A stretch of DNA of 64,000 nucleotides, from assembly GCF_004421105.1 (NCBI RefSeq), contig NZ_CP038033.1:3243659-3307658 (forward strand), written 5' to 3'. The stretch comes from Nitrosococcus wardiae (lineage in GTDB: Bacteria; Pseudomonadota; Gammaproteobacteria; Nitrosococcales; Nitrosococcaceae). This document shows, piece after piece, positions 1 to 64,000 of the stretch. Position 1 is the stretch's first letter. Each line of letters opens with the position of its first letter. A program made the position numbers and the translations under genes. The notes beneath the pieces were generated by a model that saw nothing but the letters and a program-made list of their open reading frames with translations, did no database searches and had not been told where the DNA came from.

Positions 1-53
1 AATGCGAGATTAGAGATTAATAAGGTAAGTATGATCAATTTCGGAGGAAAGCG

Positions 54-476
54 ATGAGTACATATCCAGAAAGCGGTGCTCGAGTCATAGGTGGTGAAGA
101 CAATACCAACGGTCCAGGCCCTTATATCATGGCCGCAAGCACTCTAGAAGGGGATACAGTCGTCAACCTGGAAGGAGAAGAACTCGGTACCATTACCGAC
201 ATCATGGTAGATGTGCCCAAAGGCCGCATTGCCTATGCGGTGCTATCCTTTGGGGGGTTTCTGGGCATGGGAGATAAACTATTCGCCGTGCCGTGGAATG
301 CGTTAATTTTGGATGCGGAGGACAAGTGCTTCGTATTAAAAGTTGATAAAGAAACCCTTAAAAATGCACCGGGTTTTGACAAAGGTAATTGGCCAACTAT
401 GGCCGATCAGCGCTGGGCGACCCAAGTACACACCCATTATGGAACCCGACCTTATTGGGAAGACTACACTCCCTAG
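54..476 (+). CDS. PRC-barrel domain protein
   Basis: This 140-residue protein has a PRC-barrel-like core at about residues 24-100, with the run 'GEELGTITDIMVD' followed by 'GRIAYAVLSFGG' and 'KLFAVPW', which is typical of small cytoplasmic PRC-barrel proteins. Family members are linked to photosynthetic reaction-centre H-like folds, RNA processing and stress; no specific role can be read here. The start is supported by a GGAGG Shine-Dalgarno 7 bases upstream. No signal peptide or membrane segment is visible. It stands alone, followed by about 190 bases without a gene that contain a hairpin at 626-649. Confidence 0.85.
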   Translation: MSTYPESGARVIGGEDNTNGPGPYIMAASTLEGDTVVNLEGEELGTITDIMVDVPKGRIAYAVLSFGGFLGMGDKLFAVPWNALILDAEDKCFVLKVDKETLKNAPGFDKGNWPTMADQRWATQVHTHYGTRPYWEDYTP

Positions 477-625
477 TGAAGGCTCTTGTTGTGTTCAGCA
501 AAGTTTATTCTTTGAAGATAGCCTTCATGATAACTCTACCTTTTCCCACGCGGGCAGTGGGTGTGTCCAGAAAGGATTTTAGAAGCGCTTGGAAGCGCAT
601 AATCTAAGATCACAAGCTAACGGAC

Positions 626-649
626 GAACTTGCCAGGGAAGGCAAGTTC
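626..649. terminator. 9-bp hairpin
   Basis: Arms GAACTTGCC and GGCAAGTTC are perfect complements around a 6-base loop. The hairpin sits between the PRC-barrel gene and the broken hydrolase. There is no T run on either side, so it may be a weak terminator or a 5' leader structure of the hydrolase. Confidence 0.35.
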
Positions 650-664
650 AGCCAAAGCAAATAA

Positions 665-1480
665 ATGAGTATGGAATTTGCCTATCCGTGAGGCACAAGC
701 AGCCCACCGATTAGAGTGCCGCCGGACCACCGTCAATGGCCTCTCCCTACATTTTCGAGCCTCCACCAACCCAGGGCGGAAAGAACACCTGCCCATTATT
801 TTGATCCATGGACTGGCCTCAAGCCACTATATGATACCCATTGCTGAGCATCTTGCTTCTGATTTTCAAGTGTATGCCTTGGATCTTCCTGGGTTCGGTA
901 AGAGCGATAAACCCCGTCGTGTTCTCAACTTGGCTGAACTAGCCGATGCGCTTGCCGCCTGGATGGCAAGCCTTGGTCTCAAACACGCCAATGGGGTTGG
1001 CAACTCGCTCGGCTGCAATGTCTTAGTCGAATTAGCTTTACGCCACAGGGAGCGGGTTAACTGCCTGGTTCTGCAAGGGCTGACCATAGATCCGGCCATT
1101 CGTACAACACACCAGCAGGTGGCACGCTGGCTTATCAATGGCCGCCGTGAGCCGTCGATGGGCAGCATTCTATTTAAGGACTATGCAGACGCGGGCTTAC
1201 GCTGCATGTCCTTAACCTTCCGTCATCTACTTCTGCTGCATCATCCAATTGAAGACAAACTCCCCTTAGTGCACGCACCAACGCTCATTGTTCGCGGTAG
1301 CCGTGATCCGATCGCCTCCCAGGAATGGGCAAGGGAAGCGGCACATCGACTCCCTCACGGACGATGGGTTGAAATTCCTGGAGAAGCCCATACACTTAAT
1401 TTTTTGCGCCGCGGAAATTCGCCCGCGTGCTGCGCCTATTTCTTGGTACAATGCTTGTCCATCAGGCCATTGAGCGCTGA
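665..1480 (+). pseudogene. alpha/beta hydrolase, frameshifted at both ends
   Basis: The central reading frame encodes an alpha/beta-hydrolase: 'ILIHGLASSHY' (oxyanion region), 'LDLPGFGKSDKP', the nucleophile elbow 'GNSLGC', and the late His in 'GEAHTLNF'. Two frame breaks are visible. The ATG at 665 runs into TGA after eight codons, while the hydrolase frame continues from a TTG at 678. At about 1400 a run of six T would need seven T to continue in the frame 'FFAPRKFARVLRLFLG', which ends at TGA 1480. Both suggest one-base indels. If the TTG start is used, a 269-residue protein with a wrong C-terminal tail would still contain the catalytic core. It was probably an operon partner of the broken gene that follows. 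Confidence 0.7.
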
Positions 1481-1502
1481 TTCCTAAAACAAAAAAACTA
1501 AA

Positions 1503-2893
1503 GCACCATAGGCCACCAACCTCCTCCCTATTTAGCCAATTTTGACTCTGCCTCTGCAATGCTGCGAGCACTGAGCCATTTTCTCAAGGGCCAAGACTTC
1601 CCGGCACTCGGCCAATCGCGAGCGCTTGAACCCTTTACTCAAATGGTGAACTGGCTGCCTTCTTCTATGCGTAAGAAAATTTTTGCACTCAGCGGATCTT
1701 TCGAGGCGGTCTCACCCAAAAAAATGCATCAGGTCAGCGCCGACGCCATCGCCCCAGTGGATGGCCAGCCAGTATCCGCGGCAGCGATATCCAGCCGTAA
1801 TGGTAGGTTCTTCTAACGGGGCACTAATTCACCTATGCGCTGCCTTGCAGATACCTTGGTTACCCCAAACCTATCTTATTCCCGTACGCCAGAATGCTGA
1901 TCCCGATGATCCAAAACAAGCGCTAGCATTAGGACGGGAAGCAGGGCAGCAACTTTTTAGCAGCCAATCCCGATCTTCAACTTCACCATATGCACGATCC
2001 CAGCCAAGATCACCTCATGGTGCAATACATTACTTATTTTCGAGTCAAGCGCCGATGTCTAGGAGCTGACTATGAACGCTTTTTATAAGGAGAACCTAGA
2101 GCCGGGCGGCACTCTCTTTTTAGTGGATTGTCAATGCACCTGGCCAACCACCCGTGTGGGCGAACGCCACTTTTTTCAACATGGGGCTGTGGGCGGAGTT
2201 ACTGAAGAAGAGTATCTGCATGGCGGCCCTCGCGTAGAGCGCTTCCTTGAGCAGATGGGTTCCTCTCAGCGGCGGTGGGAACCGCCCGCACCGGATGGCG
2301 AAAGCCCTGAAGCAGAATGGGGATTCGAGCCGCTCCTTGGTGAAGATGTGGAACACTTTGCAAAGCACCAAGGATATCGCGTTAAGCGAATGGTGTTTCG
2401 CGAACCGGAACACCTAAGCCCCTTGGTTGCCGACCTCTATCGGTGGTGGTATGGCAAACGGGGATTCATGTCAAATCGGCTCCTGGTAGAATCCTTCATT
2501 CTCATGGAGCCTTGGTGGAACTTACGCATCGGTGCAGCCCCCTTTTGGATGGTATTTAATATGGAGCCCTCGGCTAAACAGCTGGAATATTATCTACACA
2601 GCAGAGCACCTTATGACCATATTCATTTGATGTTATTTGCCCATGGAGTAGAGAGCATTGGGCTTGCGTCTATTGAGCGCTGGCAAACCCTGCTTGAGCA
2701 GGCGCGTACGGAAGGCAGCTTTATCGGCGTCGACAAAAAGGCCTATCCAAGCGACTTCTCCGCTTTTGCACGTTATTATAAAGAGTTACGCAAAGTGCCA
2801 GGGCGTTATCCGCTTCCTCCCCCGCTTTCCCTCAGCCAGCTCTACGGCTTTCTAAAGCAGGCGGGCGATCGCTATGCCGTCAGTTGGCAATAA
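1503..2893 (+). pseudogene. unrecognised protein split over four frame segments
   Basis: Four consecutive open stretches read as one protein if single bases are corrected at about 1751-1754 (an extra C in a C run, restoring 'AQWMASQYP'), about 1962 (after 'GQQLF', continuing 'AANPDLQLHHMHDPSQDH') and about 2088 (an extra T, restoring 'DYERFIKENLEPGG'). The last segment, 2072-2893, alone gives 273 residues. The N-terminal half has 'MVGSSNGALIHL', which resembles a nucleophile elbow (G-S-S-N-G). The C-terminal half is rich in aromatic and acidic residues. I do not recognise the family. The link to the preceding hydrolase is inferred from adjacency only. Three separate frame breaks favour real decay over a single base-calling error. 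Confidence 0.65.
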
Positions 2894-2932
2894 TCATCCC
2901 TGCTTTAGTTAACCACCAGAGGGAGGCTGACT

Positions 2933-3649
2933 TTAGGTCCGGATAAGGGTAATTCCCACAGAGGTGTAGGGATATCCATGAAAGCGCCGCATTTGGGGCT
3001 GTACAGTATTCCAATCCACTTGCAGATCAAGTTCACCCTCGAGGGTAAGTCCTGGGGCCTGAAGCAAATAATGACGCAGGTGCTCTTCGTCAAAAAAATT
3101 CCAATCCACACGGAACGGTTCACCCTCTCCCTCATACCAGATCTCAGCATTGGCATCCTTGAAATAGTCAGTAGTAATCATCAGCCGCCCACCGGGCTGG
3201 GTCACCCGACGTAGCTCCGCTAGCGCCTGCGGAATCCCCCCATAACCCAAATGCTCGATGACTGAAATGCAGAATACCGCATCGAAACTTTCGTCGGCGA
3301 AAGGAAGATTCGTGAGTCCGGCGTTGACATAATCAATGTGTACACCATGAAGATTACCTAGTCTTGCGGGGACAGACAAATCGACTCCCGTTACCTGATG
3401 CCCAAGCTCGGCAAGATAGACGGGAAAAATAGAAGCGCCACAACCTGCGTCCAAGATGCTGCTGCCAGGCGACAGCCGGGCGCGCTCCAATGCCCAAGGA
3501 TATTCCCATCGCTTGCTAGGATGCAAATAAGAAATGGCTTCACGCCCGATAAGTTCATCAAGCCGCTTCAGGATATGGGCGAAGAAAGGCTCATCAAGTT
3601 CCCGCAGATCCAAGGGTCGATTGGGTACACTTCTTTTTGCTTCCGTCAT
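2933..3649 (-). CDS. class I SAM-dependent methyltransferase
   Basis: This 238-residue protein has SAM motif I 'ILDAGCGAS' at residues 65-73, the acidic end of strand 2 ('VTGVDLS'), 'FDAVFCISVIEHLGY' as motif IV/V, and 'GGRLMITTDYF', the usual order of a class I (Methyltransf_11-like) fold. It is the last gene of the minus-strand operon that begins at 7152. Its ATG shares one base with the TAA of the GT9 transferase, so translation is probably coupled. A role in methylating a sugar or lipid intermediate of the glycan locus is inferred from context; the substrate is unknown. Confidence 0.85.
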   Translation of the reverse strand: MTEAKRSVPNRPLDLRELDEPFFAHILKRLDELIGREAISYLHPSKRWEYPWALERARLSPGSSILDAGCGASIFPVYLAELGHQVTGVDLSVPARLGNLHGVHIDYVNAGLTNLPFADESFDAVFCISVIEHLGYGGIPQALAELRRVTQPGGRLMITTDYFKDANAEIWYEGEGEPFRVDWNFFDEEHLRHYLLQAPGLTLEGELDLQVDWNTVQPQMRRFHGYPYTSVGITLIRT

Positions 3650-4761
3650 TATGCGCCTCCTCTGCTAAACTGACTTGACTGCTGGGGCTCAAAGGAGTGG
3701 CAGAGTACTCGTTCGAGTGCTGCCGTGACTTGTTCCACCGATACCGCTGAAATACAGCTTTCTCTTCCTATTAAACAACGGTTTTGAAGGAGGCAGGGTG
3801 AAGGGCCAAACCGATCCGTAACCCGGTGCGAGCACTCGGACCCGCTACTTACGGCAACCGTGCCCGCGGGTAGATAAACCCGCTGGGAAGTCGGCCCAAA
3901 GACCGCCACAGTAGGTACATCCATGGCTGCCGCTATGTGCATCAAGCCGGTATCGTTGCTGAGAAAAGCTCCACAGCAGGCAATCAGGGCTGCTGTTTGT
4001 TGTAGGTGAAACGGCGGCACAAACTCAGCGCGCCCGGGAAGCACAGCCTGCGCCAGCAACTCCCGTGCGACTTTCTCCTCGCCAGGAGCACTAAATACTA
4101 AAATCGGTCTTCCCTGTTCGCCTGTGAGCCAACGCACCACCTTACCCAACTGCTCCAGGGGCCAGCGTTTAAGTTCAGTAGAGGCAATGGGGGCAATACC
4201 CACCGCCACTCGGTCACCAAGGCCCCGCTGATAACAAAAATGCCGAGCAGATTGGCATACTGCCTCTGAGATGTGGAGGTTAGGCTCCGGATGACTTCCA
4301 GTCTCTGCCAAACCCCACGCCTGGACGGCGCTGCGCCAAATCGAACGAACCCCACGTCCTTCCAGGGGTTCCTCGTTAGTCTCGAAGCTACTTTCGGTGT
4401 TCAATACCGGAATGGCGGCCGCTGAGATGACTTCCCTGACCCCCACCACAGCATGTGAAGCATCTAGGACCTGATCGAAAGCGCCCGCAATGAGCCATTC
4501 CCCTAAACGCTCTCGTGCCGCCGCTGTACCGCGATGGCCCCAGTGTTGGAAGCCAAAGCGTTGAGCCGGAATTACCGCATCAAAATCAGGATCACCTTCC
4601 AATAATGCCACTGCAGGAGCAGCGCCCAAAGCCGTGAGATGAGCCTTCGGCAAACGCGATCGCAACCCCCGCAGCGCAGGCAGCTCCATCACTAAATCGC
4701 CGATACCATAGCGAAGACAAATAAGTAAGCGGTTTGGACTCTCTACCGCCATTGCTTGCAT
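3649..4761 (-). CDS. glycosyltransferase family 9 (heptosyltransferase-like)
   Basis: This 370-residue GT-B protein has the N-terminal 'YGIGDLVMELPALRGLR' and the C-terminal nucleotide-sugar motif 'NDTGLMHIAAAMDVPTVA' followed by 'FGPTSQRVYLP', both characteristic of the GT9/heptosyltransferase family. Such enzymes transfer a sugar from an ADP- or similar nucleotide-activated donor at the inner membrane, classically to lipopolysaccharide core. Here the gene sits between two methyltransferases and ends flush with the start of the downstream one, so its acceptor is probably the product of this locus rather than the conserved LPS core. The stretch after the GPTS motif is rich in Cys, which is seen in several GT9 proteins. 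Confidence 0.88.
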   Translation of the reverse strand: MQAMAVESPNRLLICLRYGIGDLVMELPALRGLRSRLPKAHLTALGAAPAVALLEGDPDFDAVIPAQRFGFQHWGHRGTAAARERLGEWLIAGAFDQVLDASHAVVGVREVISAAAIPVLNTESSFETNEEPLEGRGVRSIWRSAVQAWGLAETGSHPEPNLHISEAVCQSARHFCYQRGLGDRVAVGIAPIASTELKRWPLEQLGKVVRWLTGEQGRPILVFSAPGEEKVARELLAQAVLPGRAEFVPPFHLQQTAALIACCGAFLSNDTGLMHIAAAMDVPTVAVFGPTSQRVYLPAGTVAVSSGSECSHRVTDRFGPSPCLLQNRCLIGRESCISAVSVEQVTAALERVLCHSFEPQQSSQFSRGGA

Positions 4762-4764
4762 CCG

Positions 4765-5601
4765 CTACCAATCATCGGACTCTTCGCCGGAGAAAAAACA
4801 TTGCTTGGAAGCACGCCGCTCGTGACCTATAGCGGTTTCATACTCGTGTCGGTTCCAACCTTGGGCACAACCGGGCGTGCTTGGATCAGGCTTGCAGATA
4901 TAAAGTTCATGTCCTGGGTGGGAAACGACCTGCATGCCGCAGGTACGAAGCATGGCTTCGATACAGGCATGGTTAGGAACCCACCAATTAGTAGGATCAT
5001 CTGCGAAACGGCCCTCGATGAAAGCCATCTTGGGCCAACCCGCATCGCACAGAAGTTCGCGCTCATCGAAACGACGGCCATCTGTACCAGAGAATACTTC
5101 CGTTCCCGGCAGGGTCATACTTTGGAAACAGAAGAGCCGGCGGGCCTTTTGAGTCACGATATCTAAACCAAGCAGAGGATAGCGCAAGTGATACATTACC
5201 CCAAGAAAGAGAACTAGATCATAAGAGTCTGTGTCACCGGCCAAATCGTAGACTTGTCTTTGGCAAAACTGGATCTGTTCAGCAAGCCCAAACTGCTCCG
5301 CCGCCCACCTAGCCTGGCGCAGGTAATGAGCATTGCTATCGATGGCTGTCACATAAGCTCCACGGCGCGCCAATTCAAAACTGTAAAAGCCGGCATTACA
5401 ACCTACATCCAGCGCGGTCCAGCCAGCTAAATTATCTGGCAGTCCAATAGCCAGTTCCTGCCATTTATAGGCGGGGAAATCGCCGAGAAAGTGTTCGGGT
5501 GCCGTCTGAATACCATTCGGTAGATGTAGATTATGGAACCAGGGGGCTAGGGAATCGATCTTCTTTTGGATCGACTCCGGTTCTGCAGCGCGCTTCTCCA
5601 T
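4765..5601 (-). CDS. SAM-dependent methyltransferase, Rta_06860-like
   Basis: This 278-residue methyltransferase starts at ATG 5601. That choice is supported by GGAGAG 7 bases upstream and by position, right at the TGA of the phosphatase; upstream in-frame ATGs would overlap the phosphatase. It opens with 'SLAPWFHNLHLPNGIQT', then SAM motif I 'ALDVGCNAGFYSFELARRG' at about residue 63, and 'YDLVLFLGVMYHLRYP'. I recall this signature from the TIGR04290-type family found in conserved oligosaccharide clusters; this is recall, not a search. A conserved 'NWWVPNHACIEAMLR' near the C-terminus also fits. It probably methylates a sugar intermediate of the locus. Confidence 0.82.
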   Translation of the reverse strand: MEKRAAEPESIQKKIDSLAPWFHNLHLPNGIQTAPEHFLGDFPAYKWQELAIGLPDNLAGWTALDVGCNAGFYSFELARRGAYVTAIDSNAHYLRQARWAAEQFGLAEQIQFCQRQVYDLAGDTDSYDLVLFLGVMYHLRYPLLGLDIVTQKARRLFCFQSMTLPGTEVFSGTDGRRFDERELLCDAGWPKMAFIEGRFADDPTNWWVPNHACIEAMLRTCGMQVVSHPGHELYICKPDPSTPGCAQGWNRHEYETAIGHERRASKQCFFSGEESDDW

Positions 5602-5602
5602 T

Positions 5603-6223
5603 TCACTTCTCTCCATGCCTAAGAAAGGATAAGTTGTCCCTATGATTGAGACAAAGCACCCGCGGCGTAGAGGTGCCGATTTCCACAGCACTGATGGAGG
5701 CAGGATCAATTTCAAAGCGGGTAATAAAGTCCAGGGGGATTCCTAAAAGATAAGCAAACAAGGTCTTGAGAGGATCGCTGTGACTGATTAAAACCACCGA
5801 GCCCTCTGGGTATTCCCCACGTAACCTTTCCAACCCTTGCGCCATACGCAACTGTACCTCAGCCAAAGATTCGCCTCCGGGTACCCGATATAACCCTCGA
5901 TAACGGTTATATTCCGTCCAGTAAGGATTAGCAGCCAATTCCTCAATAGAATAGCCCTGCCAATCGCCATAATCGATTTCGTTAATCTCAGGGACGATAC
6001 GAGTGTTTAGCCCGCACTCATCAGCCAGAGGCTGGGCAGTTTCTTGAGCCCGCTCCAAGGGACTTGTACAAAGAGCCTGCAGGGGAACATTCCGCAAGCG
6101 CTCAGCTAATTGCCTCGCTTGCCTCCATCCCTGGGCATTGAGATGCACACCCGGTTCGCGGCCAGTCAGAACGCGGCCCAGAACATTGGTTTCCCCATGA
6201 CGCACACAAAGAAACAGTGTCAT
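5603..6223 (-). CDS. histidine phosphatase family protein
   Basis: This 206-residue branch-1 histidine phosphatase (phosphoglycerate mutase-like) carries the catalytic 'RHGE' at residues 8-11, 'TSPLERAQETAQPL', and the second catalytic His in 'VVLISHSDPLK'. It overlaps its upstream neighbour by one base and the downstream methyltransferase follows immediately, so it belongs to the 7152-2933 operon. In this context it may remove phosphate from a sugar phosphate or lipid-linked intermediate; the substrate cannot be read from sequence. It has no signal peptide, so it is expected in the cytoplasm. Confidence 0.87.
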   Translation of the reverse strand: MTLFLCVRHGETNVLGRVLTGREPGVHLNAQGWRQARQLAERLRNVPLQALCTSPLERAQETAQPLADECGLNTRIVPEINEIDYGDWQGYSIEELAANPYWTEYNRYRGLYRVPGGESLAEVQLRMAQGLERLRGEYPEGSVVLISHSDPLKTLFAYLLGIPLDFITRFEIDPASISAVEIGTSTPRVLCLNHRDNLSFLRHGEK

Positions 6224-7152
6224 TACTTGCTACTGCTGTGACGGATAGCTCCAGCCGCCAGGTGATCCCGCTCTGGCAAAACGTAGCGAGTTACCACCTG
6301 GGTGGCGAACTCCGCAAACTCGCCAAGATCAAGGGGTGGGCTGGTATGGCAAGCGCGCTGGCCGCGACTAGGAGGAGTAAAACACAAAGTGATCGTCACA
6401 TCGAAATCTTGCAACATTTCCATTTGCTGATCGAACCAAGCAACCGCCCCCGGCCGGTGCCAATCCGCCCAACTGATACCCGTCCGTAGACGACGAATCC
6501 CCAAACGCCGCAACCAATCGACAGCGAACGCTAACCGATTATCACCGAAATGGAACCACTGACAGATGCCAAAGGCAGGATCAAAATGCTGCAGCGCCGG
6601 CTTAGGTGTTCCATCGGCCCGGATCAATCCCATGTGAAAGTGACGGTAATAGGAGCTGCCTTCGCTTTCCTTATGGCGGGTCGTTGCGCCCCAAGATGGT
6701 GGAAGATCCAGTAAGCTGTACCAGTAGACTCGCTCTGACCAATTGCGCAACAGCTCCAAAGTTCGCTGCAGACCAAACACCTGAACTTCATCCGCTCCGA
6801 AGGTGGATACGCCGACTTCGGCCACCCACACAGGCAACTGCGCCACCTCTTCAATCTCCCCGATCTTGGCTGGCCATTCATCAATCTTCCAATGGTTCCA
6901 GTCCAGGGGAAAACCATGCACTGCCACAGCATCGACGGCCTCCAGGGTGCCATAGCTGCGCAACAGCCGAATAAAATTAGGATCAATGGGGGAAATCCCA
7001 CCAAGCACGATAGGCAAATCCGGCACTAATCTACGGATAGCCTCAGAAGACTGTTGAACCATGGCTGCAAACTGCCGCCACTTAGGATCTATTTCAAAGT
7101 CCCAATGAGAAAGATTATTCGGCTCGTTCCACAGTTTAATTGCTTCAATCAT
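6223..7152 (-). CDS. GH39-like beta-xylosidase-type protein with unusual domain order
   Basis: This 309-residue protein opens with 'MIEAIKLWNEPNN', placing the NEP acid/base Glu (E10) at the very N-terminus. The nucleophile candidate is E112 in 'VWVAEVGVSTFG'. Residues about 194-290 then contain what looks like the first strands of the same TIM barrel: 'WLRRLGIRRLRTGISWADW', 'FDVTITLCFTPPSRG' and 'HTSPPLDLGEFAEFA'. In a classical GH39 enzyme that part precedes the NEP motif. The gene is therefore either circularly permuted or made of two barrel portions. No signal peptide is present. It is the first gene of the minus-strand operon and diverges from UDP-xylose synthase, so a xylose-related role is a reasonable inference. 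Confidence 0.75.
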   Translation of the reverse strand: MIEAIKLWNEPNNLSHWDFEIDPKWRQFAAMVQQSSEAIRRLVPDLPIVLGGISPIDPNFIRLLRSYGTLEAVDAVAVHGFPLDWNHWKIDEWPAKIGEIEEVAQLPVWVAEVGVSTFGADEVQVFGLQRTLELLRNWSERVYWYSLLDLPPSWGATTRHKESEGSSYYRHFHMGLIRADGTPKPALQHFDPAFGICQWFHFGDNRLAFAVDWLRRLGIRRLRTGISWADWHRPGAVAWFDQQMEMLQDFDVTITLCFTPPSRGQRACHTSPPLDLGEFAEFATQVVTRYVLPERDHLAAGAIRHSSSK

Positions 7153-7419
7153 TGCTTTTCATCTTGGGTTATTCAATACCTGAATGTGTTGAGGGTACTC
7201 AACAGATATCATGCATATTTCACACCAGTAGGTGATCTCGCTTTCCCTCTACCAGGAAACAAATACTTGAACCCAATAGTCCTCGTAAAATTCCCCTAGC
7301 CATTCCACGGCCCACGAAAAAATTGCATAGCCAGTGTAATCTTTACATATGATTCAGAACCTTAGATGAATATAGCGGCAGAGAATAGCCTCTTATCAAT
7401 TCCTGATAATTATCCAAGT

Positions 7420-7446
7420 AGCTGAATTGATTGAAGCAATTCAGCT
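7420..7446. promoter_or_regulatory. inverted repeat in the divergent promoter region
   Basis: The 382-base region between the xylosidase-like gene (start 7152) and UDP-xylose synthase (start 7535) holds no gene. It contains a perfect 10-bp inverted repeat, AGCTGAATTG and CAATTCAGCT, with a 7-base loop. Its TGATTGAAGCAATT core also occurs, on the opposite strand, in the first codons of the xylosidase-like gene at 7138-7151. It could be an operator for the divergent pair or a leader hairpin of the synthase mRNA. Confidence 0.45.
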
Positions 7447-7534
7447 GTACGGGGACACTTCCCTGCACCTGGAATATTTCTTGCGTCACAATAACTTAAG
7501 CGTGCGCCCAGACAACCTCACAGGAGAAGAAAGA

Positions 7535-8527
7535 ATGAAGCGAGTGTTAGTAACAGGCGGTGCTGGCTTTCTAGGACGTCACTTGTGTGCTCGCCTGCTC
7601 CAAGAAGGCTGCCAGGTGTTTTGTATGGACAACTTCTATACGGGTTCAAAAGATAATATTCGCGAGTTTCTCGACTACTCCTGCTTCAAAATGATTCACC
7701 ATGATGTGTGCCTTCCTTTTTACCTAGAGGTAGATGAAATCTACAATTTGGCCTGCCCTGCAAGCCCCATCCATTATCAACGGGATCCGGTACAAACCCT
7801 CAAAACGAATGCCTATGGTGCTATTAATATGCTGGAGCTTGCCAAACGGCTCCAGGTGAAAATCCTGCAGGCGTCCACAAGCGAAGTCTACGGCAATCCT
7901 CAGCAACATCCCCAGGACGAAGAATACTGGGGACATGTTAACCCTATTGGCGCCCGCTCCTGTTATGATGAAGGCAAACGCTGCGCTGAAAGCCTTTTTT
8001 TCGCTTATCATCAACAACATCAATTGCCCGTAAAGGTCGCCCGTATCTTCAACACCTACGGACCCTATATGCAATGCGAAGATGGGCGCGTCATATCGAA
8101 TTTTATCGTCCAAGCGCTACACCACAAGCCCATTACACTCTATGGCAACGGCTCACAGTCACGATCATTCTGCTATGTAACTGACCTAATCGAAGCCCTG
8201 TTCCGCCTCATGCACTCGCCTGCGAAGATCACCGGCCCTATCAATCTGGGTAATCCGCAAGAGCTCACCGTGCTTGAGCTAGCCCAGATGGTGCGCCGCC
8301 TTACCAATTCCCGCTCAAAGATCGTTTTCCGGCCTCTTCCTGGGGATGACCCCCAACGGCGGCGGCCCGATATTCTCCGTGCTCAGGAATTGCTTAGCTG
8401 GCAGCCTCGGATTGAACTCGAAGCGGGTCTTATGCACACTATCACCTATTTCGATAAATTGCTGAGCCATACTCCCCAACCTGCATCCTATAGCGCTCAA
8501 CTGGCGATGGGATTGGAGTCGCCCTAA
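7535..8527 (+). CDS. uxs: UDP-glucuronate decarboxylase (UDP-xylose synthase)
   Basis: This 330-residue extended SDR enzyme starts at ATG 7535, 8 bases after AGGAGAAG. The frame is open further upstream, but that extension is not family-like. It has the NAD-binding 'GGAGFLG' at residues 8-14, 'CPASPIHYQRDPVQTLKTN', 'STSEVYGNP', the catalytic 'SCYDEGKR' (YxxxK) and 'RIFNTYGPYM', the classic UXS signature. It oxidatively decarboxylates UDP-glucuronate to UDP-xylose in the cytoplasm. It is the only plus-strand gene of the locus and converges on the CgeB operon with 6 bases between stops. It supplies a xylose donor to the neighbouring transferases. Confidence 0.92.
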   Translation: MKRVLVTGGAGFLGRHLCARLLQEGCQVFCMDNFYTGSKDNIREFLDYSCFKMIHHDVCLPFYLEVDEIYNLACPASPIHYQRDPVQTLKTNAYGAINMLELAKRLQVKILQASTSEVYGNPQQHPQDEEYWGHVNPIGARSCYDEGKRCAESLFFAYHQQHQLPVKVARIFNTYGPYMQCEDGRVISNFIVQALHHKPITLYGNGSQSRSFCYVTDLIEALFRLMHSPAKITGPINLGNPQELTVLELAQMVRRLTNSRSKIVFRPLPGDDPQRRRPDILRAQELLSWQPRIELEAGLMHTITYFDKLLSHTPQPASYSAQLAMGLESP

Positions 8528-8533
8528 CTGGTT

Positions 8534-9625
8534 TCAATGAGTCTCTGCACCCAATCCCGCAAAGCACTCCTCGATATAGCTTTCTAGCTCTTTCACCCGC
8601 TGGGCAGCGGTGTGATCCGCAAGGACACGGCGGCGCGCCTGCTCGCCTAAGGCACAGCGGTGCTCCTCAGGCATTGTTTGGAGAAAGCTCACCACTTCCT
8701 TGGCACTGCTCGCAAGCAAAATTTCCGTCCCTGGATGGAAGAATTCATCGATTCCTGACCACCCATCACTGATAATGGGAATGCCGCAAGCAGCGGCTTC
8801 AAATAAGCGCACACTGGGCGCATAGCCGCTCTGGGCCATATCTGCACGGGTAATATTAAGGGTGAAGCGTTGGCGATTATAAAAGCTTCCATGCTCACTG
8901 GGCGGCAAGTGCTCAATGCGTTCCACATTGGAGGGCCACTGAACGGTGGTAGGATAGGAAGGCCCTGCCACTACAAAACGACCCTCAAACCACGCCCGTG
9001 CCGGTGCATTCAGCAAGCATTCCAACATCGGTTGCCGATCTGGGGCGTAGGTGCCCAAATATCCCAGATCCCAAGAGGCCTCAACCACTTGCGGGTAATA
9101 AGCTTCTGGATCCACCGAGCAGTATAGTGCCCGTGCGCGCTGGGCTTCGAACTCGTGCTCGAGCCGCTGCAGCGTTGGACCACCCGTAAACGATAAATAA
9201 AGGTCATAACGCCGGATCAGATCCGGGGAAATGTACTCTGCTCTACCCTGGGCCAATGCAGTCAGCGTCACGGGGGTATCAATATCGTAAAAGGCGACGA
9301 TTCCCCGAGCATGCGCCAACACCCAATGTCCCACCTTGATTCCATCCGGCACGTAGGAACCAATAATGACTAGATCGGCATCCTCAATGATGCCTTGATA
9401 AGTATCAAATAATTCCTCAAGGTTTTCATACAAATGGGTCCGCCCATAGGGGGGGCTCGGTAAATCCCGCGTATCTCGATACCATGGCATATCACGCTCC
9501 AGGAATATCACCTGGTGCCCACGCTGGACCAATTCGCGCACTAGAGCTCGATAGGTAGTGGCGTGCCCATTACCCCATGAGGAGGTGATTGACAAACCTA
9601 ATATCACCAACTTCCGTGGGCTCAT
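8534..9625 (-). CDS. CgeB-like glycosyltransferase (third tandem copy)
   Basis: This 363-residue GT-B protein of the CgeB/DUF3880 type has the N-terminal 'ILGLSITSSWGNGHATTYR', 'FYDIDTPVTL', 'DLYLSFTGGPTL' and the C-terminal 'PSVRLFEAAACGIPIISD' with 'GIDEFFHPGTEILLA'. The last two are the sugar-nucleotide binding region with the E-A-A-x-G pattern. It lacks a membrane segment. Its start overlaps the preceding gene's stop by 4 bases. It is the distal gene of the seven-gene operon and is paralogous to the next two upstream genes. Donor and acceptor are unknown. Confidence 0.85.
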   Translation of the reverse strand: MSPRKLVILGLSITSSWGNGHATTYRALVRELVQRGHQVIFLERDMPWYRDTRDLPSPPYGRTHLYENLEELFDTYQGIIEDADLVIIGSYVPDGIKVGHWVLAHARGIVAFYDIDTPVTLTALAQGRAEYISPDLIRRYDLYLSFTGGPTLQRLEHEFEAQRARALYCSVDPEAYYPQVVEASWDLGYLGTYAPDRQPMLECLLNAPARAWFEGRFVVAGPSYPTTVQWPSNVERIEHLPPSEHGSFYNRQRFTLNITRADMAQSGYAPSVRLFEAAACGIPIISDGWSGIDEFFHPGTEILLASSAKEVVSFLQTMPEEHRCALGEQARRRVLADHTAAQRVKELESYIEECFAGLGAETH

Positions 9626-10731
9626 AAGACCGCTCCTCGATAGGATGGGAATGAATAACCTACGAGCACCGACTCAAGCTGGGCTGCACGATGGGCGTAA
9701 GTATGCTCCTGTAATATCCGCTTCCGGGCCGAGGCACCCATCACGCGCGCCCGTTCGGGAGTCAATTCCGCCAGATGTTCAGCCACTTGCGCCCCATCCG
9801 CTGCAATGAGTACTTCTTGATCCGGCTCAAGAAAATCCTCAATACCCTCCCACAAATCGGTAATAAGACAAGCGCCGGCACCGGCAGCTTCAAACACCCG
9901 GGTAGCCGGGGAGAATCCGTAGCGGGCCATGCTTTCCCGAGAGATATTAAGTACGGCTGTAGGGGTAGAGTTGAAGGCATTATGATCCCGGGTATAAACG
10001 TGACCGCAATAGCGCACGTTGCCAGGCATAGGCTTGTCACCCCAACCGCTTCCGCCCAGAAGGAACTGCTTTCCAGGTAATCGAGCGGCAGCATCCAGAA
10101 AGAAATATTCCACCCGCGCTTCGCGATCGGGCAGTCGATTGCCAAGAAAGCCTAGGGCAGCCTCGAACCGAGAATCCGGTGCGGCAGGATAATGAGTTCC
10201 AGGATCAAGGGCATTGTAGATAGGGATACACTGACGCGCGCCAACAGCGCGATAGCCCTCCACCACGGGATTGCCGCCACCATAAGTCAGTACCAAATCA
10301 TACCGCGCCACCTGCCCGTGGAAGGGATCGGAAGGATTAAGGCGCATCCGATCTAGGGTTGCTGGCGCGTCCACATCCCAGTACACACAGAGAGTATTAG
10401 GGCCTGCCAATTCCGGCACGACTGCCTCCAGATACTCATCAAATACACCAATGCCGCTTGCCTTGACAATGACATCCGCACTCCGAGCAGACTCAAGCGC
10501 ACGCTCGAGTTCTGCAGTCCCCTCTGCTCCATAGACCACGACCTCTGCCCAAGGGGGGTCTTCCATATCCCGATGTCGTTGCCGCTCATAGGCATCTGGC
10601 TCGAAGAATTGCACCCGATGCCCACGGTCGTGCAATGCACGAATGAGACCGCGGTAGTAGGTTGCCGCGCCATTCCAGTAGGCCGAGACCAGACTCGAAC
10701 CAAAAAAAGCGATCTGTAATCCCCTTTTCAT
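9622..10731 (-). CDS. CgeB-like glycosyltransferase (second tandem copy)
   Basis: This 369-residue paralogue of the flanking genes carries 'FFGSSLVSAYWNGAATYYRG' at the N-terminus, 'CVYWDVDAPATLDRM', 'YDLVLTYGGGNPV', and the C-terminal 'PATRVFEAAGAGACLITD' with 'GIEDFLEPDQEVLIA'. The N-terminal 'WNGAATYYRGL' is the conserved element of this family in glycan clusters. Three base pairs separate it from the upstream copy and a 4-base overlap couples it to the downstream copy. The three copies differ enough in sequence to be specialised for different linkages; that is inference. Confidence 0.85.
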   Translation of the reverse strand: MKRGLQIAFFGSSLVSAYWNGAATYYRGLIRALHDRGHRVQFFEPDAYERQRHRDMEDPPWAEVVVYGAEGTAELERALESARSADVIVKASGIGVFDEYLEAVVPELAGPNTLCVYWDVDAPATLDRMRLNPSDPFHGQVARYDLVLTYGGGNPVVEGYRAVGARQCIPIYNALDPGTHYPAAPDSRFEAALGFLGNRLPDREARVEYFFLDAAARLPGKQFLLGGSGWGDKPMPGNVRYCGHVYTRDHNAFNSTPTAVLNISRESMARYGFSPATRVFEAAGAGACLITDLWEGIEDFLEPDQEVLIAADGAQVAEHLAELTPERARVMGASARKRILQEHTYAHRAAQLESVLVGYSFPSYRGAVL

Positions 10732-10734
10732 AGC

Positions 10735-11874
10735 CTATTTCCTGAGGTGAGGTTGAGATTCATGGGATACATTGAGCTCATGATAAATACTCAATAACTC
10801 ATCGACCCGATGGGCGCAGGTATGGGCGCCCAGAAGAGTGCGGTAGCCATGGGATGCTAATTCAGCTGCCCTATCGCGGTCATTGATGATTTCCCGTAGG
10901 CAGCGCCTCATTTCCTCGCCGTTGCGGGCAATAAGAAAATCTTCACCTGGAGTAAACAGACCTTCGGCATCCTCCCATGGCGTACAGACCAGAGGGATTT
11001 TGCAAGCGAGCGCTTCGAAAGGTCGAATGGTAGGAATACCAGGTAAAGCTTCTACATAAGGGCGCCGTGGGATATGCACAGTCACACAGTGGCGGGCAAA
11101 GACCTCCGGTACTCGGGAGTTTTCCAACCACCCCCGGTAAGTAATACCGCGCTCTCGGAGCTGTGCCTGCGCCTGTTGGGGATAACGCACTCCATAAACA
11201 TTCGTGCGCAACTGCTCTTCCATCACCGGGTCGAACAGAAACTCATAGAGCTCACTTGTACGTTCCTCATCTCCCCAATTACCCACCCATACCACTTCCG
11301 CTTCCCTGGGCCTATCATCCAGGGGGTGAAATATCCGCGTATCGGCAGCTTCATGCCAAACCCATGCCTGTTGGGCCCACCCTTCAGTAAGATACCGATC
11401 CCGGATCACCTCGCCAAAGGCCAATACACCATCATAATGTTGCAGATCGTACGCGGCCATGCTTTGGCTATCAGTAAACGACCGATGGTGCGTATCGTGA
11501 AATAAAAGCCGGTATCCCCGATGGCGCGACCGGTGCTCGCCAATTCTCTGGACCAATTCATGGGCGTTCCACTCATGGACGATAACCAAATCGACAGCGT
11601 CAAGAGCACGCTCCAGGTCTAAGTCTGCTAACGTATACTCCTGCTCCTGGTTTGCAAGTTCAGGATACCGTTGCTGAAACGCAGTCACAGCGCCTTCTCC
11701 GTAGTGCTGAATCAAATTAGTTACACTCCAGCCTCCACGGGGAACATAGACAACCAGCTCGTGGCCCCGCGCCATTATTTCGCTTGCGATACCCCGCAGG
11801 AAATGGGCGTTACCATTATTCCAATCCGATACTAATGAATGGTAGAACAGCGCTATTCGCATGCTCGCCCTCAT
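10735..11874 (-). CDS. CgeB-like glycosyltransferase (first tandem copy)
   Basis: This 379-residue member has 'ALFYHSLVSDWNNGNAHFLR' at the N-terminus, 'YDGVLAFGEVIRDRYL', 'EVVWVGNWGDEERT' and a C-terminal 'TIRPFEALACKIPLVCTPW' followed by 'GLFTPGEDFLIARNGEEM'. The Rossmann-like second half matches GT-B transferases with a glycogen-synthase-like donor site. It starts inside the stop of the GT4 gene (4-base overlap). It is the most diverged of the three copies, with an Asn-rich 'WNNGN' where the others have 'WGNGH' or 'WNGAA'. Confidence 0.83.
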   Translation of the reverse strand: MRASMRIALFYHSLVSDWNNGNAHFLRGIASEIMARGHELVVYVPRGGWSVTNLIQHYGEGAVTAFQQRYPELANQEQEYTLADLDLERALDAVDLVIVHEWNAHELVQRIGEHRSRHRGYRLLFHDTHHRSFTDSQSMAAYDLQHYDGVLAFGEVIRDRYLTEGWAQQAWVWHEAADTRIFHPLDDRPREAEVVWVGNWGDEERTSELYEFLFDPVMEEQLRTNVYGVRYPQQAQAQLRERGITYRGWLENSRVPEVFARHCVTVHIPRRPYVEALPGIPTIRPFEALACKIPLVCTPWEDAEGLFTPGEDFLIARNGEEMRRCLREIINDRDRAAELASHGYRTLLGAHTCAHRVDELLSIYHELNVSHESQPHLRK

Positions 11875-12998
11875 GCTAAGGTAGCAGGTGCCTGGGCCTC
11901 GGAAAAATTAAGGCCCTCAAGCAAATCCTGGTAGAGGGCAAAATAAGTGGCCGCCATTCGCTCCAAGGTATACTTTCCCGCGCGCGCCGCAGCAAGATGG
12001 GCAATTGCTTCTCGCCGAGCGGGATCATCGATAAGGCGATTGATGGTGTCCTGCAGTGCCTGGGGATCATCTGCTGGAACAAAACAAGCTGCTCCATCCC
12101 ACAATTCTCGTAAACTATCGATGTCCCCAATCACAGGAGCACACTTTGCCAACGCAGCCTCAAGCACTGACAGACCGAATGGCTCGTAGCGGGCAGGCAG
12201 CGCATAAATGCTAGCCTGCCCGTACCAATGGGCGATGAATTCTGGTGCAAGCTGCCCTAAGATCCGGACATGGTCCAGTTCGACATGGCCCCCGTCGGGA
12301 TGTTTTATTTCGCCCGCCAGATAGACTGGCCACTGCAGGGATGGAGCGATATGGGCCAAGGTCGCCAAGTTCTTTGCCGCGTCCCAGGCCCGGCCCACGG
12401 CCAAAACATAAGGCTTTTTCTTCAAGCAAGCATATTCCAAATGCCTACGACCGTTGTAGACAACTGTGGTACGGGAAAGGGGGCCGTAATGAGACTTCAA
12501 GGCCGAAAGCATGGCACGGGAAGGTGCCACGACTAAATCTGCCCCCTGGAGCCCTTGTCGAACCCGCCACCGATAAGGGTCATAATCGATAGGTGGCTCC
12601 TTGGAAAAAACGGCGCGCCACCAGGAGAGCACGCAAGAATGGCCCACCACTAACCGCGGTGCCCGCCAATCGAGATCGCCATGGGAGTAGTGATTGAGAT
12701 GGACTAGATCGGGACAATATCGCCGTTCCAACTGCAGCAACCATTGTCCAGCCTGTTCAACATCCTTCCAGGGTGCGTCCATCCATTCGAGGCGAAAATG
12801 GCTTTCACACACCACCATATCAGGCACCTGCTCCACTTGGCGGCGTTGCTGGAAGGACAAGGGCGCCCCCATAGTGGCAAGTACCACCTGGACGCCATAG
12901 CGACGCAGGGCGGTAGCAAGTTGCAGCGCATAGACCCATACCCCCCCTACTGTATCAGCACTCATGAGAACGCGTAGAGTTCTCGGTTTCTTTCTCAT
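11871..12998 (-). CDS. glycosyltransferase family 4 protein
   Basis: This 375-residue GT-B retaining glycosyltransferase has 'GGVWVYALQLATALRRYG' near the N-terminus, 'LVHLNHYSHGD', 'VVYNGR', and the E-x7-E donor-site motif 'EPFGLSVLEAALAKCAPVI'. These are typical of GT4 mannosyl/glucosyltransferases acting on the cytoplasmic face of the membrane. Four-base overlaps with the genes on both sides mark it as a middle gene of the seven-gene operon. It probably adds one sugar of the same glycan as the CgeB-like proteins. Confidence 0.88.
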   Translation of the reverse strand: MRKKPRTLRVLMSADTVGGVWVYALQLATALRRYGVQVVLATMGAPLSFQQRRQVEQVPDMVVCESHFRLEWMDAPWKDVEQAGQWLLQLERRYCPDLVHLNHYSHGDLDWRAPRLVVGHSCVLSWWRAVFSKEPPIDYDPYRWRVRQGLQGADLVVAPSRAMLSALKSHYGPLSRTTVVYNGRRHLEYACLKKKPYVLAVGRAWDAAKNLATLAHIAPSLQWPVYLAGEIKHPDGGHVELDHVRILGQLAPEFIAHWYGQASIYALPARYEPFGLSVLEAALAKCAPVIGDIDSLRELWDGAACFVPADDPQALQDTINRLIDDPARREAIAHLAAARAGKYTLERMAATYFALYQDLLEGLNFSEAQAPATLA

Positions 12999-14293
12999 GA
13001 AGCTGCAGCGGCGCCAAGTTCCAGGTGTTCAAGGGGTCGAGGAAGCTCCTCTTGAATGTCGCTAAACTCAGAAAACATCTGCAAATAGTAGTCCACGGCC
13101 CGTTCCCACGCCAGGTCATCCGGCACGCCCCAAAGTTTTATATAATCTGGCGATCCCGGATAAGGGAACATGGGCACGGGTTTGTTCGCCCAGACGCCAT
13201 GGGCGAGCAAGGTCTGCCGCCATTCCTCTACCTGGGCATGATCGTCGACCTGGGAATCGAGCAAGCTGGCCTGGACGAAAGGAATATTGCGGCGCGCATA
13301 GATAAGCCGCTCTTGCAGCTGGACGGTTTTCAACCGGCAATGCTTATTGAGCAAGTCCCGGCCTCTCTCACTGAGACTCTCTACCCCTGCCTCCACGGAG
13401 ACACAGCCGCTCTCACCGAGCAGATCCAGCATTTCCGGCTTCCAAAGATCGATGCGGGTCTGAATGCCAAATTGGACGGGGCGCTGTTTCAACGCCTGCA
13501 GCAGCGGCCGCTGAGGGAGAAAAATCTCATCAATAAAATAAACATATCTCACTCCTTGGCTGATAAGTCCGTCTAGCTCTTCTAGGAGTGTATCCAGCGG
13601 TCGGCGGCGGAATTGGTCGCGATGATCCGTCTTGGCGCAGAACGAACAGGCATAGGGACACCCCCGCGAAGCTTCAATTTCTGCGCCGAATCCCTGCTGC
13701 GGCTCATCGAAGCGATGATGATGATGCCGATGTGCGCTCAAAAAGTGCTGAGGCCAATGCAGCGCGGGTAATGAAGCTAGATTCACCATTTGCGGTCCGC
13801 CCTGCACCCGCCATTGCTCATCGTGTAGATAGGCAATGCCACTCACCTCTTGCAGTCGCGATAAGTGGCTGCCCAGCTGAACGAGTACCTCTTCGCATTC
13901 CCCGAGCACGGCAATATCGCCGCCCACTTTACGGAGCGCCGCACGGGGCGTGGTCGAGGCATGGGGGCCCACGAGAATCCGGATACCCGCAGCTGCGCCA
14001 AGCGCTTGGACCAACTGTTGAGGCACGCGCAGTTCTGGCGGCGGACAGCGCCAAAAGAGATAACTGGGGGCCGTGGGGATGACGGTCATATCAGGTCCGA
14101 AAGTAGCTACGCGGGCGCAGAGTTCGCTTTGCGAGAGATGATCTAAAGTGGCATCAAGGAGAAGCACCTCGTGCCCAGCGCCCTCAAGCATCTGCTTAGC
14201 GTATCCCAATTCAAGTGGCAAATGAGGATCCCGGCAGCCGAAGTAGATGCTTCCTTCAAAGGTCCAGATCGGGTTAATCAATGCATATCTCAT
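12995..14293 (-). CDS. B12-binding-domain radical SAM protein of the glycan cluster
   Basis: I place the start at ATG 14293, in a 4-base ATGA overlap with the epimerase stop; this gives 432 residues. An N-terminal cobalamin-binding-like Rossmann domain ('LPLELGYAKQMLEGAGHEVL', about residues 25-135) is followed by the radical SAM core with C212, C216 and C219 in 'SRGCPYACSFCAK'. A His run 'HRHHHHR' at 188-194 is unusual. Such enzymes use a [4Fe-4S] cluster and SAM for radical chemistry, often methylation at unactivated carbon or sugar rearrangement. I recall a TIGR04295-type family restricted to similar oligosaccharide loci. The substrate is probably a nucleotide sugar or glycan intermediate (inference). 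Confidence 0.85.
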   Translation of the reverse strand: MRYALINPIWTFEGSIYFGCRDPHLPLELGYAKQMLEGAGHEVLLLDATLDHLSQSELCARVATFGPDMTVIPTAPSYLFWRCPPPELRVPQQLVQALGAAAGIRILVGPHASTTPRAALRKVGGDIAVLGECEEVLVQLGSHLSRLQEVSGIAYLHDEQWRVQGGPQMVNLASLPALHWPQHFLSAHRHHHHRFDEPQQGFGAEIEASRGCPYACSFCAKTDHRDQFRRRPLDTLLEELDGLISQGVRYVYFIDEIFLPQRPLLQALKQRPVQFGIQTRIDLWKPEMLDLLGESGCVSVEAGVESLSERGRDLLNKHCRLKTVQLQERLIYARRNIPFVQASLLDSQVDDHAQVEEWRQTLLAHGVWANKPVPMFPYPGSPDYIKLWGVPDDLAWERAVDYYLQMFSEFSDIQEELPRPLEHLELGAAAAS

Positions 14294-16248
14294 AAGACGA
14301 CCTGCTCTTTTTCTGAGTGTGCAGCAGGGCGAGAGGCAGTCAGCTCCTGCTGCATCCATTCATAAAGCTGCCGCACCCCTTCCTTGCTTCCAATGGCTGG
14401 ACGCCAGCCCGTGACCCGCTGGAATTTGCTCGTATCTGAAACATAGTAACGCTGATCACTTGGACGCCAGTCTTTCCTGTACACCACCGGAACCCGATGA
14501 TGCAAAACCGCCAGTTGATCTACCAATCCTTGCAGGCTGAGTACATTCTGGGGTCCACCTCCCATATTGAAGGCCTCACCCGCAATGGCTGGAAGGTGAT
14601 TAGCCGCAGTTAGCAACGCCTTTACTAAATCATCCACATAGAGCACATCACGCACCTGAAGTCCATCGCCATAGAAGGTGATGGGTGTTTCACTCACCAC
14701 CTGGCGGATAAAATGGGCAACCCATCCCTGATCCTCATTACCAAATTGCCGTGGACCATAGATGCAGCTCATACGCAAAACCGTCGCAGGCAAGCCCAGG
14801 GTACGGGCGTAATCAAGCACATACTGATCGGCAGCGCCCTTGGAACAGCCATAAGGGCTGCAGAATTTCAGCGGGCGGGATTCATCAATCCCGCGGCTAC
14901 GAATCACATCATCCACTGGGGCATAGCCAGAGGCGGTCAGTTGCAGTTCTAAATCGTCGAGATCACCATAAACTTTGTTAGTGGAAGTAAACACCAGGCC
15001 CGGCGGATATCGCCGACGACGCGCTGCTTCCAGTACATTCAAAGTCCCTACCGTATTCACATCGTGATCAAAAAACGGTTGTTTGAGACTGGTAGTCACT
15101 GCTACCTGAGCTGCAAAATGAAATATCCTGCAGGCCCGCTGTACAGCATACTGGACCGCGTCTCGATCCCGCACATCTGCCAGCAGCACTTCGATCTGAT
15201 TAGGAAAGCGCTGGTGTAACCACTCCAAATTGCACTCGGTACCAGGGCGGGAAAGATCATCGAGCACCAAAATCTGATGACCCTGGGCGGCAAGCCGTGC
15301 CGCCACATTGCAACCGATGAACCCAGCACCGCCAATGACCAGTTCCCGATCGCGCCCCCCCTTTTTTCCACTACCCTGGCCCCAGGTGGCAACCTCCTGC
15401 ACTCTGGCGTATCCGCCGCCCTGCAGCTGCAGCAAGCGTCCCAGCAGAGCGGGTTTACCATCGGCAGTACGCAGGCCACGTCCCGGCTGCCGTTCGCCCT
15501 CGGCGGGCACCGCAGTCAAATTTAGATAAACCCGTTCCACCGCCCCATTAAGCAAGCCACCCCATTCTCCCACAAGGAGTCCAATGCCGCTGTCACGCCG
15601 AGGGGGGATCGGATCCGGGGTTAACCAACGCTCCAGCCTCTGGGGAGCGGGTAGAACCTCATCCACTTTAGCAAGCTCACCGTCCTTATCGGCCTGGGAA
15701 AACCGTCGAAAAGCAAGCGCTTGCACCGAATCGAATAGCCCCTGGCGATAGGCGATGGCCAACCAACGCGCATCCAATACGAGCCCACCCAAACAAAGGC
15801 TTGGCGCGGATGATTCGCACAAAAGCTTGGATAGCAACCCTGCTGATTGGGGAGAGGCATCTGGCCATGAGGGGACTCCCAACAAATCAGCACATTCCAA
15901 CCATTGGATGCTGTCCCCCAACTCATTGCACGCTTCCCCAAAAAACCTTTGATAAGCTAAAGCTTCATGGACCCATGCCGGAGGAAGTTGATGGGAATGG
16001 TGAGGCAGGAGACGATGGAGTGCAATGACCACCTCAAAGCGCTCGGCCGCTCTAGCGATTAGCCAACCATACCATGCCCGTGCCTTAGGGCTATTCCATT
16101 GGGCTAACGTCACCGCCAAGCGGATATCTCGAAACCCAGCAGCACAGGCATCATCCAGTAGTTGTTCAGCTTGCCGGTACTCACCTAGGGCAAACCACTC
16201 GTTTATACCACAGCGGGCCTGTTTTCTTCCGGGTGCTCCGGCCATCAT
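14290..16248 (-). CDS. NAD-dependent sugar epimerase with N-terminal TIM-barrel-like domain
   Basis: This 652-residue protein has two parts. Residues about 306-640 are an extended SDR: 'GGAGFIG' at 306-312, 'HFAAQVAVTTSLKQP', 'STNKVYGDL', YxxxK in 'SPYGCSKGAADQY' and 'RMSCIYGPRQFG', closest in style to CDP-paratose/tyvelose 2-epimerases. Residues 1-300 have no Rossmann features; 'ACAAGFRDIRLAVTLAQW' and 'ERFEVVIALHRLLP' resemble barrel strands of glycoside hydrolases, and 'GLLVGEWGGLLNGAVERVYL' follows. A fused glycosidase-like domain on a sugar epimerase is uncommon. It overlaps both neighbours by 4 bases in the seven-gene operon. Confidence 0.8.
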   Translation of the reverse strand: MMAGAPGRKQARCGINEWFALGEYRQAEQLLDDACAAGFRDIRLAVTLAQWNSPKARAWYGWLIARAAERFEVVIALHRLLPHHSHQLPPAWVHEALAYQRFFGEACNELGDSIQWLECADLLGVPSWPDASPQSAGLLSKLLCESSAPSLCLGGLVLDARWLAIAYRQGLFDSVQALAFRRFSQADKDGELAKVDEVLPAPQRLERWLTPDPIPPRRDSGIGLLVGEWGGLLNGAVERVYLNLTAVPAEGERQPGRGLRTADGKPALLGRLLQLQGGGYARVQEVATWGQGSGKKGGRDRELVIGGAGFIGCNVAARLAAQGHQILVLDDLSRPGTECNLEWLHQRFPNQIEVLLADVRDRDAVQYAVQRACRIFHFAAQVAVTTSLKQPFFDHDVNTVGTLNVLEAARRRRYPPGLVFTSTNKVYGDLDDLELQLTASGYAPVDDVIRSRGIDESRPLKFCSPYGCSKGAADQYVLDYARTLGLPATVLRMSCIYGPRQFGNEDQGWVAHFIRQVVSETPITFYGDGLQVRDVLYVDDLVKALLTAANHLPAIAGEAFNMGGGPQNVLSLQGLVDQLAVLHHRVPVVYRKDWRPSDQRYYVSDTSKFQRVTGWRPAIGSKEGVRQLYEWMQQELTASRPAAHSEKEQVVL

Positions 16249-17357
16249 ACTGCCAGCCCTCGCGCGAGAAGCTCATCCCGAGCCTCATCGACCCGATCGA
16301 CCGGCTGTTGTTCCGCTAACCATTCGGCGAATGTGCTGAGACCTTCCTCCAGCGAGACTTCGGGCTCAAAGCCAAGAATGCGCCGTGCCCGGCTAATGTC
16401 GGCAAAGCAGTGGCGGATGTCGCCTTTGCGATACTCTCCAGTGATGTTTGGCATGAGATCGCTACCGATTACCTGGGCAGTCTTTTGAGCGAGTTCGAGA
16501 ATGGAAATGCTACGGCCGCTACCTATATTGAAGGCCTGCCCGGCAGCATCGGGAATCTCAAGGGCTTGTCGGCAGGCGCGGGCCACATCTCGCACATGGA
16601 CAAAATCACGCCGCTGGTGTCCATCCTCAAAGACTAAAGGAGGACGACCATTGAGCAGCCGACTGCCAAAAATAGCGAGCACACCCGTATAAGGATTTGA
16701 TAGCGCTTGGCGTTCGCCATAGGTGTTAAAAAACCGCAGCGCCACCACAGGAATATCGTAAGCCTGTCCAAAGAGCAAACACATCCGCTCTTGATCCATC
16801 TTCGATAGGGCATAAATGGAGGCCAACGCCGGATGCTTAGACTCGGGGGTTGGAACGGGCTCAAGCTTTTCCCCTTCTGGCCCGCTGACTTCCCACTCGC
16901 CACTGCGGAGCCGAGCAATAGAACGTTCCACTTCGATGAGGTTGCCCGTCGCAGAGCGATAAAGCCCTTCACCATAAATGCTCATGCTCGAAGCCACGAC
17001 AAGGCATTCAACCGGCCGCTTCACAAGCTGTTCGAGCAGCACGGCAGTACCTCGTACATTGGTATCCAGATAGGATTCAATTTCATACATACTTTGTCCC
17101 ACGCCTACCCGGGCTGCGAAGTGGAATACTCCACTTACGCTTTCCAACGCCTGCGCAACGGCTTCAGGATCCCGCACATCCCCTCTTTGCAGTTCTACTT
17201 CAGGATTTAAATAGCCTGGGCGTTGCCGATCGAGACCGTGGACTTGTGCTTCCAGGCTATCGAGTATCCGCACTCGGTAGCCTGCAGCGAGTAGTTCATC
17301 GGCCACATGGGAACCAATGAAACCCGCCCCGCCAGTAATCAAAATTGTTTTTTCCAT
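16245..17357 (-). CDS. NAD-dependent epimerase/dehydratase
   Basis: This 370-residue extended SDR has 'GGAGFIG' at residues 8-14, 'ESVSGVFHFAARVGVGQSM', 'VASSMSIYGEG', the YxxxK catalytic pair in 'IYALSKMDQE', and 'RFFNTYGERQ'. A long insert between the SMSIYGEG and YALSK motifs (residues about 133-177) is characteristic of dTDP-rhamnose/UDP-glucose 4-epimerase-like enzymes in polysaccharide loci. It is the first gene of the seven-gene operon, preceded by an AT-rich 388-base region that must hold the promoter. It probably interconverts C4 epimers of a nucleotide sugar; the exact sugar is not readable. Confidence 0.87.
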   Translation of the reverse strand: MEKTILITGGAGFIGSHVADELLAAGYRVRILDSLEAQVHGLDRQRPGYLNPEVELQRGDVRDPEAVAQALESVSGVFHFAARVGVGQSMYEIESYLDTNVRGTAVLLEQLVKRPVECLVVASSMSIYGEGLYRSATGNLIEVERSIARLRSGEWEVSGPEGEKLEPVPTPESKHPALASIYALSKMDQERMCLLFGQAYDIPVVALRFFNTYGERQALSNPYTGVLAIFGSRLLNGRPPLVFEDGHQRRDFVHVRDVARACRQALEIPDAAGQAFNIGSGRSISILELAQKTAQVIGSDLMPNITGEYRKGDIRHCFADISRARRILGFEPEVSLEEGLSTFAEWLAEQQPVDRVDEARDELLARGLAV

Positions 17358-17745
17358 ATCTTATTTTTTTACCCCTGATATCACCATTACGTAGTCGCCA
17401 TCACGTTTATAAGGATGCAGAAAACATACCATGGGGACGAGTGCGGTTTCTTCCACAGTTAGAAGTCTCTTTAGTAAGAAGCTGCGGACCCACGCGTTGT
17501 CTCAATCCATGTAATGCTTGCAAGTTGGGTGTAAAAACTACAAAGAGTTAGAAGGTACAATTGACGATTTTCTTCCTTTTTAAAATCCAAGAATTTAAAA
17601 ATTTTTAAAAGTTATCCAAGCTGTAAGAATCAAAATCCGCTGATATTAATAAAGTTGGCATTAAACCTGCTCATAAATTCACAACAGGCTTTCCTGTTAT
17701 CAAATTTGATTAAAAAAATGTAGTCAATATGGAGGAATAAATAAA
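17358..17745. promoter_or_regulatory. AT-rich intergenic promoter region
   Basis: These 388 bases hold no convincing gene and separate the glycan operon (minus) from a set of small plus-strand membrane genes. They are markedly AT-rich from 17560 on and contain a perfect 16-bp palindrome (TTTAAAAA/TTTTTAAA, 17594-17609). Promoters for both directions are expected here; I could not fix a -35/-10 pair with confidence. Confidence 0.4.
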
Positions 17746-17916
17746 ATGTTTGGTTGGGCAATAACTTTCTTGATCGTGGCCCTTGTGGCCGCCCTCCTAG
17801 GCTTTACGGGAGTGGCTGGAATTGCAGTAGAAATTGCTTGGATTTTGTTTGTTGTAGGAATTGTTTTGTTTGTAGTGTTTCTGATTATGGGCCGACGCCG
17901 ATCTCCCCCTCTATAG
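17746..17916 (+). CDS. DUF1328 small membrane protein
   Basis: This 56-residue protein has two hydrophobic helices and the family pattern '[19 protein letters not shown]' near the start, ending in a basic 'GRRRSPPL' tail. That is the YtjA/DUF1328 type. GGAGG lies 11 bases before the ATG. Its function is unknown; members are inner-membrane proteins often found with stress and envelope genes, as here. Confidence 0.85.
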
Positions 17917-18072
17917 TAAATTAAGGAAACCCGGCGCCTTTCCTCAGCAAGTTATAGCAAGGCAGGAAATAGTCGATAGCTTAGAGTGAAAGTGAAACAG
18001 CGACGTAAAAATTAGGGCACAAGGAAGTACCCTTTATCTTCAAATCGGTAAGCAAAAAGTGAGGTAATACAC

Positions 18073-18231
18073 ATGGATCTTCTACGCATTCTGTTTGCAA
18101 TTCTGTTGCCCCCCCTAGGCGTATTTTTACAGGTCGGATTGGGTGGTCAATTCTGGTTGAATATTCTGTTGACACTGCTCGGCTATATTCCTGGCATTAT
18201 TCACGCCGTGTGGATTATTGCAAAACGCTAG
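18073..18231 (+). CDS. YqaE/Pmp3 family membrane protein
   Basis: This 52-residue protein reads 'MDLLRILFAILLPPLGVFLQ' and then 'LNILLTLLGYIPGIIHAVW', the two-helix signature of the Pmp3/UPF0057 family. Eukaryotic and bacterial members affect membrane potential and tolerance to salt or cold. GAGGT lies 8 bases upstream of the ATG. Neighbouring genes (DUF1328, DUF4112, YihY) make a salt or envelope-stress set likely. Confidence 0.9.
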   Translation: MDLLRILFAILLPPLGVFLQVGLGGQFWLNILLTLLGYIPGIIHAVWIIAKR

Positions 18232-18249
18232 AGGTCAGAAATTTTCCTT

Positions 18250-18717
18250 ATGGCTATACAACGGCGCTCAAGACCCACCGGCAAGACTCAGTGGACTAGT
18301 CAAGATCGAGATCGCTTAGCTAAACTCGCCTATTGGCTGGACGAACGGTTTCGCATTCCAGGCACTAACTGGCGAATCGGATGGGATGGCCTAGTGGGTC
18401 TGATTCCCGGTGTGGGCGATGGGATTACAACCGCGCTGTCCGCTTACATCGTCCTTGAGGCACAACGCTTGGGAATACCCACCACAATGCTGCTGCGCAT
18501 GATTTGGAATGTTGTAGTTGATGGCATAGTGGGGACTGTACCCTTAGTCGGTGATCTGTTCGATATCCGCTGGAAGGCCAATCGCAAAAATATGCATCTG
18601 CTTAATGAGCACCTAGCCCAATTTCCAGCAGTGCATCGACCGACGATATATCAAGTAGAACGGTCACCAAAAGGCATCAAGGCACAGGGCGATAAAGAAG
18701 AGTACCCCGTTGAATAA
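18250..18717 (+). CDS. DUF4112 domain protein
   Basis: This 155-residue protein has the DUF4112 core: 'LAYWLDERFRIPGTNWRIGW', 'GLIPGVGDGITTALSAYIV' and 'DGIVGTVPLVGDLFDIRWKA', with the paired 'P-x-V-G-D' motifs in hydrophobic segments that suggest membrane association. It starts 18 bases after the Pmp3-like gene and is probably cotranscribed with it. The function is not known. Confidence 0.88.
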   Translation: MAIQRRSRPTGKTQWTSQDRDRLAKLAYWLDERFRIPGTNWRIGWDGLVGLIPGVGDGITTALSAYIVLEAQRLGIPTTMLLRMIWNVVVDGIVGTVPLVGDLFDIRWKANRKNMHLLNEHLAQFPAVHRPTIYQVERSPKGIKAQGDKEEYPVE

Positions 18718-18736
18718 TATATATATATTCTAGAAT

Positions 18737-20056
18737 ATGACTATCAATACTCCTACCCTTGAATGGCGGCAATATTGGGCTGAAATGGAGTTCGGTTGCC
18801 GCCAAATACTCCGCTATACCCAAAATATGAATGAGGCCACTTTTTATCAAAATAAAATGGCCGTTGATGCTGTGCTGTACAACCTAGAAGGGATTTACCA
18901 GGCAGCCCAAAGTTTGCCCGATGATGTTCACCCTTGGTTGAAAGAGGAGGAGTGGCGTACCTTAGCCAGTTTCAAAGAGATTACCGCTAACGCAAGATTC
19001 AACCCCAGTTCTATGGGCCTATGGGCGGTGGTAGACGAGCAGATTCCCACCTTACTGGCGGCCCTGCGTGCAGCACATCAAAAAGAGACACAGATCAAGC
19101 AGGATCCGCGGCTACACCGCCGAGGCCGTAGCGCCATTAAGCCCTGGCACCTGCCCCTATTGGGTTGGCGGGATATTGGCTGGCGAGTTTTGGATCAACT
19201 TTCCCAAAACAATGTGCTTATCGTTTCTGCCGGGGTAGCCTTTTACGCCCTGCTAGCGATTTTCCCCACCCTAGCAGCTCTGGTCTCCATCTACGGAGTA
19301 CTGGCAAACCCAGCAGATGTGGAAGCCCAGCTTACTTTATTGGATGACGTGATTCCCGCGGAGGCTTGGGAGATTCTTCGGAGCCAACTCCACACCCTGA
19401 CAAGCCAATCGACGACTATTCTTAGTCTGAGTGCCCTGCTCGGGGTCCTGCTGACTTTATGGAGCGCGCGGCTGGGGACGGGGGCACTGATGACGGCATT
19501 GAACATCGTCTATAAGGAGGAGGAAAAGCGCTCTTGGATCCGGTTTAATTTAATGGCGTTGTTACTTACGCTGGGGGAAATCCTGTTTAGTGTCGCTGCC
19601 CTGAGTTTGATTGTAGCCCTACCTACGCTGCTTGGCTATATTGGCCTCGGCGAAGAAACCAAAGTACTCCTTATCTGGTTACGATGGCCCCTACTAGCGG
19701 TGATCGTTATAATAGCTTTAGCTATACTTTATCGTTTTGGCTCTAGCCGTAGAGCTCCCCGCTGGGAATGGGTCAGCATTGGGGCTGTAGTCGCCACCTT
19801 ACTGTGGATACTGGTGTCGGCGTTATTTTCCTTTTATGTGTCTCATTTTGGGTCCTATAACGAAACCTATGGCTCATTGGGCGCAGTTGTCAGTTTGATG
19901 CTATGGTTTTGGCTAACGGCCCTAACGGTGCTGATAGGGGCAGAATTTAACGCCGAAATGGAGCACCAAACCAAGATGGATACCACCACCGGCAAACCTA
20001 AACCTATGGGGAAACGCAATGCCTATATGGCGGATACTTTAGGGCGGCGACCGTAG
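18737..20056 (+). CDS. YihY/BrkB family membrane protein with N-terminal extension
   Basis: This 439-residue protein has an unusual soluble N-terminal part (about residues 1-140, with a possible helical bundle), then a YihY/BrkB domain with six predicted helices. The domain begins 'VAFYALLAIFPTLAALVSIY', and later has 'VSHFGSYNETYGSLGAVVSL' and 'GAEFNAEMEHQT'. YihY was once called ribonuclease BN, but that was mistaken; its role is unclear. A paralogue lacking this extension lies at 26806-28104. TATATATA precedes the gene. An in-frame start at 18737 is the first ATG after the DUF4112 stop. Confidence 0.87.
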   Translation: MTINTPTLEWRQYWAEMEFGCRQILRYTQNMNEATFYQNKMAVDAVLYNLEGIYQAAQSLPDDVHPWLKEEEWRTLASFKEITANARFNPSSMGLWAVVDEQIPTLLAALRAAHQKETQIKQDPRLHRRGRSAIKPWHLPLLGWRDIGWRVLDQLSQNNVLIVSAGVAFYALLAIFPTLAALVSIYGVLANPADVEAQLTLLDDVIPAEAWEILRSQLHTLTSQSTTILSLSALLGVLLTLWSARLGTGALMTALNIVYKEEEKRSWIRFNLMALLLTLGEILFSVAALSLIVALPTLLGYIGLGEETKVLLIWLRWPLLAVIVIIALAILYRFGSSRRAPRWEWVSIGAVVATLLWILVSALFSFYVSHFGSYNETYGSLGAVVSLMLWFWLTALTVLIGAEFNAEMEHQTKMDTTTGKPKPMGKRNAYMADTLGRRP

Positions 20057-20073
20057 CCAAAGGAAAAGAGCCG

Positions 20074-20811
20074 GTGCTTCTACAAGCCATCCAAGCTGGG
20101 CAGTTACCCTGCATTCCAGTGTTGGCACGATTCCTAACGGCGGGCACCCTGGGGCTGATGCTCTGCTTGGCCGGACCCCACAATACGTTTGCAATCCAAG
20201 AAGAAATTGAGAACGGTCGCCGCATTGCCTTGCAGGGCACCAAAGAGGTGAGATGTGCTAGATGCCATGGCAAGCTAGGACAAGGAGATGGTTCTGAAGG
20301 GCATCCTCGAATAGGGGGACAAAGCAGATTTTATCTCCAAAAGCAGCTTGAGGATTTTGCCTCTGGGACTCGTCCTAGCGAAGAGATGGTTCCCGTTGCC
20401 AGGGTTTTGACGGAAAAACAAAGGGCGGCCGTTGCTGCTTATTATGCCTCCATCAAGAATACACCTTATCCGCCGCGTCCAGAGGGAGAACCCCGACTTT
20501 TGCAGCAAGGGGGAATCCTGTCAGCCATTGGGTCAGATAAACGCTCTATTAGGGCCTGCGCCCTGTGTCACGCGACCGCAGGCGCTGGTATCCCACCTAG
20601 TTATCCTTACCTTGCCGGACAATTTGCTAGCTATACTGAGCGTCAGCTTCAACTATGGAAGCGGGGCCTGCGCCAGAATGATTCGCTTGAACTGATGGCA
20701 GAGATTGCTAAAAAGTTGAGTGATGAGGAAATCCGCGGGCTCGCCCTCTACTTTGCCCGGGTTCGGTTGCCGGCAAAGCGAATCAACTCCCTCACTGAGT
20801 ATGAACCCTAA
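20074..20811 (+). CDS. cytochrome c4-like diheme protein
   Basis: This 245-residue periplasmic diheme cytochrome starts at GTG 20074, 5 bases after AAGGAAAAGAG. A hydrophobic export segment (about residues 17-40) ends at 'TFA'. Heme sites are C61-x2-C64-H65 ('CARCH') and C162-x2-C165-H166 ('CALCH'), each followed by a c4-type 'GQSRFYLQKQLEDF' or 'GQFASYTERQLQLW' block. Such proteins carry electrons from the quinol oxidising complex to a terminal oxidase. It starts the cytochrome set in front of coxB and converges with the next gene, overlapping 4 bases. Confidence 0.88.
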   Translation: MLLQAIQAGQLPCIPVLARFLTAGTLGLMLCLAGPHNTFAIQEEIENGRRIALQGTKEVRCARCHGKLGQGDGSEGHPRIGGQSRFYLQKQLEDFASGTRPSEEMVPVARVLTEKQRAAVAAYYASIKNTPYPPRPEGEPRLLQQGGILSAIGSDKRSIRACALCHATAGAGIPPSYPYLAGQFASYTERQLQLWKRGLRQNDSLELMAEIAKKLSDEEIRGLALYFARVRLPAKRINSLTEYEP

Positions 20812-21734
20812 TCGCCATGGCCAAGCATCTCTTGAATTTCCTCCTCAACCGTCTCTACAGTTTGTTCCTTTATGGGCAAGGACCGCAGATAAATAGCCAT
20901 GGCGTTAAGATCCTCGTCAGTCAGATAGCTAGAACCGAACAACACATACTCGGCCATAGGGCCCCGAATGGGAGTTCCATCCGGCCCTATCGCCCGCTTC
21001 AATGCTCTAACAATATCCTGCTGCGACCAAATGCCGATTCCTGCTTTTTGAGAAGGGGTGATGTTGGGAGCAGGGAGAACCCCCGGAATCTTTCTCGAGC
21101 CGCCGAGAAATTCAATACCGATGAAATTGCCAAAGGTTTTTGGCGTGTGGCAAGCGCCACAGTGCCCGAGATGATTAACCAAATAAGCCCCCCGATTCCA
21201 CTGTGCCGGGCGCTGTTCATCGAAGATCCTCTTGCCTGGCTTAAAATTAATCAGTCTCCAAATCCAATTAAGCCAGCGAAAGGTGAATGGAAATTTGAGA
21301 TCGTGGGGCGGCACGTTGTTTTTAATCGGCTCAATAGATTGGAGATAGGCCCACAGGGCAGCAATGTCTTCCGGCAGCATCCCAGTATACCAGCGATAAG
21401 GGAAAATCGGATAATAGGGGCTGCCATCAGGTCGCGTCCCTGTCATCATCGCCTGACGGAAGTCTTCCAAGGTCCAGCGGCCGATACCCGTGTCCAGATC
21501 CGGAGTGATATTCGGTGTATAAAAGGTACCAAAGTCCGTCTCCATTGCCCGGCCGCCGGCAAGAAATGCGCCATTATTTTCTACATCGGTATGACAGCTT
21601 TCGCATGCACTCGCCCGAAACACATATTTTCCCTGGGCCACAAGAGTCTCCTGTTCAGCCGCGCTAACCAGACCCGTAGCATTGGCCAGCACCCACAGGA
21701 AAAGCACCATTCTCGTCGTCATCATATTCCCCAT
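20808..21734 (-). CDS. diheme cytochrome c (alcohol-dehydrogenase-subunit type)
   Basis: This 308-residue exported cytochrome has a signal peptide ('MVLFLWVLANATGLVSA') and two CxxCH sites at C44/C47/H48 and C192/C195/H196. 'TPNITPDLDTGIGRWTLEDF' and 'APNITPSQKAGIG' after the hemes are typical of the cytochrome subunits of membrane dehydrogenases. The gene runs against its neighbours, ends inside the stop of the c4-like gene, and its start lies only 18 bases from that of the triheme cytochrome on the other strand. Starts at an internal ATG (MMTTRM or MVLF) are equally possible. Confidence 0.86.
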   Translation of the reverse strand: MGNMMTTRMVLFLWVLANATGLVSAAEQETLVAQGKYVFRASACESCHTDVENNGAFLAGGRAMETDFGTFYTPNITPDLDTGIGRWTLEDFRQAMMTGTRPDGSPYYPIFPYRWYTGMLPEDIAALWAYLQSIEPIKNNVPPHDLKFPFTFRWLNWIWRLINFKPGKRIFDEQRPAQWNRGAYLVNHLGHCGACHTPKTFGNFIGIEFLGGSRKIPGVLPAPNITPSQKAGIGIWSQQDIVRALKRAIGPDGTPIRGPMAEYVLFGSSYLTDEDLNAMAIYLRSLPIKEQTVETVEEEIQEMLGHGD

Positions 21735-21752
21735 TTTAAGCCAAAATTATGG

Positions 21753-22775
21753 ATGCTCACGCTCACCCTTGCCACAGTCATGTTAAAGCCACTTGCCGCC
21801 GATATCACTTTTCCCGATCAAGCGGATCCGGTTGCTGGCCGCGCCATTGTGGTCGGCGGTAAGGACGCCACGATTACCCCCTGCTTTCTCTGTCACGGCC
21901 TCAAAGGGGCCGGCGACAGCACGGGAGCCTTTCCCCGCCTTGCAGGACAAGCAGCCTATTATCTTTATAAACAGCTTATCGACTATGCTTCCGGCGCTCG
22001 CTCCAATGACATTATGGCCTCTATTGCCCGGGAACTCACGGAGCAGCAGATGCAGGATGTTGCCTCCTATTATGCCGCAAGCACGGCCTCTTATTTTCCG
22101 CCGCCCAAGGTAGCCCCGGAGGTGCTAGAGCGGGGTCGCCTCATTGCCGAGAAAGGCTTGGAGGAAGAGCCGCGAGGGGAAGACGTGCAAGCCTGCGTCT
22201 TCTGTCATGGTTCTAAAGGAGCGGGCAATCCACCGAATATTCCCTATCTAGCGGGACAGTATGCCCCCTATATTGAACTGCAGCTGCTGCTCTGGAAGCG
22301 AAATATTCGCCAAAATGATCCTCTGGCTATCATGGAAAACATCGCCAAGCGCCTAAGTGAGAGGGATATCCGGGCCGTGGCCCTTTATTTCGAAACAGTT
22401 CGCCCTCCGCCTCCCCAACCCACCACAAAGATCAATGCAGAAGCAAGGACAGCTTGCAAAGCTGACGATATTCCCTTACATCTTTGCGTGCTCGGAGGAA
22501 ACCCCAAAACCGGGCGCAACCTAATCGCCCACTATGGCTGTACCGCTTGCCACCCGATTCCTGGAGTCAACACCTTAACCGGATCGGTGGGACCTTCGCT
22601 CGAGGGTTTTGGTCGTCGCAGTTATATCGCCGGAAGAATACCGAACCGACCTGCCTGGCTAACCTTATGGTTGCAAAATCCCCCTTTCATCGATCCCAAG
22701 ACAGTCATGCCCGCCCTGGGCATTAATGAGGTAGAGGCCCGCCATATGGCCGCCTATTTATATACGCTGCGTTAG
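21753..22775 (+). CDS. triheme cytochrome c (two c4-like units plus one)
   Basis: I use ATG 21753, which gives 340 residues and a short signal peptide ending 'LKPLAAD'. A longer reading frame to the left is antisense to the previous cytochrome and is not credible. Heme sites are C44-C47-H48, C148-C151-H152 and C263-C266-H267. The first two lie in c4-like repeats ('RLAGQAAYYLYKQLIDYASG' and 'YLAGQYAPYIELQLLLWK'). The third, 'CTACHPIPGV', is in a separate cytochrome domain with 'KTVMPALGI' offering the distal Met. It is followed after 2 bases by coxB, so it is a natural electron donor to that oxidase. Confidence 0.87.
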   Translation: MLTLTLATVMLKPLAADITFPDQADPVAGRAIVVGGKDATITPCFLCHGLKGAGDSTGAFPRLAGQAAYYLYKQLIDYASGARSNDIMASIARELTEQQMQDVASYYAASTASYFPPPKVAPEVLERGRLIAEKGLEEEPRGEDVQACVFCHGSKGAGNPPNIPYLAGQYAPYIELQLLLWKRNIRQNDPLAIMENIAKRLSERDIRAVALYFETVRPPPPQPTTKINAEARTACKADDIPLHLCVLGGNPKTGRNLIAHYGCTACHPIPGVNTLTGSVGPSLEGFGRRSYIAGRIPNRPAWLTLWLQNPPFIDPKTVMPALGINEVEARHMAAYLYTLR

Positions 22776-22777
22776 CC

Positions 22778-23785
22778 ATGACTGCTGGCGGCCGTAGATT
22801 CCACTTGGGAAGATGGCTCCTGCTACCCCTATGGGGTCAGCTTGCCGGCTGTAGGGGGATTCAATCTGCCTTGGCGCCAAGCGGTACCGCCGCCCGGGAG
22901 ATCGCGGCACTCTGGTGGTCTATGGCCGTAGGCGCCTTCATTATCTATGTCATCGTCCTCGGGATTGCTTTCTATGCCGTTAGAATTCGACCCGAGCGAC
23001 ACGGTTCCCCCGCCGGGTATGGTCTTATTCTGGGTGGCGGTGTCGCCCTGCCGCTAGTGGTCCTGAGCACTCTGCTCACTTACAGCTTTTCTCTAGGACC
23101 CACCTTGCGACAGCCCGTCGCTTCGGGAGCACTGCAGATTGAAGTTATCGGCAAACAGTGGTGGTGGGAAATTCGCTACCTGCCTCCCGGCCAGAAGCAA
23201 CCTATCGTGAGTGCCAATGAGGTGCATATCCCCATTGGCGAACCGGTAGAAATATTACTTAAATCGGCTGATGTCATCCACAGCTTTTGGGTCCCACCCT
23301 TGGCCGGCAAGATCGATATGGTTCCTGGCCGCACCAATCGTTTGGTCCTTCAAGCCGATCAACCCGGCACCTATCGGGGCCAATGCGCCGAATATTGTGG
23401 TGGCCCCCATGCACTGATGGCTTTTTACGTCATTGCGGAAACCCCAAAAAATTTCGCCCTCTGGCTTGAGCAAGAAGCGCAACCGGTCAAGGATCGAGGG
23501 AGTCCCCTTTTAATGCGGGGTCAGCGGCTATTTATTAATAGCGGCTGTGGTACCTGCCACACTGTGCGGGGCACACCCGCTGGTGGTCGATTTGGGCCAG
23601 ATCTTACCCATGTGGGCAGGCGCTATTCCTTAGCGGCAGGTATTCTGCCCAATAATATTGGGACACTGGCGGGTTGGGTTGCAGGCAATCAGATCCTTAA
23701 GCCAGGCAATAAGATGCCATCGTTCAACACCTTTGAGGGTGAGGCGTTGCGAACATTGGCCGCCTATCTGGAGAGCTTGCAGTGA
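22778..23785 (+). CDS. coxB: cytochrome c oxidase subunit II with C-terminal cytochrome c
   Basis: This 335-residue lipoprotein-type subunit II has lipobox Cys25 in 'GQLAGC', two transmembrane helices (about 45-68 and 86-105), then the CuA domain with ligands H168, C203, C207, H211 and M214 ('HSFWVPP', 'CAEYCGGPHALM'). A fused cytochrome c domain follows, with C257-C260-H261 and distal Met in 'NKMPSF'. That arrangement defines a caa3-type oxidase. Electrons pass from soluble cytochromes through the fused heme to CuA. Its stop overlaps the subunit I start by 4 bases (23782-23785). Confidence 0.93.
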   Translation: MTAGGRRFHLGRWLLLPLWGQLAGCRGIQSALAPSGTAAREIAALWWSMAVGAFIIYVIVLGIAFYAVRIRPERHGSPAGYGLILGGGVALPLVVLSTLLTYSFSLGPTLRQPVASGALQIEVIGKQWWWEIRYLPPGQKQPIVSANEVHIPIGEPVEILLKSADVIHSFWVPPLAGKIDMVPGRTNRLVLQADQPGTYRGQCAEYCGGPHALMAFYVIAETPKNFALWLEQEAQPVKDRGSPLLMRGQRLFINSGCGTCHTVRGTPAGGRFGPDLTHVGRRYSLAAGILPNNIGTLAGWVAGNQILKPGNKMPSFNTFEGEALRTLAAYLESLQ

Positions 23786-26295
23786 AGGCCCGACAAGAGG
23801 ACAAGGCCTTAAAAAAGGCCCAGGAGGAAAGACTGCTCAAGGTATGGGCAGCACCCAAGGGCTGGTCTGCTGTGACCGCCGTCAATAATACTGAGATTGG
23901 CCTTTGGTATACCATCGCTGCTTTTCTTTTTCTCCTATTCGGCGGGGTATTGGCCCTGCTGATGCGCTACCAGCTGGCTGTCCCCAACAACGATTTCCTC
24001 GGCCCAGAGACCTACAACCAGATCTTCACCATGCATGGCTCGGTAATGATGTTCCTAGTTGCCGTGCCCTTTTTAGAAGCTGTAGCGGTCTACCTGCTCC
24101 CCCAATTTTTAGGCGCGCGTGACCTGCCCTTTCCACGGCTCTCCGCTTACGGTTTTTGGTGCTATATCATTGGCGGGATTTGTGTCTGCGCCAGTCTCTT
24201 CTGGCTAAAGGCCCCATCCGGCGGCTGGTTCATGTATCCGCCGCTCACTGACCAAGAACACTCGCCGGGGATTGGTGCTGATATCTGGCTGCTTGGCCTC
24301 TCCTTTGTAGAAATCGCTTCCCTTGCTGCTGCCGTAGAGCTTATTGTCGGCGTGCTCAAAACACGCCCGCCGGGCATGGCGATTAATCTCATGCCGCTCT
24401 ACGCTTGGTATATCTTAGCTACTGCGGGGATGATCCTGTTTGCCTTTCCCCCCTTGATTGCCGGTGATATCCTCCTCGAGCTTCAGCGCGCCTTCGATTG
24501 GCCCTTCTTCGATCCTAGCCGGGGCGGTGATCCCATCCTCTGGCAACATTTATTTTGGATTTTTGGCCACCCGGAAGTCTATATTATTTTCCTCCCTGCG
24601 GTAGGAGTGGTAGCCATGATCGTTCCCACCTTCGCCCAACGCCCCATTGTCGGTTACAGCTGGATCGTTTTGGCAGCGGTAGGGACCGGTTTTATCAGCT
24701 TTGGTCTTTGGGTGCATCACATGTATGCTACCGGCCTGCCCCTTATTTCCTTAAGCTTCTTTTCCGCAGCGAGTGAGGCCGTCGTGATCCCTACGGGAGT
24801 CCAGATCTTCGCCTTTATCGCCACACTCCTACTGGGGCGGGTCAAATTCGAAACGCCGATGCTGTTTGTCACGGGTTTTCTGCTTATCTTCGTGATAGGG
24901 GGGCTATCTGGCGTCATGGTCGCTATCGTGCCTTTCGACTGGCAAGTCCACGACAGCTACTTTGTGGTCGCCCACCTCCACTACACCATCATTGGCGGCA
25001 TGTTGTTTCCCATGTTTGCTGCACTTTATTACTGGATGCCGGTGATCTCGGGTCGTAAGATGCTGCCGCGGCTGGGGCGCTGGGCTTTTGGGCTGTTATT
25101 TCTGGGTTTTAATACCGCCTTCTTTCCCATGCACTTCACCGGCCTGCTAGGAATGCCCAGGCGGGTCTATACTTATCCAGAAGGTGTAGGCTGGGATTGG
25201 CTTAACCTGCTATCCACCGTAGGAGCATTTACTTTCGCCGCGGGGGTGCTGGTCGTGCTTAGCGATGTGATTCTACACTTCCGCTGGGGTGAAAAGGCGA
25301 GCCGCAATCCCTGGAATGCCGGGACCCTAGACTGGATGATGGAGATCCCGCCCAAGGAATGGGGGGCACGCAGCGTTCCTATCGTAAAAACCCGCTATCC
25401 CCTGTGGGAACAAGAAAATTTCCTGGATGATATGGATAATGGCCGCTTCTTGATTCCCGATGCGCCAGACCTGCGCCGAGAAACGATCATTACCAGCGTA
25501 ATCGATGCCAAGCCTATCCAAGTGCTACGCGTGCCTGGGCCGAGTTGGTGGCCGCTATTAACGGCCGTAGCCACTGGCGGATTTTTTATTGCGGCGACTT
25601 TTCACGCCTGGATACTCGCTGGCGTATCCGCCCTAATCGCCTTTATCTTTATCCTCTGTTGGGTATGGGAGACGGCAGAAATCCCCGATAAAGACACCAT
25701 TAATGCCGGTTGTGGCCAAGTATTGCCCCTATATGTCTCGGGTTCAGAATCGGTAGGCTGGTGGGCAATGTTTATCACCCTTTTAGGTGATGGAGCCGCA
25801 TTTATCTCACTCGTTTTCGTCTATTTTTTCTTTTGGACAGTCAACCCAGCTTGGCCTCCACCCCGCTATCCCCCCTTCGCTCTGGAGCTCCCCCTCATCG
25901 CCCTGGCTGTGCTGCTGACGGCAGGGGGATTGATCGCATGGGCTGTTATTAGCCTAAGCCAGGGCATGACTCGACGCTTCCAACTCGCAGTAGGCTTAGG
26001 TTGCGCAGCTCTCATCACCTTTACCGGGCTCCAGCTTAATTGGCTCCAAGGAACCGGACTCCAGCCTACCGAACACGCCTACCCCGCCATCATCTGGACT
26101 CTACTGTTGTATCATCTTTTGCACGTAGCAGTCGCATTTATCATGGGGCTCTATGGGGTAGTCCGTTATTGGGCTGGACGGTTGGGCCCGAGCCACCCCA
26201 TGGACCTACAGAATACAGCCCTATTTTGGTACTTTACTGTCTTGCAGGGGCTAATCACTCTGGCCGTGGTTAATCTCTTTCCCTGGGCGAGTTGA
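23782..26295 (+). CDS. coxAC: cytochrome c oxidase subunits I and III fused
   Basis: This 837-residue fusion combines subunit I (about 1-560) with a subunit III-like part (about 615-837, 'YVSGSESVGWWAMFITLLGD'). Subunit I ligands are present: H85, 'HPEVY' at 263-267 (CuB His with cross-linked Tyr and the channel Glu), H312/H313, and H398/H400 in 'AHLH'. The K-channel position that reads 'PTGVK' in canonical A-type oxidases reads 'PTGVQ' (Q341) here. A similar I-III fusion occurs in Thermus caa3. The enzyme would reduce oxygen at the inner membrane. There is no separate subunit III gene in this cluster. Confidence 0.92.
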   Translation: MKARQEDKALKKAQEERLLKVWAAPKGWSAVTAVNNTEIGLWYTIAAFLFLLFGGVLALLMRYQLAVPNNDFLGPETYNQIFTMHGSVMMFLVAVPFLEAVAVYLLPQFLGARDLPFPRLSAYGFWCYIIGGICVCASLFWLKAPSGGWFMYPPLTDQEHSPGIGADIWLLGLSFVEIASLAAAVELIVGVLKTRPPGMAINLMPLYAWYILATAGMILFAFPPLIAGDILLELQRAFDWPFFDPSRGGDPILWQHLFWIFGHPEVYIIFLPAVGVVAMIVPTFAQRPIVGYSWIVLAAVGTGFISFGLWVHHMYATGLPLISLSFFSAASEAVVIPTGVQIFAFIATLLLGRVKFETPMLFVTGFLLIFVIGGLSGVMVAIVPFDWQVHDSYFVVAHLHYTIIGGMLFPMFAALYYWMPVISGRKMLPRLGRWAFGLLFLGFNTAFFPMHFTGLLGMPRRVYTYPEGVGWDWLNLLSTVGAFTFAAGVLVVLSDVILHFRWGEKASRNPWNAGTLDWMMEIPPKEWGARSVPIVKTRYPLWEQENFLDDMDNGRFLIPDAPDLRRETIITSVIDAKPIQVLRVPGPSWWPLLTAVATGGFFIAATFHAWILAGVSALIAFIFILCWVWETAEIPDKDTINAGCGQVLPLYVSGSESVGWWAMFITLLGDGAAFISLVFVYFFFWTVNPAWPPPRYPPFALELPLIALAVLLTAGGLIAWAVISLSQGMTRRFQLAVGLGCAALITFTGLQLNWLQGTGLQPTEHAYPAIIWTLLLYHLLHVAVAFIMGLYGVVRYWAGRLGPSHPMDLQNTALFWYFTVLQGLITLAVVNLFPWAS

Positions 26296-26306
26296 GCATA
26301 GCATAG

Positions 26307-26825
26307 ATGGTCACCGAGAAAATCAAGGGCGATAGTTTATTTAGCCTTATTATCGGACCCCTGATATGGATGGTACACTTTCTTACCCTTTATCTCACCA
26401 CGGCCCTTGCCTGCGCCAAAGGGTTTTTCCACCTCCAGGTACTTGGCCTAGGGATCGTGCCCTGGGTCGCTATAGTCGCCACAGGGGTGGCCAGTGGCCT
26501 GATCTTGGATAGCGCCATAGTGGCCTTTCGTCGCTGGCGCAACCCCCCCCAGGAACCCGGAGAGAAACCGCCTCCGCCGGCCCAGGAGCAGATAATTGCC
26601 CGAGGACGCCAGCGGGCTTTGGCATTTGTGAGGCAACGATTTCACCGCAGCCAGCCTCTCCCTCAGGTGGAAACAGCGGCAATACCCATGCCCCCCTATG
26701 ATCAAGCCAACCCTCAGAGCCGTCGCCGGTTTTTGACCTATGCGGGACTGCTGTTGTCGGGTCTAGCCCTGATCGCCACCCTTTGGGAAGCCCTTCCGGT
26801 CCTCTTTATGACTTCATGTCGGTAG
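26307..26825 (+). CDS. membrane protein of unknown function at the end of the oxidase operon
   Basis: This 172-residue protein has transmembrane helices at about 15-35 ('GPLIWMVHFLTLYLTTALAC'), 45-70 and 142-160, joined by a Pro-rich basic cytoplasmic loop ('NPPQEPGEKPPPPAQEQ'). The C-terminus is 'FMTSCR'. Following the coxAC stop by 11 bases, it could be an oxidase accessory or small subunit. I do not recognise a named family. Its last 20 bases overlap the oppositely oriented YihY gene. Confidence 0.7.
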   Translation: MVTEKIKGDSLFSLIIGPLIWMVHFLTLYLTTALACAKGFFHLQVLGLGIVPWVAIVATGVASGLILDSAIVAFRRWRNPPQEPGEKPPPPAQEQIIARGRQRALAFVRQRFHRSQPLPQVETAAIPMPPYDQANPQSRRRFLTYAGLLLSGLALIATLWEALPVLFMTSCR

Positions 26826-28104
26826 GGCGATGATGAGACAACCAAAACCAGGTAAGGCCGATACCGATGAGGACAGTTGGCACCGGGTGACGTTTGGCGA
26901 CACTACCCAACCGTGACAAATACTCATCCGCCCTCTCCTGCTCCAGATTAAATTGTGCAGAAGCAGAAGGCTGACGGGACGTATGGGTAGAAAAATAAGC
27001 TTCGGCAGACGGTTTCTGCGGTGTTTCGCGTCTCGTCGGCTGAGACTGCCTAGATGATTTTGCTTCCGCTCGCTGCTCAGCGCGGTCATATTGAGCACGA
27101 GTGGCGGAGCGCTCGGAAGCCTCATGGCCCGGTGAACCGCCTACGGTATCGGCGACATACGCCCTGCGCTGCCCCATGGGTTGGGGTTCCCCCTCCGTGG
27201 TATCCACCTGCGTTTGGTGCTCCATTTCAGCGTTCAGCTCAGCACCCAATAACACGATAAAGGCAGTAATAAATAACCACATCAAAAAGATCACAACAGC
27301 GCCTAGAGAGCCATAGGTTTCATTATAGCTGCCGAAATGAGACACATAGAAAGAAAAGCCAAAGGAGGCGATAACCCACAGCACAGTCGCCAAAACCGCA
27401 CCCCAATTCACCCAATGCCATTGGGGTTGACTGCGGCTCGGTCCATAGCGATAGACTCCAGCCAGACCTGCCATGGCAAAGAGGGCGAGTAAAGGCCAGC
27501 GAAGCAAGGAAATCCAACTCCTGACGCTTTCTCCTAAGCCTAAGTTACCCAATAAAGCAGGCAGGACCACCACCAGACCGATAGCCAGCACCCCTAGCAG
27601 CACGGCGCCCAAGGTCAGCACCAAGGCGGTACCATTCAGCCTCAGAAAACCCCGCTCTTCTTCCTCATTATAGACCACATTCAGAGCTTCCATGAGCGTT
27701 TTCATTCCCTTAGTGGCACCCCAAAGCGCAAATAATATACTTCCCAGGACGCCGAACCCCAGGGCTGACGGAGACTGGGCGGTGATACTGCTTAGCTGAG
27801 CATTCAGTAAAGACTGGGCTTCTTGGGGAATGATTCCCGACAGGGTATTAAGTTGCTGCTGAACATCAGCAGGATTCGCTACCAAGCCATAAATGAAGAC
27901 CAGGGCCGTTAAGGCCGGGAACAAGGCCAGTAAGGCGTAAAATGCCACTCCTGCCGCCACCATCGTGAGTTTATCCTCGCTCAACTCATTTTTAACGCGC
28001 ACCAGGACATCGCGCCATCCCTTCCCAGGGATTTCCCGGGGGCGAGTGGCCGACCGGCCCCGCCGGGCATAGGACATGGTGTCTTCGGTAGTTGCTTCCG
28101 CCAC
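26806..28104 (-). CDS. YihY/BrkB family membrane protein
   Basis: This 432-residue protein has the YihY domain in residues about 40-300 ('VAFYALLALFPALTALVFIY', 'VSHFGSYNETYGSLGAVVIF', 'GAELNAEMEHQTQVDT') and a soluble low-complexity C-terminal tail ending in a single hydrophobic helix ('VPTVLIGIGLTWFWL'). It is a paralogue of the 18737-20056 protein, sharing the 'SHFGSYNETYGSLGAVV' block but extended at the opposite end. The helix-ending tail resembles the DUF883/DUF3618-type anchors of its neighbours. Convergent overlap with the oxidase operon is 20 bases. Confidence 0.88.
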   Translation of the reverse strand: MAEATTEDTMSYARRGRSATRPREIPGKGWRDVLVRVKNELSEDKLTMVAAGVAFYALLALFPALTALVFIYGLVANPADVQQQLNTLSGIIPQEAQSLLNAQLSSITAQSPSALGFGVLGSILFALWGATKGMKTLMEALNVVYNEEEERGFLRLNGTALVLTLGAVLLGVLAIGLVVVLPALLGNLGLGESVRSWISLLRWPLLALFAMAGLAGVYRYGPSRSQPQWHWVNWGAVLATVLWVIASFGFSFYVSHFGSYNETYGSLGAVVIFLMWLFITAFIVLLGAELNAEMEHQTQVDTTEGEPQPMGQRRAYVADTVGGSPGHEASERSATRAQYDRAEQRAEAKSSRQSQPTRRETPQKPSAEAYFSTHTSRQPSASAQFNLEQERADEYLSRLGSVAKRHPVPTVLIGIGLTWFWLSHHRPTDMKS

Positions 28105-28174
28105 TGAATCTTCCCCCTAATAAATTGAGATAATAGGTTTTCGCAGAAAATTGCTGGACTGGATAAGAACGGGG

Positions 28175-28213
28175 CCCGCCGCTCGTCTTTAATCTTTAAT
28201 CACGAGCGGCGGG
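28175..28213. terminator. 12-bp GC-rich hairpin
   Basis: Arms CCCGCCGCTCGT and ACGAGCGGCGGG are perfect complements around a 15-base AT-rich loop that contains a direct repeat of TCTTTAA. It lies just downstream of the DUF3618 operon (minus strand) and upstream of the YihY gene. No T run follows, so it may act by stem strength or as a barrier in both directions. Confidence 0.6.
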
Positions 28214-28236
28214 GCTTACAGGCTGACAGAAAACGG

Positions 28237-29232
28237 TTATGGCCTGCCGCTGGGTGAGGATGAGGCGCCACCAAGATCCTGATGCTTGGCCTCCTCTTTA
28301 GCGGCTTCCCGGGCCGCCTCAGCCACTTGCCCGGATTTCTGTTTAACTTGGCTAGGCGTCAGATTTTGCCGTTCGGCTTCTTCCCTGGCTGCTTTTTGAG
28401 CGGCCTCAGCCACCTGCTCGGCCTTATGAAGTCCCTCCTTACCCATTGCCTCAGCGCGTTCTAAAGCTTCATCCCGCTTTCTACCCATCCACGCGTCTTC
28501 CTTGCGTGTGGGCGGCAAAGCGGCACCTAACGCCGCGCCTAAGATAATCCCAACGGCGCCGAGGACTAGGGGCTGCTCGTAAAGCATATGGTTAAAACCC
28601 TGTCTTGCGCGCTCGGCTTGGTAGTGGGCTGCTTCAGTGACTTCTCCCATTTGCTCCCGCGCGCCATGGGCCATGTGCCCTGCCCGTTCCCGGGCCCTAT
28701 GAGCGGTCTCTCCCATTCTCTCCCGCGCTTCATGAACGAGATGCTCTGCCCGCTCCCGGGCCTCATGAGCCGTTTGTCGCACCTGTTCCTTACGCCCACC
28801 TCCCGACTCTGTCGTGGAAGTGGCTGGAGCACCCGACGGGGTCACAATCGCCTCCCCGTGAGTCCTCGCGGTAGTGCCACCACTCGTCGAGGGAATGACC
28901 CCCGATTCCCCATAAGTTCGGCTATAGCGGCGCTCAGGTCTTTCCGAACCCGCTAACATCAGCCAACCCAGCCCAACACCCAATAAGGTAACCGGCAGGG
29001 GATTATGCTTGATACTCCGGCCCAGGTTGGTAGCAAACTCACCGGACTCCTCGCCGGCTCCGCGGAAATAACCCAGGGTCTGGTCCACCCATTGCCCAGG
29101 CGAGAACTTACGCTCCAGGGCATGCAAAGTATGAGTCAACTCCGCCCGGGTCTCGTTAATTTCCCTCTCAATTTCCTCCGGTGACTTATCCTCGTAAGTT
29201 GTGCTCTGGTAGGGGTATTCAGTATGTTTCAT
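28237..29232 (-). CDS. DUF3618 domain protein
   Basis: This 331-residue protein has an N-terminal DUF3618 segment ('SPEEIEREINETRAELTHTL'), a hydrophobic turn at about 76-93 ('PVTLLGVGLGWLMLAG'), a repetitive charged middle (AHEARERAEHLVHEARERMGE-like heptads, about 150-205) and a second hydrophobic helix ('EQPLVLGAVGIILGAALGA'). The last 80 residues are a coiled-coil-like Lys/Glu/Ala run resembling LEA or apolipoprotein-type helices. It ends the three-gene minus operon starting at 30321 and overlaps the holin-like gene by 14 bases. A role in membrane stress protection is only inferred. Confidence 0.85.
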   Translation of the reverse strand: MKHTEYPYQSTTYEDKSPEEIEREINETRAELTHTLHALERKFSPGQWVDQTLGYFRGAGEESGEFATNLGRSIKHNPLPVTLLGVGLGWLMLAGSERPERRYSRTYGESGVIPSTSGGTTARTHGEAIVTPSGAPATSTTESGGGRKEQVRQTAHEARERAEHLVHEARERMGETAHRARERAGHMAHGAREQMGEVTEAAHYQAERARQGFNHMLYEQPLVLGAVGIILGAALGAALPPTRKEDAWMGRKRDEALERAEAMGKEGLHKAEQVAEAAQKAAREEAERQNLTPSQVKQKSGQVAEAAREAAKEEAKHQDLGGASSSPSGRP

Positions 29233-29677
29233 GATATCTGCTCCTGCTCTCGTGTACCTCTTTCTTGGCCAACTCCGCGTCCCGGCGTAGGGATCCGGCG
29301 GTCCTACGGGGTACTAAGCGCTTCGCTTTAAGATCCCGTTGACCTTTTCTTAATAGGAAATAGCCGATAAGAAGCACCACCAAACCCACGATCAACGATG
29401 AAACCCAAAGCTGCGGTATGTCGTATCCTTCATCTAAAAGATCGGCCAGTCCGTACACCATAAATTGCAAGAGGATTAGAAAACCACCAAAGGCAACCGC
29501 GCCACCTGCAATAAGGGAGCCTATCCCGGCTTCCACCTGGGACACCTTTTCAGATGCCTCGGCCTTGGCCAGTTGCAACTCTTGCCGCATTAAAGTAGTC
29601 ACTTCCCGCGCCAGGTCGGAGAGAAGTGAGGTGACCGAACGGTTTTCCGGAGGGGTATGCGTTTCATGTGTTGACAT
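29219..29677 (-). CDS. phage-holin-superfamily (holin-X-like) membrane protein
   Basis: This 152-residue protein shows 'VTSLLSDLAREVTTLMRQEL' and 'LAKAEASEKVSQVEAGIGSL' followed by two helices, 'AGGAVAFGGFLILLQFMVYG' and 'WVSSLIVGLVVLLIGYFLL', the pattern of the holin_3_6/holin-X family. The family name does not imply a phage here; chromosomal members accompany DUF3618 proteins, as in this operon. It overlaps neighbours on both sides (by 1 and 14 bases). Confidence 0.85.
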   Translation of the reverse strand: MSTHETHTPPENRSVTSLLSDLAREVTTLMRQELQLAKAEASEKVSQVEAGIGSLIAGGAVAFGGFLILLQFMVYGLADLLDEGYDIPQLWVSSLIVGLVVLLIGYFLLRKGQRDLKAKRLVPRRTAGSLRRDAELAKKEVHESRSRYHETY

Positions 29678-30321
29678 TACGGCTCTCCTTTACGTTGAGT
29701 GCTAGTGGTGGTCCCTGCGGTGGTGGTCCTAGACTCTGTTCCGGTAGGCGGCGTGGTTGCTCCTGCCCCTACTCCACTGGCAGGGGGCGTATAGGCTGAT
29801 GGGGCACCTTGACCTGGAGTGGCAGCCCCATACCCCGCCGCCGGGCGAGCACCTCCTACCTCACTTGCCTGAGAGGGGTGCACGTAGTCATATTCACTAT
29901 GGAGCGCTGAACTTCTAAAAAAACGGGCCAGTAAAAAACCAGCAGCCACAGCGCCACCAATGAAAACGCCTGGTTGACGGCGAGCAAAATCTTCCGCCTG
30001 CCGCATCAACGTACCTACATCGCGCTCGCGCAAGGTGTGGGAAAATTGCTCAAGGCTATGGGCAGCCCGCTCCGCGTAGGGTGTGATTAGGGGAGGGTGC
30101 TCTTGTTGGTCCATCTCATGGGAAGCCTTGCGCAAGGCTTCCGCTACTCCCCCAATTTCATCGGCGGTAGCACTTTTCCGCTCCGCGAGCAGCGATTGCC
30201 CCTGCGCCTTAGCCTTTTCTGCAAGACGCTGCGCTTCGTGCTGCGCCTGTTCCTTAGTCCCTGCTTGAGTCGCTCCCGATTCAGGTGGATAGCGGCCTGT
30301 GCTCGAGTAAGAATTATTCAT
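29677..30321 (-). CDS. hydrophilic membrane-anchored protein
   Basis: This 214-residue protein has an N-terminal Ala/Lys/Gln-rich helix region ('EAQRLAEKAKAQGQSLLAER'), 'HSLEQFSHTLRERDVGTLMR', a hydrophobic helix ('GVFIGGAVAAGFLLARFF', about 120-138), and a Pro/Gly/Thr-rich tail. The order (YqjD-like helix, then anchor) is common in these stress-envelope operons. It is the first gene of the DUF3618 operon and its upstream region carries the tandem repeats at 30370-30450. No enzymatic motif is seen. Confidence 0.75.
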   Translation of the reverse strand: MNNSYSSTGRYPPESGATQAGTKEQAQHEAQRLAEKAKAQGQSLLAERKSATADEIGGVAEALRKASHEMDQQEHPPLITPYAERAAHSLEQFSHTLRERDVGTLMRQAEDFARRQPGVFIGGAVAAGFLLARFFRSSALHSEYDYVHPSQASEVGGARPAAGYGAATPGQGAPSAYTPPASGVGAGATTPPTGTESRTTTAGTTTSTQRKGEP

Positions 30322-30369
30322 CTTTAAAAACCTCCTTCATCTCTCCGTAGCTAAGATAGGTTATTCTCT

Positions 30370-30450
30370 ACATTAGTTTAGATTACTCATTACATTAGTT
30401 CTCGAAACATTAGTTCTCGAAAATCAGATTGTGCAAGCAGATTATGCAAA
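30370..30450. repeat. two sets of short tandem repeats upstream of the DUF3618 operon
   Basis: ACATTAGTTCTCGAA occurs twice in exact tandem (30392-30406 and 30407-30421), with a degenerate third copy at 30370-30384. Directly after it a 13-base unit, CAGATTGTGCAAG then CAGATTATGCAAA, is repeated at 30425-30450. Spacing near one and a half helical turns suggests regulator binding. The 396 bases between 30321 and 30718 hold no gene. Confidence 0.6.
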
Positions 30451-30540
30451 TGTCGTGCCTAAATCCTCTTTCTGTAAAAACTATTTTTAATTGAGAGGGC
30501 TACAGAATGTACGACTTATATAGGAATTAAAGGGACAAGG

Positions 30541-30564
30541 GGGAATATGTAATTTTTACATGGG
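30541..30564. promoter_or_regulatory. shared inverted-repeat motif, copy 1
   Basis: GGGAATATGTAATTTTTACA is followed by TGGG, with ATGTAA and TTACAT as arms. A near match stands at 31456-31480. Both copies lie in gene-free regions near the minus-strand DUF421 gene and the start of adjacent operons. Confidence 0.45.
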
Positions 30565-30717
30565 TTATTCAAAGTTGCCGCTTATAAGGGGTCAAAACCC
30601 GTTGGCGAGGATTGAACCATCCATCACCGTCCCCCGAAAGAGATTTCTGAGGGTAGTGCGCTCTATAGGAAAGAGCCTTCCGTGGGCAGTCAAATTTCCC
30701 TTGTCTCCTGTGGGTGA

Positions 30718-31275
30718 CTAAGATTGCGAGGAAGATTCAGGTGCAGCTTTTTGATTTTCCAAAACATAATTTCGTACATTCTTGAGTGTAGCGTCAGAAG
30801 CTGAAGCTGCTCCATTAAGAATGGTATTGAAACTCCCATCAGACTCCAGAACTACTGCTTCTACATTTTCAATTGATGAATGGCCCCGCTGGCGAATACC
30901 CAAAAGAATATCCGCTTCCGTTATCCGTTCGCTGCGCATGGCTTCCTGTAAAAACTGACCTCGATACAGCAATAAAGTAGGTTCCGGCTTAATCCAACCT
31001 TCAAATTTTTTTGATCGCACACAAAAAGATGAAATGAGATATTGGGCGCCAATCAGCACCACGAGGGCAGTTATCCCTTCTAAGAAAACCGTATTTTTGG
31101 ATAAAGCAATATTGGCAAGAATGGAGCCAAGGGCAACAGTGACAACGAAATCAAATGCTGTCATTTTAGCAAGTGTTCGTTTCCCAAAGAATTTAAGCAA
31201 GAGAATTAAAGCCAGGTAGGCAACTAAAGTGACTATTAAAACACGCCCTATTCCTGCCCAGTTATCGAAAAACAT
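30718..31275 (-). CDS. DUF421 (YetF-like) membrane protein
   Basis: This 185-residue protein has three N-terminal transmembrane helices (about 10-90), the family signature 'LLKFFGKRTLAKMTAFDFVV' and 'VALGSILANIAL', and a soluble C-terminal domain with 'KPEPTLLLYRGQFLQEAMRS' and 'ADILLGIRQRGHSSIENVEA'. That is the YetF/DUF421 layout, slightly shorter than typical members. YetF-type proteins are linked to envelope stress in Bacillus; the biochemical role is unknown. It is a single gene with its own upstream region. Confidence 0.9.
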   Translation of the reverse strand: MFFDNWAGIGRVLIVTLVAYLALILLLKFFGKRTLAKMTAFDFVVTVALGSILANIALSKNTVFLEGITALVVLIGAQYLISSFCVRSKKFEGWIKPEPTLLLYRGQFLQEAMRSERITEADILLGIRQRGHSSIENVEAVVLESDGSFNTILNGAASASDATLKNVRNYVLENQKAAPESSSQS

Positions 31276-31455
31276 AATAAAATCTCCTCTTCAGGTTTTT
31301 GAGTAACCTCTAGCGAGCTATCCTATCTGTAAATAGCAGTATCCTAGTGGCAACATAGGAAATATGGGGTAAGCGCATTGAAAATAACTATAGCAGTGGA
31401 TAGGGACCCGTGTTCGCATAAGACTCATTCACCCCTAACCTCTTTCATACCGCCT

Positions 31456-31480
31456 GGGAATCTATAATTTTTACATAGGG
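31456..31480. promoter_or_regulatory. shared inverted-repeat motif, copy 2
   Basis: GGGAATCTATAATTTTTACA is followed by TAGGG, matching the motif at 30541-30564 at most positions. Here it sits between the divergent DUF421 and CtaG-like genes, 46 bases before the CtaG start. Confidence 0.45.
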
Positions 31481-31525
31481 CCCATTATGGGGTTTTAAAC
31501 CGTCTCCTGGATCAGGATAACTATC

Positions 31526-32368
31526 ATGTGGATAGCCAGCGGCTTACTCTTAGATGGTGCCGTCATTGCTCTAGGAATTGCTTATGGACTAGGTCTGCTG
31601 CGGAGAAAGACCAAGGCTAGAGATAGGCCCAGCAGGTGGATATGGCAAGCGCTGGCCTTCGCGCTCGGTTGGCTTGCCTTGGCGGCAGCTTTGCTTTCAC
31701 CTCTCGCCCCCCTCACTGAGATCTCCTTTGCGGCCCACATGGCACAGCATGTTCTTTTGCTTATGATCGCGCCTCCACTTCTGATTTTGGGCAAGCCGCT
31801 TGCCCCCCTTATGAATGCACTTCCTTCTCCCTGGCGGCGCCCGTTGGGCTACTGGTTTTTTTCCCCATTATTACGCAGTCCTTTACACCTACTAACCCGG
31901 ATGCCTATTGCAATCACTGTACACAGTATTGCAATCTGGCTCTGGCATGCGCCGCTGACTTACCAGGCAGCGTTAACAAATGAGTTTATCCACTACCTAG
32001 AGCATCTTAGCCTGTTTGGCAGTGCCCTACTTTTTTGGTGGAGTATCATTAATTCTGGCCGTCAGGGTTATTTCCGCTATGGCAGCGGAGTGGTGGCCCT
32101 GTTCTTGATGGCCTTACATACCAAACTGCTGGGTGTCCTTATCGCACTTGCTCCAGATCCCCTTTATATTACCTACGCGACCAGTGTTTCACCCTGGGGT
32201 CTGAGTGCTTTGGAAGATCAACAGTGGGCTGGTTTGATCATGCTGTTACCCTGTGGATTCACTTATCTGTTTACGGGACTTATTTTAATGGCGGCCTGGC
32301 TGACTACGGCTGAACGCCAGAGAGAACCTACCCCCCAGCCGGGAATTACCACAAGGCATTGGCACTAA
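31526..32368 (+). CDS. ctaG: cytochrome c oxidase assembly factor CtaG (caa3-type)
   Basis: This 280-residue protein has about seven transmembrane helices and the CtaG_2 pattern: 'AAALLSPLAPLTEISFAAHM' followed by 'AQHVLLLMIAPPLLILGKPL', 'HSIAIWLWHAPLTYQAAL', 'HYLEHLSLFGSALLFWW' and 'DQQWAGLIMLLPCG'. Paired His residues (HMAQH, HYLEH) are candidate copper ligands. Bacillus CtaG-type proteins are needed for caa3 oxidase maturation, so the target is very likely the oxidase at 22.8-26.3 kb, 5 kb away. Confidence 0.88.
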   Translation: MWIASGLLLDGAVIALGIAYGLGLLRRKTKARDRPSRWIWQALAFALGWLALAAALLSPLAPLTEISFAAHMAQHVLLLMIAPPLLILGKPLAPLMNALPSPWRRPLGYWFFSPLLRSPLHLLTRMPIAITVHSIAIWLWHAPLTYQAALTNEFIHYLEHLSLFGSALLFWWSIINSGRQGYFRYGSGVVALFLMALHTKLLGVLIALAPDPLYITYATSVSPWGLSALEDQQWAGLIMLLPCGFTYLFTGLILMAAWLTTAERQREPTPQPGITTRHWH

Positions 32369-32399
32369 AGCCATTATTTAATAGAGTAGGCCACTCATT

Positions 32400-33104
32400 T
32401 TATTTTCGTTTACGCTGGTCATATATAATATAGACGATAAAGGCGGCTAAGCTGATTACTGATATCCAAAACATTCCTGTGCGTAATCGTTCATTCGTTT
32501 CCCCTAGATAGGCAATGAGAACAATTAATGGCAAGATGCCAATGGAAGTAGCCGCTATAAATTGCCAATAATTCATCCGCAGCAATCCGCCGACGAAACT
32601 GATGGCATCATTGGAAAGAAAAGGGGAAAGTCTAATGACAATAACAGTCCAGAAGCCGTATCTTTCCACATATCCTTCTATATTCTCTCGAGTCTCTGTA
32701 CCGATTAATTTATCGACAGTAATTGGACAAAGCCCTCGGCCAACCATGTAGCCCACGGTGGAAGCCACCAAGACAGCTAATAAAGAAACACCTCCACCCC
32801 AAAAAGGACCATAAGCCAGTACCGAAACGACAAAAAGAGCTACCGAAGGAATAACAATCAAAAACATCTGACCCACCATAGATAAAATAATAATGATGGG
32901 TCCCCAGATTCCAAATTGCCTGACAAATTGATGCAGTTTTTCACGATCGCCACTGGCCAAAAGGGAAAAAAGCCGGTTTATGGAATCATGAAAGGAAGGC
33001 CAAAAAAAATATAAGCCTAGAATGACTAATAGAAGGCCAAGGGAAACCTTGATTAGAGGTTTGTTTTGGTTTGTAGTAGTAATCTTTTCTAGCAAATTAC
33101 TCAT
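32400..33104 (-). CDS. TVP38/TMEM64 (VTT-domain) membrane protein
   Basis: This 234-residue protein has a VTT/DedA-like domain: 'FVRQFGIWGPIIIILSMVGQ', 'VALFVVSVLAYGPFWGGGVS' with 'TVGYMVGRGLCP', and 'GFWTVIVIRLSPFLSNDAIS' with 'FVGGLLRMNYWQFI'. This is the family now linked to lipid scrambling or membrane homeostasis. It has a single N-terminal helix and a basic C-terminus ('DQRKRK'). It probably forms a unit with the lipid kinase upstream (31-base gap), both relating to membrane lipids. Confidence 0.88.
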   Translation of the reverse strand: MSNLLEKITTTNQNKPLIKVSLGLLLVILGLYFFWPSFHDSINRLFSLLASGDREKLHQFVRQFGIWGPIIIILSMVGQMFLIVIPSVALFVVSVLAYGPFWGGGVSLLAVLVASTVGYMVGRGLCPITVDKLIGTETRENIEGYVERYGFWTVIVIRLSPFLSNDAISFVGGLLRMNYWQFIAATSIGILPLIVLIAYLGETNERLRTGMFWISVISLAAFIVYIIYDQRKRK

Positions 33105-33134
33105 TGGTATTTCCCTATACTAACTATTTCGGTT

Positions 33135-34115
33135 TCAGGAAGCCATTTTATCAGGCACAACAACAGGCGCAATAATTGGAATGGCCTTGGGTATAATCTG
33201 TATATCAACATTGGCTCGGCCAATAATTTCCCCATCGCCTCGCACAGGCAGATTCCATTTTGTGCTTACTTTTATGTTTTTTTCGGCGCGCAAATAGATG
33301 GTATGGGGAGACTGCTTATGTTGTCTCCACAATATATGCCACATAAATGACAGGTAATGGAGTAATGTCCGGGCCCGGACGATACACACATCAATCTGAC
33401 CATCATCAGGTTCGACCTCTGCGCCCCACCGTAATGAGGCAGCCCCCATCTCTCCCACATTAGCGATCATAATAAAAGCTGCTCTAATACGTTGCTCGCG
33501 ATCATCTATGCGGAGGTTAAAGCGCCAGACCCGGGTTCCAATCAATTCAGCTAAAGCACTCCAAACATAGGCCAGTTGCCGAAAATACCGTTTAGCAGCC
33601 ACAGTGGTTCTCTCCGCAATGCGCGAATAAGAACCTATACTAATATGAGAGATCAAAATCTGATCGCCTACCTGCATGGCATCAATCTTTCTTATCCTCC
33701 CACCCTTGACTACTAATTGGCAGGCTGCTTCTACTTCTAAGGGAATTGCCAACTCACGTGCCAGTAAATTGGCTGTACCCACCGGGATAATGGCCAGAGG
33801 AATTTGGCTGTGAAGCAATCCACTGGCTACCGCAGAAACAGTCCCATCGCCGCCTGCAGCAGCAATCACACTATAATCCTGTTCTTGCGCCTGACGCACA
33901 ATGCTGGGTAAGTGCTCTTTACCTGTGGTCTCATAAATATCATAACCTATGCCATGCATTTCACAGTATTGCTTCAGGAGATTTCTAACCTGTTCAGCTT
34001 TACAACTGCCGGCGACAGGATTAAGAATGAGAAATAGGCGTGAACCGGCTGAGTCTAAGGCATAAGTCTTCGTTTTTGTCGTAAGATTTACATCTCCATT
34101 TTGCAAGAATTTCAT
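33135..34115 (-). CDS. diacylglycerol kinase family lipid kinase
   Basis: This 326-residue soluble kinase has 'LFLILNPVAGSCKAEQVRNL' near the N-terminus, the nucleotide loop 'IAAAGGDGTVSAVASGLLHS', 'PLAIIPVGTANLLARELAIP' (the GTxN region) and the C-terminal 'EPDDGQIDVCIVRARTL'. This is the YegS/BmrU-type DAGK catalytic family, which phosphorylates diacylglycerol or related lipids with ATP. It lies next to a VTT protein. The gene-free 293 bases upstream (34116-34408) are AT-rich and separate it from the divergent YqjD-like genes. Confidence 0.9.
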   Translation of the reverse strand: MKFLQNGDVNLTTKTKTYALDSAGSRLFLILNPVAGSCKAEQVRNLLKQYCEMHGIGYDIYETTGKEHLPSIVRQAQEQDYSVIAAAGGDGTVSAVASGLLHSQIPLAIIPVGTANLLARELAIPLEVEAACQLVVKGGRIRKIDAMQVGDQILISHISIGSYSRIAERTTVAAKRYFRQLAYVWSALAELIGTRVWRFNLRIDDREQRIRAAFIMIANVGEMGAASLRWGAEVEPDDGQIDVCIVRARTLLHYLSFMWHILWRQHKQSPHTIYLRAEKNIKVSTKWNLPVRGDGEIIGRANVDIQIIPKAIPIIAPVVVPDKMAS

Positions 34116-34408
34116 AGCTTGGTACCTTCAGGTGATTCGACACACGCCATTTTCCCGGCAATCAAAATAGCCCCAATTGCCGCAGCAAGGATTTATGCAA
34201 TCTCTATACCAATGAACTATCTCTATAAAAATCAAAAAAATAGTAGAATAGATTATTTAGGGTGCCTTTGACTGCACAAAAATAAAAAATAAAATTTCGG
34301 TATTTAATTTATATGCTATTCTAACTAGCAGGGATACTCTCGAAATGGTGAGATAAAGCTTGTTTGGTTTAAATGTTTGGTTTAAATAAGTAATGAGGTA
34401 ATTCGTAA

Positions 34409-34738
34409 ATGGCAGATAACACGTTACAAAAAGAAGTTGACCACTTAAAGGAAGAACTTGGCCAACTCCGTAAAGAAATGGGAAATCTAGTTTCTGAGGT
34501 TAAAAATCGCGGCCAAAGTGCAGCCCACACCACCAAAACAAAGGCCGAGCAAGAGTTAGATGAAACGCTGGAAAAATTAAATCGAGCTTATCTCTCGGCC
34601 CGCAAAACTGGCGAACAGGCAGCCACATCATTACAGCATGAAATTAAACAGCATCCGGTTGCAAGTGCAGGTATCGCCTTTCTAGGGATTGCTTTTCTGG
34701 TTGGAATAGCTACAGGAAAACTTTTTTCACAAAAATAA
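34409..34738 (+). CDS. YqjD/ElaB-like DUF883 protein
   Basis: This 109-residue protein has a heptad-rich N-terminal helix ('EVDHLKEELGQLRKEMGNL'), 'HEIKQHPVASAGIAFLGIAF' and a C-terminal membrane anchor, the layout of YqjD/ElaB. In E. coli such proteins attach ribosomes to the membrane in stationary phase. GAGGT precedes the ATG. It leads a three-gene set matching the E. coli yqjD-yqjE-yqjK order. Confidence 0.88.
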   Translation: MADNTLQKEVDHLKEELGQLRKEMGNLVSEVKNRGQSAAHTTKTKAEQELDETLEKLNRAYLSARKTGEQAATSLQHEIKQHPVASAGIAFLGIAFLVGIATGKLFSQK

Positions 34739-34741
34739 ACC

Positions 34742-35017
34742 GTGACTGGGCTTATCGAAATTTTCTTCGCTAGGACCGCATTGATCAAAGCGGAATTACA
34801 GCAATCAAAAGTACGCCTTTTTTATTTTATTGCTGCTTTGATTCTTTTTTTACTCGGAATACTCTTCTTTGCGGGAGCATGTGTTCTAATTTTAATATCC
34901 ATCGGATTGGCATTAAATAATGTACTTCCATTGCCTGTGGTCCTATTAATTACTGGGATTATAGCCATTTTATTCGGCATCATTTTGATCTTTATGGGAA
35001 ATGTAAAGATAAGATAA
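34742..35017 (+). CDS. YqjE-like phage-holin-superfamily protein
   Basis: This 91-residue protein starts at GTG 34742, 3 bases after the YqjD-like stop. It has a short amphipathic N-terminus ('FARTALIKAELQQSKVRLFY') and two helices ('FIAALILFLLGILFFAGACV' and 'LPVVLLITGIIAILFGIILI'), as in YqjE. It is the central member of the yqjDEK-like set. Confidence 0.85.
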   Translation: MTGLIEIFFARTALIKAELQQSKVRLFYFIAALILFLLGILFFAGACVLILISIGLALNNVLPLPVVLLITGIIAILFGIILIFMGNVKIR

Positions 35018-35301
35018 TGAGTGGAATACTAATACCTGAAATCAAGAGCAAAAAAATTTATATCACTCCAGAAGAAAGAGTAAAGGAGGCACGTTTACGT
35101 CTATTATCAGCAGCAAAAATAAGGAGTGAGAATCCCCCTTCCAAAAGAACTGTTGGAATATCCACCATTGCGTGTGCTTTTGCAGCTGGATTCATGGCTG
35201 GTTTTTCTCCCTCAGTATCGAGAAAAATTTTCCGTGAAACAACTTCGTTCTTACGGTTCTGGGTGGCTAACTACATGAGCACTGCTCGGCGGTATAAATA
35301 G
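35017..35301 (+). CDS. YqjK-like protein
   Basis: This 94-residue protein starts at ATG overlapping the YqjE-like stop by one base (TAATG). 'YITPEERVKEARLRLLSAAK' is a charged helix and 'ISTIACAFAAGFMAGFSPSV' a membrane segment. Position and layout fit YqjK; sequence similarity alone is weak. Confidence 0.75.
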   Translation: MSGILIPEIKSKKIYITPEERVKEARLRLLSAAKIRSENPPSKRTVGISTIACAFAAGFMAGFSPSVSRKIFRETTSFLRFWVANYMSTARRYK

Positions 35302-35333
35302 ATTACCATCGGGTGTATTGGACATTGTGAGTA

Positions 35334-36467
35334 ATGGGTTGGCAAAATAAGATGAGTTTCCGCAATCTGCCCCGTGAGAGTATTTTGTGGGTAGTATTCG
35401 TGCTTTTTTCTCCCTTGCTGATGGCCTCCTCGAAAGCCCTTCCCCCGGATTTTTATCAGCAAGTCGACCGTTTCCTCGTCAGCCCGCAAAGCACCAGCGA
35501 GACCCTGGTTCAAGAGGCTCACCCCATTGTTAAGCGGCTGGTGGAGGCTACCGAAAATAGGGAAGACTTTATTCAAAAAGTCAAGGTGCTAAAATCCTAT
35601 CTGCGGCTCGTCTGCGATTTTACCCAACAGCAAACCTTTCAACGAACCCTGCTGCTCGAGGAAGAAATCAATACCCACGTGACCTCGTGGAATGAGGAAG
35701 TCAAACACAAGCGAAGCACCATCACCTGGAGCGCCATTGGCATCGGGGCCCTGGTGGGTCTGCTCCTAGCGGTCACCAGAGCGACTCACGAAAACCGGCT
35801 CGATCTAACTCGGTTCCAGGAAATAGGGATTAATTTTCTCATCTGGGCCCCCATTAGCGTGGGCGCGGGGCTGAGCTTGGGCAATCTGGTGGCTGAAAAA
35901 GAAGTCGAACAGCGTCAAGTGCTCCTCATCCACCCGACTGAACTGGTGAGGGAGTATTCTGGAGATGTGCCCATGTATGAAGTTGAATCTCACTTAAAAG
36001 CCTTTCTCGGGGCAAAAGAAGGACCTATCCGCTCACAAGCTCAGAAAAAACTCCAGGCGCTTCATTCCAAAGCCCCTGAGAAGGTGGAAGACCGCATCCG
36101 CTATATGGAAGCAGTGCTAGCGCATGCGCCAGAGAATTTAATCCCTTCCAAAAAAGCACAACAAGACCGGCTCGCGGTGCTTGGAGAAGTCCTTTCTTTA
36201 CAATTCCCCTCCCAATCCCCTTCTTCCTGGGACGAAATACGCTATTTCCTCAGCAACCATTTGTATGGGTTTGCGGTAACAGGCGCTATTTTGGGAGTCA
36301 TTGTTTTTCTTCTCCCCTTCCAGTTCACGGGAGGATGGTCATGGCCATATGCCGCCCTAAGCTTTGTCATTGGCCTTAAGGTGGGTTTCGCACTGGGCCA
36401 AATGGCAGGAGAACTCATAAAAATAGAAAAACCCCATGAGATCCTCCATCACGAAGTATCTTTCTAA
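35334..36467 (+). CDS. membrane protein of unknown function
   Basis: This 377-residue protein has an N-terminal signal or anchor ('ILWVVFVLFSPLLMASS'), a helical charged region, a middle pair of membrane segments ('ITWSAIGIGALVGLLLAVT' and 'FLIWAPISVGAGLSLGNLV'), a long soluble helical part (about 210-290) and two C-terminal membrane helices ('GFAVTGAILGVIVFLLPFQF' and 'ALSFVIGLKVGFALGQMAG'). Start could be ATG 35334 or 35352; neither has a strong ribosome site. I do not recognise the family. It follows the yqjDEK-like set after 32 bases and may belong to that operon. Confidence 0.75.
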   Translation: MGWQNKMSFRNLPRESILWVVFVLFSPLLMASSKALPPDFYQQVDRFLVSPQSTSETLVQEAHPIVKRLVEATENREDFIQKVKVLKSYLRLVCDFTQQQTFQRTLLLEEEINTHVTSWNEEVKHKRSTITWSAIGIGALVGLLLAVTRATHENRLDLTRFQEIGINFLIWAPISVGAGLSLGNLVAEKEVEQRQVLLIHPTELVREYSGDVPMYEVESHLKAFLGAKEGPIRSQAQKKLQALHSKAPEKVEDRIRYMEAVLAHAPENLIPSKKAQQDRLAVLGEVLSLQFPSQSPSSWDEIRYFLSNHLYGFAVTGAILGVIVFLLPFQFTGGWSWPYAALSFVIGLKVGFALGQMAGELIKIEKPHEILHHEVSF

Positions 36468-36676
36468 TAGGGTCGAGTGCAGGCTTTTCCCCAATAGGGG
36501 ACATCAATCCTCTCTCCTTCTCCAGATCACTCACCGCTCTTAATCTCTATAGAACGCTTAGAAAATCCTTTCTCAACCTTAGCGGCAGCCTTCAAAAAAG
36601 GCCAAGCCAAACGCCTTTGACCTAACCTCCCCTTCTTTAATCGATTCAGTGGTGATTGGGTGGGTAAATTAGGATC

Positions 36677-36741
36677 GTTGTAATTATGCAACTACGGTGA
36701 TCTTTTTTAAAACAATACTGGCGTTATGGTGGTAATTATGC
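36677..36741. promoter_or_regulatory. repeated GTAATTATGC motif upstream of the beta-barrel gene
   Basis: The 316 gene-free bases 36468-36783 contain GTAATTATGC at 36680-36689, flanked to form the palindrome GTTG/CAAC (36677-36692), and again at 36732-36741. The two copies are 52 bases apart and lie 100 and 50 bases before the ATG. This is a possible operator or promoter pair; no further support is visible. Confidence 0.35.
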
Positions 36742-36783
36742 TACACAATATGTGTTCCTTCAACAAAATAGAGAGGCAACTTT

Positions 36784-37290
36784 ATGAAGATTAAACAAAC
36801 TGCATTAGCGTTAAGTGTACTCCTCCCTTCCTTTTATTTTCCCGCTGCCAGCTATGCTGAGCAAGAAATCGGGGATCGAGAGGTGATCTTATCAGGCTCG
36901 GGGATTAGTGGTAGTGGTTTTGATACCACAAGTGTGGCAATCGACGGTCAGTTTGGTCAATTTTGGAGCAAGGCACTGGAATTCGGCTTTCGGCAAAATG
37001 TGGGGTTCGCAGACACGGAAGAGACTTCACGTCTTAGCGGTGCAACTCGCATATTCTCCGATTACCACTTTGACTATAACGCTTGGCAACCCTTCGTCGG
37101 CGCAAGCGCGGGTGTACAGTATGGCTCAGGGGTTAACGATGCATTCATTATAGGTCCCGAAGTTGGGGTGAAATATTATGTGAAAGAAAAGACTTTCATT
37201 ACTGGACGGGTCTCCTATCTATTTGATGTCGATGAAGATGTAGATGATGGCTCTACTTTCTATTCGTTAGGAATTGGTTTTAACTTTTAA
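36784..37290 (+). CDS. outer membrane beta-barrel protein
   Basis: This 168-residue exported protein has a signal peptide ending 'PAASYAEQ' (about residue 25). Alternating hydrophobic strands follow, such as 'FEFGFRQNVGFADTE'-like segments, 'WQPFVGASAGVQYGSG' and 'KTFITGRVSYLFDVDEDVDD', and the chain ends in aromatic 'GIGFNF', the usual terminal Phe of outer membrane barrels. That gives about eight strands, OmpA/OmpW-like in size. Acidic 'DVDEDVDDG' turns could bind cations. A strong terminator follows at 37302. Confidence 0.8.
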   Translation: MKIKQTALALSVLLPSFYFPAASYAEQEIGDREVILSGSGISGSGFDTTSVAIDGQFGQFWSKALEFGFRQNVGFADTEETSRLSGATRIFSDYHFDYNAWQPFVGASAGVQYGSGVNDAFIIGPEVGVKYYVKEKTFITGRVSYLFDVDEDVDDGSTFYSLGIGFNF

Positions 37291-37301
37291 ATTCTCTGCT
37301 A

Positions 37302-37329
37302 GCCTGGGCCACATATTTGTGGCCCAGGC
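37302..37329. terminator. 12-bp hairpin after the beta-barrel gene
   Basis: Perfect arms GCCTGGGCCACA and TGTGGCCCAGGC flank a 4-base loop, 12 bases after the stop codon. It lacks a clear T tract, but stability and position argue for a terminator. Confidence 0.7.
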
Positions 37330-37560
37330 AATCCATCTCCTATACGGGCGAAAGGATTCACTTCCATCAGTCTCATAACTACTGCTTCAATATCCTCACA
37401 GGAGTGTTTTCCCTGGATGAGTGAGCTACCGAGGAGGATAGTCTAGGATTTGCGAGGTCCTAGTATTACCGACTACACTCTCTTTCTCAACCGAAAAAAC
37501 CTTGCCGCAGCCCCAATTACCATTTAAAAAAAAGCCTCATTAATCTATCGGGAGAAAGCA

Positions 37561-39945
37561 ATGGCCGAACAGTATGTCAGGTGGTTGGAAAACCTGGGCT
37601 CCCATGATGTCTCCTTGGTGGGGGGCAAAAACGCCTCCTTGGGAGAAATGATCCAACATCTCCGGGAAACAGGCATCCGAGTACCTGAGGGTTTTGCAAC
37701 CACAGCCCAGGCTTACTGGGATTTCTTAGAGGCCAACCATCTTAAGGAAAGAATCTCTCAACAGCTTGAAGAGCTCAGGAAAGACCGGCAAAAATTAGCC
37801 AAGGTCGGGAAAACCATACGAGAGTGGTTCTATGAGTCCGATTTTCCTCCTTCCCTCACTGAAGCCATTACTCAAGCCTATGGTCAATTGGCTGATCAAA
37901 TTGATCGCCAAAATCCTGATGTGGCAGTGCGTAGTAGCGCCACGGCCGAAGATCTCCCGGAAGCAAGTTTCGCCGGTCAACAGGAAACTTTCCTTAATAT
38001 CAGTGGAGAAGAAAGTCTGATTGATGCCTGCCGACGCTGTTTCGCCTCCCTGTTTACTGACCGGGCTATCATTTACCGTGAGAATCACGGCTTCGATCAC
38101 CTGAAAGTGGCGCTTTCAATCGGTGTCCAGAGAATGGTCCGATCCGATCAAGCCGGCGCGGGAGTGATGTTTTCCATCGACACAGAGACCGGATTTCCCG
38201 ATGCGGTGCTGATTAATGCCGCTTGGGGGCTCGGTGAGAGCGTGGTCCAGGGGATAGTGGATCCTGATGAGTATATGGTTTTTAAACCTTTACTAAAAAA
38301 TCAATCTTATTGCCCTATTATCAAGAAAAAAATAGGCAAAAAAGCCCAAAAGATCGTCTATGCTTCCGAGAGCAAGGAACCCACGCAAATCCTCGATACC
38401 CCTGTGGAAGAGCGCCCTTATCCCGTATTACAGGATGAAGAAATTCTTACCCTGGCTCGATGGGCAGCCGCTATCGAGGACCACTACGGCCATCCCATGG
38501 ATATTGAATGGGCCAAAGACGGTCTTACCAACGAACTTTTCATCGTTCAAGCCCGCCCAGAAACCGTTCAATCCCGTAAAAAAACCTCTTTGCTCAAGAC
38601 CTATACCTTAAAACAAAAGGGAAAACATTTACTCAGCGGACTCAGTATTGGCAGCGCCATCGCAGCAGGCAAAGTTTGCAAATTGCGTAGCGCCTCTGAA
38701 ATCGATCGTTTTGAAGAAAATGCGGTGCTAGTCACCGAAATGACTGATCCGGACTGGGTCCCCATTATGAAGCGGGCCGCCGCTATCGTAACCGATCACG
38801 GGGGGCGCACCTCCCATGCTGCTATCGTCAGCCGAGAATTGGGCCTCCCCGCCATTGTCGGCACTGGGAAAGGCACAGAGATTTTGCAAGATGGACAAGA
38901 AATTACCGTCTCCTGCGCCGAAGGGGACGAAGGCTTTATCTACGAAGGCATCGCCGATTACGAAGCCCAAGATCTTTCCTTAGAAGAGATTCCCAAAACC
39001 CGAACCCAGGTCATGCTTAACCTAGCTCACCCGGCGGGGGCGCTTCGCTGGTGGCCACTACCAAGCGATGGGGTAGGACTAGCCCGGATGGAATTTATTA
39101 TTAATAACATCATTAAGATCCACCCTATGGCCCTGGTAAAATGGAATGAACTGAAAGATCAGGAAGTTCGCCAAAAAATTGATGAGCTAACGGCCACCTG
39201 GGAGGATAAAACCCAATATTTTGTAGATACTTTGGCCCATGGAATCGCCCAGATTGCCGCTTCTCAATATCCAAAGCCTGTCATTGTCCGCATGAGCGAT
39301 TTTAAAACCAATGAATACGCGGAATTGATTGGCGGCCGTGCCTTTGAGCCCAAAGAACCCAACCCCATGCTAGGATGGCGGGGAGCGAGTCGTTATTATA
39401 ACGAGGGCTACCGGGAAGGGTTTGCGTTGGAGTGCCGGGCCATTCGAAAAGCCCGGGAAGAAATCGGGCTAGATAACATTATTATGATGATTCCTTTTTG
39501 CCGTACTCCGGCAGAAGCAGACAAGGTCTTGGAAGTCCTGTCTGAAAACGGGTTGACCCGAGGTGAACAGGGGCTCCAAATTTATGTCATGTGCGAGATT
39601 CCCTCTAACGTGATCCTAGGCCGACAATTTGCGGACCGTTTTGATGGATTTTCTATTGGCAGCAATGATCTAACCCAATTAGTCTTAGGCGTGGATCGGG
39701 ATTCGAATCGGCTCGCACCGCTCTTTAACGAACAAGATGAAGCCGTCAAAGAAATGATTGCCACCGTCATTCGCTATGCCCATGAGAAGCAGCGCAAGGT
39801 AGGACTCTGCGGTCAGGCCCCAAGCGACTATCCAGAATTTGCCCGTTTTCTAGTAGAGGCAAATATTGATTCCATTTCTGTTAATCCGGACAGTTTTGTC
39901 GATGTCAAACAACAAATCGCCGCCGCTGAAGCCAAAAAGGGTTAA
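37561..39945 (+). CDS. ppsA: phosphoenolpyruvate synthase
   Basis: This 794-residue enzyme has all three PEP-synthase domains: an N-terminal ATP-grasp ('GGKNASLGEMIQHLRETG', 'AVRSSATAEDLPEASFAGQQ'), a central swivelling His domain ('TDHGGRTSHAAIVSRELGLP', with the phospho-His in TSHAA), and a C-terminal PEP/pyruvate barrel ('GVGLARMEFIINN', 'RMSDFKTNEYA', 'MCEIPSNVILG', 'SIGSNDLTQLVLGVDRDS', 'GLCGQAPSDYPEF'). It converts pyruvate and ATP to PEP, AMP and phosphate for gluconeogenesis. It is monocistronic, with GGGAGAAAG upstream of ATG and a hairpin after the stop. Confidence 0.96.
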   Translation: MAEQYVRWLENLGSHDVSLVGGKNASLGEMIQHLRETGIRVPEGFATTAQAYWDFLEANHLKERISQQLEELRKDRQKLAKVGKTIREWFYESDFPPSLTEAITQAYGQLADQIDRQNPDVAVRSSATAEDLPEASFAGQQETFLNISGEESLIDACRRCFASLFTDRAIIYRENHGFDHLKVALSIGVQRMVRSDQAGAGVMFSIDTETGFPDAVLINAAWGLGESVVQGIVDPDEYMVFKPLLKNQSYCPIIKKKIGKKAQKIVYASESKEPTQILDTPVEERPYPVLQDEEILTLARWAAAIEDHYGHPMDIEWAKDGLTNELFIVQARPETVQSRKKTSLLKTYTLKQKGKHLLSGLSIGSAIAAGKVCKLRSASEIDRFEENAVLVTEMTDPDWVPIMKRAAAIVTDHGGRTSHAAIVSRELGLPAIVGTGKGTEILQDGQEITVSCAEGDEGFIYEGIADYEAQDLSLEEIPKTRTQVMLNLAHPAGALRWWPLPSDGVGLARMEFIINNIIKIHPMALVKWNELKDQEVRQKIDELTATWEDKTQYFVDTLAHGIAQIAASQYPKPVIVRMSDFKTNEYAELIGGRAFEPKEPNPMLGWRGASRYYNEGYREGFALECRAIRKAREEIGLDNIIMMIPFCRTPAEADKVLEVLSENGLTRGEQGLQIYVMCEIPSNVILGRQFADRFDGFSIGSNDLTQLVLGVDRDSNRLAPLFNEQDEAVKEMIATVIRYAHEKQRKVGLCGQAPSDYPEFARFLVEANIDSISVNPDSFVDVKQQIAAAEAKKG

Positions 39946-39960
39946 TCGCGATAGCAGGGT

Positions 39961-39984
39961 GCGCCCTTGACAGTAGAAGGGCGC
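39961..39984. terminator. hairpin after ppsA
   Basis: Arms GCGCCCTT and AAGGGCGC with an 8-base loop, 15 bases after the ppsA stop and ahead of the convergent norD stop. It can serve both genes. Confidence 0.6.
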
Positions 39985-40057
39985 TCGTATCGGATCTTCT
40001 CCTGAGCAACCGCAAGACTCTCTTAGCCATCTCCGAACAAATGAAGTCGCTTTTAAA

Positions 40058-41998
40058 CTACCCCACCAACTGCTGATAAAGCATGGGCAAGGCCTGCGGA
40101 AGGCGGTCAGGCCGAGCCACAATGGCATAGCCTCCACGGCCAAACAAATAGGGAAAATAATCTTGGGCCTTACGATCAATGGTAATGCCAAAGACGGCTA
40201 ATCCTGCTCGGCGAGCTTCTAGAATCGCCTGCCGGGTATCTTCGATACCGTAGCGGCCTTCATAGTGATCCAGATCATTGGGTTTGCCGTCACTTAACAA
40301 AAGTAAAAGACGGTGCCGTTCGGGACGCAGAGCCAACTGCTGCTGGACATGGCGCAAAGCCGCGCCCATGCGAGTGTAGTAGCCGGGACGCAAAGCCGCG
40401 ATGCGCCGCAACACTTGGCTGCTAAAGGGGGCCGCAAAATCCTTGACTGTGGCAACCCGGACAAAATGCCGCTTGCGCGAGGTAAAAGTATAAATCGCAA
40501 AGGCATCCCCACAGGTGGCTAAGCCAGAGGCCATGGCGGTCAGGGCCTCTTTTTCCACCTCAAGGACCTGGCGGTTATCGACCCAACTGTCGGTAGACAA
40601 GGAAACATCCACCAGCATGGCCACAGCCAAATCCCGGGCCTGCTGGCGCGCAGAGAGATACACCCGATCGGAACCACTGCCGCTGGCCACTAAATCACAG
40701 CGGGACCGCACCAAGGCATCCATATCGGGCTCGGTGCCATCAAGCTGGCGGCGCAAGATCTCACGCTTGGGACGCAACGCCTCGAATTGGCGCCGGATCC
40801 GGCGAAGGCGGCGTCTGGCCTGGAGATCAGGTTTCCATAGCTCCCCCTCCTCCCCAGCCACCTGGGAAACGACCTTACAGTGATTATTGTGGTAGCTCTG
40901 ACGGCGGTAGTCCCACTCAGGATAGGTAAACTCAGCAATTAAAGCGGAAGGATCTACATCATTGGGGGCCAGATCCAAATCAAATTTGAGTTTAGTGGCC
41001 GCCCGCCGCTGATGGGAACTTAGGGCCAGCTCCTCCATGGCATCGGCGACCTCCTTCGCGGCCTCTTCATCCTCGTCTTCCACTGCCCGGTTGACATTGA
41101 CCATCTCGGCCCAACTGATGAGTTTTTCAAAGCGATTTAACAACAGGGGATCGTCGCGCTCGCTTTGCTCATACTTCCCCCGCTGGGCCTGCCTTCGGCG
41201 GCTATCCTCCCCCTCCTGCTGGCTGCTACCATCGGCCTGTTCGGAAGGCGACGATAAAGCACTTGGAGATTTAAATTCCCCACTGATTTCTCCCCATAGG
41301 GGCACAGGAAGAAAGGGATGATAGCCCTTAGATGCACGCCAACCACTGAAATCAGGCTCTGGGGCCATAACAGCCGCCAGCAATGCGTTACCAAGGGGAT
41401 TTGAGCACTTAGACTTAGCTTCCAGTAGGGCTAGGATCGCCGCTTCCACGGCTTGCTCTTGGGGGGGTAAAGACCGTGGTGGCCGCAATTCCCTCAGCGC
41501 CGCGCAGAGTGTCTGGTAACTCTGCGCCAACCCGGGATAGCGACGGCAGATCCTTAAACTAATCCCATAGGACCGATGTAAAAAGGCCAGATCCGCCTGA
41601 AGAGGATCCGCCGGGGGCTGACCAGAAGAATGCTCTGCCAGGGCAAAAAAAGCAGCCAGCCAGAAGTAAAGGCACCGGTTGAGGGAAACTGATGGAAAGC
41701 AGGCAATAGCAGCGGGTAACAGCAACCGCTCAGGATTGCGCGCCGCCTGTGGCAGGCGCTCTTGGTCGAGCCCCAAGCGCTGCCGTAGCCTCAGGCGATG
41801 CCCTGAGGACTGGGGCAACCCCGCCGCCAGCTCCAGCCCCGGCGTCCCTCCTAGTCCCCGGAAAAAAACACTCAGGGAGGCACGAACCGAATCCAGGGTC
41901 ACCGCAGCCTCTGGATGATAAGGATAGCTGGCCGCCTGCCCCACAAGCCGGTGCCAATAGCGGCCAATCTGCTCTTCCAGCTCCAGAAATTGCCACAT
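40058..41998 (-). CDS. norD: NorD-type VWA protein, nitric oxide reductase activation
   Basis: This 646-residue protein has a C-terminal von Willebrand A domain with the MIDAS motif 'DVSLSTDSW', then 'LLLLSDGKPNDLDHYEGRYG' followed by 'IEDTRQAILEARRAGL', the classic NorD/CbbO ending. The N-terminal 400 residues are helical and variable, with a Ser/Gln/Arg-rich linker ('SQQEGEDSRRRQAQRGKYEQ'). NorD works with the MoxR-type ATPase NorQ to assemble or activate cNOR, probably for the non-heme iron site. It lies 5 bases downstream of norQ. The target reductase NorCB is at 60.2-62.0 kb, separated by an accessory island. Confidence 0.9.
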   Translation of the reverse strand: MWQFLELEEQIGRYWHRLVGQAASYPYHPEAAVTLDSVRASLSVFFRGLGGTPGLELAAGLPQSSGHRLRLRQRLGLDQERLPQAARNPERLLLPAAIACFPSVSLNRCLYFWLAAFFALAEHSSGQPPADPLQADLAFLHRSYGISLRICRRYPGLAQSYQTLCAALRELRPPRSLPPQEQAVEAAILALLEAKSKCSNPLGNALLAAVMAPEPDFSGWRASKGYHPFLPVPLWGEISGEFKSPSALSSPSEQADGSSQQEGEDSRRRQAQRGKYEQSERDDPLLLNRFEKLISWAEMVNVNRAVEDEDEEAAKEVADAMEELALSSHQRRAATKLKFDLDLAPNDVDPSALIAEFTYPEWDYRRQSYHNNHCKVVSQVAGEEGELWKPDLQARRRLRRIRRQFEALRPKREILRRQLDGTEPDMDALVRSRCDLVASGSGSDRVYLSARQQARDLAVAMLVDVSLSTDSWVDNRQVLEVEKEALTAMASGLATCGDAFAIYTFTSRKRHFVRVATVKDFAAPFSSQVLRRIAALRPGYYTRMGAALRHVQQQLALRPERHRLLLLLSDGKPNDLDHYEGRYGIEDTRQAILEARRAGLAVFGITIDRKAQDYFPYLFGRGGYAIVARPDRLPQALPMLYQQLVG

Positions 41999-42003
41999 GG
42001 GGA

Positions 42004-42801
42004 CTAGCCGTAGGTAGCTCGGATCAGTTCCAACAGCCCTTCCTTGACCTCAGCCTCATCGCAAAGGGGTTCTACCAGGGCCACCTGGGCCGCCTGAAAA
42101 GGATCTAGTCCTTCCCCCATTAAAATGGCGCAGTAAACCAATAGCCGGGTAGAGACCACTTCTTCCAGATCCACCCCCTTCAATCCCCGCAAGCCGTTTG
42201 CCAAGTTAATAAGAGGAACACAGCGCTCCCGGGGAAGACCGCTTTCACTAGCAACGATTTCGACTTCCACCTCAGGGGGAGGAAAATCAAAACTCAGGGC
42301 CACAAAACGCTGGCGAGTGCTGGGCTTTAAGGATTTGAGGATATTCTGATAGCCCGGATTATAAGAGACCACCAGCATGAACCCCTCAGGCGCCCTCAAA
42401 GTCTCCCCGGTGCGCTCCAATGGCAGGATGCGGCGATCATCGGTGAGGGGATGGAGCACCACGGTGACATCCTTACGGGCTTCCACAATCTCATCCAGAT
42501 AGCAGATCCCCCCTTCCCGAATGGCCTGGGTCAATGGACCATCGACCCAGACGGTCTCCCCTCCCTTAAGGAGATAGCGGCCGGTAAGATCGGCCGCCGT
42601 TAAATCATCGTGGCAAGAAACCGTAAAGAGGGGGCGGCCCAGCTGAGCCGCCATATGGGCCACAAAACGGGTCTTGCCACAGCCTGTGGGCCCCTTGAGC
42701 AAAAGGGGGAGTTGATGGCGATAGGCGGCCTCAAATAAGGCACATTCATTGCCAACGGGTAGATAAAAGGGAGCCTCTCCGGCCAAGGCGGTTGCTTGCA
42801 T
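42004..42801 (-). CDS. norQ: NorQ/CbbQ MoxR-type AAA+ ATPase
   Basis: This 265-residue ATPase has Walker A 'GPTGCGKT' (residues 37-44), Walker B 'ICYLDEIVEARKDV', 'HPLTDDRRILPLERTG' and sensor 1 'FMLVVSYNPGYQNILKSLKP'. The family usually has 'IVEARKD', which separates NorQ/CbbQ from other MoxR ATPases. It partners NorD in activating nitric oxide reductase. It starts an operon norQ-norD; the upstream 389 bases are gene-free and carry a cluster of GTGAC/GTCAC motifs. Confidence 0.93.
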   Translation of the reverse strand: MQATALAGEAPFYLPVGNECALFEAAYRHQLPLLLKGPTGCGKTRFVAHMAAQLGRPLFTVSCHDDLTAADLTGRYLLKGGETVWVDGPLTQAIREGGICYLDEIVEARKDVTVVLHPLTDDRRILPLERTGETLRAPEGFMLVVSYNPGYQNILKSLKPSTRQRFVALSFDFPPPEVEVEIVASESGLPRERCVPLINLANGLRGLKGVDLEEVVSTRLLVYCAILMGEGLDPFQAAQVALVEPLCDEAEVKEGLLELIRATYG

Positions 42802-42849
42802 ATTTATATTATATTAGTCAATAATTTAAGCGCCATGCCCACTTTAAAA

Positions 42850-42911
42850 CGTGACAAAAACACCTATTTTGGGTCACGTTGTGACAAACGAAGTCACGAT
42901 TTAGTCACGCT
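42850..42911. promoter_or_regulatory. cluster of GTGAC/GTCAC motifs upstream of norQ
   Basis: Five copies of GTGAC or its complement GTCAC lie within 62 bases, including the inverted pair GTCAC-GTT-GTGAC. The rightmost part, AAGTCACGATTTAGTCACGC, nearly repeats at 60085-60106 downstream of norB. The rest of 42802-43190 is gene-free. It is a candidate regulator array for norQD, or an unrelated repeat. Confidence 0.45.
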
Positions 42912-43190
42912 AAAAGGTTAACTCTTTACCTATACCAATACCAGTTCTTGAGTTGGTCCCCCTCCTTTCCCCTGGCGCTCTAAAGACGGCCATTGGACTG
43001 CACGGTTCATCAACTGCTCCCTGCAATCGGAGGCAAAGAAGAGGGTACCTACCCGCTTTGGGAGAAGCTTTTTCACAGGCACCCCCTTCCCTCTCACCGG
43101 CTATATTCCTTCCCTCTGGTGTCCCTCGCTGCCTTCCTGTGCCCCAATGACGAAATTTATGAACGCAACAGCACTGAGAAGGCGAGTAGT

Positions 43191-43388
43191 TTAGGCAGCT
43201 ATCTGTTCAAAGGAGAAATGGGGGATGTCAGCTCGTTTGCTAGCGTGCTCGATGGTGATAGCGCAGATATCTCCCTTATGATCAACATCAATAACGGTGT
43301 TCTCATCAAAATCTTTGCTCTCGGCAACCTCTGTCTCCCGAAACTCAATATAGGGTGTATCTGTATCCTGGAAGTACTTGATCTTCAT
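43191..43388 (-). CDS. DUF2283 small protein, antitoxin-like
   Basis: This 65-residue protein, 'MKIKYFQDTDTPYIEF' then 'ENTVIDVDHKGDICAITIEH', matches DUF2283. Members are usually the second gene of a pair with a DUF4258-like gene and may act as antitoxin. Its ATG (43388-43386) sits in an ATGA overlap with the restored stop of the broken partner at 43385-43614. Confidence 0.82.
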   Translation of the reverse strand: MKIKYFQDTDTPYIEFRETEVAESKDFDENTVIDVDHKGDICAITIEHASKRADIPHFSFEQIAA

Positions 43389-43614
43389 GGGGTAAATCTC
43401 CGGTCGAAGAACGCGTTATCACCGTCTCACCATCTGGAAGGAGAATCACACGCAAATAGCGTCCCCCCGCTTCCTTGATGGGCGCCCACCGGCGAATGCG
43501 GCCATCTTCTTGGATCATTTCTTTTATAGGATGATCCATCACGTGCTGGATTCACGCCAACTTGATTATGGCACGATCAGGCCGACTCCGCATGGCCTCG
43601 AAATACTTGGTCAT
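43385..43614 (-). pseudogene. DUF4258-like partner, broken by stop and frameshift
   Basis: From ATG 43614 the frame reads 'MTKYFEAMRSRPDRAIIKLA', then TGA at 43554-43552 where TGG (Trp) is expected, and continues 'IQHVMDHPIKEM' to 'GRYLRVILLPDGETV'. At about 43420 a one-base loss shifts the frame; corrected, it reads 'NAFFDRRFTP' and stops at 43385, overlapping the DUF2283 start. The ending 'NAFFDR' is a family hallmark. Two lesions mean the putative toxin is dead while its partner remains open. Confidence 0.78.
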
Positions 43615-43874
43615 CTTCACGTTTGGGGGTGTCCTAGGCCGTTTCCGTTTGATTTTTATTGTATACATAGAGAGTTGACATCCCCCTCCCTTCCATTAGC
43701 GCTCTGCGGTGCGATCGGGAACACGGCCAAAAAGCAGTGTGGCCCTCCCCGGCCTGGATGAGTTGGCCGCGCACATTCTCCCAAATCAGTCACGGCGTCA
43801 TCCACGCTTCCTTTATCTCATCCCTTTTAGACACATCAAAATTTGCTTTCCTCGTTGAGGATTTTGGGCTTTAC

Positions 43875-43896
43875 TTTGTAAAAAAAAATTTACAAA
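43875..43896. promoter_or_regulatory. 8-bp inverted repeat with an A6 loop
   Basis: TTTGTAAA and TTTACAAA flank six A bases, 56 bases upstream of the small gene that leads into the LuxR-type regulator. It looks like an operator. The surrounding 43615-43951 holds no intact gene. A possible minus-strand coding relic ('ANFDVSKRDEIKEAWMTP' then a stop) at about 43790-43845 is too short to call. Confidence 0.4.
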
Positions 43897-43951
43897 CCCC
43901 CTTTAAGCGCAGCCGGCCCTGGGGCACCGAGTGCTTTATCAGAAGGAGACT

Positions 43952-44125
43952 ATGATGTTATTAGAGAGGCATCCCTTAAAGAGCCTCTCCCACACGCTCC
44001 ACAGTCGGAGCAGGGCCTGTCATCGCCCCGCTTATCACCCGCGCACGCTCACCTCCGCTCCGGCTCAAGAGGCGGCTTTAAATCCCTTGAGTAAACCTTA
44101 TCCTTGCCCCAGAGGTGTGGCATGA
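43952..44125 (+). CDS. small basic protein translationally coupled to the regulator
   Basis: A 57-residue frame starts at ATG 43952, 5 bases after AGAAGGAG, and its TGA overlaps the regulator's ATG (ATGA at 44122-44125). It is rich in His, Arg, Ser and Pro with no known motif. The good ribosome site and exact coupling are the only arguments that it is translated; it may serve as a leader for the regulator. Confidence 0.4.
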   Translation: MMLLERHPLKSLSHTLHSRSRACHRPAYHPRTLTSAPAQEAALNPLSKPYPCPRGVA

Positions 44126-44853
44126 ATCACTCCCATCCAAACCCCATCACCGATCTCACCCAGTACCGGCGGAGCTTTGGCGATATTCCAGAACCTATGA
44201 GTCCAGCAGCCACCCTCTTTATTGTAAGTGGCGATAGCGGGATGCGCCAGGCGCTATGTCGAATGAGTGAATCAATGGGTATCCCCTACACCGCCTACGC
44301 TACGGCTGAAGCGTTTTTAGCGGGCTTTGATCCCACTCTCCCGGGTTGCCTGCTGCTGGATATCCACGCCCCCCAAATGGGCGGCTTAAGGCTGCAGCAA
44401 TATCTGCAGCACCAGGATAGCTGGCTTCCGCTGCTCTTCGTCTCGAGGGGGGCAACAGTGCCTGAGGCCGCTCAGGCCATACAGGGCGGAGCCGTGGACT
44501 TTATTATCCGGCCCTTAGAGTGCATTGAATTACTCAAAGCGCGCATAGAGGCCTGTCTCGCCCAAGTCCGGCAAAACCAAATCACCCAACACAAAGAAGC
44601 AGAAATCACCGCTCGGCTTGCTCGGTTAACCCGGCGCGAATGGGAAATCATGGAAGGAATGATAGCGGGCAAACTGAGCAAGCAGATGGCCCTTGAATGG
44701 AACGTGAGTATTAAAACCGTGGAAAGCCACCGGGCTCGGGTGATGAAAAAACTCCAGGTCGGAAATTACACCGAACTTATTAATCTCGTGCTCTCCCAGC
44801 AAGAAAAGACCCGAGAGGTTACCCCCATAAGAGGTCGTGTCCCGCTGGAATAG
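44122..44853 (+). CDS. FixJ/LuxR-type response regulator with degenerate receiver
   Basis: This 243-residue regulator starts at ATG 44122. An N-terminal receiver-like domain (about 30-150) keeps the phospho-acceptor D80 in 'GCLLLDIHAPQMGG' and S108. It has 'VSGDSG' (36-41) where receivers have an acidic pair, and R130 ('FIIRPLE') where the invariant Lys is expected. A C-terminal LuxR helix-turn-helix follows ('LTRREWEIMEGMIAGKLSKQ', 'SIKTVESHRARVMKKLQV'). No sensor kinase gene is nearby. It may bind DNA without phosphorylation. Confidence 0.88.
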   Translation: MNHSHPNPITDLTQYRRSFGDIPEPMSPAATLFIVSGDSGMRQALCRMSESMGIPYTAYATAEAFLAGFDPTLPGCLLLDIHAPQMGGLRLQQYLQHQDSWLPLLFVSRGATVPEAAQAIQGGAVDFIIRPLECIELLKARIEACLAQVRQNQITQHKEAEITARLARLTRREWEIMEGMIAGKLSKQMALEWNVSIKTVESHRARVMKKLQVGNYTELINLVLSQQEKTREVTPIRGRVPLE

Positions 44854-45017
44854 TGGTGGAGTCCCTTCTTCCGGCGCAAGCCTTTGCCGATGCTCGCTGG
44901 CGGTCAGGGGAGGTTTCCCTTGCCCTCTTTTTTTGGCCTGTTGGCAAAGCCACCCCCTGCAACCAGCTTCGCGTATAGCGGCCAAATCCTTTCTTTCCGA
45001 TGGCGCTCTAAAGGAGG

Positions 45018-45470
45018 CTATTTTAATTTTAAGGAAGGCAATCTTTTCTGCTTGACCGGCTTAAAAACATCTTGCCCTTGAATAATCTGTTTCTTATTCT
45101 TTGATTTGTTAACCACTAGCTGCCATAGGGTAGTTATCACCCCATCATAGTAAAAACCTGTCCAGGATGTAATGGAGTTGCATGCCTCTGTTGCGTTTTC
45201 CCATTTAACAGTGAAAGTAATTGCTGTCCCATAAACCCACCCGGTTACTGGATAGGGAGTGTTTTGGCATCCATAACCTTGTGCACGATTGATATAATGG
45301 CCAGTTATCTGACCAGCGGGATCAATACTATCAATATGGAGGGTCGAACCGCTTTGATTCACCCATGCGGACAATCCCTGTATCGCCTGCTGCTGGGTAT
45401 CTGATGCTAATGCAATATTGGCCCAAAGCAGGGGAAGAGCTACAATAAAAATTAGCCGAATAATTTTCAT
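45018..45470 (-). CDS. secreted rhizavidin-type avidin (biotin-binding protein)
   Basis: This 150-residue protein has a signal peptide (cleavage near A22, 'NIALA/SDT') and an avidin fold. All recognisable biotin-pocket positions are present: N38 and S42 in 'WVNQSGSTL', Y59 in 'GQITGHYINRAQG', W90, W103 in 'NSITSWTGF', W116 in 'ITTLWQLV', and D134 in 'QGQDVFKP'. C68 and C97 occupy the cysteine positions of rhizavidin ('GCQNTPYPVTG', 'ACNSITSW'). The Trp that a neighbouring subunit contributes in tetrameric avidins is absent, which suggests a dimeric short avidin. The tail is basic ('VKQKRLPSLKLK'). It stands alone between repeats and has a promoter region of its own. Confidence 0.93.
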   Translation of the reverse strand: MKIIRLIFIVALPLLWANIALASDTQQQAIQGLSAWVNQSGSTLHIDSIDPAGQITGHYINRAQGYGCQNTPYPVTGWVYGTAITFTVKWENATEACNSITSWTGFYYDGVITTLWQLVVNKSKNKKQIIQGQDVFKPVKQKRLPSLKLK

Positions 45471-45623
45471 AAATCCTCCGTTTGCAGCGTGATGACATAA
45501 ACGCCCCGTAAAGGCATAAAAAGCCAGCCTAAGGGTATATCTTCACCCCGCCCTTATCCTTAAAACCCCTATTGACATTCTCCCGCCTGCAACCAGCGTA
45601 ACCGTATAGCTGTTCTTATGGGG

Positions 45624-45908
45624 CTAAGCCTTGCTGTCAATGAGGTTTGCCTGCTCGATTGCAGCTGTATCCCAGTTGTACTCTGTTTGCAAGACTATCC
45701 AAAACTCGGCGGTCGTATCAAAATATCGTGCCAGGCGCATCGCCATATCTGCTGTTACTTCGCGCCGCTCAAGCACAATATCGTTGATGCGTGGCGCCGG
45801 CACATGCATTGCTTTGGCTAGCGCATTCGCGTTCATTCCCAACGGTTTTAGATAGTCCTCTTGCAAAATCTCGCCCGGGTGAATTGGGCGCATACCGTTT
45901 TTCGACAT
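45624..45908 (-). CDS. higA: HigA-type antitoxin (XRE family), orphan
   Basis: This 94-residue protein reads 'RPIHPGEILQEDYLKPLGMN' then 'ANALAKAMHVPAPRINDIVL' and 'TADMAMRLARYFDTTAEFWI', the HigA/VapI signature with an XRE helix-turn-helix. The upstream region, where higB normally sits, has no intact toxin frame, only the ~150-base repeat at 45974. It may act as a solitary regulator or be the survivor of a decayed pair. Confidence 0.9.
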   Translation of the reverse strand: MSKNGMRPIHPGEILQEDYLKPLGMNANALAKAMHVPAPRINDIVLERREVTADMAMRLARYFDTTAEFWIVLQTEYNWDTAAIEQANLIDSKA

Positions 45909-45973
45909 GGCTTGCCCTCCTCAATGAGAATCCACACCTTCGATATCTTACGGATCCTCATTCGTATAACGTC

Positions 45974-46126
45974 GAGCAATCAGCCAAAATGTGAATTGGT
46001 TCTCAAAAAAAGTGGGCTTTCAGCGTTTAGCGCCTTCTATAGTTAATTTAAAGAGCCTTTCCTTTTTGAGGACCGCCACGTTTCCCCCTACCCGCGCAAT
46101 TGTGCCGGCGGCCCTCATCTTTACCT
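45974..46126. repeat. ~150-base intergenic repeat, copy A
   Basis: It begins GAGCAATCAGCCAAAATGTG and matches copy B at 48271-48423 throughout, with small indels. Inside is an 11-bp inverted repeat, TGAGGACCGCC with GGCGGCCCTCA, around about 29 bases. Confidence 0.75.
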
Positions 46127-46158
46127 ACTTTAAGCAAAGCCTGACTTTTATTTAACGT

Positions 46159-46473
46159 TCATTGCCTGCTGCCCGGCTCGTAATTGGGGAAGTGAATATC
46201 CCAACTCTTTTGGTCCCCGACAAGGCGGGCAAAACGAGAATCCGGTATGGGCTTTTCACTGGGGGTGGCACCAAACTTGACAGCCAGTGCGGATGCCGAG
46301 GGCGTGAAGTAAAGGGTGACGACATTTCGAGACAGGTCGTAACGCGAGAAAACCGCCATATCTGTCGTAAAACGGCCCTGATCAACCACCCTCAAGAACG
46401 CTCTTTGAATCGCAGTGCTTGGCCCGAGGGCAGCCACCCCATCACCGACATCCTTTGAGTACCAGATTGTCAT
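46159..46473 (-). CDS. hypothetical protein
   Basis: This 104-residue protein begins 'MTIWYSKDVGDGVAAL', preceded by a strong AAGGAGGT ribosome site 5 bases upstream. 'FSRYDLSRNVVTLYFTPSAS' and 'PDSRFARLVGDQKSWDIHFP' show a regular alternation of strands, so it is likely a genuine small soluble protein. I do not recognise the family. It lies between two repeats in the accessory region. Confidence 0.7.
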   Translation of the reverse strand: MTIWYSKDVGDGVAALGPSTAIQRAFLRVVDQGRFTTDMAVFSRYDLSRNVVTLYFTPSASALAVKFGATPSEKPIPDSRFARLVGDQKSWDIHFPNYEPGSRQ

Positions 46474-46508
46474 AGGACCTCCTTTGTAGTGCTAATTCAT
46501 TGAGGTAA

Positions 46509-46528
46509 ACCCCCGGCTTTGCGGGGGT
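46509..46528. terminator. C5/G5 hairpin
   Basis: ACCCCCG and CGGGGGT around a 6-base loop, upstream of the hypothetical gene at 46159-46473. It could terminate transcription arriving from the right; no T tract is clear. Confidence 0.4.
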
Positions 46529-46642
46529 AATTTAATCGCCCCTAGCAAGTTATTAGTAATCTATCGGCAACCCACCACTCTCCTTAACCCTCCAAAATGG
46601 TTGGCATCATCCTATTTGCAACCAGATAACGGCACAAGCATA

Positions 46643-46706
46643 CCCTAGACCCTGCACGGGTAAAGGGCCAGTCTTGTTCAGTGCTTCTCTTGTGGGTTAT
46701 ATTTAG
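46643..46706. repeat. ~62-base intergenic repeat, copy A
   Basis: CCCTAGACCCTGCACGGGTA and the following 44 bases match 49059-49122 at about four of five positions. On the minus strand both copies can be read as 'EALxKxGPxPVQGxG', so the repeat may derive from a coding tail. The wider 46474-47093 region has no intact gene. Confidence 0.6.
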
Positions 46707-46745
46707 GTAGCAATAGACAACACTTGAGCCCCTTGTCTTTGGCGA

Positions 46746-46912
46746 CTACAGTGATGTGTTGACTTTAACCTTAGTCTCAACCCGATTCTCGACAATAGAG
46801 TAAATATCCGCGCGCTCATCGGGCACATGGATGCTGATTAGGCTGTAACGCACGGCATTCTGCCAGCGCTCCTGTGCAATACGGTATTTCCACCAGCCAC
46901 CTACTGGATATA
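46746..46912 (-). pseudogene. C-terminal remnant of an unidentified protein
   Basis: About 55 codons read 'VYPVGGWWKYRIAQERWQ' then 'ARYSLI'-like 'AVRYSLISIHVPDERADIY', 'VENRVETKVKVNTSL' and TAG at 46748-46746. The codon usage and amphipathic pattern look coding, but no start or upstream body is present. I recall similar 'GGWW..RYSLIVSI' tails in subtilase-like proteins, with low certainty. Confidence 0.4.
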
Positions 46913-47093
46913 CTGCAATTGTAGTTGACCACCGTATCCAAAATAGCCACGGCTGTTGTCAATAGCGATATTTTGGCTCTGGCAATTCAGGCAAATCCTT
47001 ATATTACCAATATGCAGGACTAGCAAGCGTGTATTGGCTCACCAGGTTTTTTATCAGGCACCAATACGCTATCAACACCCGGAGGAAAACGAG

Positions 47094-47939
47094 GTGATTC
47101 AAATAGAGCAATTCTGTACTGAAATTCTTGAAGATTTGGCCAATAATCATTTGGTGCTACCCACCTTGCCTGAGGTCGCCCTAAAGATCCGCGAGGTGGT
47201 CGACGATCCGAATACCTCGGCAGCCGAGGTTGCAAAAATTATTGTCACTGATGCGGCCCTCTCGGCTCGTCTGATTAAAATTGCGAATAGTCCCCTCTAT
47301 CGGGGCCGTCACCCCATTGATAATGTCCAGATGGCTCTGGCTCGCCTAGGAATCACCTTGGTACGCAACCTCGTGACTAGTCTAGTGATGGAGCAAATAT
47401 TCCAAGCGACCTCTGAGTCCGTGGATCGGCGCATGCGCAAACTTTGGGAACAAAGCACCCAAGTGGCCGCCATTGCCTATGTCCTTGCCGGCCGGATAGA
47501 CACGTTTAAAGCGGACGAAGCATGGCTTGGGGGACTGATTCACCAAATTGGCTCGCTTCCTATTCTCATGCGTGCTGAAGATACTCCGGAATTACTAGAG
47601 AACGAGATGGTGCTAGATAAAATCATTACCCAGCTTTCTAGCCCTCTCGGTAAAGCCATCCTAGATAGTTGGCGTTTTCCACCAGAGCTCGTAGCCGTTA
47701 CCGCCGAGCATAATGACCTCCAGCGGAACCCCAAATCAGAACCGGATTTAGTGGATGTGGTTATCGTAGCGAAATTACAAAGCAATCTCGGGGAGATGGA
47801 ATCTCATGAAGATTGGCATACCATACCCGCTCTTGCCAAACTAGGCTTTAGCCCAGATATTAGCGTCATTAATTTAGAGGAAAACGAAACGGAAATTCGT
47901 GAGGTCAAGGCCATACTTGAGGGTAAAAGTACCCTCTAA
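47094..47939 (+). CDS. HDOD domain protein
   Basis: This 281-residue protein starts at GTG 47094, chosen because GGAGG lies 9 bases upstream and the open extension to the left is not family-like. The HDOD core is clear: 'NNHLVLPTLPEVALKIREVV', 'AEVAKIIVTDAALSARLIKI' followed by 'ANSPLYRG', 'AIAYVLAGRI' and 'AWLGGLIHQIGSLPIL'. HDOD proteins are non-catalytic HD-GYP relatives used as signalling scaffolds. It is single, with no partner signalling domain in the same chain. Confidence 0.88.
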   Translation: MIQIEQFCTEILEDLANNHLVLPTLPEVALKIREVVDDPNTSAAEVAKIIVTDAALSARLIKIANSPLYRGRHPIDNVQMALARLGITLVRNLVTSLVMEQIFQATSESVDRRMRKLWEQSTQVAAIAYVLAGRIDTFKADEAWLGGLIHQIGSLPILMRAEDTPELLENEMVLDKIITQLSSPLGKAILDSWRFPPELVAVTAEHNDLQRNPKSEPDLVDVVIVAKLQSNLGEMESHEDWHTIPALAKLGFSPDISVINLEENETEIREVKAILEGKSTL

Positions 47940-47940
47940 C

Positions 47941-48223
47941 AAAAAAGCTATTTCCCACGTGCAATACGAGCTCAAGCGCCTGGTCTATCTGATTGGCGCT
48001 TGCTTCCACTACCAAAATGCCGCCCAATGGAGCGCCTGGGCCACGCTGCGGGACAAAGCTCTTTGCCGATTCCGCGGCCAAAATTCCCGCCAACAGCTAG
48101 GAGCAGGCCAGAGCCTTACTTGACGCCTTGGCGTTCAAATCCGCCGTGATGGAGCTAGAGACAGGGTTTTTCGAGCGACTCTTCAGCGCCATCCCACTGG
48201 AGAGTCAGGATGGGAAGGAATAG
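47941..48223 (+). pseudogene. remnant of an unidentified gene (family X, copy 1)
   Basis: Two frame segments join to one protein: 'LKRLVYLIGACFHYQNAAQW' followed by 'SAWATLRDKAL', then after a one-base shift at about 48061 'FADSAAKIPANS', a TAG stop, and 'EQARALLDALAFKSAVMELE' followed by 'TGFFERLFSAIP' ending at TAG 48221-48223. The C-terminal half matches the fragment at 52292-52432. I do not recognise the family. Confidence 0.55.
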
Positions 48224-48270
48224 GAATAATGAAGAGGCCTCGCTGCTGAGATGGCGGGGCTAATGCCATA

Positions 48271-48423
48271 GAGCAATCAGCAAAAATGTGAATGAGTTCT
48301 CAAAAAAATAAGACATTCAGCGTTTATTTCCTTCTACAATTAAATAGCCTTTCCTTTTTGAGGGCCGCCATTATTTCTCTACCCGCGCAATGGAATGGCA
48401 CCGGCGGTCCTCACCTTTCGCCT
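48271..48423. repeat. ~150-base intergenic repeat, copy B
   Basis: Second copy of the repeat at 45974. Its inner inverted repeat is TGAGGGCCGCC with GGCGGTCCTCA, so both arms differ from copy A and pairing changes only from an A-C mismatch to a G-T wobble. It follows the family X remnant. Confidence 0.75.
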
Positions 48424-48470
48424 GCTCAACCCTTAAACACGGGATTTGGAAACCAGCTCTACGGGTGACG

Positions 48471-48962
48471 CTAGCTTGGCGCTTCCTTAACAAAGAAAAA
48501 GAGAATACCTAAAACTGCGGCCACACCTCCGACAATGAAGTAGATGAAGATTCCTTCATCCACCCCGCTTATCAGTACCGCCCGCTCTGGCTCAGCGGGA
48601 TCATAGAACACGGGAACCCACGTCTTCGCACGCCAGCCAGCTACACGGCGTTGGGCTTCATCACTGTTCCAAACCAAGTGGAACCCGCCATATCCAATGA
48701 CATGGCCACGGTAACGGTAACCGTCAACTTCATAGACATATTCAACTGTAATATGATAGGGGGTTCTGCCATAGCCACCCAATAACCGAGCTGAGAGCAT
48801 CTGACCAGGGGTAGACGGCCAGTATTGGTTTTCCAAACCCGTCCGTACATCAACTGCTGTAAGCGCAATGGTAGTTAAACCGCCTATAAGGAAGAGCAAC
48901 CCGGCCCAGACAACATCTTTATGCTTGCGCCAGCGATACATACTCAATTTATTTTGAGGCAA
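48471..48962 (-). CDS. DUF3592 membrane protein
   Basis: This 163-residue protein has an N-terminal helix ('VVWAGLLFLIGGLTTIALTA'), a DUF3592 core ('WPSTPGQMLSARLLGGYG', 'HITVEYVYEVDGYRYRGHVI', 'VPVFYDPAEPERAVLISG') and a C-terminal helix ('IYFIVGGVAAVLGILFFFV'). The family is widespread and uncharacterised; the soluble part lies between two membrane helices. Confidence 0.88.
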   Translation of the reverse strand: MPQNKLSMYRWRKHKDVVWAGLLFLIGGLTTIALTAVDVRTGLENQYWPSTPGQMLSARLLGGYGRTPYHITVEYVYEVDGYRYRGHVIGYGGFHLVWNSDEAQRRVAGWRAKTWVPVFYDPAEPERAVLISGVDEGIFIYFIVGGVAAVLGILFFFVKEAPS

Positions 48963-49058
48963 TAGCTATCTCTATCCCGAGCAAACTATAGGCACCCTAT
49001 CACTCCCCTGCTTTTATTCTTGAGTTGATAACCTCCACTTTTTCCATTAGCTGCACGC

Positions 49059-49122
49059 CCTGGACCCTGCACAGGTGAAGGGCCAACCTTGCTCAGTGCT
49101 TCTCTGGGAACCTGATATTTAG
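49059..49122. repeat. ~62-base intergenic repeat, copy B
   Basis: CCCTGGACCCTGCACAGGTG and onward matches copy A at 46643. Just left of it, CTTGAGTTGATAACCTCC and TTCCATTAGC resemble strings at 43670-43712, hinting at a wider family of degenerate intergenic remnants. Confidence 0.6.
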
Positions 49123-49154
49123 CCTGATGCGGGTAAGGTTTAGTGCCGAAAATT

Positions 49155-49577
49155 CTACTTATATGACACCCGAACGCGAAGCTTCTGCTCAACCTCTGTC
49201 ATCGCCTGACATATTTCCTTTGGTCGATCCACCTTTTGGCCAGTGTCCGAAGAACCTTCCATCAGTAGGCGGGCAATACGATTAAGGGCTCTGCACGCAT
49301 CAATAACAGTCTGCTCTCGCGGCAAACCGAAAAGCTGGGAAAGCAACCTGTATGCCTCTTTTTTGGCTAATATCTGCGCAGATATCCTTCTGACCTCATC
49401 ATGCAGCACCTGCGTCCTATAGGCGTTAGTGATCTTTGCTTGGTGAAACAAGAAGAGATGACTAAGCTCTCCTTGAACTTCCTTGAAGGCGACGATAGGT
49501 TCAAAAACGAGCTTCAGAACAAATTGCCCTAGGACAAAGACTGAGACACCAGCAAAAATTGTTGCAAACATTGTCAA
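49155..49577 (-). CDS. hypothetical membrane-anchored protein
   Basis: This 140-residue protein has one N-terminal helix ('FATIFAGVSVFVLGQFVLKL') followed by a soluble helical part ('EVRRISAQILAKKEAYRLLS', 'TVIDACRALNRIARLL', 'EVEQKLRVRVSYK'). No family is recognised. It overlaps nothing and shares its orientation with the next gene, 14 bases away. Confidence 0.65.
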   Translation of the reverse strand: MTMFATIFAGVSVFVLGQFVLKLVFEPIVAFKEVQGELSHLFLFHQAKITNAYRTQVLHDEVRRISAQILAKKEAYRLLSQLFGLPREQTVIDACRALNRIARLLMEGSSDTGQKVDRPKEICQAMTEVEQKLRVRVSYK

Positions 49578-49591
49578 GGTTAAAAAGATTC

Positions 49592-49969
49592 CTATATCGA
49601 TTCTTTAGAATTCTCAACGCCAAGTATCAACCACGCGAGGTAGCATATCGGACTGATGCGACTTGTAAAATTTATTACAGACCACCTGTTGACCATAAAT
49701 ATACAATAGGTGCCAACACAAACCATGCTGTGGCCAAATGCTGTATCATCATCTTTAGTTGGAAGAGCTAATAAGGCAAATAAGACACCAAAAAAAGATG
49801 CTAATATATAATTATCCTCTTTCGGAAACAGTTCGTTGGCAAATAAATATACTGGAATTTTCCATGTAGCACTAAGGGCTAAAAAAAGATTATTTTTCCC
49901 TGACTCATAATCAGGTGATAAAAGCTCAAATGTTTTTCCAATTACAGCACAGCCGCCAATAGGGACCAA
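49592..49969 (-). CDS. hypothetical membrane protein
   Basis: This 125-residue protein has at least three short hydrophobic stretches ('NLFLALSATWKIPVYLFANE', 'YILASFFGVLFALLALPT', 'SVINFTSRISPICYLAWLIL'-like). No ribosome site is obvious at the first ATG. It may form an operon with the gene at 49155-49577. No family is recognised. Confidence 0.5.
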   Translation of the reverse strand: MVPIGGCAVIGKTFELLSPDYESGKNNLFLALSATWKIPVYLFANELFPKEDNYILASFFGVLFALLALPTKDDDTAFGHSMVCVGTYCIFMVNRWSVINFTSRISPICYLAWLILGVENSKESI

Positions 49970-50249
49970 AATCTAAAATAATCTTCTTCGCTTTATATAG
50001 AGCACGAAATAGCCGTTTTAAATGAAGCTTTTTACGTTAAAAATAAAAGCCATATCGCCCCCCAGCGCGAGCTTATAAGTACCCTATCGATACCCCACTA
50101 CCATACTCAACCCTCCAAGCGGTTGATATCCTCTTACCTGCAATCAGCGTTGGATTCTATCGAATCGGATCCCCCCTAACCCCAGAACGAGGCGAACCGT
50201 GGTGGCATGGAAACTAGGGGTAGAAACCCCCGGTTACCCGATTAAGTCT

Positions 50250-50879
50250 TTATTTATTATTTTCTTTAATAGTTTTAATCAGCTGACTGCCAAGCTGCCT
50301 CGTATTTAAAAAATTTCCATTACTGTTCAATAGGCTAACATTGAGTATCTTTGCCAATTTCCGTAGCTCTGGTTTTACAGGGCTTACCAGCTCACCATTT
50401 AGTTCAACCTCGATTGTCCCTGTTTCCAGTTCTCTTATTGTATAACCCTGAAATTCAACTTCTTTGATGGGCTTAATGTTTGCTTTGTCTTTTGGAGTTT
50501 TTGTTAATCTGCTTAAGGCCAGCGGCCGCTTGCCGTTTTTCTCAGGTCCCACAAGCTCCATGGTTTCAGAAGTTGTTGAGTTCAGTAATGTCTCAACCTG
50601 CATTTCCTCTGTATTGACTCGCAGAATAATTATGCGATCCACGATTTCAAGAGTATTTGAATTAAAATTGACATGCCCTCCACTGCCCATCATTGCCGTT
50701 GTTTTTACAGATATTTTTTCTCCGTCTCCGCTGACAACGTCATACCCTTTTTGATTTACCTCTGTAGCCATTTGTCCATTTGTGATTAAAGCAGCGTATA
50801 ACTCCCCAATGCGACCGCATAGATGCCTTAATTCAGTGGGAGGAACACCCCAACCAAGTTCCCTTTCAAACCAGCTCAT
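50250..50879 (-). CDS. hypothetical protein with a PD-(D/E)XK-like core
   Basis: This 209-residue soluble protein has 'LRHLCGRIGELYAALITNGQ' followed by 'KGYDVVSGDGEKISVKTT'. The order helix-E, then D, then x-V-K is that of a PD-(D/E)XK nuclease core, with S-V-K replacing E-x-K. A C-terminal segment ('ELRKLAKILNVSLLNSNG') could bind DNA. I suspect a restriction-like DUF6998-type domain, but the catalytic signature is incomplete. No methyltransferase is adjacent. Confidence 0.55.
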   Translation of the reverse strand: MSWFERELGWGVPPTELRHLCGRIGELYAALITNGQMATEVNQKGYDVVSGDGEKISVKTTAMMGSGGHVNFNSNTLEIVDRIIILRVNTEEMQVETLLNSTTSETMELVGPEKNGKRPLALSRLTKTPKDKANIKPIKEVEFQGYTIRELETGTIEVELNGELVSPVKPELRKLAKILNVSLLNSNGNFLNTRQLGSQLIKTIKENNK

Positions 50880-50975
50880 TGCCTCGCCAAGAGACTGGAT
50901 AATTTACATTTGAGTTAGCGCCATAATTTCACGTATTTTGGATGATATTTTTAAATTTAACAATGAAGCGGATGG

Positions 50976-50996
50976 GAGGGGCAACTCTCCCTCCGA
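50976..50996. terminator. GGAGGG/CCCTCC hairpin
   Basis: A 6-bp stem with an 8-base loop immediately follows the stop of the gene at 51002-51691 on the minus strand. Its position suits a terminator; the stem is short. Confidence 0.4.
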
Positions 50997-51001
50997 CCCG
51001 A

Positions 51002-51691
51002 TTAGATTTCGTGGTACCTTGACAGATAGTCGAAATATCCCCTTTCATCTGCATTGGGGTTAAATATGGTGCTTGTAAAAACTCTCTGTATTACCTGGGC
51101 CATGAAGCAGGCTTCTGACCAGTTAAAGGCATTCCAATCTGTGTCAACCACATTGCCAATTTCCTGAAGATGAAACTTATTTCGGAGTGGGCGAAGCTTC
51201 TTGAGCAGTGGATATATGCTGTGTTCGCAGCCAAGCACCTTTTTTGACTCGGATTTCTTAATCATTGCGTCAAACCTCATTTGTTCAAGCCGAGGACTAC
51301 TTCGCTTCTTGTAAACATGAGAGTCTACTTTCCGGACTTCGCCATCCCATGTTTTCGAGTTTCCCGGAGCAACGGCAACCAGATCCCATTTCGTCTTGGC
51401 ATGAGCTCCATTCGCAATAAGCAAATAATGGAGTAAGGATTCAATGATTCCACAACCAGCAATAACGAAAGACTTCCAGGTTTGAGTCAAGAGCACAGAA
51501 CTTAGCTTCAGGTCCTGGACAGTCCGATCTAAGTACTCCAAGTACTGAAGATTGTATGCAATATTGCGACGAAGAGCGTATGGGTGACTGTACCCTCTTC
51601 CAGAGTAGATCGCCTTGATAAGCAAAGTGTCCAATTTCTTTATAGGAACTGGATACCAAGCGGAACCTGAATCTGAAACCTTACTCAACAT
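51002..51691 (-). CDS. hypothetical protein with a possible HEPN motif
   Basis: This 229-residue protein is helical throughout, with 'LQYLEYLDRTVQDLKLSSVL', 'CGIIESLLHYLLIANGAH' and, at residues 167-174, 'RPLRNKFH'. An R-x6-H pattern in a late helix is compatible with HEPN RNases. Many HEPN proteins belong to defence or toxin systems. No nucleotidyltransferase (MNT) partner is seen beside it. The call rests on one motif. Confidence 0.5.
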   Translation of the reverse strand: MLSKVSDSGSAWYPVPIKKLDTLLIKAIYSGRGYSHPYALRRNIAYNLQYLEYLDRTVQDLKLSSVLLTQTWKSFVIAGCGIIESLLHYLLIANGAHAKTKWDLVAVAPGNSKTWDGEVRKVDSHVYKKRSSPRLEQMRFDAMIKKSESKKVLGCEHSIYPLLKKLRPLRNKFHLQEIGNVVDTDWNAFNWSEACFMAQVIQRVFTSTIFNPNADERGYFDYLSRYHEI

Positions 51692-52291
51692 TATCCGATA
51701 AATCTAACTACAAAGTAGATATCCTGAATGACGCCTTATATTACGTCAAATTTGGCACCGAGGAGCTATTAATTCGTTTTTTTTGTTCTTGACAACTGTA
51801 GGCAGCATAAAGGTTAGGCGCTTCATACTCCTGTGGAGTGGTCATATCTAATATCATCGGAAGTTTTATCATTCCCGATTGAGCTATAGCAAAAAACGCA
51901 ATAAAAAAGTCAAACAAACCATTCTTCTTTGAAGCTTTACTGCTTCCGTGTGTCTTTGCTCTTCTTCTTCGTATTTTTCTATTTTGCTTATTGCCTTATT
52001 GGTGACCACATAGTCATCATTCACGCGCATTAATTCCCCTCAATCGACAAGAAATTCTAAATACAGCTCAAGTTTATTCTGTTGTTCTTCGGCATCTGGG
52101 CGAAGAACTCAATTTATGGAATAGAGTTTAGTCATAAGGTCAATTAGACCAATCCTATTGTGCTCATGGTCTAGCTGGTCATTCATCATGAACTGAAGGA
52201 GTTCCATTCTTTTTTTTGTTACTAGATTTTTTTGCTAAATAGATATTGAGAAGCAGAACTTAAGCAACGGTAAGCATGTATTTTTATATAG
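51692..52291. other. gene-free stretch
   Basis: I see no credible gene in these 600 bases. They are AT-rich and the only long readings lack start signals and family features. A minus-strand frame near 52222-52416 is the antisense of the family X fragment. Confidence 0.5.
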
Positions 52292-52432
52292 ACAAGTCGC
52301 GACAGATGGTTCTTGGCCTTTAAGTGTGCCGTTATGGAATTAGAGAACAAGTTCTTCCGACGGCACTTTGAGGCGCTGCCTGCAGGAATTAACGAACTGG
52401 AAAGGCTAATAGCCAATGAAGTAAAGCACTAA
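52292..52432 (+). pseudogene. remnant of an unidentified gene (family X, copy 2)
   Basis: A 46-codon tail reads 'RWFLAFKCAVMELENKFFRR' then 'HFEALPAGINELERLIANEV' and stops at 52432. It aligns with 'LAFKSAVMELETGFFERLF' at 48150 in copy 1. No upstream body exists: a TAG precedes it at 52289-52291. Confidence 0.55.
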
Positions 52433-52441
52433 AAATAAAGC

Positions 52442-52475
52442 GGCCCTGCCAAGTATAGCAGTACCGAGCAGGGCC
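52442..52475. terminator. 8-bp hairpin after the family X tail
   Basis: GGCCCTGC and GCAGGGCC flank an 18-base loop, 10 bases downstream of the stop. It probably was the terminator of the decayed gene. Confidence 0.5.
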
Positions 52476-52508
52476 TCACCATTCCATATTTTTGGGGGAA
52501 AAAATAAA

Positions 52509-52622
52509 ATGGCTAAAAATAAATTTAGCACACTTGCAGAAGGGTGTGCCGACCTTCTATGCTTCTTTGCAGTGTCACCCTTGCTGGGTGTTAGGTTCCT
52601 GATTGCCTTTGATTTCCTTTGA
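52509..52622 (+). CDS. tiny hydrophobic protein 1
   Basis: A 37-residue frame, 'MAKNKFSTLAEGCADLLCFF' then 'AVSPLLGVRFLIAFDFL'. Its hydrophobic C-terminal half could span a membrane. A purine-rich GGGGGAAAAA precedes the ATG by about 7 bases. It may be a type I toxin or a phage peptide; translation is unproven. Confidence 0.35.
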   Translation: MAKNKFSTLAEGCADLLCFFAVSPLLGVRFLIAFDFL

Positions 52623-52652
52623 TTTCCTCTGCGATTGAGGGGTTAAAAATAT

Positions 52653-52784
52653 ATGAAAAATTATAAGTACGACTCTTGGCTCTTTGGGACCGCTATCATC
52701 CTGCTCTGCGTCCTGTCGTTGTTTGGGGCGTGGAAATGCGTAGAAGTGCTTGCATTTAGCTCACCATTGGTATGTCTGAGGTAA
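52653..52784 (+). CDS. tiny single-helix membrane protein 2
   Basis: A 43-residue frame, 'MKNYKYDSWLFGTAIILLCV' then 'LSLFGAWKCVEVLAFSS', with one clear transmembrane helix. GAGGGG lies 11 bases upstream. It runs antisense to the end of the HicB remnant. As with its neighbour, it may be a toxin-like or phage peptide. Confidence 0.35.
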   Translation: MKNYKYDSWLFGTAIILLCVLSLFGAWKCVEVLAFSSPLVCLR

Positions 52785-52966
52785 GAGAAAACCGTAGTCC
52801 ACCTCATCTCCCACATTCCACAGGCTAAAAATAAAGTTTGATAGCCTCTTTTTGAGTAGCGCTTCCTCTTTGCTGTCACCTTCACTAATACAGCCAGGAG
52901 AACTGGGAACGTGTACGGTGTAACCTCCCCCTCCTCGCTGGGCTCAAGAACAACTGTCAATTTCAT
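52761..52966 (-). pseudogene. HicB-family antitoxin remnant
   Basis: From ATG 52966, 'MKLTVVLEPSEEG' is a perfect HicB opening. After a shift in the G run at about 52925 the frame continues 'GGYTVHVPSSPGCISEGDSK' with 'EEALLK'. A second shift near 52852 is needed for the family ending 'KEAIKLYF'. HicB antitoxins have this 'P-G-C-x-S-E-G-D' core. No hicA is adjacent. Confidence 0.75.
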
Positions 52967-52980
52967 CCTGCTTCCAAATG

Positions 52981-53516
52981 TTATGGCATGAACTGTTCAT
53001 ATGCATCCAGCGTATTACCCTCGCCCGATTCTCCGCCAGTATAAAGTGTGTGAGCAAGCGCGGCAGGTCCTAGTATCGGCAATGCCAACAGGTAGCCGAT
53101 ACCCAGCCCAGCGGCAAAAAGAAACTCCGATAATGCCCCACTTCTTTGAAAATCCCTAATGACATATTCGAAAAAGCGTTCTGCGAGTTCAGCCGAAAAA
53201 TTCCGGCGGCTGGATTTCCTGTTAAAACGCCAAGCTTATAGCCAAGAATCTTGGCAAGTATTTTAATCACACTCTGTGCAACTGCAGATATCTTTTTCTC
53301 TGCCATCGCGTTACTAAGCTCTTGAACCGCTTTATCATCAAAGCCAGCGCTAAGTAGAACGCCTTTAACCTCTTCAGGCGATAAAGACGAGGAATCTCCC
53401 ACAGCCAACGTCTCGTCCTTAAGGCACCTTACGATTTTCCCTGCCTCTTTTTCAGAAATGCCTGCTTCAGTAAGTGCAATCAGGATCTTGTCCTGCGAAA
53501 GCTCGTGTTCAGCCAT
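52981..53516 (-). pseudogene. hypothetical protein broken by one frameshift
   Basis: From ATG 53516 the frame 'MAEHELSQDKILIALTEAGI' runs well to 'KLGVLTGNPAAG'. There, at about 53200, a one-base shift restores a second, clearly protein-like frame: 'NFSAELAERFFEYVIRDF', 'EFLFAAGLGIGYLLALPILG' and 'YEQFMP' with TAA at 52983-52981. The whole would be about 177 residues: a helical acidic N-terminus, a membrane helix and a short tail. The uncorrected product keeps 105 good residues and a wrong 43-residue tail. The family is not recognised. Confidence 0.7.
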
Positions 53517-53527
53517 TCCACCCTCTC

Positions 53528-53965
53528 CTACTTTACCCCCGGCCGCTCCCAGTCTTCTATTCCACCAGAGACTATCCTAAATAGCGGATGAGCTTCTTTA
53601 TCAACTACGCCCCTATTCATATCGTATACGTTGGAAGAACGCGCTTTCAATTTCTTCAAAAGGTGATTCCATTCATATTCAATTTGGCCAGCCTGTACGT
53701 CAATTTTAGAGCAATTTCCTGATTTAACTATTTTACTCTCATCAAACCGATAACCCCGCCTTTCCGCCTCTTTCATAATTTCCACTAAATAGGTCCCAAC
53801 AGCCAATATCGAGTCCTTAGTCTTTCGGAATCGCATCAGCTGGGGATGGAACTTGTACCCTTGGGTCTGACCCATGAGCACCTTTTGGGCCAACAACCCT
53901 TCACGCCAAAGCGCTACCAATCCCTTCTGGTCGAGGTACTTCGGGTGTATTGACCAGAGACGCAC
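53528..53965 (-). CDS. pyrimidine-dimer DNA glycosylase (endonuclease V)-like protein
   Basis: This 145-residue protein starts at GTG 53965 (5 bases after GGAGAG), which yields the family-typical 'MRLWSIHPKYLDQKGLVALW', followed by 'REGLLAQKVLMGQTQGYKFH' and 'PQLMRF', then 'VGTYLVEIMKEAERRGYRFD'. These match the Pyr_excise/T4 endonuclease V-like family as I recall it. T4 enzyme cleaves glycosidic bonds at UV dimers. Function in this subfamily is largely untested. It lies 46 bases downstream of a gene tail stranded by an IS630 copy. Confidence 0.7.
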   Translation of the reverse strand: MRLWSIHPKYLDQKGLVALWREGLLAQKVLMGQTQGYKFHPQLMRFRKTKDSILAVGTYLVEIMKEAERRGYRFDESKIVKSGNCSKIDVQAGQIEYEWNHLLKKLKARSSNVYDMNRGVVDKEAHPLFRIVSGGIEDWERPGVK

Positions 53966-54010
53966 CGCGCTCTCCAATTGATATTTAACTAGAAATAGAA
54001 GGCGTAAAAG

Positions 54011-54150
54011 TTACCCTTCATAGGGGTGCCATTGCCCCGGCAACGCAAACCGCACCTCCCGCTCCAGTTCCCGCAGGCTCTTGGAAAGGATCACCCCATG
54101 CTGAGCTTGGCTGGAGGCACGCGCCCGTGCCTTCAGTGCCTTCTTCTACC
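54011..54150 (-). pseudogene. C-terminal gene tail next to an IS630 element
   Basis: The minus frame reads 'KKALKARARASSQAQHGVIL' then 'SKSLRELEREVRFALPGQWH' and 'PYEG', and stops at 54013-54011. It has no start and abuts the end of the IS630 copy. It is probably the 3' part of a gene cut by the element. Confidence 0.5.
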
Positions 54151-54156
54151 ATTTCC

Positions 54157-55226
54157 TTAAATATTTGCATGTTTTAAAGCGGAGAGGATGAAGGGGTAAC
54201 CGGTTAAAGAACGAATCGTTTGTGGAGTGAGGTCCTGGAGGATTTCCCCGACAGTCTGTCGAAGTGAGTCCAGGGTACTGAAGAGAACCCAACTGAGCTG
54301 ATTTTTCATGTGTTGCCAAAGTCGCTCGATAGGGTTGAGCTCGGGGCTATAGGGAAGCTGGAACATCAACACGATATTCTCAGGCAACTCCAGCTTCTTG
54401 GCCCAATGAGAGCGGGCATTATCAAGCTGCACGATAGGGAGATCGTGGGGATAGCGTTGAGCGAGTTGCTCCAAATAAATCTGAAAACAATCACTATCGT
54501 GATGAGAGAACTCCAAAAAGAAGCTTTCCCCGCTCAGCGGGTCTACCGCCCCATAGAGATAGAAGGCTTTAAATGGCCATTGCACCGGCGCTAGGGGCTT
54601 GGTGCCGGGCAGGGTAATGAGCCGCCGGGGGATCGTTTTGAGCCCAAAACGTGTTTCATCATCACACCCGTAGCGCACCGGTAAAGCGGAGTCTTCAGCC
54701 CCGTAGAGGACCGGCAAAACTTCTAGGCGCCGTGGGAGCTTTTTTTAAAGTCCACCCCCGCCGCTTCTTCTCGATGAAGGTGGCTCGGGCGTGCCACTTT
54801 GAGCTTGGCTTTGAGCCGGTAACGTACCGTTTGATGCACGGTCTTATATTTGATCTGCAACCCGTACTCTTCCTTCAGCCACTGTTGAATGGCCCCATAA
54901 CTCTTAAAGCCCGGGGGGACTTCCAAGCGCTGCTTTAAGGCCTGCTCAACCGCCGGCGGTATAGCTCGGGCACGCCCATTATGCGCCGTCCCGAGTTCCA
55001 GCAAGCCTGCGAGCCCCCGGGCCCGATACCCCTCAAACCAGCGATACAAGGGCGAGGGATGGCGGCCTAGGACTTTCCCCAAGGCTTTGAGTTCGGTGAC
55101 TTGCTCGCTCTTGAGCAAATATAACGCCTGAACCCGTTCTTTGCCTTTCACCTGGCTCTGCTGATGAAGCAGCGCTTTTAATTCCTCGGCACTCTCCGTG
55201 ATTGCTAGCTCTAGGCGGCGACTCAT
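54157..55226 (-). CDS. IS630 transposase, -1 frameshift product
   Basis: The first frame starts at ATG 55226 (GGGGAGG upstream). It carries the helix-turn-helix 'ALGKVLGRHPSPLYRWFEGY' and ends 'VDFKKSSHGA' at 54723. The second frame carries the DDE catalytic part: D in 'YGCDDETRF', D in 'VQLDNARSHW', E in 'ELNPIERLWQ'. Between them T3A7G at 54736-54746 is a slippery run; a -1 shift there reads 'DFKKKLPRRLEVLPVLYG' straight into the second frame. This is the usual IS630 arrangement, so it is treated as one functional gene rather than as a wreck. Confidence 0.85.
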
Positions 55227-55279
55227 CAACCTCGCTCCTCCCCATAAACTCGCTTTCAAACCTGCTTATTATAACATGC
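54157..55279 (-). mobile_element. IS630 family element (copy 1)
   Basis: The element contains one transposase in two frames, and AACATGC occurs in outward orientation at both borders (54167-54173 as its complement, 55273-55279), the only terminal inverted repeat-like signal I can see. Exact ends are uncertain by about 10 bases. It lies between a 5' gene fragment at 55280-55339 and a 3' tail at 54011-54150, so it probably split or replaced phage genes. Confidence 0.75.
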
Positions 55280-55339
55280 GGGGTCATTACGAATTGGTAT
55301 CAGAACTTCGACATTGTGGGTAATTTCCTCCTCGGTCAT
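55280..55339 (-). pseudogene. 5' fragment of a third phage early gene
   Basis: ATG 55339 sits in an ATGA overlap with the stop of the small Cys-rich gene and begins 'MTEEEITHNVEVLIPIRND', then runs into the IS630 copy. The coupling shows it was the next gene of the cro operon. The stranded tail at 54011-54150 may be its other end. Confidence 0.55.
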
Positions 55340-55527
55340 CCATCATGGTTCCTATAGCGTCGAGGTTGATTTCCAAGAGGCTCTAATGACTTGCGTTCAA
55401 ATTGCCCACACTGCCGCTCGATATCCCAGGCATAGCCCCGCTCGCCTTTGGCCAGGCATTCGACGTGGACACCGCCATGGACAAGCCAGGGCTTGGCGTG
55501 GCGGCAGTGCCGGCAGGTGGGAGTCAT
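55336..55527 (-). CDS. small Cys-rich (zinc-ribbon-like) phage protein
   Basis: This 63-residue protein has 'CRHCRHAKPW', 'HVECLAKGERGYAWDIERQC' and further basic residues, so two CxxC/HxxxC-type pairs could bind zinc. Its start overlaps the Cro-like stop by 4 bases, and its stop overlaps the next gene start. Such small zinc proteins are common in phage early operons. Confidence 0.6.
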   Translation of the reverse strand: MTPTCRHCRHAKPWLVHGGVHVECLAKGERGYAWDIERQCGQFERKSLEPLGNQPRRYRNHDG

Positions 55528-55748
55528 ACGGCGGCCTCTTCCCTTTCCCCGAAGATGTCGGGCCGCAGCTCATAACGGGTGATGCGGCCCTTGGTGGCGC
55601 GTTCGATGGCCGAGACACGCTCAGCGGGGACGCGGCCCTTTTTGATCCATTTCTGAACGGCCTGATAGCGCACACCACATGAGCGCGCTAAGGCAGTTTG
55701 GCTACCAACAATCTCGATTGATTTTGGGATGGGTGTTTTCATGCGCAT
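55524..55748 (-). CDS. Cro-like phage regulator
   Basis: This 74-residue DNA-binding protein (start ATG 55748 or 55742) reads 'KTPIPKSIEIVGSQTALARS' followed by 'CGVRYQAVQKWIKKGRVPAE' and 'RVSAIERATKGRITRYELRP', the YdaS/Cro helix-turn-helix. It diverges from the CI-like repressor with a palindromic operator between them, the classic phage switch layout. No strong Shine-Dalgarno is seen. Confidence 0.85.
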   Translation of the reverse strand: MRMKTPIPKSIEIVGSQTALARSCGVRYQAVQKWIKKGRVPAERVSAIERATKGRITRYELRPDIFGEREEAAV

Positions 55749-55755
55749 GAATGTA

Positions 55756-55768
55756 CAACCAATGGTTG
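55756..55768. promoter_or_regulatory. phage operator 1
   Basis: CAACC-AAT-GGTTG is a perfect palindrome with a 3-base centre, just upstream of the cro-like start. It matches the operator at 55814. Confidence 0.65.
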
Positions 55769-55813
55769 CCAATAGTCGATAACTGATAATTGGAGAAAAA
55801 AACCAATAAACTG

Positions 55814-55826
55814 CAACCTATGGTTG
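55814..55826. promoter_or_regulatory. phage operator 2, overlapping the repressor start codon
   Basis: CAACC-TAT-GGTTG; the ATG of the CI-like gene (55820-55822) lies in the middle of it. Repressor binding here would directly block its own gene's translation-start region and transcription. Confidence 0.65.
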
Positions 55827-56620
55827 TAAATACTGAACAATCGAAAAAGGATTTTGCCGCTCGGCTAGATAAGGCCTTGGCGTATGCCGGAATACCCCAA
55901 GGCCGAAATCGGATGGCTAGCGTATCCAAAATGTTCGGAGTATCGAGAGAGGCCGTTAGAAAGTGGTTGGCTGGGGAAAGTATTCCAGACACCAAACGAA
56001 TAGCGGGTATTGCCCAACGAACCGGCGTCAGAGGGGAATGGCTGTTAACCAGTCAAGGGCCGATGTGTTATGGCGATAAAGAAGAAATTCATGAGCAAAA
56101 TCTTCCCCCTCACGTCCTACAGCTCGCCCGTCTTATCGCCCAAGCCCCGCCTGGGAAGGTTAAAGCTATCCTAATGTTGCTTGGGGTAGAGGAAGAAGAC
56201 ATCCGCAAAGAAAATAAAAAAGCTCCTCCTTCCCCATGGCAGAAAAATAGTCAAGCCGGAACCAAAGACCGCCGCAGCGGCAGGGACCGCCGGCAAAATG
56301 TCCACGAAGTCGACTTCGAGCGAAGGGGCGGGCTAGATCGTAGAAATGATGAATACGTAATCCTTGGCCCTGGAGAATCCTTGGATGATTTCCTTAGAGG
56401 AGAGAAAAAACAGAAAAACAAAAATAATGATGCCTCACAAGGGCATATTATAGGAGTTGCATTCATAGGGATTGCGAGAGGTCGGAGAGTAGTGAAAGGC
56501 TGGTCTGGTTATGCTGATAAAGATCCTAATTTCGCCTTGGACGCTCTTCGGCAGCTTGATCAAGAGCTATTAATGCATGCCAGGAGAAAGAGACAATATA
56601 GCACTTCCCGTTTTCATTAG
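55820..56620 (+). CDS. CI-like phage repressor
   Basis: This 266-residue protein starts at ATG 55820; an upstream TTG is less likely. The N-terminal helix-turn-helix is 'NRMASVSKMFGVSREAVRKW' followed by 'LAGESIPDTKRIAGIAQ'. The middle has a charged linker ('GTKDRRSGRDRRQNVHEVD'). The C-terminal 'GVAFIGIARGRRVVKGWSGY' region lacks an obvious S24 peptidase Ser-Lys dyad, so it is not a typical LexA-like repressor. That C-terminal block resembles the small protein at 57801. It faces the Cro-like gene across two operators and is followed by an IS630 copy. Confidence 0.78.
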   Translation: MVVNTEQSKKDFAARLDKALAYAGIPQGRNRMASVSKMFGVSREAVRKWLAGESIPDTKRIAGIAQRTGVRGEWLLTSQGPMCYGDKEEIHEQNLPPHVLQLARLIAQAPPGKVKAILMLLGVEEEDIRKENKKAPPSPWQKNSQAGTKDRRSGRDRRQNVHEVDFERRGGLDRRNDEYVILGPGESLDDFLRGEKKQKNKNNDASQGHIIGVAFIGIARGRRVVKGWSGYADKDPNFALDALRQLDQELLMHARRKRQYSTSRFH

Positions 56621-56632
56621 GCACAATGTTAA

Positions 56633-57646
56633 AATAGCTTGTTTTCTTCAACCCGATTGAAGGGGTTTAACGACGATGCCTGCACCGTATTCATTGGATT
56701 TACGCCAAAAAGTCATTGAAGCCTATGCGAACAAAGAGGGTTCAATCCGTCAGCTGGCGACACGATTTAAACTGTCGAAGAACACGGTCAGTGGTTTTTT
56801 GAGGCGCTTTCGGGAGACGGGGACGGTCCATCCCAAGCGCCGGGAAGGAGTGGGGCATCCGGCAAAAATTGATGAGCCGAGGGCCCAGTATTTGACCGAG
56901 GTGTTGCAGTGCGAACCCGATTTAACGCTCCAGGAATTGTGCCAGCGATTTGAAGCCCGCTTTGGTGAAACGATTAGCACCTCGGCGATGGATCGAGGGC
57001 TGAAAAAGCACCGGATCACGCGAAAAAAAAACGGTCTACGATCCCCAAAAACACACCCCCCGGGTCCAACAACGCTGGCTTGAGTATTGGATCAAAGTGA
57101 GCCTGTGTTCCCCCGAAGACTTCATTGTGCTCGATGAAACCGGAGCGGTGTTGAATCTGACCCCGGTGTATGGCCGGGCCCCTCAAGGGCAAAGAGCCTA
57201 TGGAGAAAAACCAACGACCCAAGGCGAGCGCATCAGCACCATCGGCGCTCTGTCCAGAGACGGAGTACTGCCAGCGATGTGTTTTGAAGGCACACTCAAT
57301 GGCCCCGTTTTCCTTTATTATGTCGAACATTTCCTCTGGCCTCACCTCCAGGAAGGGAAAGTGGTCATTTTAGATAATGCCGCCGCTCATCGATATGAAG
57401 AGGCTATCGAGAAGATCGAGCAGACCGGCGCCAAGGTGGTCTTTCTACCCCCCTATCATCCTGAGCTCAATCCTATTGAATACGCCTGGTCCAAGCTAAA
57501 ACATGTCCTAAAGAAAAAAGCGGCCCGGACAAAAGAGCAGCTTTATCAAGCCCTCAGCGAAGCGCTTACGCTGATTTCCCCTCAAAACTGTCAAGCCTAC
57601 TTTAAGCATTGTGGCCTCTGTCCCTAACTTAAATGAGAACCGCTAT
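56633..57646 (+). mobile_element. IS630 family element (copy 2)
   Basis: Terminal sequences ATAGC-x-GTTxTC occur inverted at about 56635-56660 and 57620-57646, the right end being TATAGCGGTTCTCATTTAAG on the minus strand and the left a diverged copy. It inserted just downstream of the CI-like gene. It differs in sequence from copy 1, so the two are distinct IS630 lineages. Confidence 0.75.
56676..57627 (+). CDS. IS630 transposase in two frames joined at an A9 run
   Basis: Frame one, from ATG 56676, has 'MPAPYSLDLRQKVIEAYANK', a helix-turn-helix ('LATRFKLSKNTVSGFLRRF') and ends at 57083. Frame two continues 'KKTVYDPQKHTPRVQQRWLE' into the DDE part: D in 'IVLDETG', D in 'VVILDNAAAHRY', E in 'ELNPIEYAW'. 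The junction is nine A at 57023-57031. Joining needs +1 (or -2), which could arise by slippage on the A run rather than the -1 shift of copy 1. It is likely still one functional transposase. Confidence 0.82.
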
Positions 57647-57668
57647 AAGGGCGCGTTTGAGGGGAATT

Positions 57669-57791
57669 ATGATGTCTGGGAATGACCAAAAAGATCTGAC
57701 GATCACCAAGAAATTTAACGGCAAATACGAAAAGATCACCTCCAATGATATGATCGCGGCACTCCGTTACCTGGAGGACAGGGTTCGATAA
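57669..57791 (+). CDS. small phage-like protein
   Basis: A 40-residue frame, 'MMSGNDQKDLTITKKFNGKY' then 'EKITSNDMIAALRYLEDRVR', with GAGGGG before the ATG. The charged amphipathic make-up suggests a real small protein. It leads by 9 bases into the next small gene. Confidence 0.5.
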   Translation: MMSGNDQKDLTITKKFNGKYEKITSNDMIAALRYLEDRVR

Positions 57792-57800
57792 GGTGAGTGC

Positions 57801-57983
57801 ATGGGTATTGCTTTTGCAGCTATTTACAAAGGAGAGCGGACTGCGCGCGGGTACGCCAGTGCCATTACAAAACAGCCCGAAATAGCCACGGGCACCTTAT
57901 CAGCATTAACATACGATATCCTTGAACAGGCCCTGCGCGGGCTTTTGTTTTTATCCCCATCTGCTGATCATAGACTCCTCTAA
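57801..57983 (+). CDS. small protein resembling the CI C-terminal domain
   Basis: A 60-residue protein, 'MGIAFAAIYKGERTARGYAS' then 'AITKQPEIATGTLSALTYDI', with AAGGTGAG upstream. It aligns by eye with 'GVAFIGIARGRRVVKGWSGY' and 'ADKDPNFALDALRQLDQELL' in the CI-like repressor. It may be a duplicated stand-alone domain that modulates the repressor, or both may belong to one small phage family. Confidence 0.5.
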   Translation: MGIAFAAIYKGERTARGYASAITKQPEIATGTLSALTYDILEQALRGLLFLSPSADHRLL

Positions 57984-58004
57984 TAAGAAGAAAGAAGGAG
58001 CTCC

Positions 58005-58653
58005 ATGAAAGTTATATTTTCCTATCGGCGTTACTGCTCTACGCTACCCCAGCCCTTGCTAATACTACCCATACTGGCAAAGTCGTCGGTATCAGCGACG
58101 GGGATATTCTCACCCTCCTTACGGTAGAGAAGCGCCAAGTAAAAGTGCGTTGGCTGAAATCGACACGCCAGAGAAGCGGCAGCCCTACGGCACCCGCGCT
58201 AGGCAGGTCCTCTCCGACTTATCCTTTGGGAAACAAGCCCGTGTGGTAGTGCAGAATGTAGACCGCTATGGGCGTACCGTGGGCCGGGTGTACGGGGGTG
58301 ATATCGATGTAAATAGAGAGATGGTGCACCAGGGCGCGGCATGGGTTTACCGGCAATACCTGCGCGACAGAACGCTGCTAGAGGTAGAAGCCGAGGCCAA
58401 AGAAGCTAAACGTGGCCTGTGGTCCCTGCCCGAGGCGCAACAGGTACCGCCTTGGGAGTGGCGACGGCAAGGTAAGAAGCAAAGAGCATCACCCCAGATT
58501 CAGAAAGCCTCGCAGGCTTCCACCTGTGGCGCCAAGTGCTATTGCAAGCTGATGGCAAATTGCGCGGAGGCCCGGTTTTACTTGGAGCAGTGTGAACTCA
58601 CGCGGTTGGATGGTGATGGAGATGGAATGCCGTGTGAGGCGCTATGTAGGTAA
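58005..58653 (+). pseudogene. secreted thermonuclease-like protein with two frameshifts
   Basis: The last 167 codons (58150 on) are a micrococcal-nuclease fold: 'AEIDTPEKRQPYGTRARQVL' and 'YGRTVGRVYGGDIDVNREMV', then an excalibur calcium-binding C-terminus with 'LDGDGDGMPCEALC'. Upstream, 'LSALLLYATPALA' (signal peptide) and 'TGKVVGISDGDILTLLT' are the missing N-terminal parts, but in another frame. Breaks are needed at about 58022, after 'MKVIF', and at about 58148, where 'VKVR' should run into 'LAEID' with one more T. A downstream TTG start would give a core without its first strands. Confidence 0.75.
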
Positions 58654-58747
58654 TTCCGCTGGCTGCGCCGTGGGTATTGAAGACCATAGAATTGCGATAG
58701 GCCGGCGCTTTGCACCGACCTATCCCTACTTAGCAACAAAGAGGTAA

Positions 58748-59182
58748 TCAGCCACGGCTTGTGCTTGGTGTCGTCTCTCCACGGACGGGAGGACCGAAGC
58801 CAAAATATCCTGCAAGAGCCGTATTGACTAAGTGTAGCCAGATGTCATTCCCATGGAGGGGTACTAATCCAAATAGTGTATTAGTCGCGGGAATCAACCC
58901 TAGAATAGCCAACAAGCCGAACAGCACTGCATTAGCACGAGCATATAAAACGGATGCATCAAAGCCTTTTGCTGCCACAATACCCCAGACACCTATCCCC
59001 AGGTGCACCAAATTATGCCAGAGATTGACTGGAAAAATACCAAGCAGTCTGCCGTGTGCAGTCTCTGCAGCTAGATGGGTCGCTGTTTCCGGCGCAGTCA
59101 CAAGGCCGGGTACGAATCCGAGGACACCCAAAATGGCATAGGTTATCCCGTAGATGAGTGCAAATTTCTTGACCATAAGCAT
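58748..59182 (-). CDS. DUF4383 membrane protein
   Basis: This 144-residue protein has four hydrophobic helices and the DUF4383 pattern 'GILGFVPG'-like 'ITYAILGVLGFVPGLV', 'LLGIFPVNLWHNLVHLGIGV' followed by 'WGIVAAKG', and 'GLIPATNTLFGLVPLHGNDI' with 'WLHLVNTALAGYFGF'. These proteins are uncharacterised membrane proteins related in layout to DoxX. It has a good ribosome site (AAAAGGAGATCC) before the ATG. Confidence 0.87.
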   Translation of the reverse strand: MLMVKKFALIYGITYAILGVLGFVPGLVTAPETATHLAAETAHGRLLGIFPVNLWHNLVHLGIGVWGIVAAKGFDASVLYARANAVLFGLLAILGLIPATNTLFGLVPLHGNDIWLHLVNTALAGYFGFGPPVRGETTPSTSRG

Positions 59183-59488
59183 AGGATCTCCTTTTTCCTT
59201 TTCAGATGAAAGCGTTCATGCTGTAGACTTTTCTATCAAGGACGACGCAGTACAGGCTAGCTCCTAAATCTGGCACGCCCTCTCTATAACAATAGCAGTA
59301 TATCCATCCAAAGATAGTGTAAATGCTGCTATAGCCAGCACTCTGAATCTACGGCAATTAGATCCCTCCCCAATCCCTCATCCCTCATCCCTTTCCCTTT
59401 TCCGGCGCGCAGCGATGGGGGTGGATCAGCTAATGCCTGCTAAAACCCTCCTACGGCGTGACTGGGAGATGGTTGTAGCCTTTTGCTA
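59183..59488. other. gene-free stretch with low-complexity CCCTCATCC repeats
   Basis: No gene is seen in these 306 bases. A short low-complexity tract, CCCTCATCCCTCATCCC, stands at about 59377-59394. Confidence 0.5.
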
Positions 59489-59513
59489 AAATTACAACTA
59501 TCGGTTGTAATTT
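59489..59513. promoter_or_regulatory. long palindrome resembling the phage operators
   Basis: Perfect 10-bp arms AAATTACAAC and GTTGTAATTT flank TATCG. The core CAACTATCGGTTG shares the CAAC...GGTTG ends and 13-base length of the operators at 55756 and 55814. It sits upstream of two small plus-strand frames, suggesting a third repressor site. Confidence 0.5.
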
Positions 59514-59719
59514 CTCCCCATCAGCCCCCAAACATCCCCACGGGGACATTGAGGGCAGGAGTTCAGGTTGCGGCGGCGTGGAAATTCGCAGACACGCGCG
59601 GTGTAAGCCAAAGGCCCGTAGCAATCGGGACCACCAGCCGGGGGACGGGCAACGCAAACCGGCAGCCGGAGTAGCGACCGGCCCGCAACCACCTAATTAA
59701 GACACCTACCAGCAGTAGC

Positions 59720-59980
59720 GTGCCTGGAAGGAGAAAAAGATGGAAAAAGAAGGCCCACCTGATGTGGCAACGATGCAAACAAGTCATCCATGAGGCCCGC
59801 GAGCTTAGCCCCAATAGTGAGGCCATGATCGGTTGCTTAGTGGCCCGTTTGGTGATGACCCAGAACGCCATGACGCTGCACATCCAGCGCATGAAAAAGT
59901 TACTGCAAGACATGGAGGCAGATTTATGCCAGTCAAAACTCGAAACGAAAGAATCCAACAGCTTCTCCCTGAGGGACTAA
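59720..59980 (+). CDS. small helical phage-like protein
   Basis: An 86-residue frame at most, from GTG 59720 or ATG 59762. 'VIHEARELSPNSEAMIGCLV' and 'ARLVMTQNAMTLHIQRMKKL' are one long amphipathic helix. A strong GGAAGGAG site instead precedes an ATG at 59740 in another frame that stops after 17 codons, so a frameshift near the start is possible. No family is recognised. Confidence 0.4.
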   Translation: MPGRRKRWKKKAHLMWQRCKQVIHEARELSPNSEAMIGCLVARLVMTQNAMTLHIQRMKKLLQDMEADLCQSKLETKESNSFSLRD

Positions 59981-60069
59981 GCGAAGCACGCCAGCAGTAT
60001 CTCGATGACAGAAAGATCTGCCCATCTTTCCCCAGACAACGTGCGCCGTGCCGTGTGAGTTCTGGATAA
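59926..60069 (+). CDS. small basic protein
   Basis: A 47-residue frame, 'MPVKTRNERIQQLLPEGLSE' then 'ARQQYLDDRKICPSFPRQRA', overlapping the previous frame by 55 bases. Whether both are used cannot be settled from sequence. The 60070-60203 gap before norB holds a repeat of the norQ upstream motif. Confidence 0.35.
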   Translation: MPVKTRNERIQQLLPEGLSEARQQYLDDRKICPSFPRQRAPCRVSSG

Positions 60070-60084
60070 AATTGAATCTGAGGA

Positions 60085-60106
60085 AAGTCACGATCTAAGT
60101 CACGCT
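60085..60106. repeat. copy of the norQ upstream GTCAC motif
   Basis: AAGTCACGATCTAAGTCACG then CT, differing from 42891-42911 by one inserted base and one substitution. It lies 98 bases beyond the norB stop. Confidence 0.55.
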
Positions 60107-60203
60107 GGATTGAAAGCTATTGATTTATAAATGACAAGACTCTCCGGCCAAGTGAGACGCTTGAACCCCTTGTGGGACCAGGAAACTTTCACTGTCCCCG
60201 CCT

Positions 60204-61550
60204 CTACTTAGCAGCCGGTTGGGTTTTCAGGGAGGCCATCATCTGATCCCGGACAGGGCCTAGCGCCGCCAAGAGGTAAAGCAAGGCGCCAATGAGAAAA
60301 ACCACTCCTGCCCCCAAACGTAACCAGTAGAAAAAGCTTAGCTGATCCTGAATTTCCATATAACCCATGCCGAGCACCCGTTGGAGATGGGTCTGAACCA
60401 CTCCGGCAAAGGTAAGGGTAAAGGTCATAAAGGCCATGGCTGAGGTCATAATCCAGAAGCTCCACATATTTAGAATCTGGTTGAAGGGCTGCAGACCTCT
60501 CAGGGCCGGTAAAGCATAGGTAAAGAAGGCCAAATTCAACATGACATAGGCCCCATAGAAAGCCAGATGCCCATGGGCAGCAGTCACCTGGGTGCCATGA
60601 CTATAGAAATTGATGGGCGCTATGGTGTGCATGAGCCCCCATACCCCGGCACCGAAGAAAGCCATCACTGGACAGCCCAGGCTCCAGAGCATAGCAGCCT
60701 TGTTGGGGTGGTCACGCCCGCTTCGGTAGACCAGATAAAAAGCCCACAGTACCATGGCGAAAAAGGGCAGGACTTCAAGTACCGAAAAAACGCTGCCTAC
60801 CCATTGCCAATAACCTGGAGTGCCGATCCAATAATAATGATGGCCAGTCCCTAAAAGGCCGCTAAAGAGGGCCAAACCCACAATCACATAGAGCCATTTT
60901 TCAATAACCTCACGGTCTACGCCGGTCAACTTGATAAGGAGGAAAGCCAGCATAGAGGCCATGATAAGTTCCCACACCCCCTCGACCCAAACATGAACCA
61001 CCCACCACCAATACAGCTTATCGAGAGACAGGTTGCTGGGATTATAAAAGGCAAAGAGGAAAAATAAGGCGGCACCCCACAGTCCCAGGAGCAAAACGGT
61101 GGAAACCACGGTCTTTCGCCCCTTCAATACGGTCATGGTCACGTTATAGAGAAACAATAAAAAGGCAACCACCAAGAGGATCTTGATCCAGAGGGGTTGC
61201 TCTAGGAATTCACGGCCTTCATGGACACGAAAAAGATAGCCAACCACGGCCGCTAAAGCCGCAAAGACAAAGATCCCCAGCTGCCACCAGGCCACCCTCG
61301 GGCTATGAATCTCATGCTCGCTTTCCTCAGGTATGAGAAAATAACTGGCCCCGAAATAGCCGAGCAAGAGCCACACCAACAGGGCATTGGTATGTATCAT
61401 GCGGATGATATGGAAAGGGGCCGACTCCGAGAGAAAATTCGGAAAGACATAAACACTACCGGCCAGTACGCCCGCCACGACCTGCACTAGAAATAGGGCC
61501 AAAGCGGCCACAAAATAAGGATAGGCAAGTTTCTGGGTCTGATATTTCAT
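60204..61550 (-). CDS. norB: nitric oxide reductase large subunit
   Basis: This 448-residue protein starts at ATG 61550, 20 bases after the norC stop; the open extension upstream overlaps norC and is not used. About twelve helices carry the cNOR ligands: the low-spin heme His in 'IRMIHTNALLVWLLLGYFGA', the FeB site in 'WWVVHVWVEGVWELI' (HVWVEGVWE with both Glu) and 'TGHHYYWIGTP', and 'AAHGHLAFYGAYV' with the second heme ligands. It reduces two NO to N2O at the inner membrane. Genes norQ and norD for its activation are at 40-42.8 kb. Confidence 0.93.
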   Translation of the reverse strand: MKYQTQKLAYPYFVAALALFLVQVVAGVLAGSVYVFPNFLSESAPFHIIRMIHTNALLVWLLLGYFGASYFLIPEESEHEIHSPRVAWWQLGIFVFAALAAVVGYLFRVHEGREFLEQPLWIKILLVVAFLLFLYNVTMTVLKGRKTVVSTVLLLGLWGAALFFLFAFYNPSNLSLDKLYWWWVVHVWVEGVWELIMASMLAFLLIKLTGVDREVIEKWLYVIVGLALFSGLLGTGHHYYWIGTPGYWQWVGSVFSVLEVLPFFAMVLWAFYLVYRSGRDHPNKAAMLWSLGCPVMAFFGAGVWGLMHTIAPINFYSHGTQVTAAHGHLAFYGAYVMLNLAFFTYALPALRGLQPFNQILNMWSFWIMTSAMAFMTFTLTFAGVVQTHLQRVLGMGYMEIQDQLSFFYWLRLGAGVVFLIGALLYLLAALGPVRDQMMASLKTQPAAK

Positions 61551-61570
61551 TAGGAAACTCCTTAAATTAA

Positions 61571-62023
61571 TTAGCCGGCAACATTGGGGGGCCAACCCTG
61601 GGTATCGATACGGCTCGTCCATTCAAGAAAATCAATCAAGTCATCCAGTTCCTGCTCAGTCAGGTTAAACTGGGGCATCTGGCGCCGCCCTTCAACCCCC
61701 AAGGGTTGTGCCCGTATCCAGGCTTTAAGGGCCGCCCGTGCTCCTGCCGGGTCCTCGCGCCCCCCATATCGAACCCAGACATTGCCCAGCTCCGGTGCAA
61801 AATAAGCGCCTTCACCTAGCAGGGTATGGCAATTAATGCACGCATGGCGTTCCCATACATGCTTGCCCCGGGCAACTGCTTCCGTCAGCGTCGCTTCATC
61901 CGTTGAAGTATTTTTAATGTACAGGTGGCTTTGGATAGTCAGAACCACAAAGGCCACCAGAAAGAAAATGGAACCACCGTAAAAGATATTGCGCGCGGCT
62001 GACTTGGTTAAACGTTCTGCCAT
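61571..62023 (-). CDS. norC: nitric oxide reductase cytochrome c subunit
   Basis: This 150-residue protein has an N-terminal membrane anchor ('FYGGSIFFLVAFVVLTIQSH') and one heme site, 'CINCHTLLGEGAYFAPELGN', followed by 'MPQFNLTEQELDDLIDFLEW' with the axial Met. This is the NorC pattern. It accepts electrons from periplasmic donors and passes them to NorB. It precedes norB by 20 bases as norCB. GGGGGG lies just before the ATG. Confidence 0.94.
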   Translation of the reverse strand: MAERLTKSAARNIFYGGSIFFLVAFVVLTIQSHLYIKNTSTDEATLTEAVARGKHVWERHACINCHTLLGEGAYFAPELGNVWVRYGGREDPAGARAALKAWIRAQPLGVEGRRQMPQFNLTEQELDDLIDFLEWTSRIDTQGWPPNVAG

Positions 62024-62210
62024 AACCCCCCCTTTTGCTCTTGAGTTTTGCTCTTCAACAGTTGAAAAATTCCTTTAATTCTAGAGTGAATGAAGAAATT
62101 GTTGGAGAAGCCCTTGATGGGTGGATTGAGTGCAGCGACCGATTCGCCGCGGCTTCCCTATTCTATTTCGACGGTGAACCGAGGCCATCACCACTGACGA
62201 CCACCCCCAC

Positions 62211-63935
62211 TCAAAAACGGGAAGCGGTTAAGGTCACGTCGGCATATTGCCAAGCTTCTTCAAAGCGCTTTTGCACCTCTGCCGCCGCTTCAGTTTGGCC
62301 CTGTTCACGGAGGCTTTGCGCCAGCCCAAAGAGGGACCAACCATTATGGGGATATTGTTTCAAATCTTCCCGGTAAACGGCTTCCGCCTCTGCTGCCCGA
62401 CCCGCTTCCAGCAATACCGCGCCAAGATGATGGCGTACCGGGTAATACCAAGCTGGCGGTTCGACATATCTTAGATTATCCTGAATTCCCACGGCTTCCT
62501 GGAGCTGAGCGATCATCTCCTCAGTCTGGCCTCGCTCGCCCGCTAATTCTCCCGCCAGAATATGGGCCGCAATCTCCAGCAGGGTTGACCCGGATGAAAA
62601 AGACCAGAAAACCAATTGGGCCATGGCTGGAGTCTGCCCGATCTCAGTGAGTTGTTCATATTCCTGGGTCGCCGAATCAAGCTGGCCCAGCTTGGTAAAA
62701 GCCATTCCCCGGGCCCAGTGCCACATTCCCCTGGTGTACTGAAGTGGGGCAGCCGGCTTGGGCTCACGGAGAATCTCAGCCCATTTTCCAAACCGCACCA
62801 AAGCATAAAGGGGCATGGGCCTGAACTCCTCCAATTGGGGGAAGGTTTGATAGGTTTCCTCTGGGACGCTAGCCACCAGTTTGCGTGCCGCATCCAAAGC
62901 CAACTGGCCATTGCCTTCCATCTGCGCGGCGGCAAAGAGAAAGTGGATGTTGTGGGGGTAATAACCGAGGCGGTACAAACCCTGGGCACCCCGGTCAGGG
63001 ATATATTGTTCATCCGTATGAATAGCATGTTCATTGGCCACCACCGCCTTATGGTAACGCCCCACCCGCCAGTAGATATGGGCCGGCATATGGACCAAAT
63101 GGCCGGCACCCGGCGCTAATTGCCCTAACCGCTCCGCACTGGGAAGTGCCCGCTCCGGCTCCGGTGAAGCCTCAACACTGTGAATATAATAATGATTGGC
63201 ACCAATATGGTTAGGATCGCGCTCTAATACCGATTCCAAGGTAGCCACAATCTCCTTAGTGTAAGTGGTCGGCTGTCCCTCCGGAGTCCAGTACTCCCAG
63301 GGAGTAAGGTTCATGAGGGCCTCAGCAAACAGCACCGCCCCATCCAAATCATCGGGGTAACGGCGGGAAAGTTTCCTCATGGCATCGGCATAGGCCTGAT
63401 CCAGTGCTCCCCGGTCGGCAACGGGGGTGGGCCCATAACGTTGGGTCAATGCCTGGATATAGGCTTGCTCCGCTTGGCTGACCTTGGGCGCCAACGCCAG
63501 CGCCTTTTGAACCGCTTCATAAGCTTCTGGGACCGCCTCCGCCTCCATGGGGGCATTGATATTCGGCCCCAGAGCAAGGGCAATGCCCCAGTAACACATG
63601 GCGCAATCGGGATCGAGCTTAGTGGCGTCCTTAAAGGAACGAATGGCCTCGGCGTGGTTGAAGGCAAAAGTCAGGGTTAAGCCCTGATCAAAATAACCCT
63701 GGGCCAGGGAAGAGGAAGTGGTAATGGGATGATGGTGGTCACCTAAATTATCAAGAAGGGGAGCAACATCTGCAGGAGGCGTCTCCCCTACCTCCCCTGC
63801 CGCCATAACCGGGGTAGCAGCGGCGCTTTCCTGCGGAGTATTCTTAACCCTTGAGATCAAGGGTTGCTCGCAAGCCGCCAACAACAGGACGATAGCCGCC
63901 AGGGGCACCACTTTGTTTAATGATATGCGGTCCAC
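62211..63935 (-). CDS. tetratricopeptide-repeat lipoprotein
   Basis: This 574-residue exported protein has the lipobox 'LLAACEQP' (signal peptide about residues 1-22). The rest is made of TPR-like helical pairs: 'GYFDQGLTLTFAFNHAEAIR' with 'SFKDATKLDPDCAMCYWG', 'AVQKALALAP', 'ESVLERDPNHIGANHYYIHS', and the C-terminal 'AEAVYREDLKQYPHNGWSLF'. It is anchored in an envelope membrane. It lies upstream of norCB on the same strand, 188 bases away, so cotranscription is possible. The role is unknown. Members often sit near cytochrome genes. Confidence 0.85.
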   Translation of the reverse strand: MDRISLNKVVPLAAIVLLLAACEQPLISRVKNTPQESAAATPVMAAGEVGETPPADVAPLLDNLGDHHHPITTSSSLAQGYFDQGLTLTFAFNHAEAIRSFKDATKLDPDCAMCYWGIALALGPNINAPMEAEAVPEAYEAVQKALALAPKVSQAEQAYIQALTQRYGPTPVADRGALDQAYADAMRKLSRRYPDDLDGAVLFAEALMNLTPWEYWTPEGQPTTYTKEIVATLESVLERDPNHIGANHYYIHSVEASPEPERALPSAERLGQLAPGAGHLVHMPAHIYWRVGRYHKAVVANEHAIHTDEQYIPDRGAQGLYRLGYYPHNIHFLFAAAQMEGNGQLALDAARKLVASVPEETYQTFPQLEEFRPMPLYALVRFGKWAEILREPKPAAPLQYTRGMWHWARGMAFTKLGQLDSATQEYEQLTEIGQTPAMAQLVFWSFSSGSTLLEIAAHILAGELAGERGQTEEMIAQLQEAVGIQDNLRYVEPPAWYYPVRHHLGAVLLEAGRAAEAEAVYREDLKQYPHNGWSLFGLAQSLREQGQTEAAAEVQKRFEEAWQYADVTLTASRF

Positions 63936-64000
63936 TTTTTGGTTTCCTTATTTATATAAGTTTAGACCAATCCTATATCACATCACTCCCCCCGGGGAAA

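Follow-up and report, generated by a model that had tools for sequence, protein, structure and literature searches.

A predicted circularly permuted glycosidase in a glycan-assembly locus of Nitrosococcus wardiae

Layout of the locus

The window is the whole stretch of 64,000 nucleotides that was analysed (contig NZ_CP038033.1, positions 3,243,659 to 3,307,658). Positions 2933–17357 hold a tight glycan locus of twelve genes on the minus strand and one, encoding UDP-xylose synthase, on the plus strand. A sequence-only reading had proposed thirteen genes in three transcription units. All thirteen open reading frames were found, and the strands agree with three units (minus 17357–8534, plus 7535–8527, minus 7152–2933). 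Three start sites were corrected, shortening the radical SAM protein from 454 to 432 residues, the TIGR04290 methyltransferase from 316 to 278 and UDP-xylose synthase from 366 to 330. The corrected features are the following.

16245–17357, minus: epi1, extended SDR enzyme, NAD-dependent nucleotide-sugar epimerase/dehydratase (PF01370, 174 bits)
14290–16248, minus: epi2, N-terminal (beta/alpha)8 barrel (residues 1 to ~290) and CDP-tyvelose-2-epimerase-like domain (~301–640)
12995–14293, minus: B12-binding radical SAM protein, TIGR04295 (686.5 bits, cut-off 400; PF04055, PF02310)
11871–12998, minus: GT4 glycosyltransferase (PF13439, PF13692)
10735–11874, minus: first PF13524 ("CgeB-like") glycosyltransferase (121 bits)
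9622–10731, minus: second PF13524 glycosyltransferase (135 bits)
8534–9625, minus: third PF13524 glycosyltransferase (131 bits)
7535–8527, plus: UDP-xylose synthase (UDP-glucuronate decarboxylase; 2b69, E 1e-116)
6223–7152, minus: xyl, predicted circularly permuted GH-A-type glycosidase (putative acid/base E10, nucleophile E112)
5603–6223, minus: histidine phosphatase (PF00300, 171 bits)
4765–5601, minus: class I methyltransferase, TIGR04290 (326.1 bits, cut-off 300)
3649–4761, minus: GT9 glycosyltransferase, lineage-specific member (PF01075, 89 bits)
2933–3649, minus: class I methyltransferase 2, lineage-specific member (PF08241, 76 bits)

Seven junctions overlap, the number expected from the earlier reading. 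Five do so by 4 bases (epi1/epi2, epi2/radical SAM, radical SAM/GT4, GT4/first PF13524 enzyme, second/third PF13524 enzymes) and two by 1 base (xyl/phosphatase, GT9/methyltransferase 2). Gaps of 3 bases separate the first from the second PF13524 enzyme and methyltransferase 1 from GT9, and a gap of 1 base lies between the phosphatase and methyltransferase 1.

Scans with NCBIfam and Pfam returned the gene families that had been named (three PF13524 enzymes, GT4, GT9, histidine phosphatase and two methyltransferases), together with three extended SDR enzymes. The product of epi1 scored 160 bits against the GalE model, under its cut-off of 262, and its nearest solved structure is UDP-glucose 4-epimerase (4zrm). 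The histidine phosphatase reached 176 bits with the model of the putative phosphomutase MSMEG_4193 (cut-off 203.85). UDP-xylose synthase, also named beforehand, matched human UDP-glucuronate decarboxylase (UXS1, 2b69) at 393 bits. GT9 and methyltransferase 2 are common to the window and a second module of Thiohalomonas (L142; 39 and 65%, respectively), and neither had a match above 80 bits in the best 80 of 442 relative loci.

The two marker families, TIGR04295 and TIGR04290, had been named correctly, both proteins scoring above the curated cut-offs. The TIGR04295 match spans 422 of 422 positions, PF02310 was detected at 35.2 bits (cut-off 32.1), and the CxxxCxxC cluster motif is unchanged in 10 of 10 sequences. 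The nearest solved chains, a methylase and an apramycin oxidoreductase among them, are weak matches (33–40 bits for the first four). The name "rhizo-twelve", given beforehand to the TIGR04295/TIGR04290 gene neighbourhood, is absent from the family descriptions retrieved, and no paper found in the open-licence literature names it or either family.

Distribution and gene order

Of 398 genomes of the phylum, 14 carry TIGR04290, and these are also the 14 with the glycosidase; TIGR04295 is confined to ten of them. The families are hence not distributed independently of one another, and the gene set and order of the window match those of its relatives. The conserved system proposed beforehand is borne out as to both families and the shared order, but the set is not only rhizobial and TIGR04295 is missing from 4 of the 14 genomes. 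The system was found in Acidobacteriota, Cyanobacteriota, Myxococcota, Nitrospirota, Thermodesulfobacteriota and Pseudomonadota (six phyla), with the core order largely kept. All seven core genes are present in 43 of 50 fully flanked loci, 40 of the 43 being colinear on one strand, and the second module of Thiohalomonas has the order of the window. As the relative loci were the best 80 of 442 confirmed stretches, these locus counts are biased towards the closest relatives of the window. Loci L093–L101 partly repeat loci among the 80 (L096 is L059, and L099 is L049). Open reading frames were called mechanically in GC-rich loci, where the neighbour clusters c17, c24 and c36 look by eye like antisense shadows. 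Another cluster, c9 (~580 residues), is present in 21 loci; one member (L090) had no Pfam or NCBIfam match, and another (L138) no PDB match at E 1. The locus is a variant, probably a gammaproteobacterial one, of a widely distributed TIGR04295/TIGR04290 glycan-assembly system, with Thiohalomonas as the nearest relative.

Two forms of one barrel

Neither Pfam nor NCBIfam gave a match to the xyl protein of the window at E 0.001. Sequence comparison shows it to be a circularly permuted (beta/alpha)8 barrel, a predicted glycosidase akin to PslG-like barrels of the clan GH-A type. The chain begins with strand 4, which carries the NEP motif, and ends with strands 1–3. Clan GH-A has as its signature a Glu following strand 4 (NEP) as acid/base and a Glu at strand 7 as nucleophile. 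In xyl, E10, close to the N terminus, would be the acid/base and E112 the nucleophile, in keeping with this signature, and the catalytic motifs are present in 29 of 29 permuted sequences. In a first pair test, with the xyl proteins of relatives trimmed to 8 residues before WNEPNN, segment order was swapped relative to the fused canonical barrels described below in 348 of 348 pairs with at least two aligned segments. In a repeat with controls it was swapped in 402 of 406 pairs, and the same swap was seen against PslG.

That the permuted order is an artefact of annotation or assembly, from a pair of half genes or from one barrel ending where another starts, is extremely improbable: although GC-rich relatives have long open frames upstream and their proteins were trimmed for the pair test, full-length copies (n = 29; L034 and L083, where the gene runs off the locus end, were left out) align over 322 columns, in 28 of 30 relatives the start codon lies seven codons ahead of a conserved Trp, where the frame of the window begins too, the AF2 model (pLDDT 84.5) has eight barrel strands in a single chain, two annotated plasmids (Azospirillum and Bradyrhizobium) carry xyl overlapping the preceding TIGR04290 gene by 4 bases, and split alignments occurred in 0 of 930 permuted and 0 of 182 canonical control pairs. 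The xyl relatives on these plasmids are labelled "beta-xylosidase".

The gene had been called xylosidase-like, and its circular permutation had been missed. Xylosidase activity was rejected for want of support: PslG is the sole solved relative matched with confidence (E 4e-7 with the permuted profile, 7.5e-9 with the canonical one), whereas a beta-xylosidase (6uqj) matched at E 0.68. Other weaker matches were an arabinogalactan endo-galactosidase (7osk, E 0.01) and a beta-glucosidase (E 0.18). Searches of the permuted model with Foldseek and VIA-align scored many unrelated (beta/alpha)8 barrels about equally, with PslG (5bx9) in 47th place (Z 11.4, r.m.s.d. 3.5, 181 aligned residues, 24% identity, within model residues 1–220 only). 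The other structure matches listed have at most 12% identity, the best being lacto-N-biosidase (Z 13.7), and no GH39 enzyme other than PslG was recognised among them, an absence from which nothing follows. Because its strand order is permuted, xyl is described here as related to the GH39/PslG-like family and not as filed in it.

The product of epi2 had been read as a barrel fused to an epimerase. The fusion is real; what had been missed is that the barrel is a canonical-order paralogue of xyl without catalytic residues. It has eight strands in the AF2 model, the acid/base motif is deleted and the nucleophile Glu is gone. Judged by these residues, the fused barrel of the window is a predicted pseudo-glycosidase. 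Relatives carry this barrel with its strands in the ordinary order, fused to the tyvelose-epimerase-like protein; the barrel of L016 had no glycoside hydrolase Pfam match at E 0.01. The epi2 family profile matches CDP-tyvelose 2-epimerase (1orr) at E 8e-120.

A genome-wide search for xyl covered 84 genomes (the L017 genome and Mesorhizobium L049, L054, L059, L062, L064, L066, L070, L085 and L090 were left out). The permuted form was found in 72 and only the canonical fused form in 9, of which 5 are MAGs where a permuted gene may be missed; the remaining 3, fragmentary MAGs, had neither. No genome among the 84 was found with both barrels in working form. Seven fused barrels occur beside a permuted enzyme, including that of the window, and all have lost catalytic residues; the canonical barrel of L038 is truncated ahead of the acid/base motif. 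Elsewhere in the genomes of L053 (44 bits) and L040 (29 bits), the xyl profile had one weak, partial match each. The epi2 tree left out 16 of 94 systems, 12 with no epi2 match above threshold and 4 with a failed motif search; epi2 thus seems to be missing from a few systems, L015 and L041 among them.

As a rule, the system appears to hold one catalytically complete barrel, either permuted in trans or canonical in cis on the 2-epimerase. The permutation would most simply have arisen once, and the epi2 tree indicates that the swap between the forms happened several times. Different genomes use the permuted or the ordinary barrel for one gene set, so that exchanging the two could show what permutation does for an enzyme. 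That only one working copy is kept points to a requirement for the glycosidase in the pathway, which would make the product of the TIGR04295/TIGR04290 genes accessible.

Proposed pathway and known systems

The locus is read as a variant of the TIGR04295/TIGR04290 system with one complete barrel, making a cytoplasmic methylated oligosaccharide, in some lineages perhaps on inositol (probability about 0.6). UDP-xylose synthase would supply UDP-xylose, and the other two SDR enzymes would convert a nucleotide sugar to its C-2 epimer, for example glucose to mannose. GT4 and the three PF13524 enzymes, with GT9 in the window, would assemble a defined oligosaccharide in the cytoplasm, which the TIGR04290 enzyme would O-methylate. 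Where present, the B12 radical SAM enzyme may add a further change such as C-methylation, and the retaining glycosidase would trim or transfer the chain. In lineages with an adjacent inositol-3-phosphate synthase, the chain could be built on myo-inositol (phosphate) as acceptor, from which the histidine phosphatase would remove the phosphate. The product had been expected to contain xylose. The UDP-xylose synthase gene agrees with this, but just 23 of 50 fully flanked relatives carry it close to the core, and the glycosidase has an endo-beta-glucosidase, not a xylosidase, as its closest match.

An exported exopolysaccharide or O-antigen-like glycan, with the PslG-like enzyme as the accessory hydrolase that such clusters usually have, is rather unlikely. 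Surface-glycan loci often contain GT9 and PF13524 enzymes. However, 52 clusters of conserved locus neighbours (at least three loci each) yielded no recognisable flippase, polymerase, ABC exporter or initiating phosphoglycosyltransferase; 15 of the clusters were identified by window genes or profile scans and 37 were scanned with one member each. Of those scanned, 16 had a Pfam match and 21 had none, so that an unusual exporter could hide there. A signal peptide would not fit on the permuted enzyme, whose chain begins directly at strand 4, and in the canonical form the barrel is joined to an NAD-dependent epimerase domain, a type of domain that works in the cytoplasm. In favour of export, the gene of the nearest solved relative, PslG, is described as part of the Psl biosynthesis cluster in PMC11912335. 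Since none of the conserved neighbours was recognisable as an exporter, the product of the proposed pathway is probably soluble and internal.

It is also doubtful that the whole system is an inositol-glycoside pathway like mycothiol synthesis, with GT4 glycosylating inositol phosphate. Such a pathway is suggested by inositol-3-phosphate synthase being present in 12 of 14 system genomes and 20 of 384 others (the Fisher and hypergeometric tests on these counts ignore phylogeny). The synthase gene adjoins the glycosidase gene in Thiohalomonas and the phosphatase gene in Azospirillum and Bradyrhizobium, that of L079 matches TIGR03450 at 532 bits, yet under the cut-off of 638, and PIG-L deacetylase genes are neighbours in 4 of 50 flanked loci. 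Against it, the synthase was detected in 6 and undetected in 28 of 34 further system genomes, most of which were picked for a synthase-free flank; none of the acidobacterial, myxobacterial or cyanobacterial genomes among the 34 has it, nor do any of the 9 canonical-barrel genomes. GT4 reaches just 44 bits with the MshA model (cut-off 462). The synthase gene of the window genome lies 2 Mb away, beside what by eye is a likely CDP-alcohol phosphatidyltransferase gene, and may for this reason serve a phospholipid instead. This neighbour and the absence from canonical-barrel genomes lowered the weight given to an inositol pathway. Inositol as a universal acceptor was rejected, as the counts in the further and the canonical-barrel genomes mean that it cannot be the general one.

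A broader proposal, tentative and with the odds somewhat against it, is that a permuted GH-A-type glycosidase that arose once repeatedly displaced its canonical relative by transfer, the fused barrel decaying. The pathway product might then be an undescribed internal O-methylated, partly inositol-headed oligosaccharide that is shared by many bacteria of soil, leaf surfaces and biocrusts and linked to survival under stress.

Among known systems, the TIGR04295/TIGR04290 neighbourhood, defined by NCBIfam as hypothetical equivalogs, is the one whose cut-offs, gene set and order the window shares. The window differs from these relatives in adding GT9 and a second methyltransferase, in keeping a fused dead barrel and in having no inositol-3-phosphate synthase gene in the locus. 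With mycothiol synthesis the system shares the synthase match, but the synthase sits in proteobacterial loci, and the only other mycothiol-like gene noticed is the PIG-L-like deacetylase of few loci.

CDP-tyvelose 2-epimerases (1orr; TaTyvE, 9rl0) are by far the top two matches of the C-terminal domain of epi2. The TNK segment, described for CDP-tyvelose 2-epimerase in PMC13098431, is unchanged in 14 of 14 sequences. Unlike these enzymes, epi2 is fused to a barrel in some lineages, and its VAM segment reads VAV.

PslG of Pseudomonas aeruginosa, a retaining endo-beta-glucosidase, resembles xyl in barrel sequence, NEP acid/base, nucleophile Glu and neighbouring glycosyltransferase genes. PslG has the canonical order, whereas xyl of the window is permuted, without room for an N-terminal export signal. 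No report of natural permutation in clan GH-A was found in the open-licence literature. GH70 against GH13 (and MalS of GH13_19) offers a documented case of a glycoside hydrolase that is naturally circularly permuted, as predicted for xyl. Those alpha-glucan-active barrels belong to another clan with other chemistry, and in the xyl system the permuted and canonical forms take each other's place inside one gene set.

Gene content and order of the glycan locus

The thirteen genes of the glycan locus (2933-17357) were all found as the sequence-only reading had given them. The genome that holds the window is assembled as a single contig of 4.02 Mb. Starts were corrected for the radical SAM protein (14293), the TIGR04290 methyltransferase (5601) and the UDP-xylose synthase (UXS; 7535). 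Gene junctions show a 4-base overlap five times and a 1-base overlap twice. The features most discussed below are:

16245-17357, minus strand: epi1, an extended SDR
14290-16248, minus strand: epi2, a barrel fused to a tyvelose-2-epimerase-like domain
12995-14293, minus strand: radical SAM protein, TIGR04295
6223-7152, minus strand: xyl, a circularly permuted glycosidase related to PslG

Both family assignments of that reading proved correct, with 686.5 bits for TIGR04295 (cut-off 400) and 326.1 bits for TIGR04290 (cut-off 300). The three tandem transferases, labelled CgeB-like, belong to Pfam PF13524. UXS matches human UDP-glucuronate decarboxylase with 393 bits, and the epi2 family matches CDP-tyvelose 2-epimerase (1orr) with an E-value of 8e-120; a TNK segment is invariant in 14/14 epi2 sequences. 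TIGR04295 proteins also have, between their B12 and radical SAM domains, a His-x-His-His-His-His-Arg-Phe stretch that is invariant in 10/10 aligned sequences (alignment residues 187-194) and may form a metal site.

A scan of genome contigs yielded 442 confirmed stretches; the 80 closest to the window were retained, and the locus counts come from these. Gene presence near the core was scored with thresholds set by us in the 50 loci with both 10-kb flanks. The core genes epi1, epi2 and GT4 were present in 49, 48 and 50 loci, and the first, second and third PF13524 transferases in 50, 47 and 46; the radical SAM gene is in all 50 by selection. Gene order is largely kept: of the 43 loci that hold the complete seven-gene core, 40 show it colinear and on a single strand. 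L013, L083 and the cyanobacterial L016 depart from this, L016 in having the third transferase upstream on the opposite strand. Among accessory genes, UXS was found in 23 of the 50 loci, inositol-3-phosphate synthase in 22, the phosphatase in 28, TIGR04290 in 24, xyl in 22 and a nucleotidyltransferase in 12; GT9 and methyltransferase 2 passed the thresholds in none. The second module, with xyl, phosphatase and TIGR04290, is often away from the core, and genome-wide searches then gave xyl in most such genomes. The nearest row to the window in the epi2 tree is the gammaproteobacterium Thiohalomonas denitrificans. Its second module (synthase, xyl, phosphatase, TIGR04290, GT9, methyltransferase 2) has the same genes as the second operon of the window, plus the synthase in front; GT9 and methyltransferase 2 are therefore parts of the window lineage's version of the system.

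Cluster c9, a protein of some 580 residues, neighbours the system in 21 loci, which belong to Pseudomonadota, Acidobacteriota and one myxobacterium (for example L138 1010-2755, L015, L019, L044), with no match in Pfam, NCBIfam or PDB.

Distribution among genomes

TIGR04295, TIGR04290 and the glycosidase barrel were searched in one identical draw of 398 same-phylum genomes, and occurred in 10 (E-value 1e-100 or better), 14 and 14 genomes, respectively. The independent distribution of families that would have spoken against a system did not occur, since the TIGR04290 and barrel sets are identical and contain all TIGR04295 genomes. The 14 barrel genomes were themselves defined by the xyl profile, and TIGR04290 independently gave the same 14. 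Since four system genomes (G131, G265, G283, G382) are without TIGR04295, the radical SAM step is optional. All four have epi1, epi2, the first and second PF13524 transferases and UXS; only two (L134, L135) have GT4 and the third transferase in the ORF chart. The xyl and TIGR04290 genes of L136 were seen only by genome-wide searches.

Inositol-3-phosphate synthase was present in 12 of these 14 genomes versus 20 of the 384 others; the two without it are the two with canonical barrels (ordinary strand order, fused to epi2). In 34 further system genomes, most of them picked because the synthase was not in their flank, it was found in six, and in none of the seven canonical genomes. Given this pattern, the acceptor may vary by lineage, inositol may come from an enzyme type missed by the query, or the synthase may serve something else. 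The synthase of the window genome (G000:C1:1274936-1276015) is closest to that of Thiohalomonas among 11 loci (67%), and adjoins an apparent CDP-alcohol phosphatidyltransferase gene (by eye; L103 8163-10019); it may take part in the glycan system or serve a phospholipid instead. In four Sorangium loci, a PF01066 cluster (CDP-alcohol phosphatidyltransferase) borders the glycan genes.

A permuted glycosidase and one working barrel per system

The xyl chain opens with MIEAIKLWNEPNN, the fourth strand of a barrel of clan GH-A, acid/base glutamate included; at its C-terminal end it shows homology to strands 1-3 of the barrel that relatives carry on epi2. In a BLASTP comparison of 31 xyl proteins, those of relatives cut back to 8 residues ahead of WNEPNN, with 15 fused proteins, 386 pairs matched and 348 had at least two segments, in swapped order in 348/348. 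The comparison was repeated with 14 canonical barrels: of 434 pairs, 406 had at least two segments, and 402 of these passed a stricter length filter for swapped order. Split alignments occurred in 0/930 permuted-permuted and 0/182 canonical-canonical control pairs. The permuted profile aligned to PslG as two pieces in exchanged order (positions 197-294 of the profile on 21-129 of PslG, and 2-164 on 131-301) with a whole-sequence E-value of 4e-7, the pieces being weak alone (i-E 1.5 and 0.0028), whereas the canonical profile aligned as a single collinear piece (10-269 on 20-306, E-value 7.5e-9). With hhalign, the two profiles aligned over strands 4-8 only, ending at the junction.

Of 30 relatives, 28 have a start codon 7 codons upstream of the conserved Trp, and in the remaining two the distance is 8 and 11 (range searched 3-11); in Azospirillum lipoferum and Bradyrhizobium, xyl and the TIGR04290 gene share 4 bases. 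The AF2 model of xyl has eight barrel strands (pLDDT 84.5, pTM 0.85); E10 directly follows the first of them and E112 lies within the fourth. All 29 permuted sequences carry both WNEPNN and the nucleophile motif. As these 29 and the 14 canonical barrels are the two sides of one fully supported branch, the permutation most simply arose once.

The xyl profile was searched over 84 genomes (21 + 54 + 9). A full-length permuted enzyme was found in 72, only a canonical fused barrel in nine (L016, L025, L038, L060, L073, L080, L081, L097, L135), and two competent barrels in none of the 84 (chance probability 6e-10, phylogeny ignored). Of these nine, L080, L081, G315 and G265 come from isolates or complete genomes. 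The other five are MAGs or uncultured assemblies, in which not finding the permuted gene carries less weight. Both glutamates are kept in eight of the nine. Seven systems (window, L013, L040, L048, L058, L061, L089) have the permuted enzyme together with a fused barrel, which has lost its nucleophile in 7/7 and its acid/base glutamate in 6/7 (L089 keeps it). The barrel state is not one inherited event, since the epi2 tree (quick method) needs five changes among labelled rows, and its well-supported branches force at least three (canonical group versus all other rows).

The fused barrel of the window, with its acid/base loop deleted and its nucleophile gone, is best called a pseudo-glycosidase domain; AF2 gave it eight strands with lower confidence than xyl (overall pLDDT 77.1, barrel-part blocks 41-93). 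The epi2 frame of L065 (8070-9998) begins with a long extension in which the barrel profile is no longer matched, and which may be a barrel at a more advanced point of decay. In L143 (11832-13906, Kastovskya), a deletion or an assembly fault has cut short both epi1 and the fused barrel where they join.

Neighbouring genes and proposed workings

Exporter genes were sought in the 52 ORF clusters present in at least three loci. Window genes or family searches identified 15 of them, and the other 37 were covered by a one-member Pfam scan, which gave matches for 16 and none for 21. The matches included a PhyR-type sigma domain, response regulator, CheB-CheR histidine kinase, alcohol and short-chain dehydrogenases, CDP-alcohol phosphatidyltransferase, COX1, COX2, PRC barrel, topoisomerase IB and phospholipase D; no flippase, polymerase, ABC exporter or phosphoglycosyltransferase was among the 16.

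In Mesorhizobium loci (L047, L059, L096 and others; c10, c11, c12, c14), a PhyR-type regulator (PF22029, 28 bits), response regulator and CheB-CheR histidine kinase adjoin the locus, which points to the general stress response. Other genes that recur beside the locus likewise seem related to stress: DUF4112, YihY/BrkB, PRC-barrel, zinc alcohol dehydrogenases, Ku, LigD, topoisomerase IB, and trehalose and glycogen genes (window 18250-20056; L094, L089, L016, L097, L149, L150). At 18737-20056 of the window, a HepT-like domain (PF01934) is fused N-terminally to a YihY/BrkB membrane protein. Several unrelated hosts have an operon for cytochrome c oxidase close to the glycan genes (window 22778-26295, L040 2-2439, L083 399-2612, L076, L142 3290-5791, L150 2175-4694), as if the two travelled together. 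Subunit I of this oxidase is long, 837 residues in the window (by eye); Pfam gives COX1 in L083 and COX2 in L040, and Tistrella carries a ctaD annotation. A plus-strand ORF of the window (20817-22775, 652 residues; span 20808-22775) overlaps an opposite-strand cytochrome gene (20808-21734), and its true start is probably near 21753.

The system would act in the cytoplasm, since there is no space for a signal peptide on the permuted chain and the canonical barrel shares its polypeptide with an NAD enzyme. Its product may be an oligosaccharide, given four to five transferases and no polymerase or exporter recognised among conserved neighbours. Against this reading, UXS is not universal, three genomes have neither barrel (L022, L039, L078; all MAGs, contigs of 3.5-6.0 kb), L038 is truncated and retains the nucleophile only, and epi2 seems to be missing from a few systems. 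By analogy with PslG, a retaining endo-beta-glucosidase (PMC11912335), the glycosidase would trim or transfer the chain. A nucleotide sugar would likewise be epimerised at C-2, by analogy with the conversion of CDP-glucose to CDP-mannose by TaTyvE (PMC13098431).
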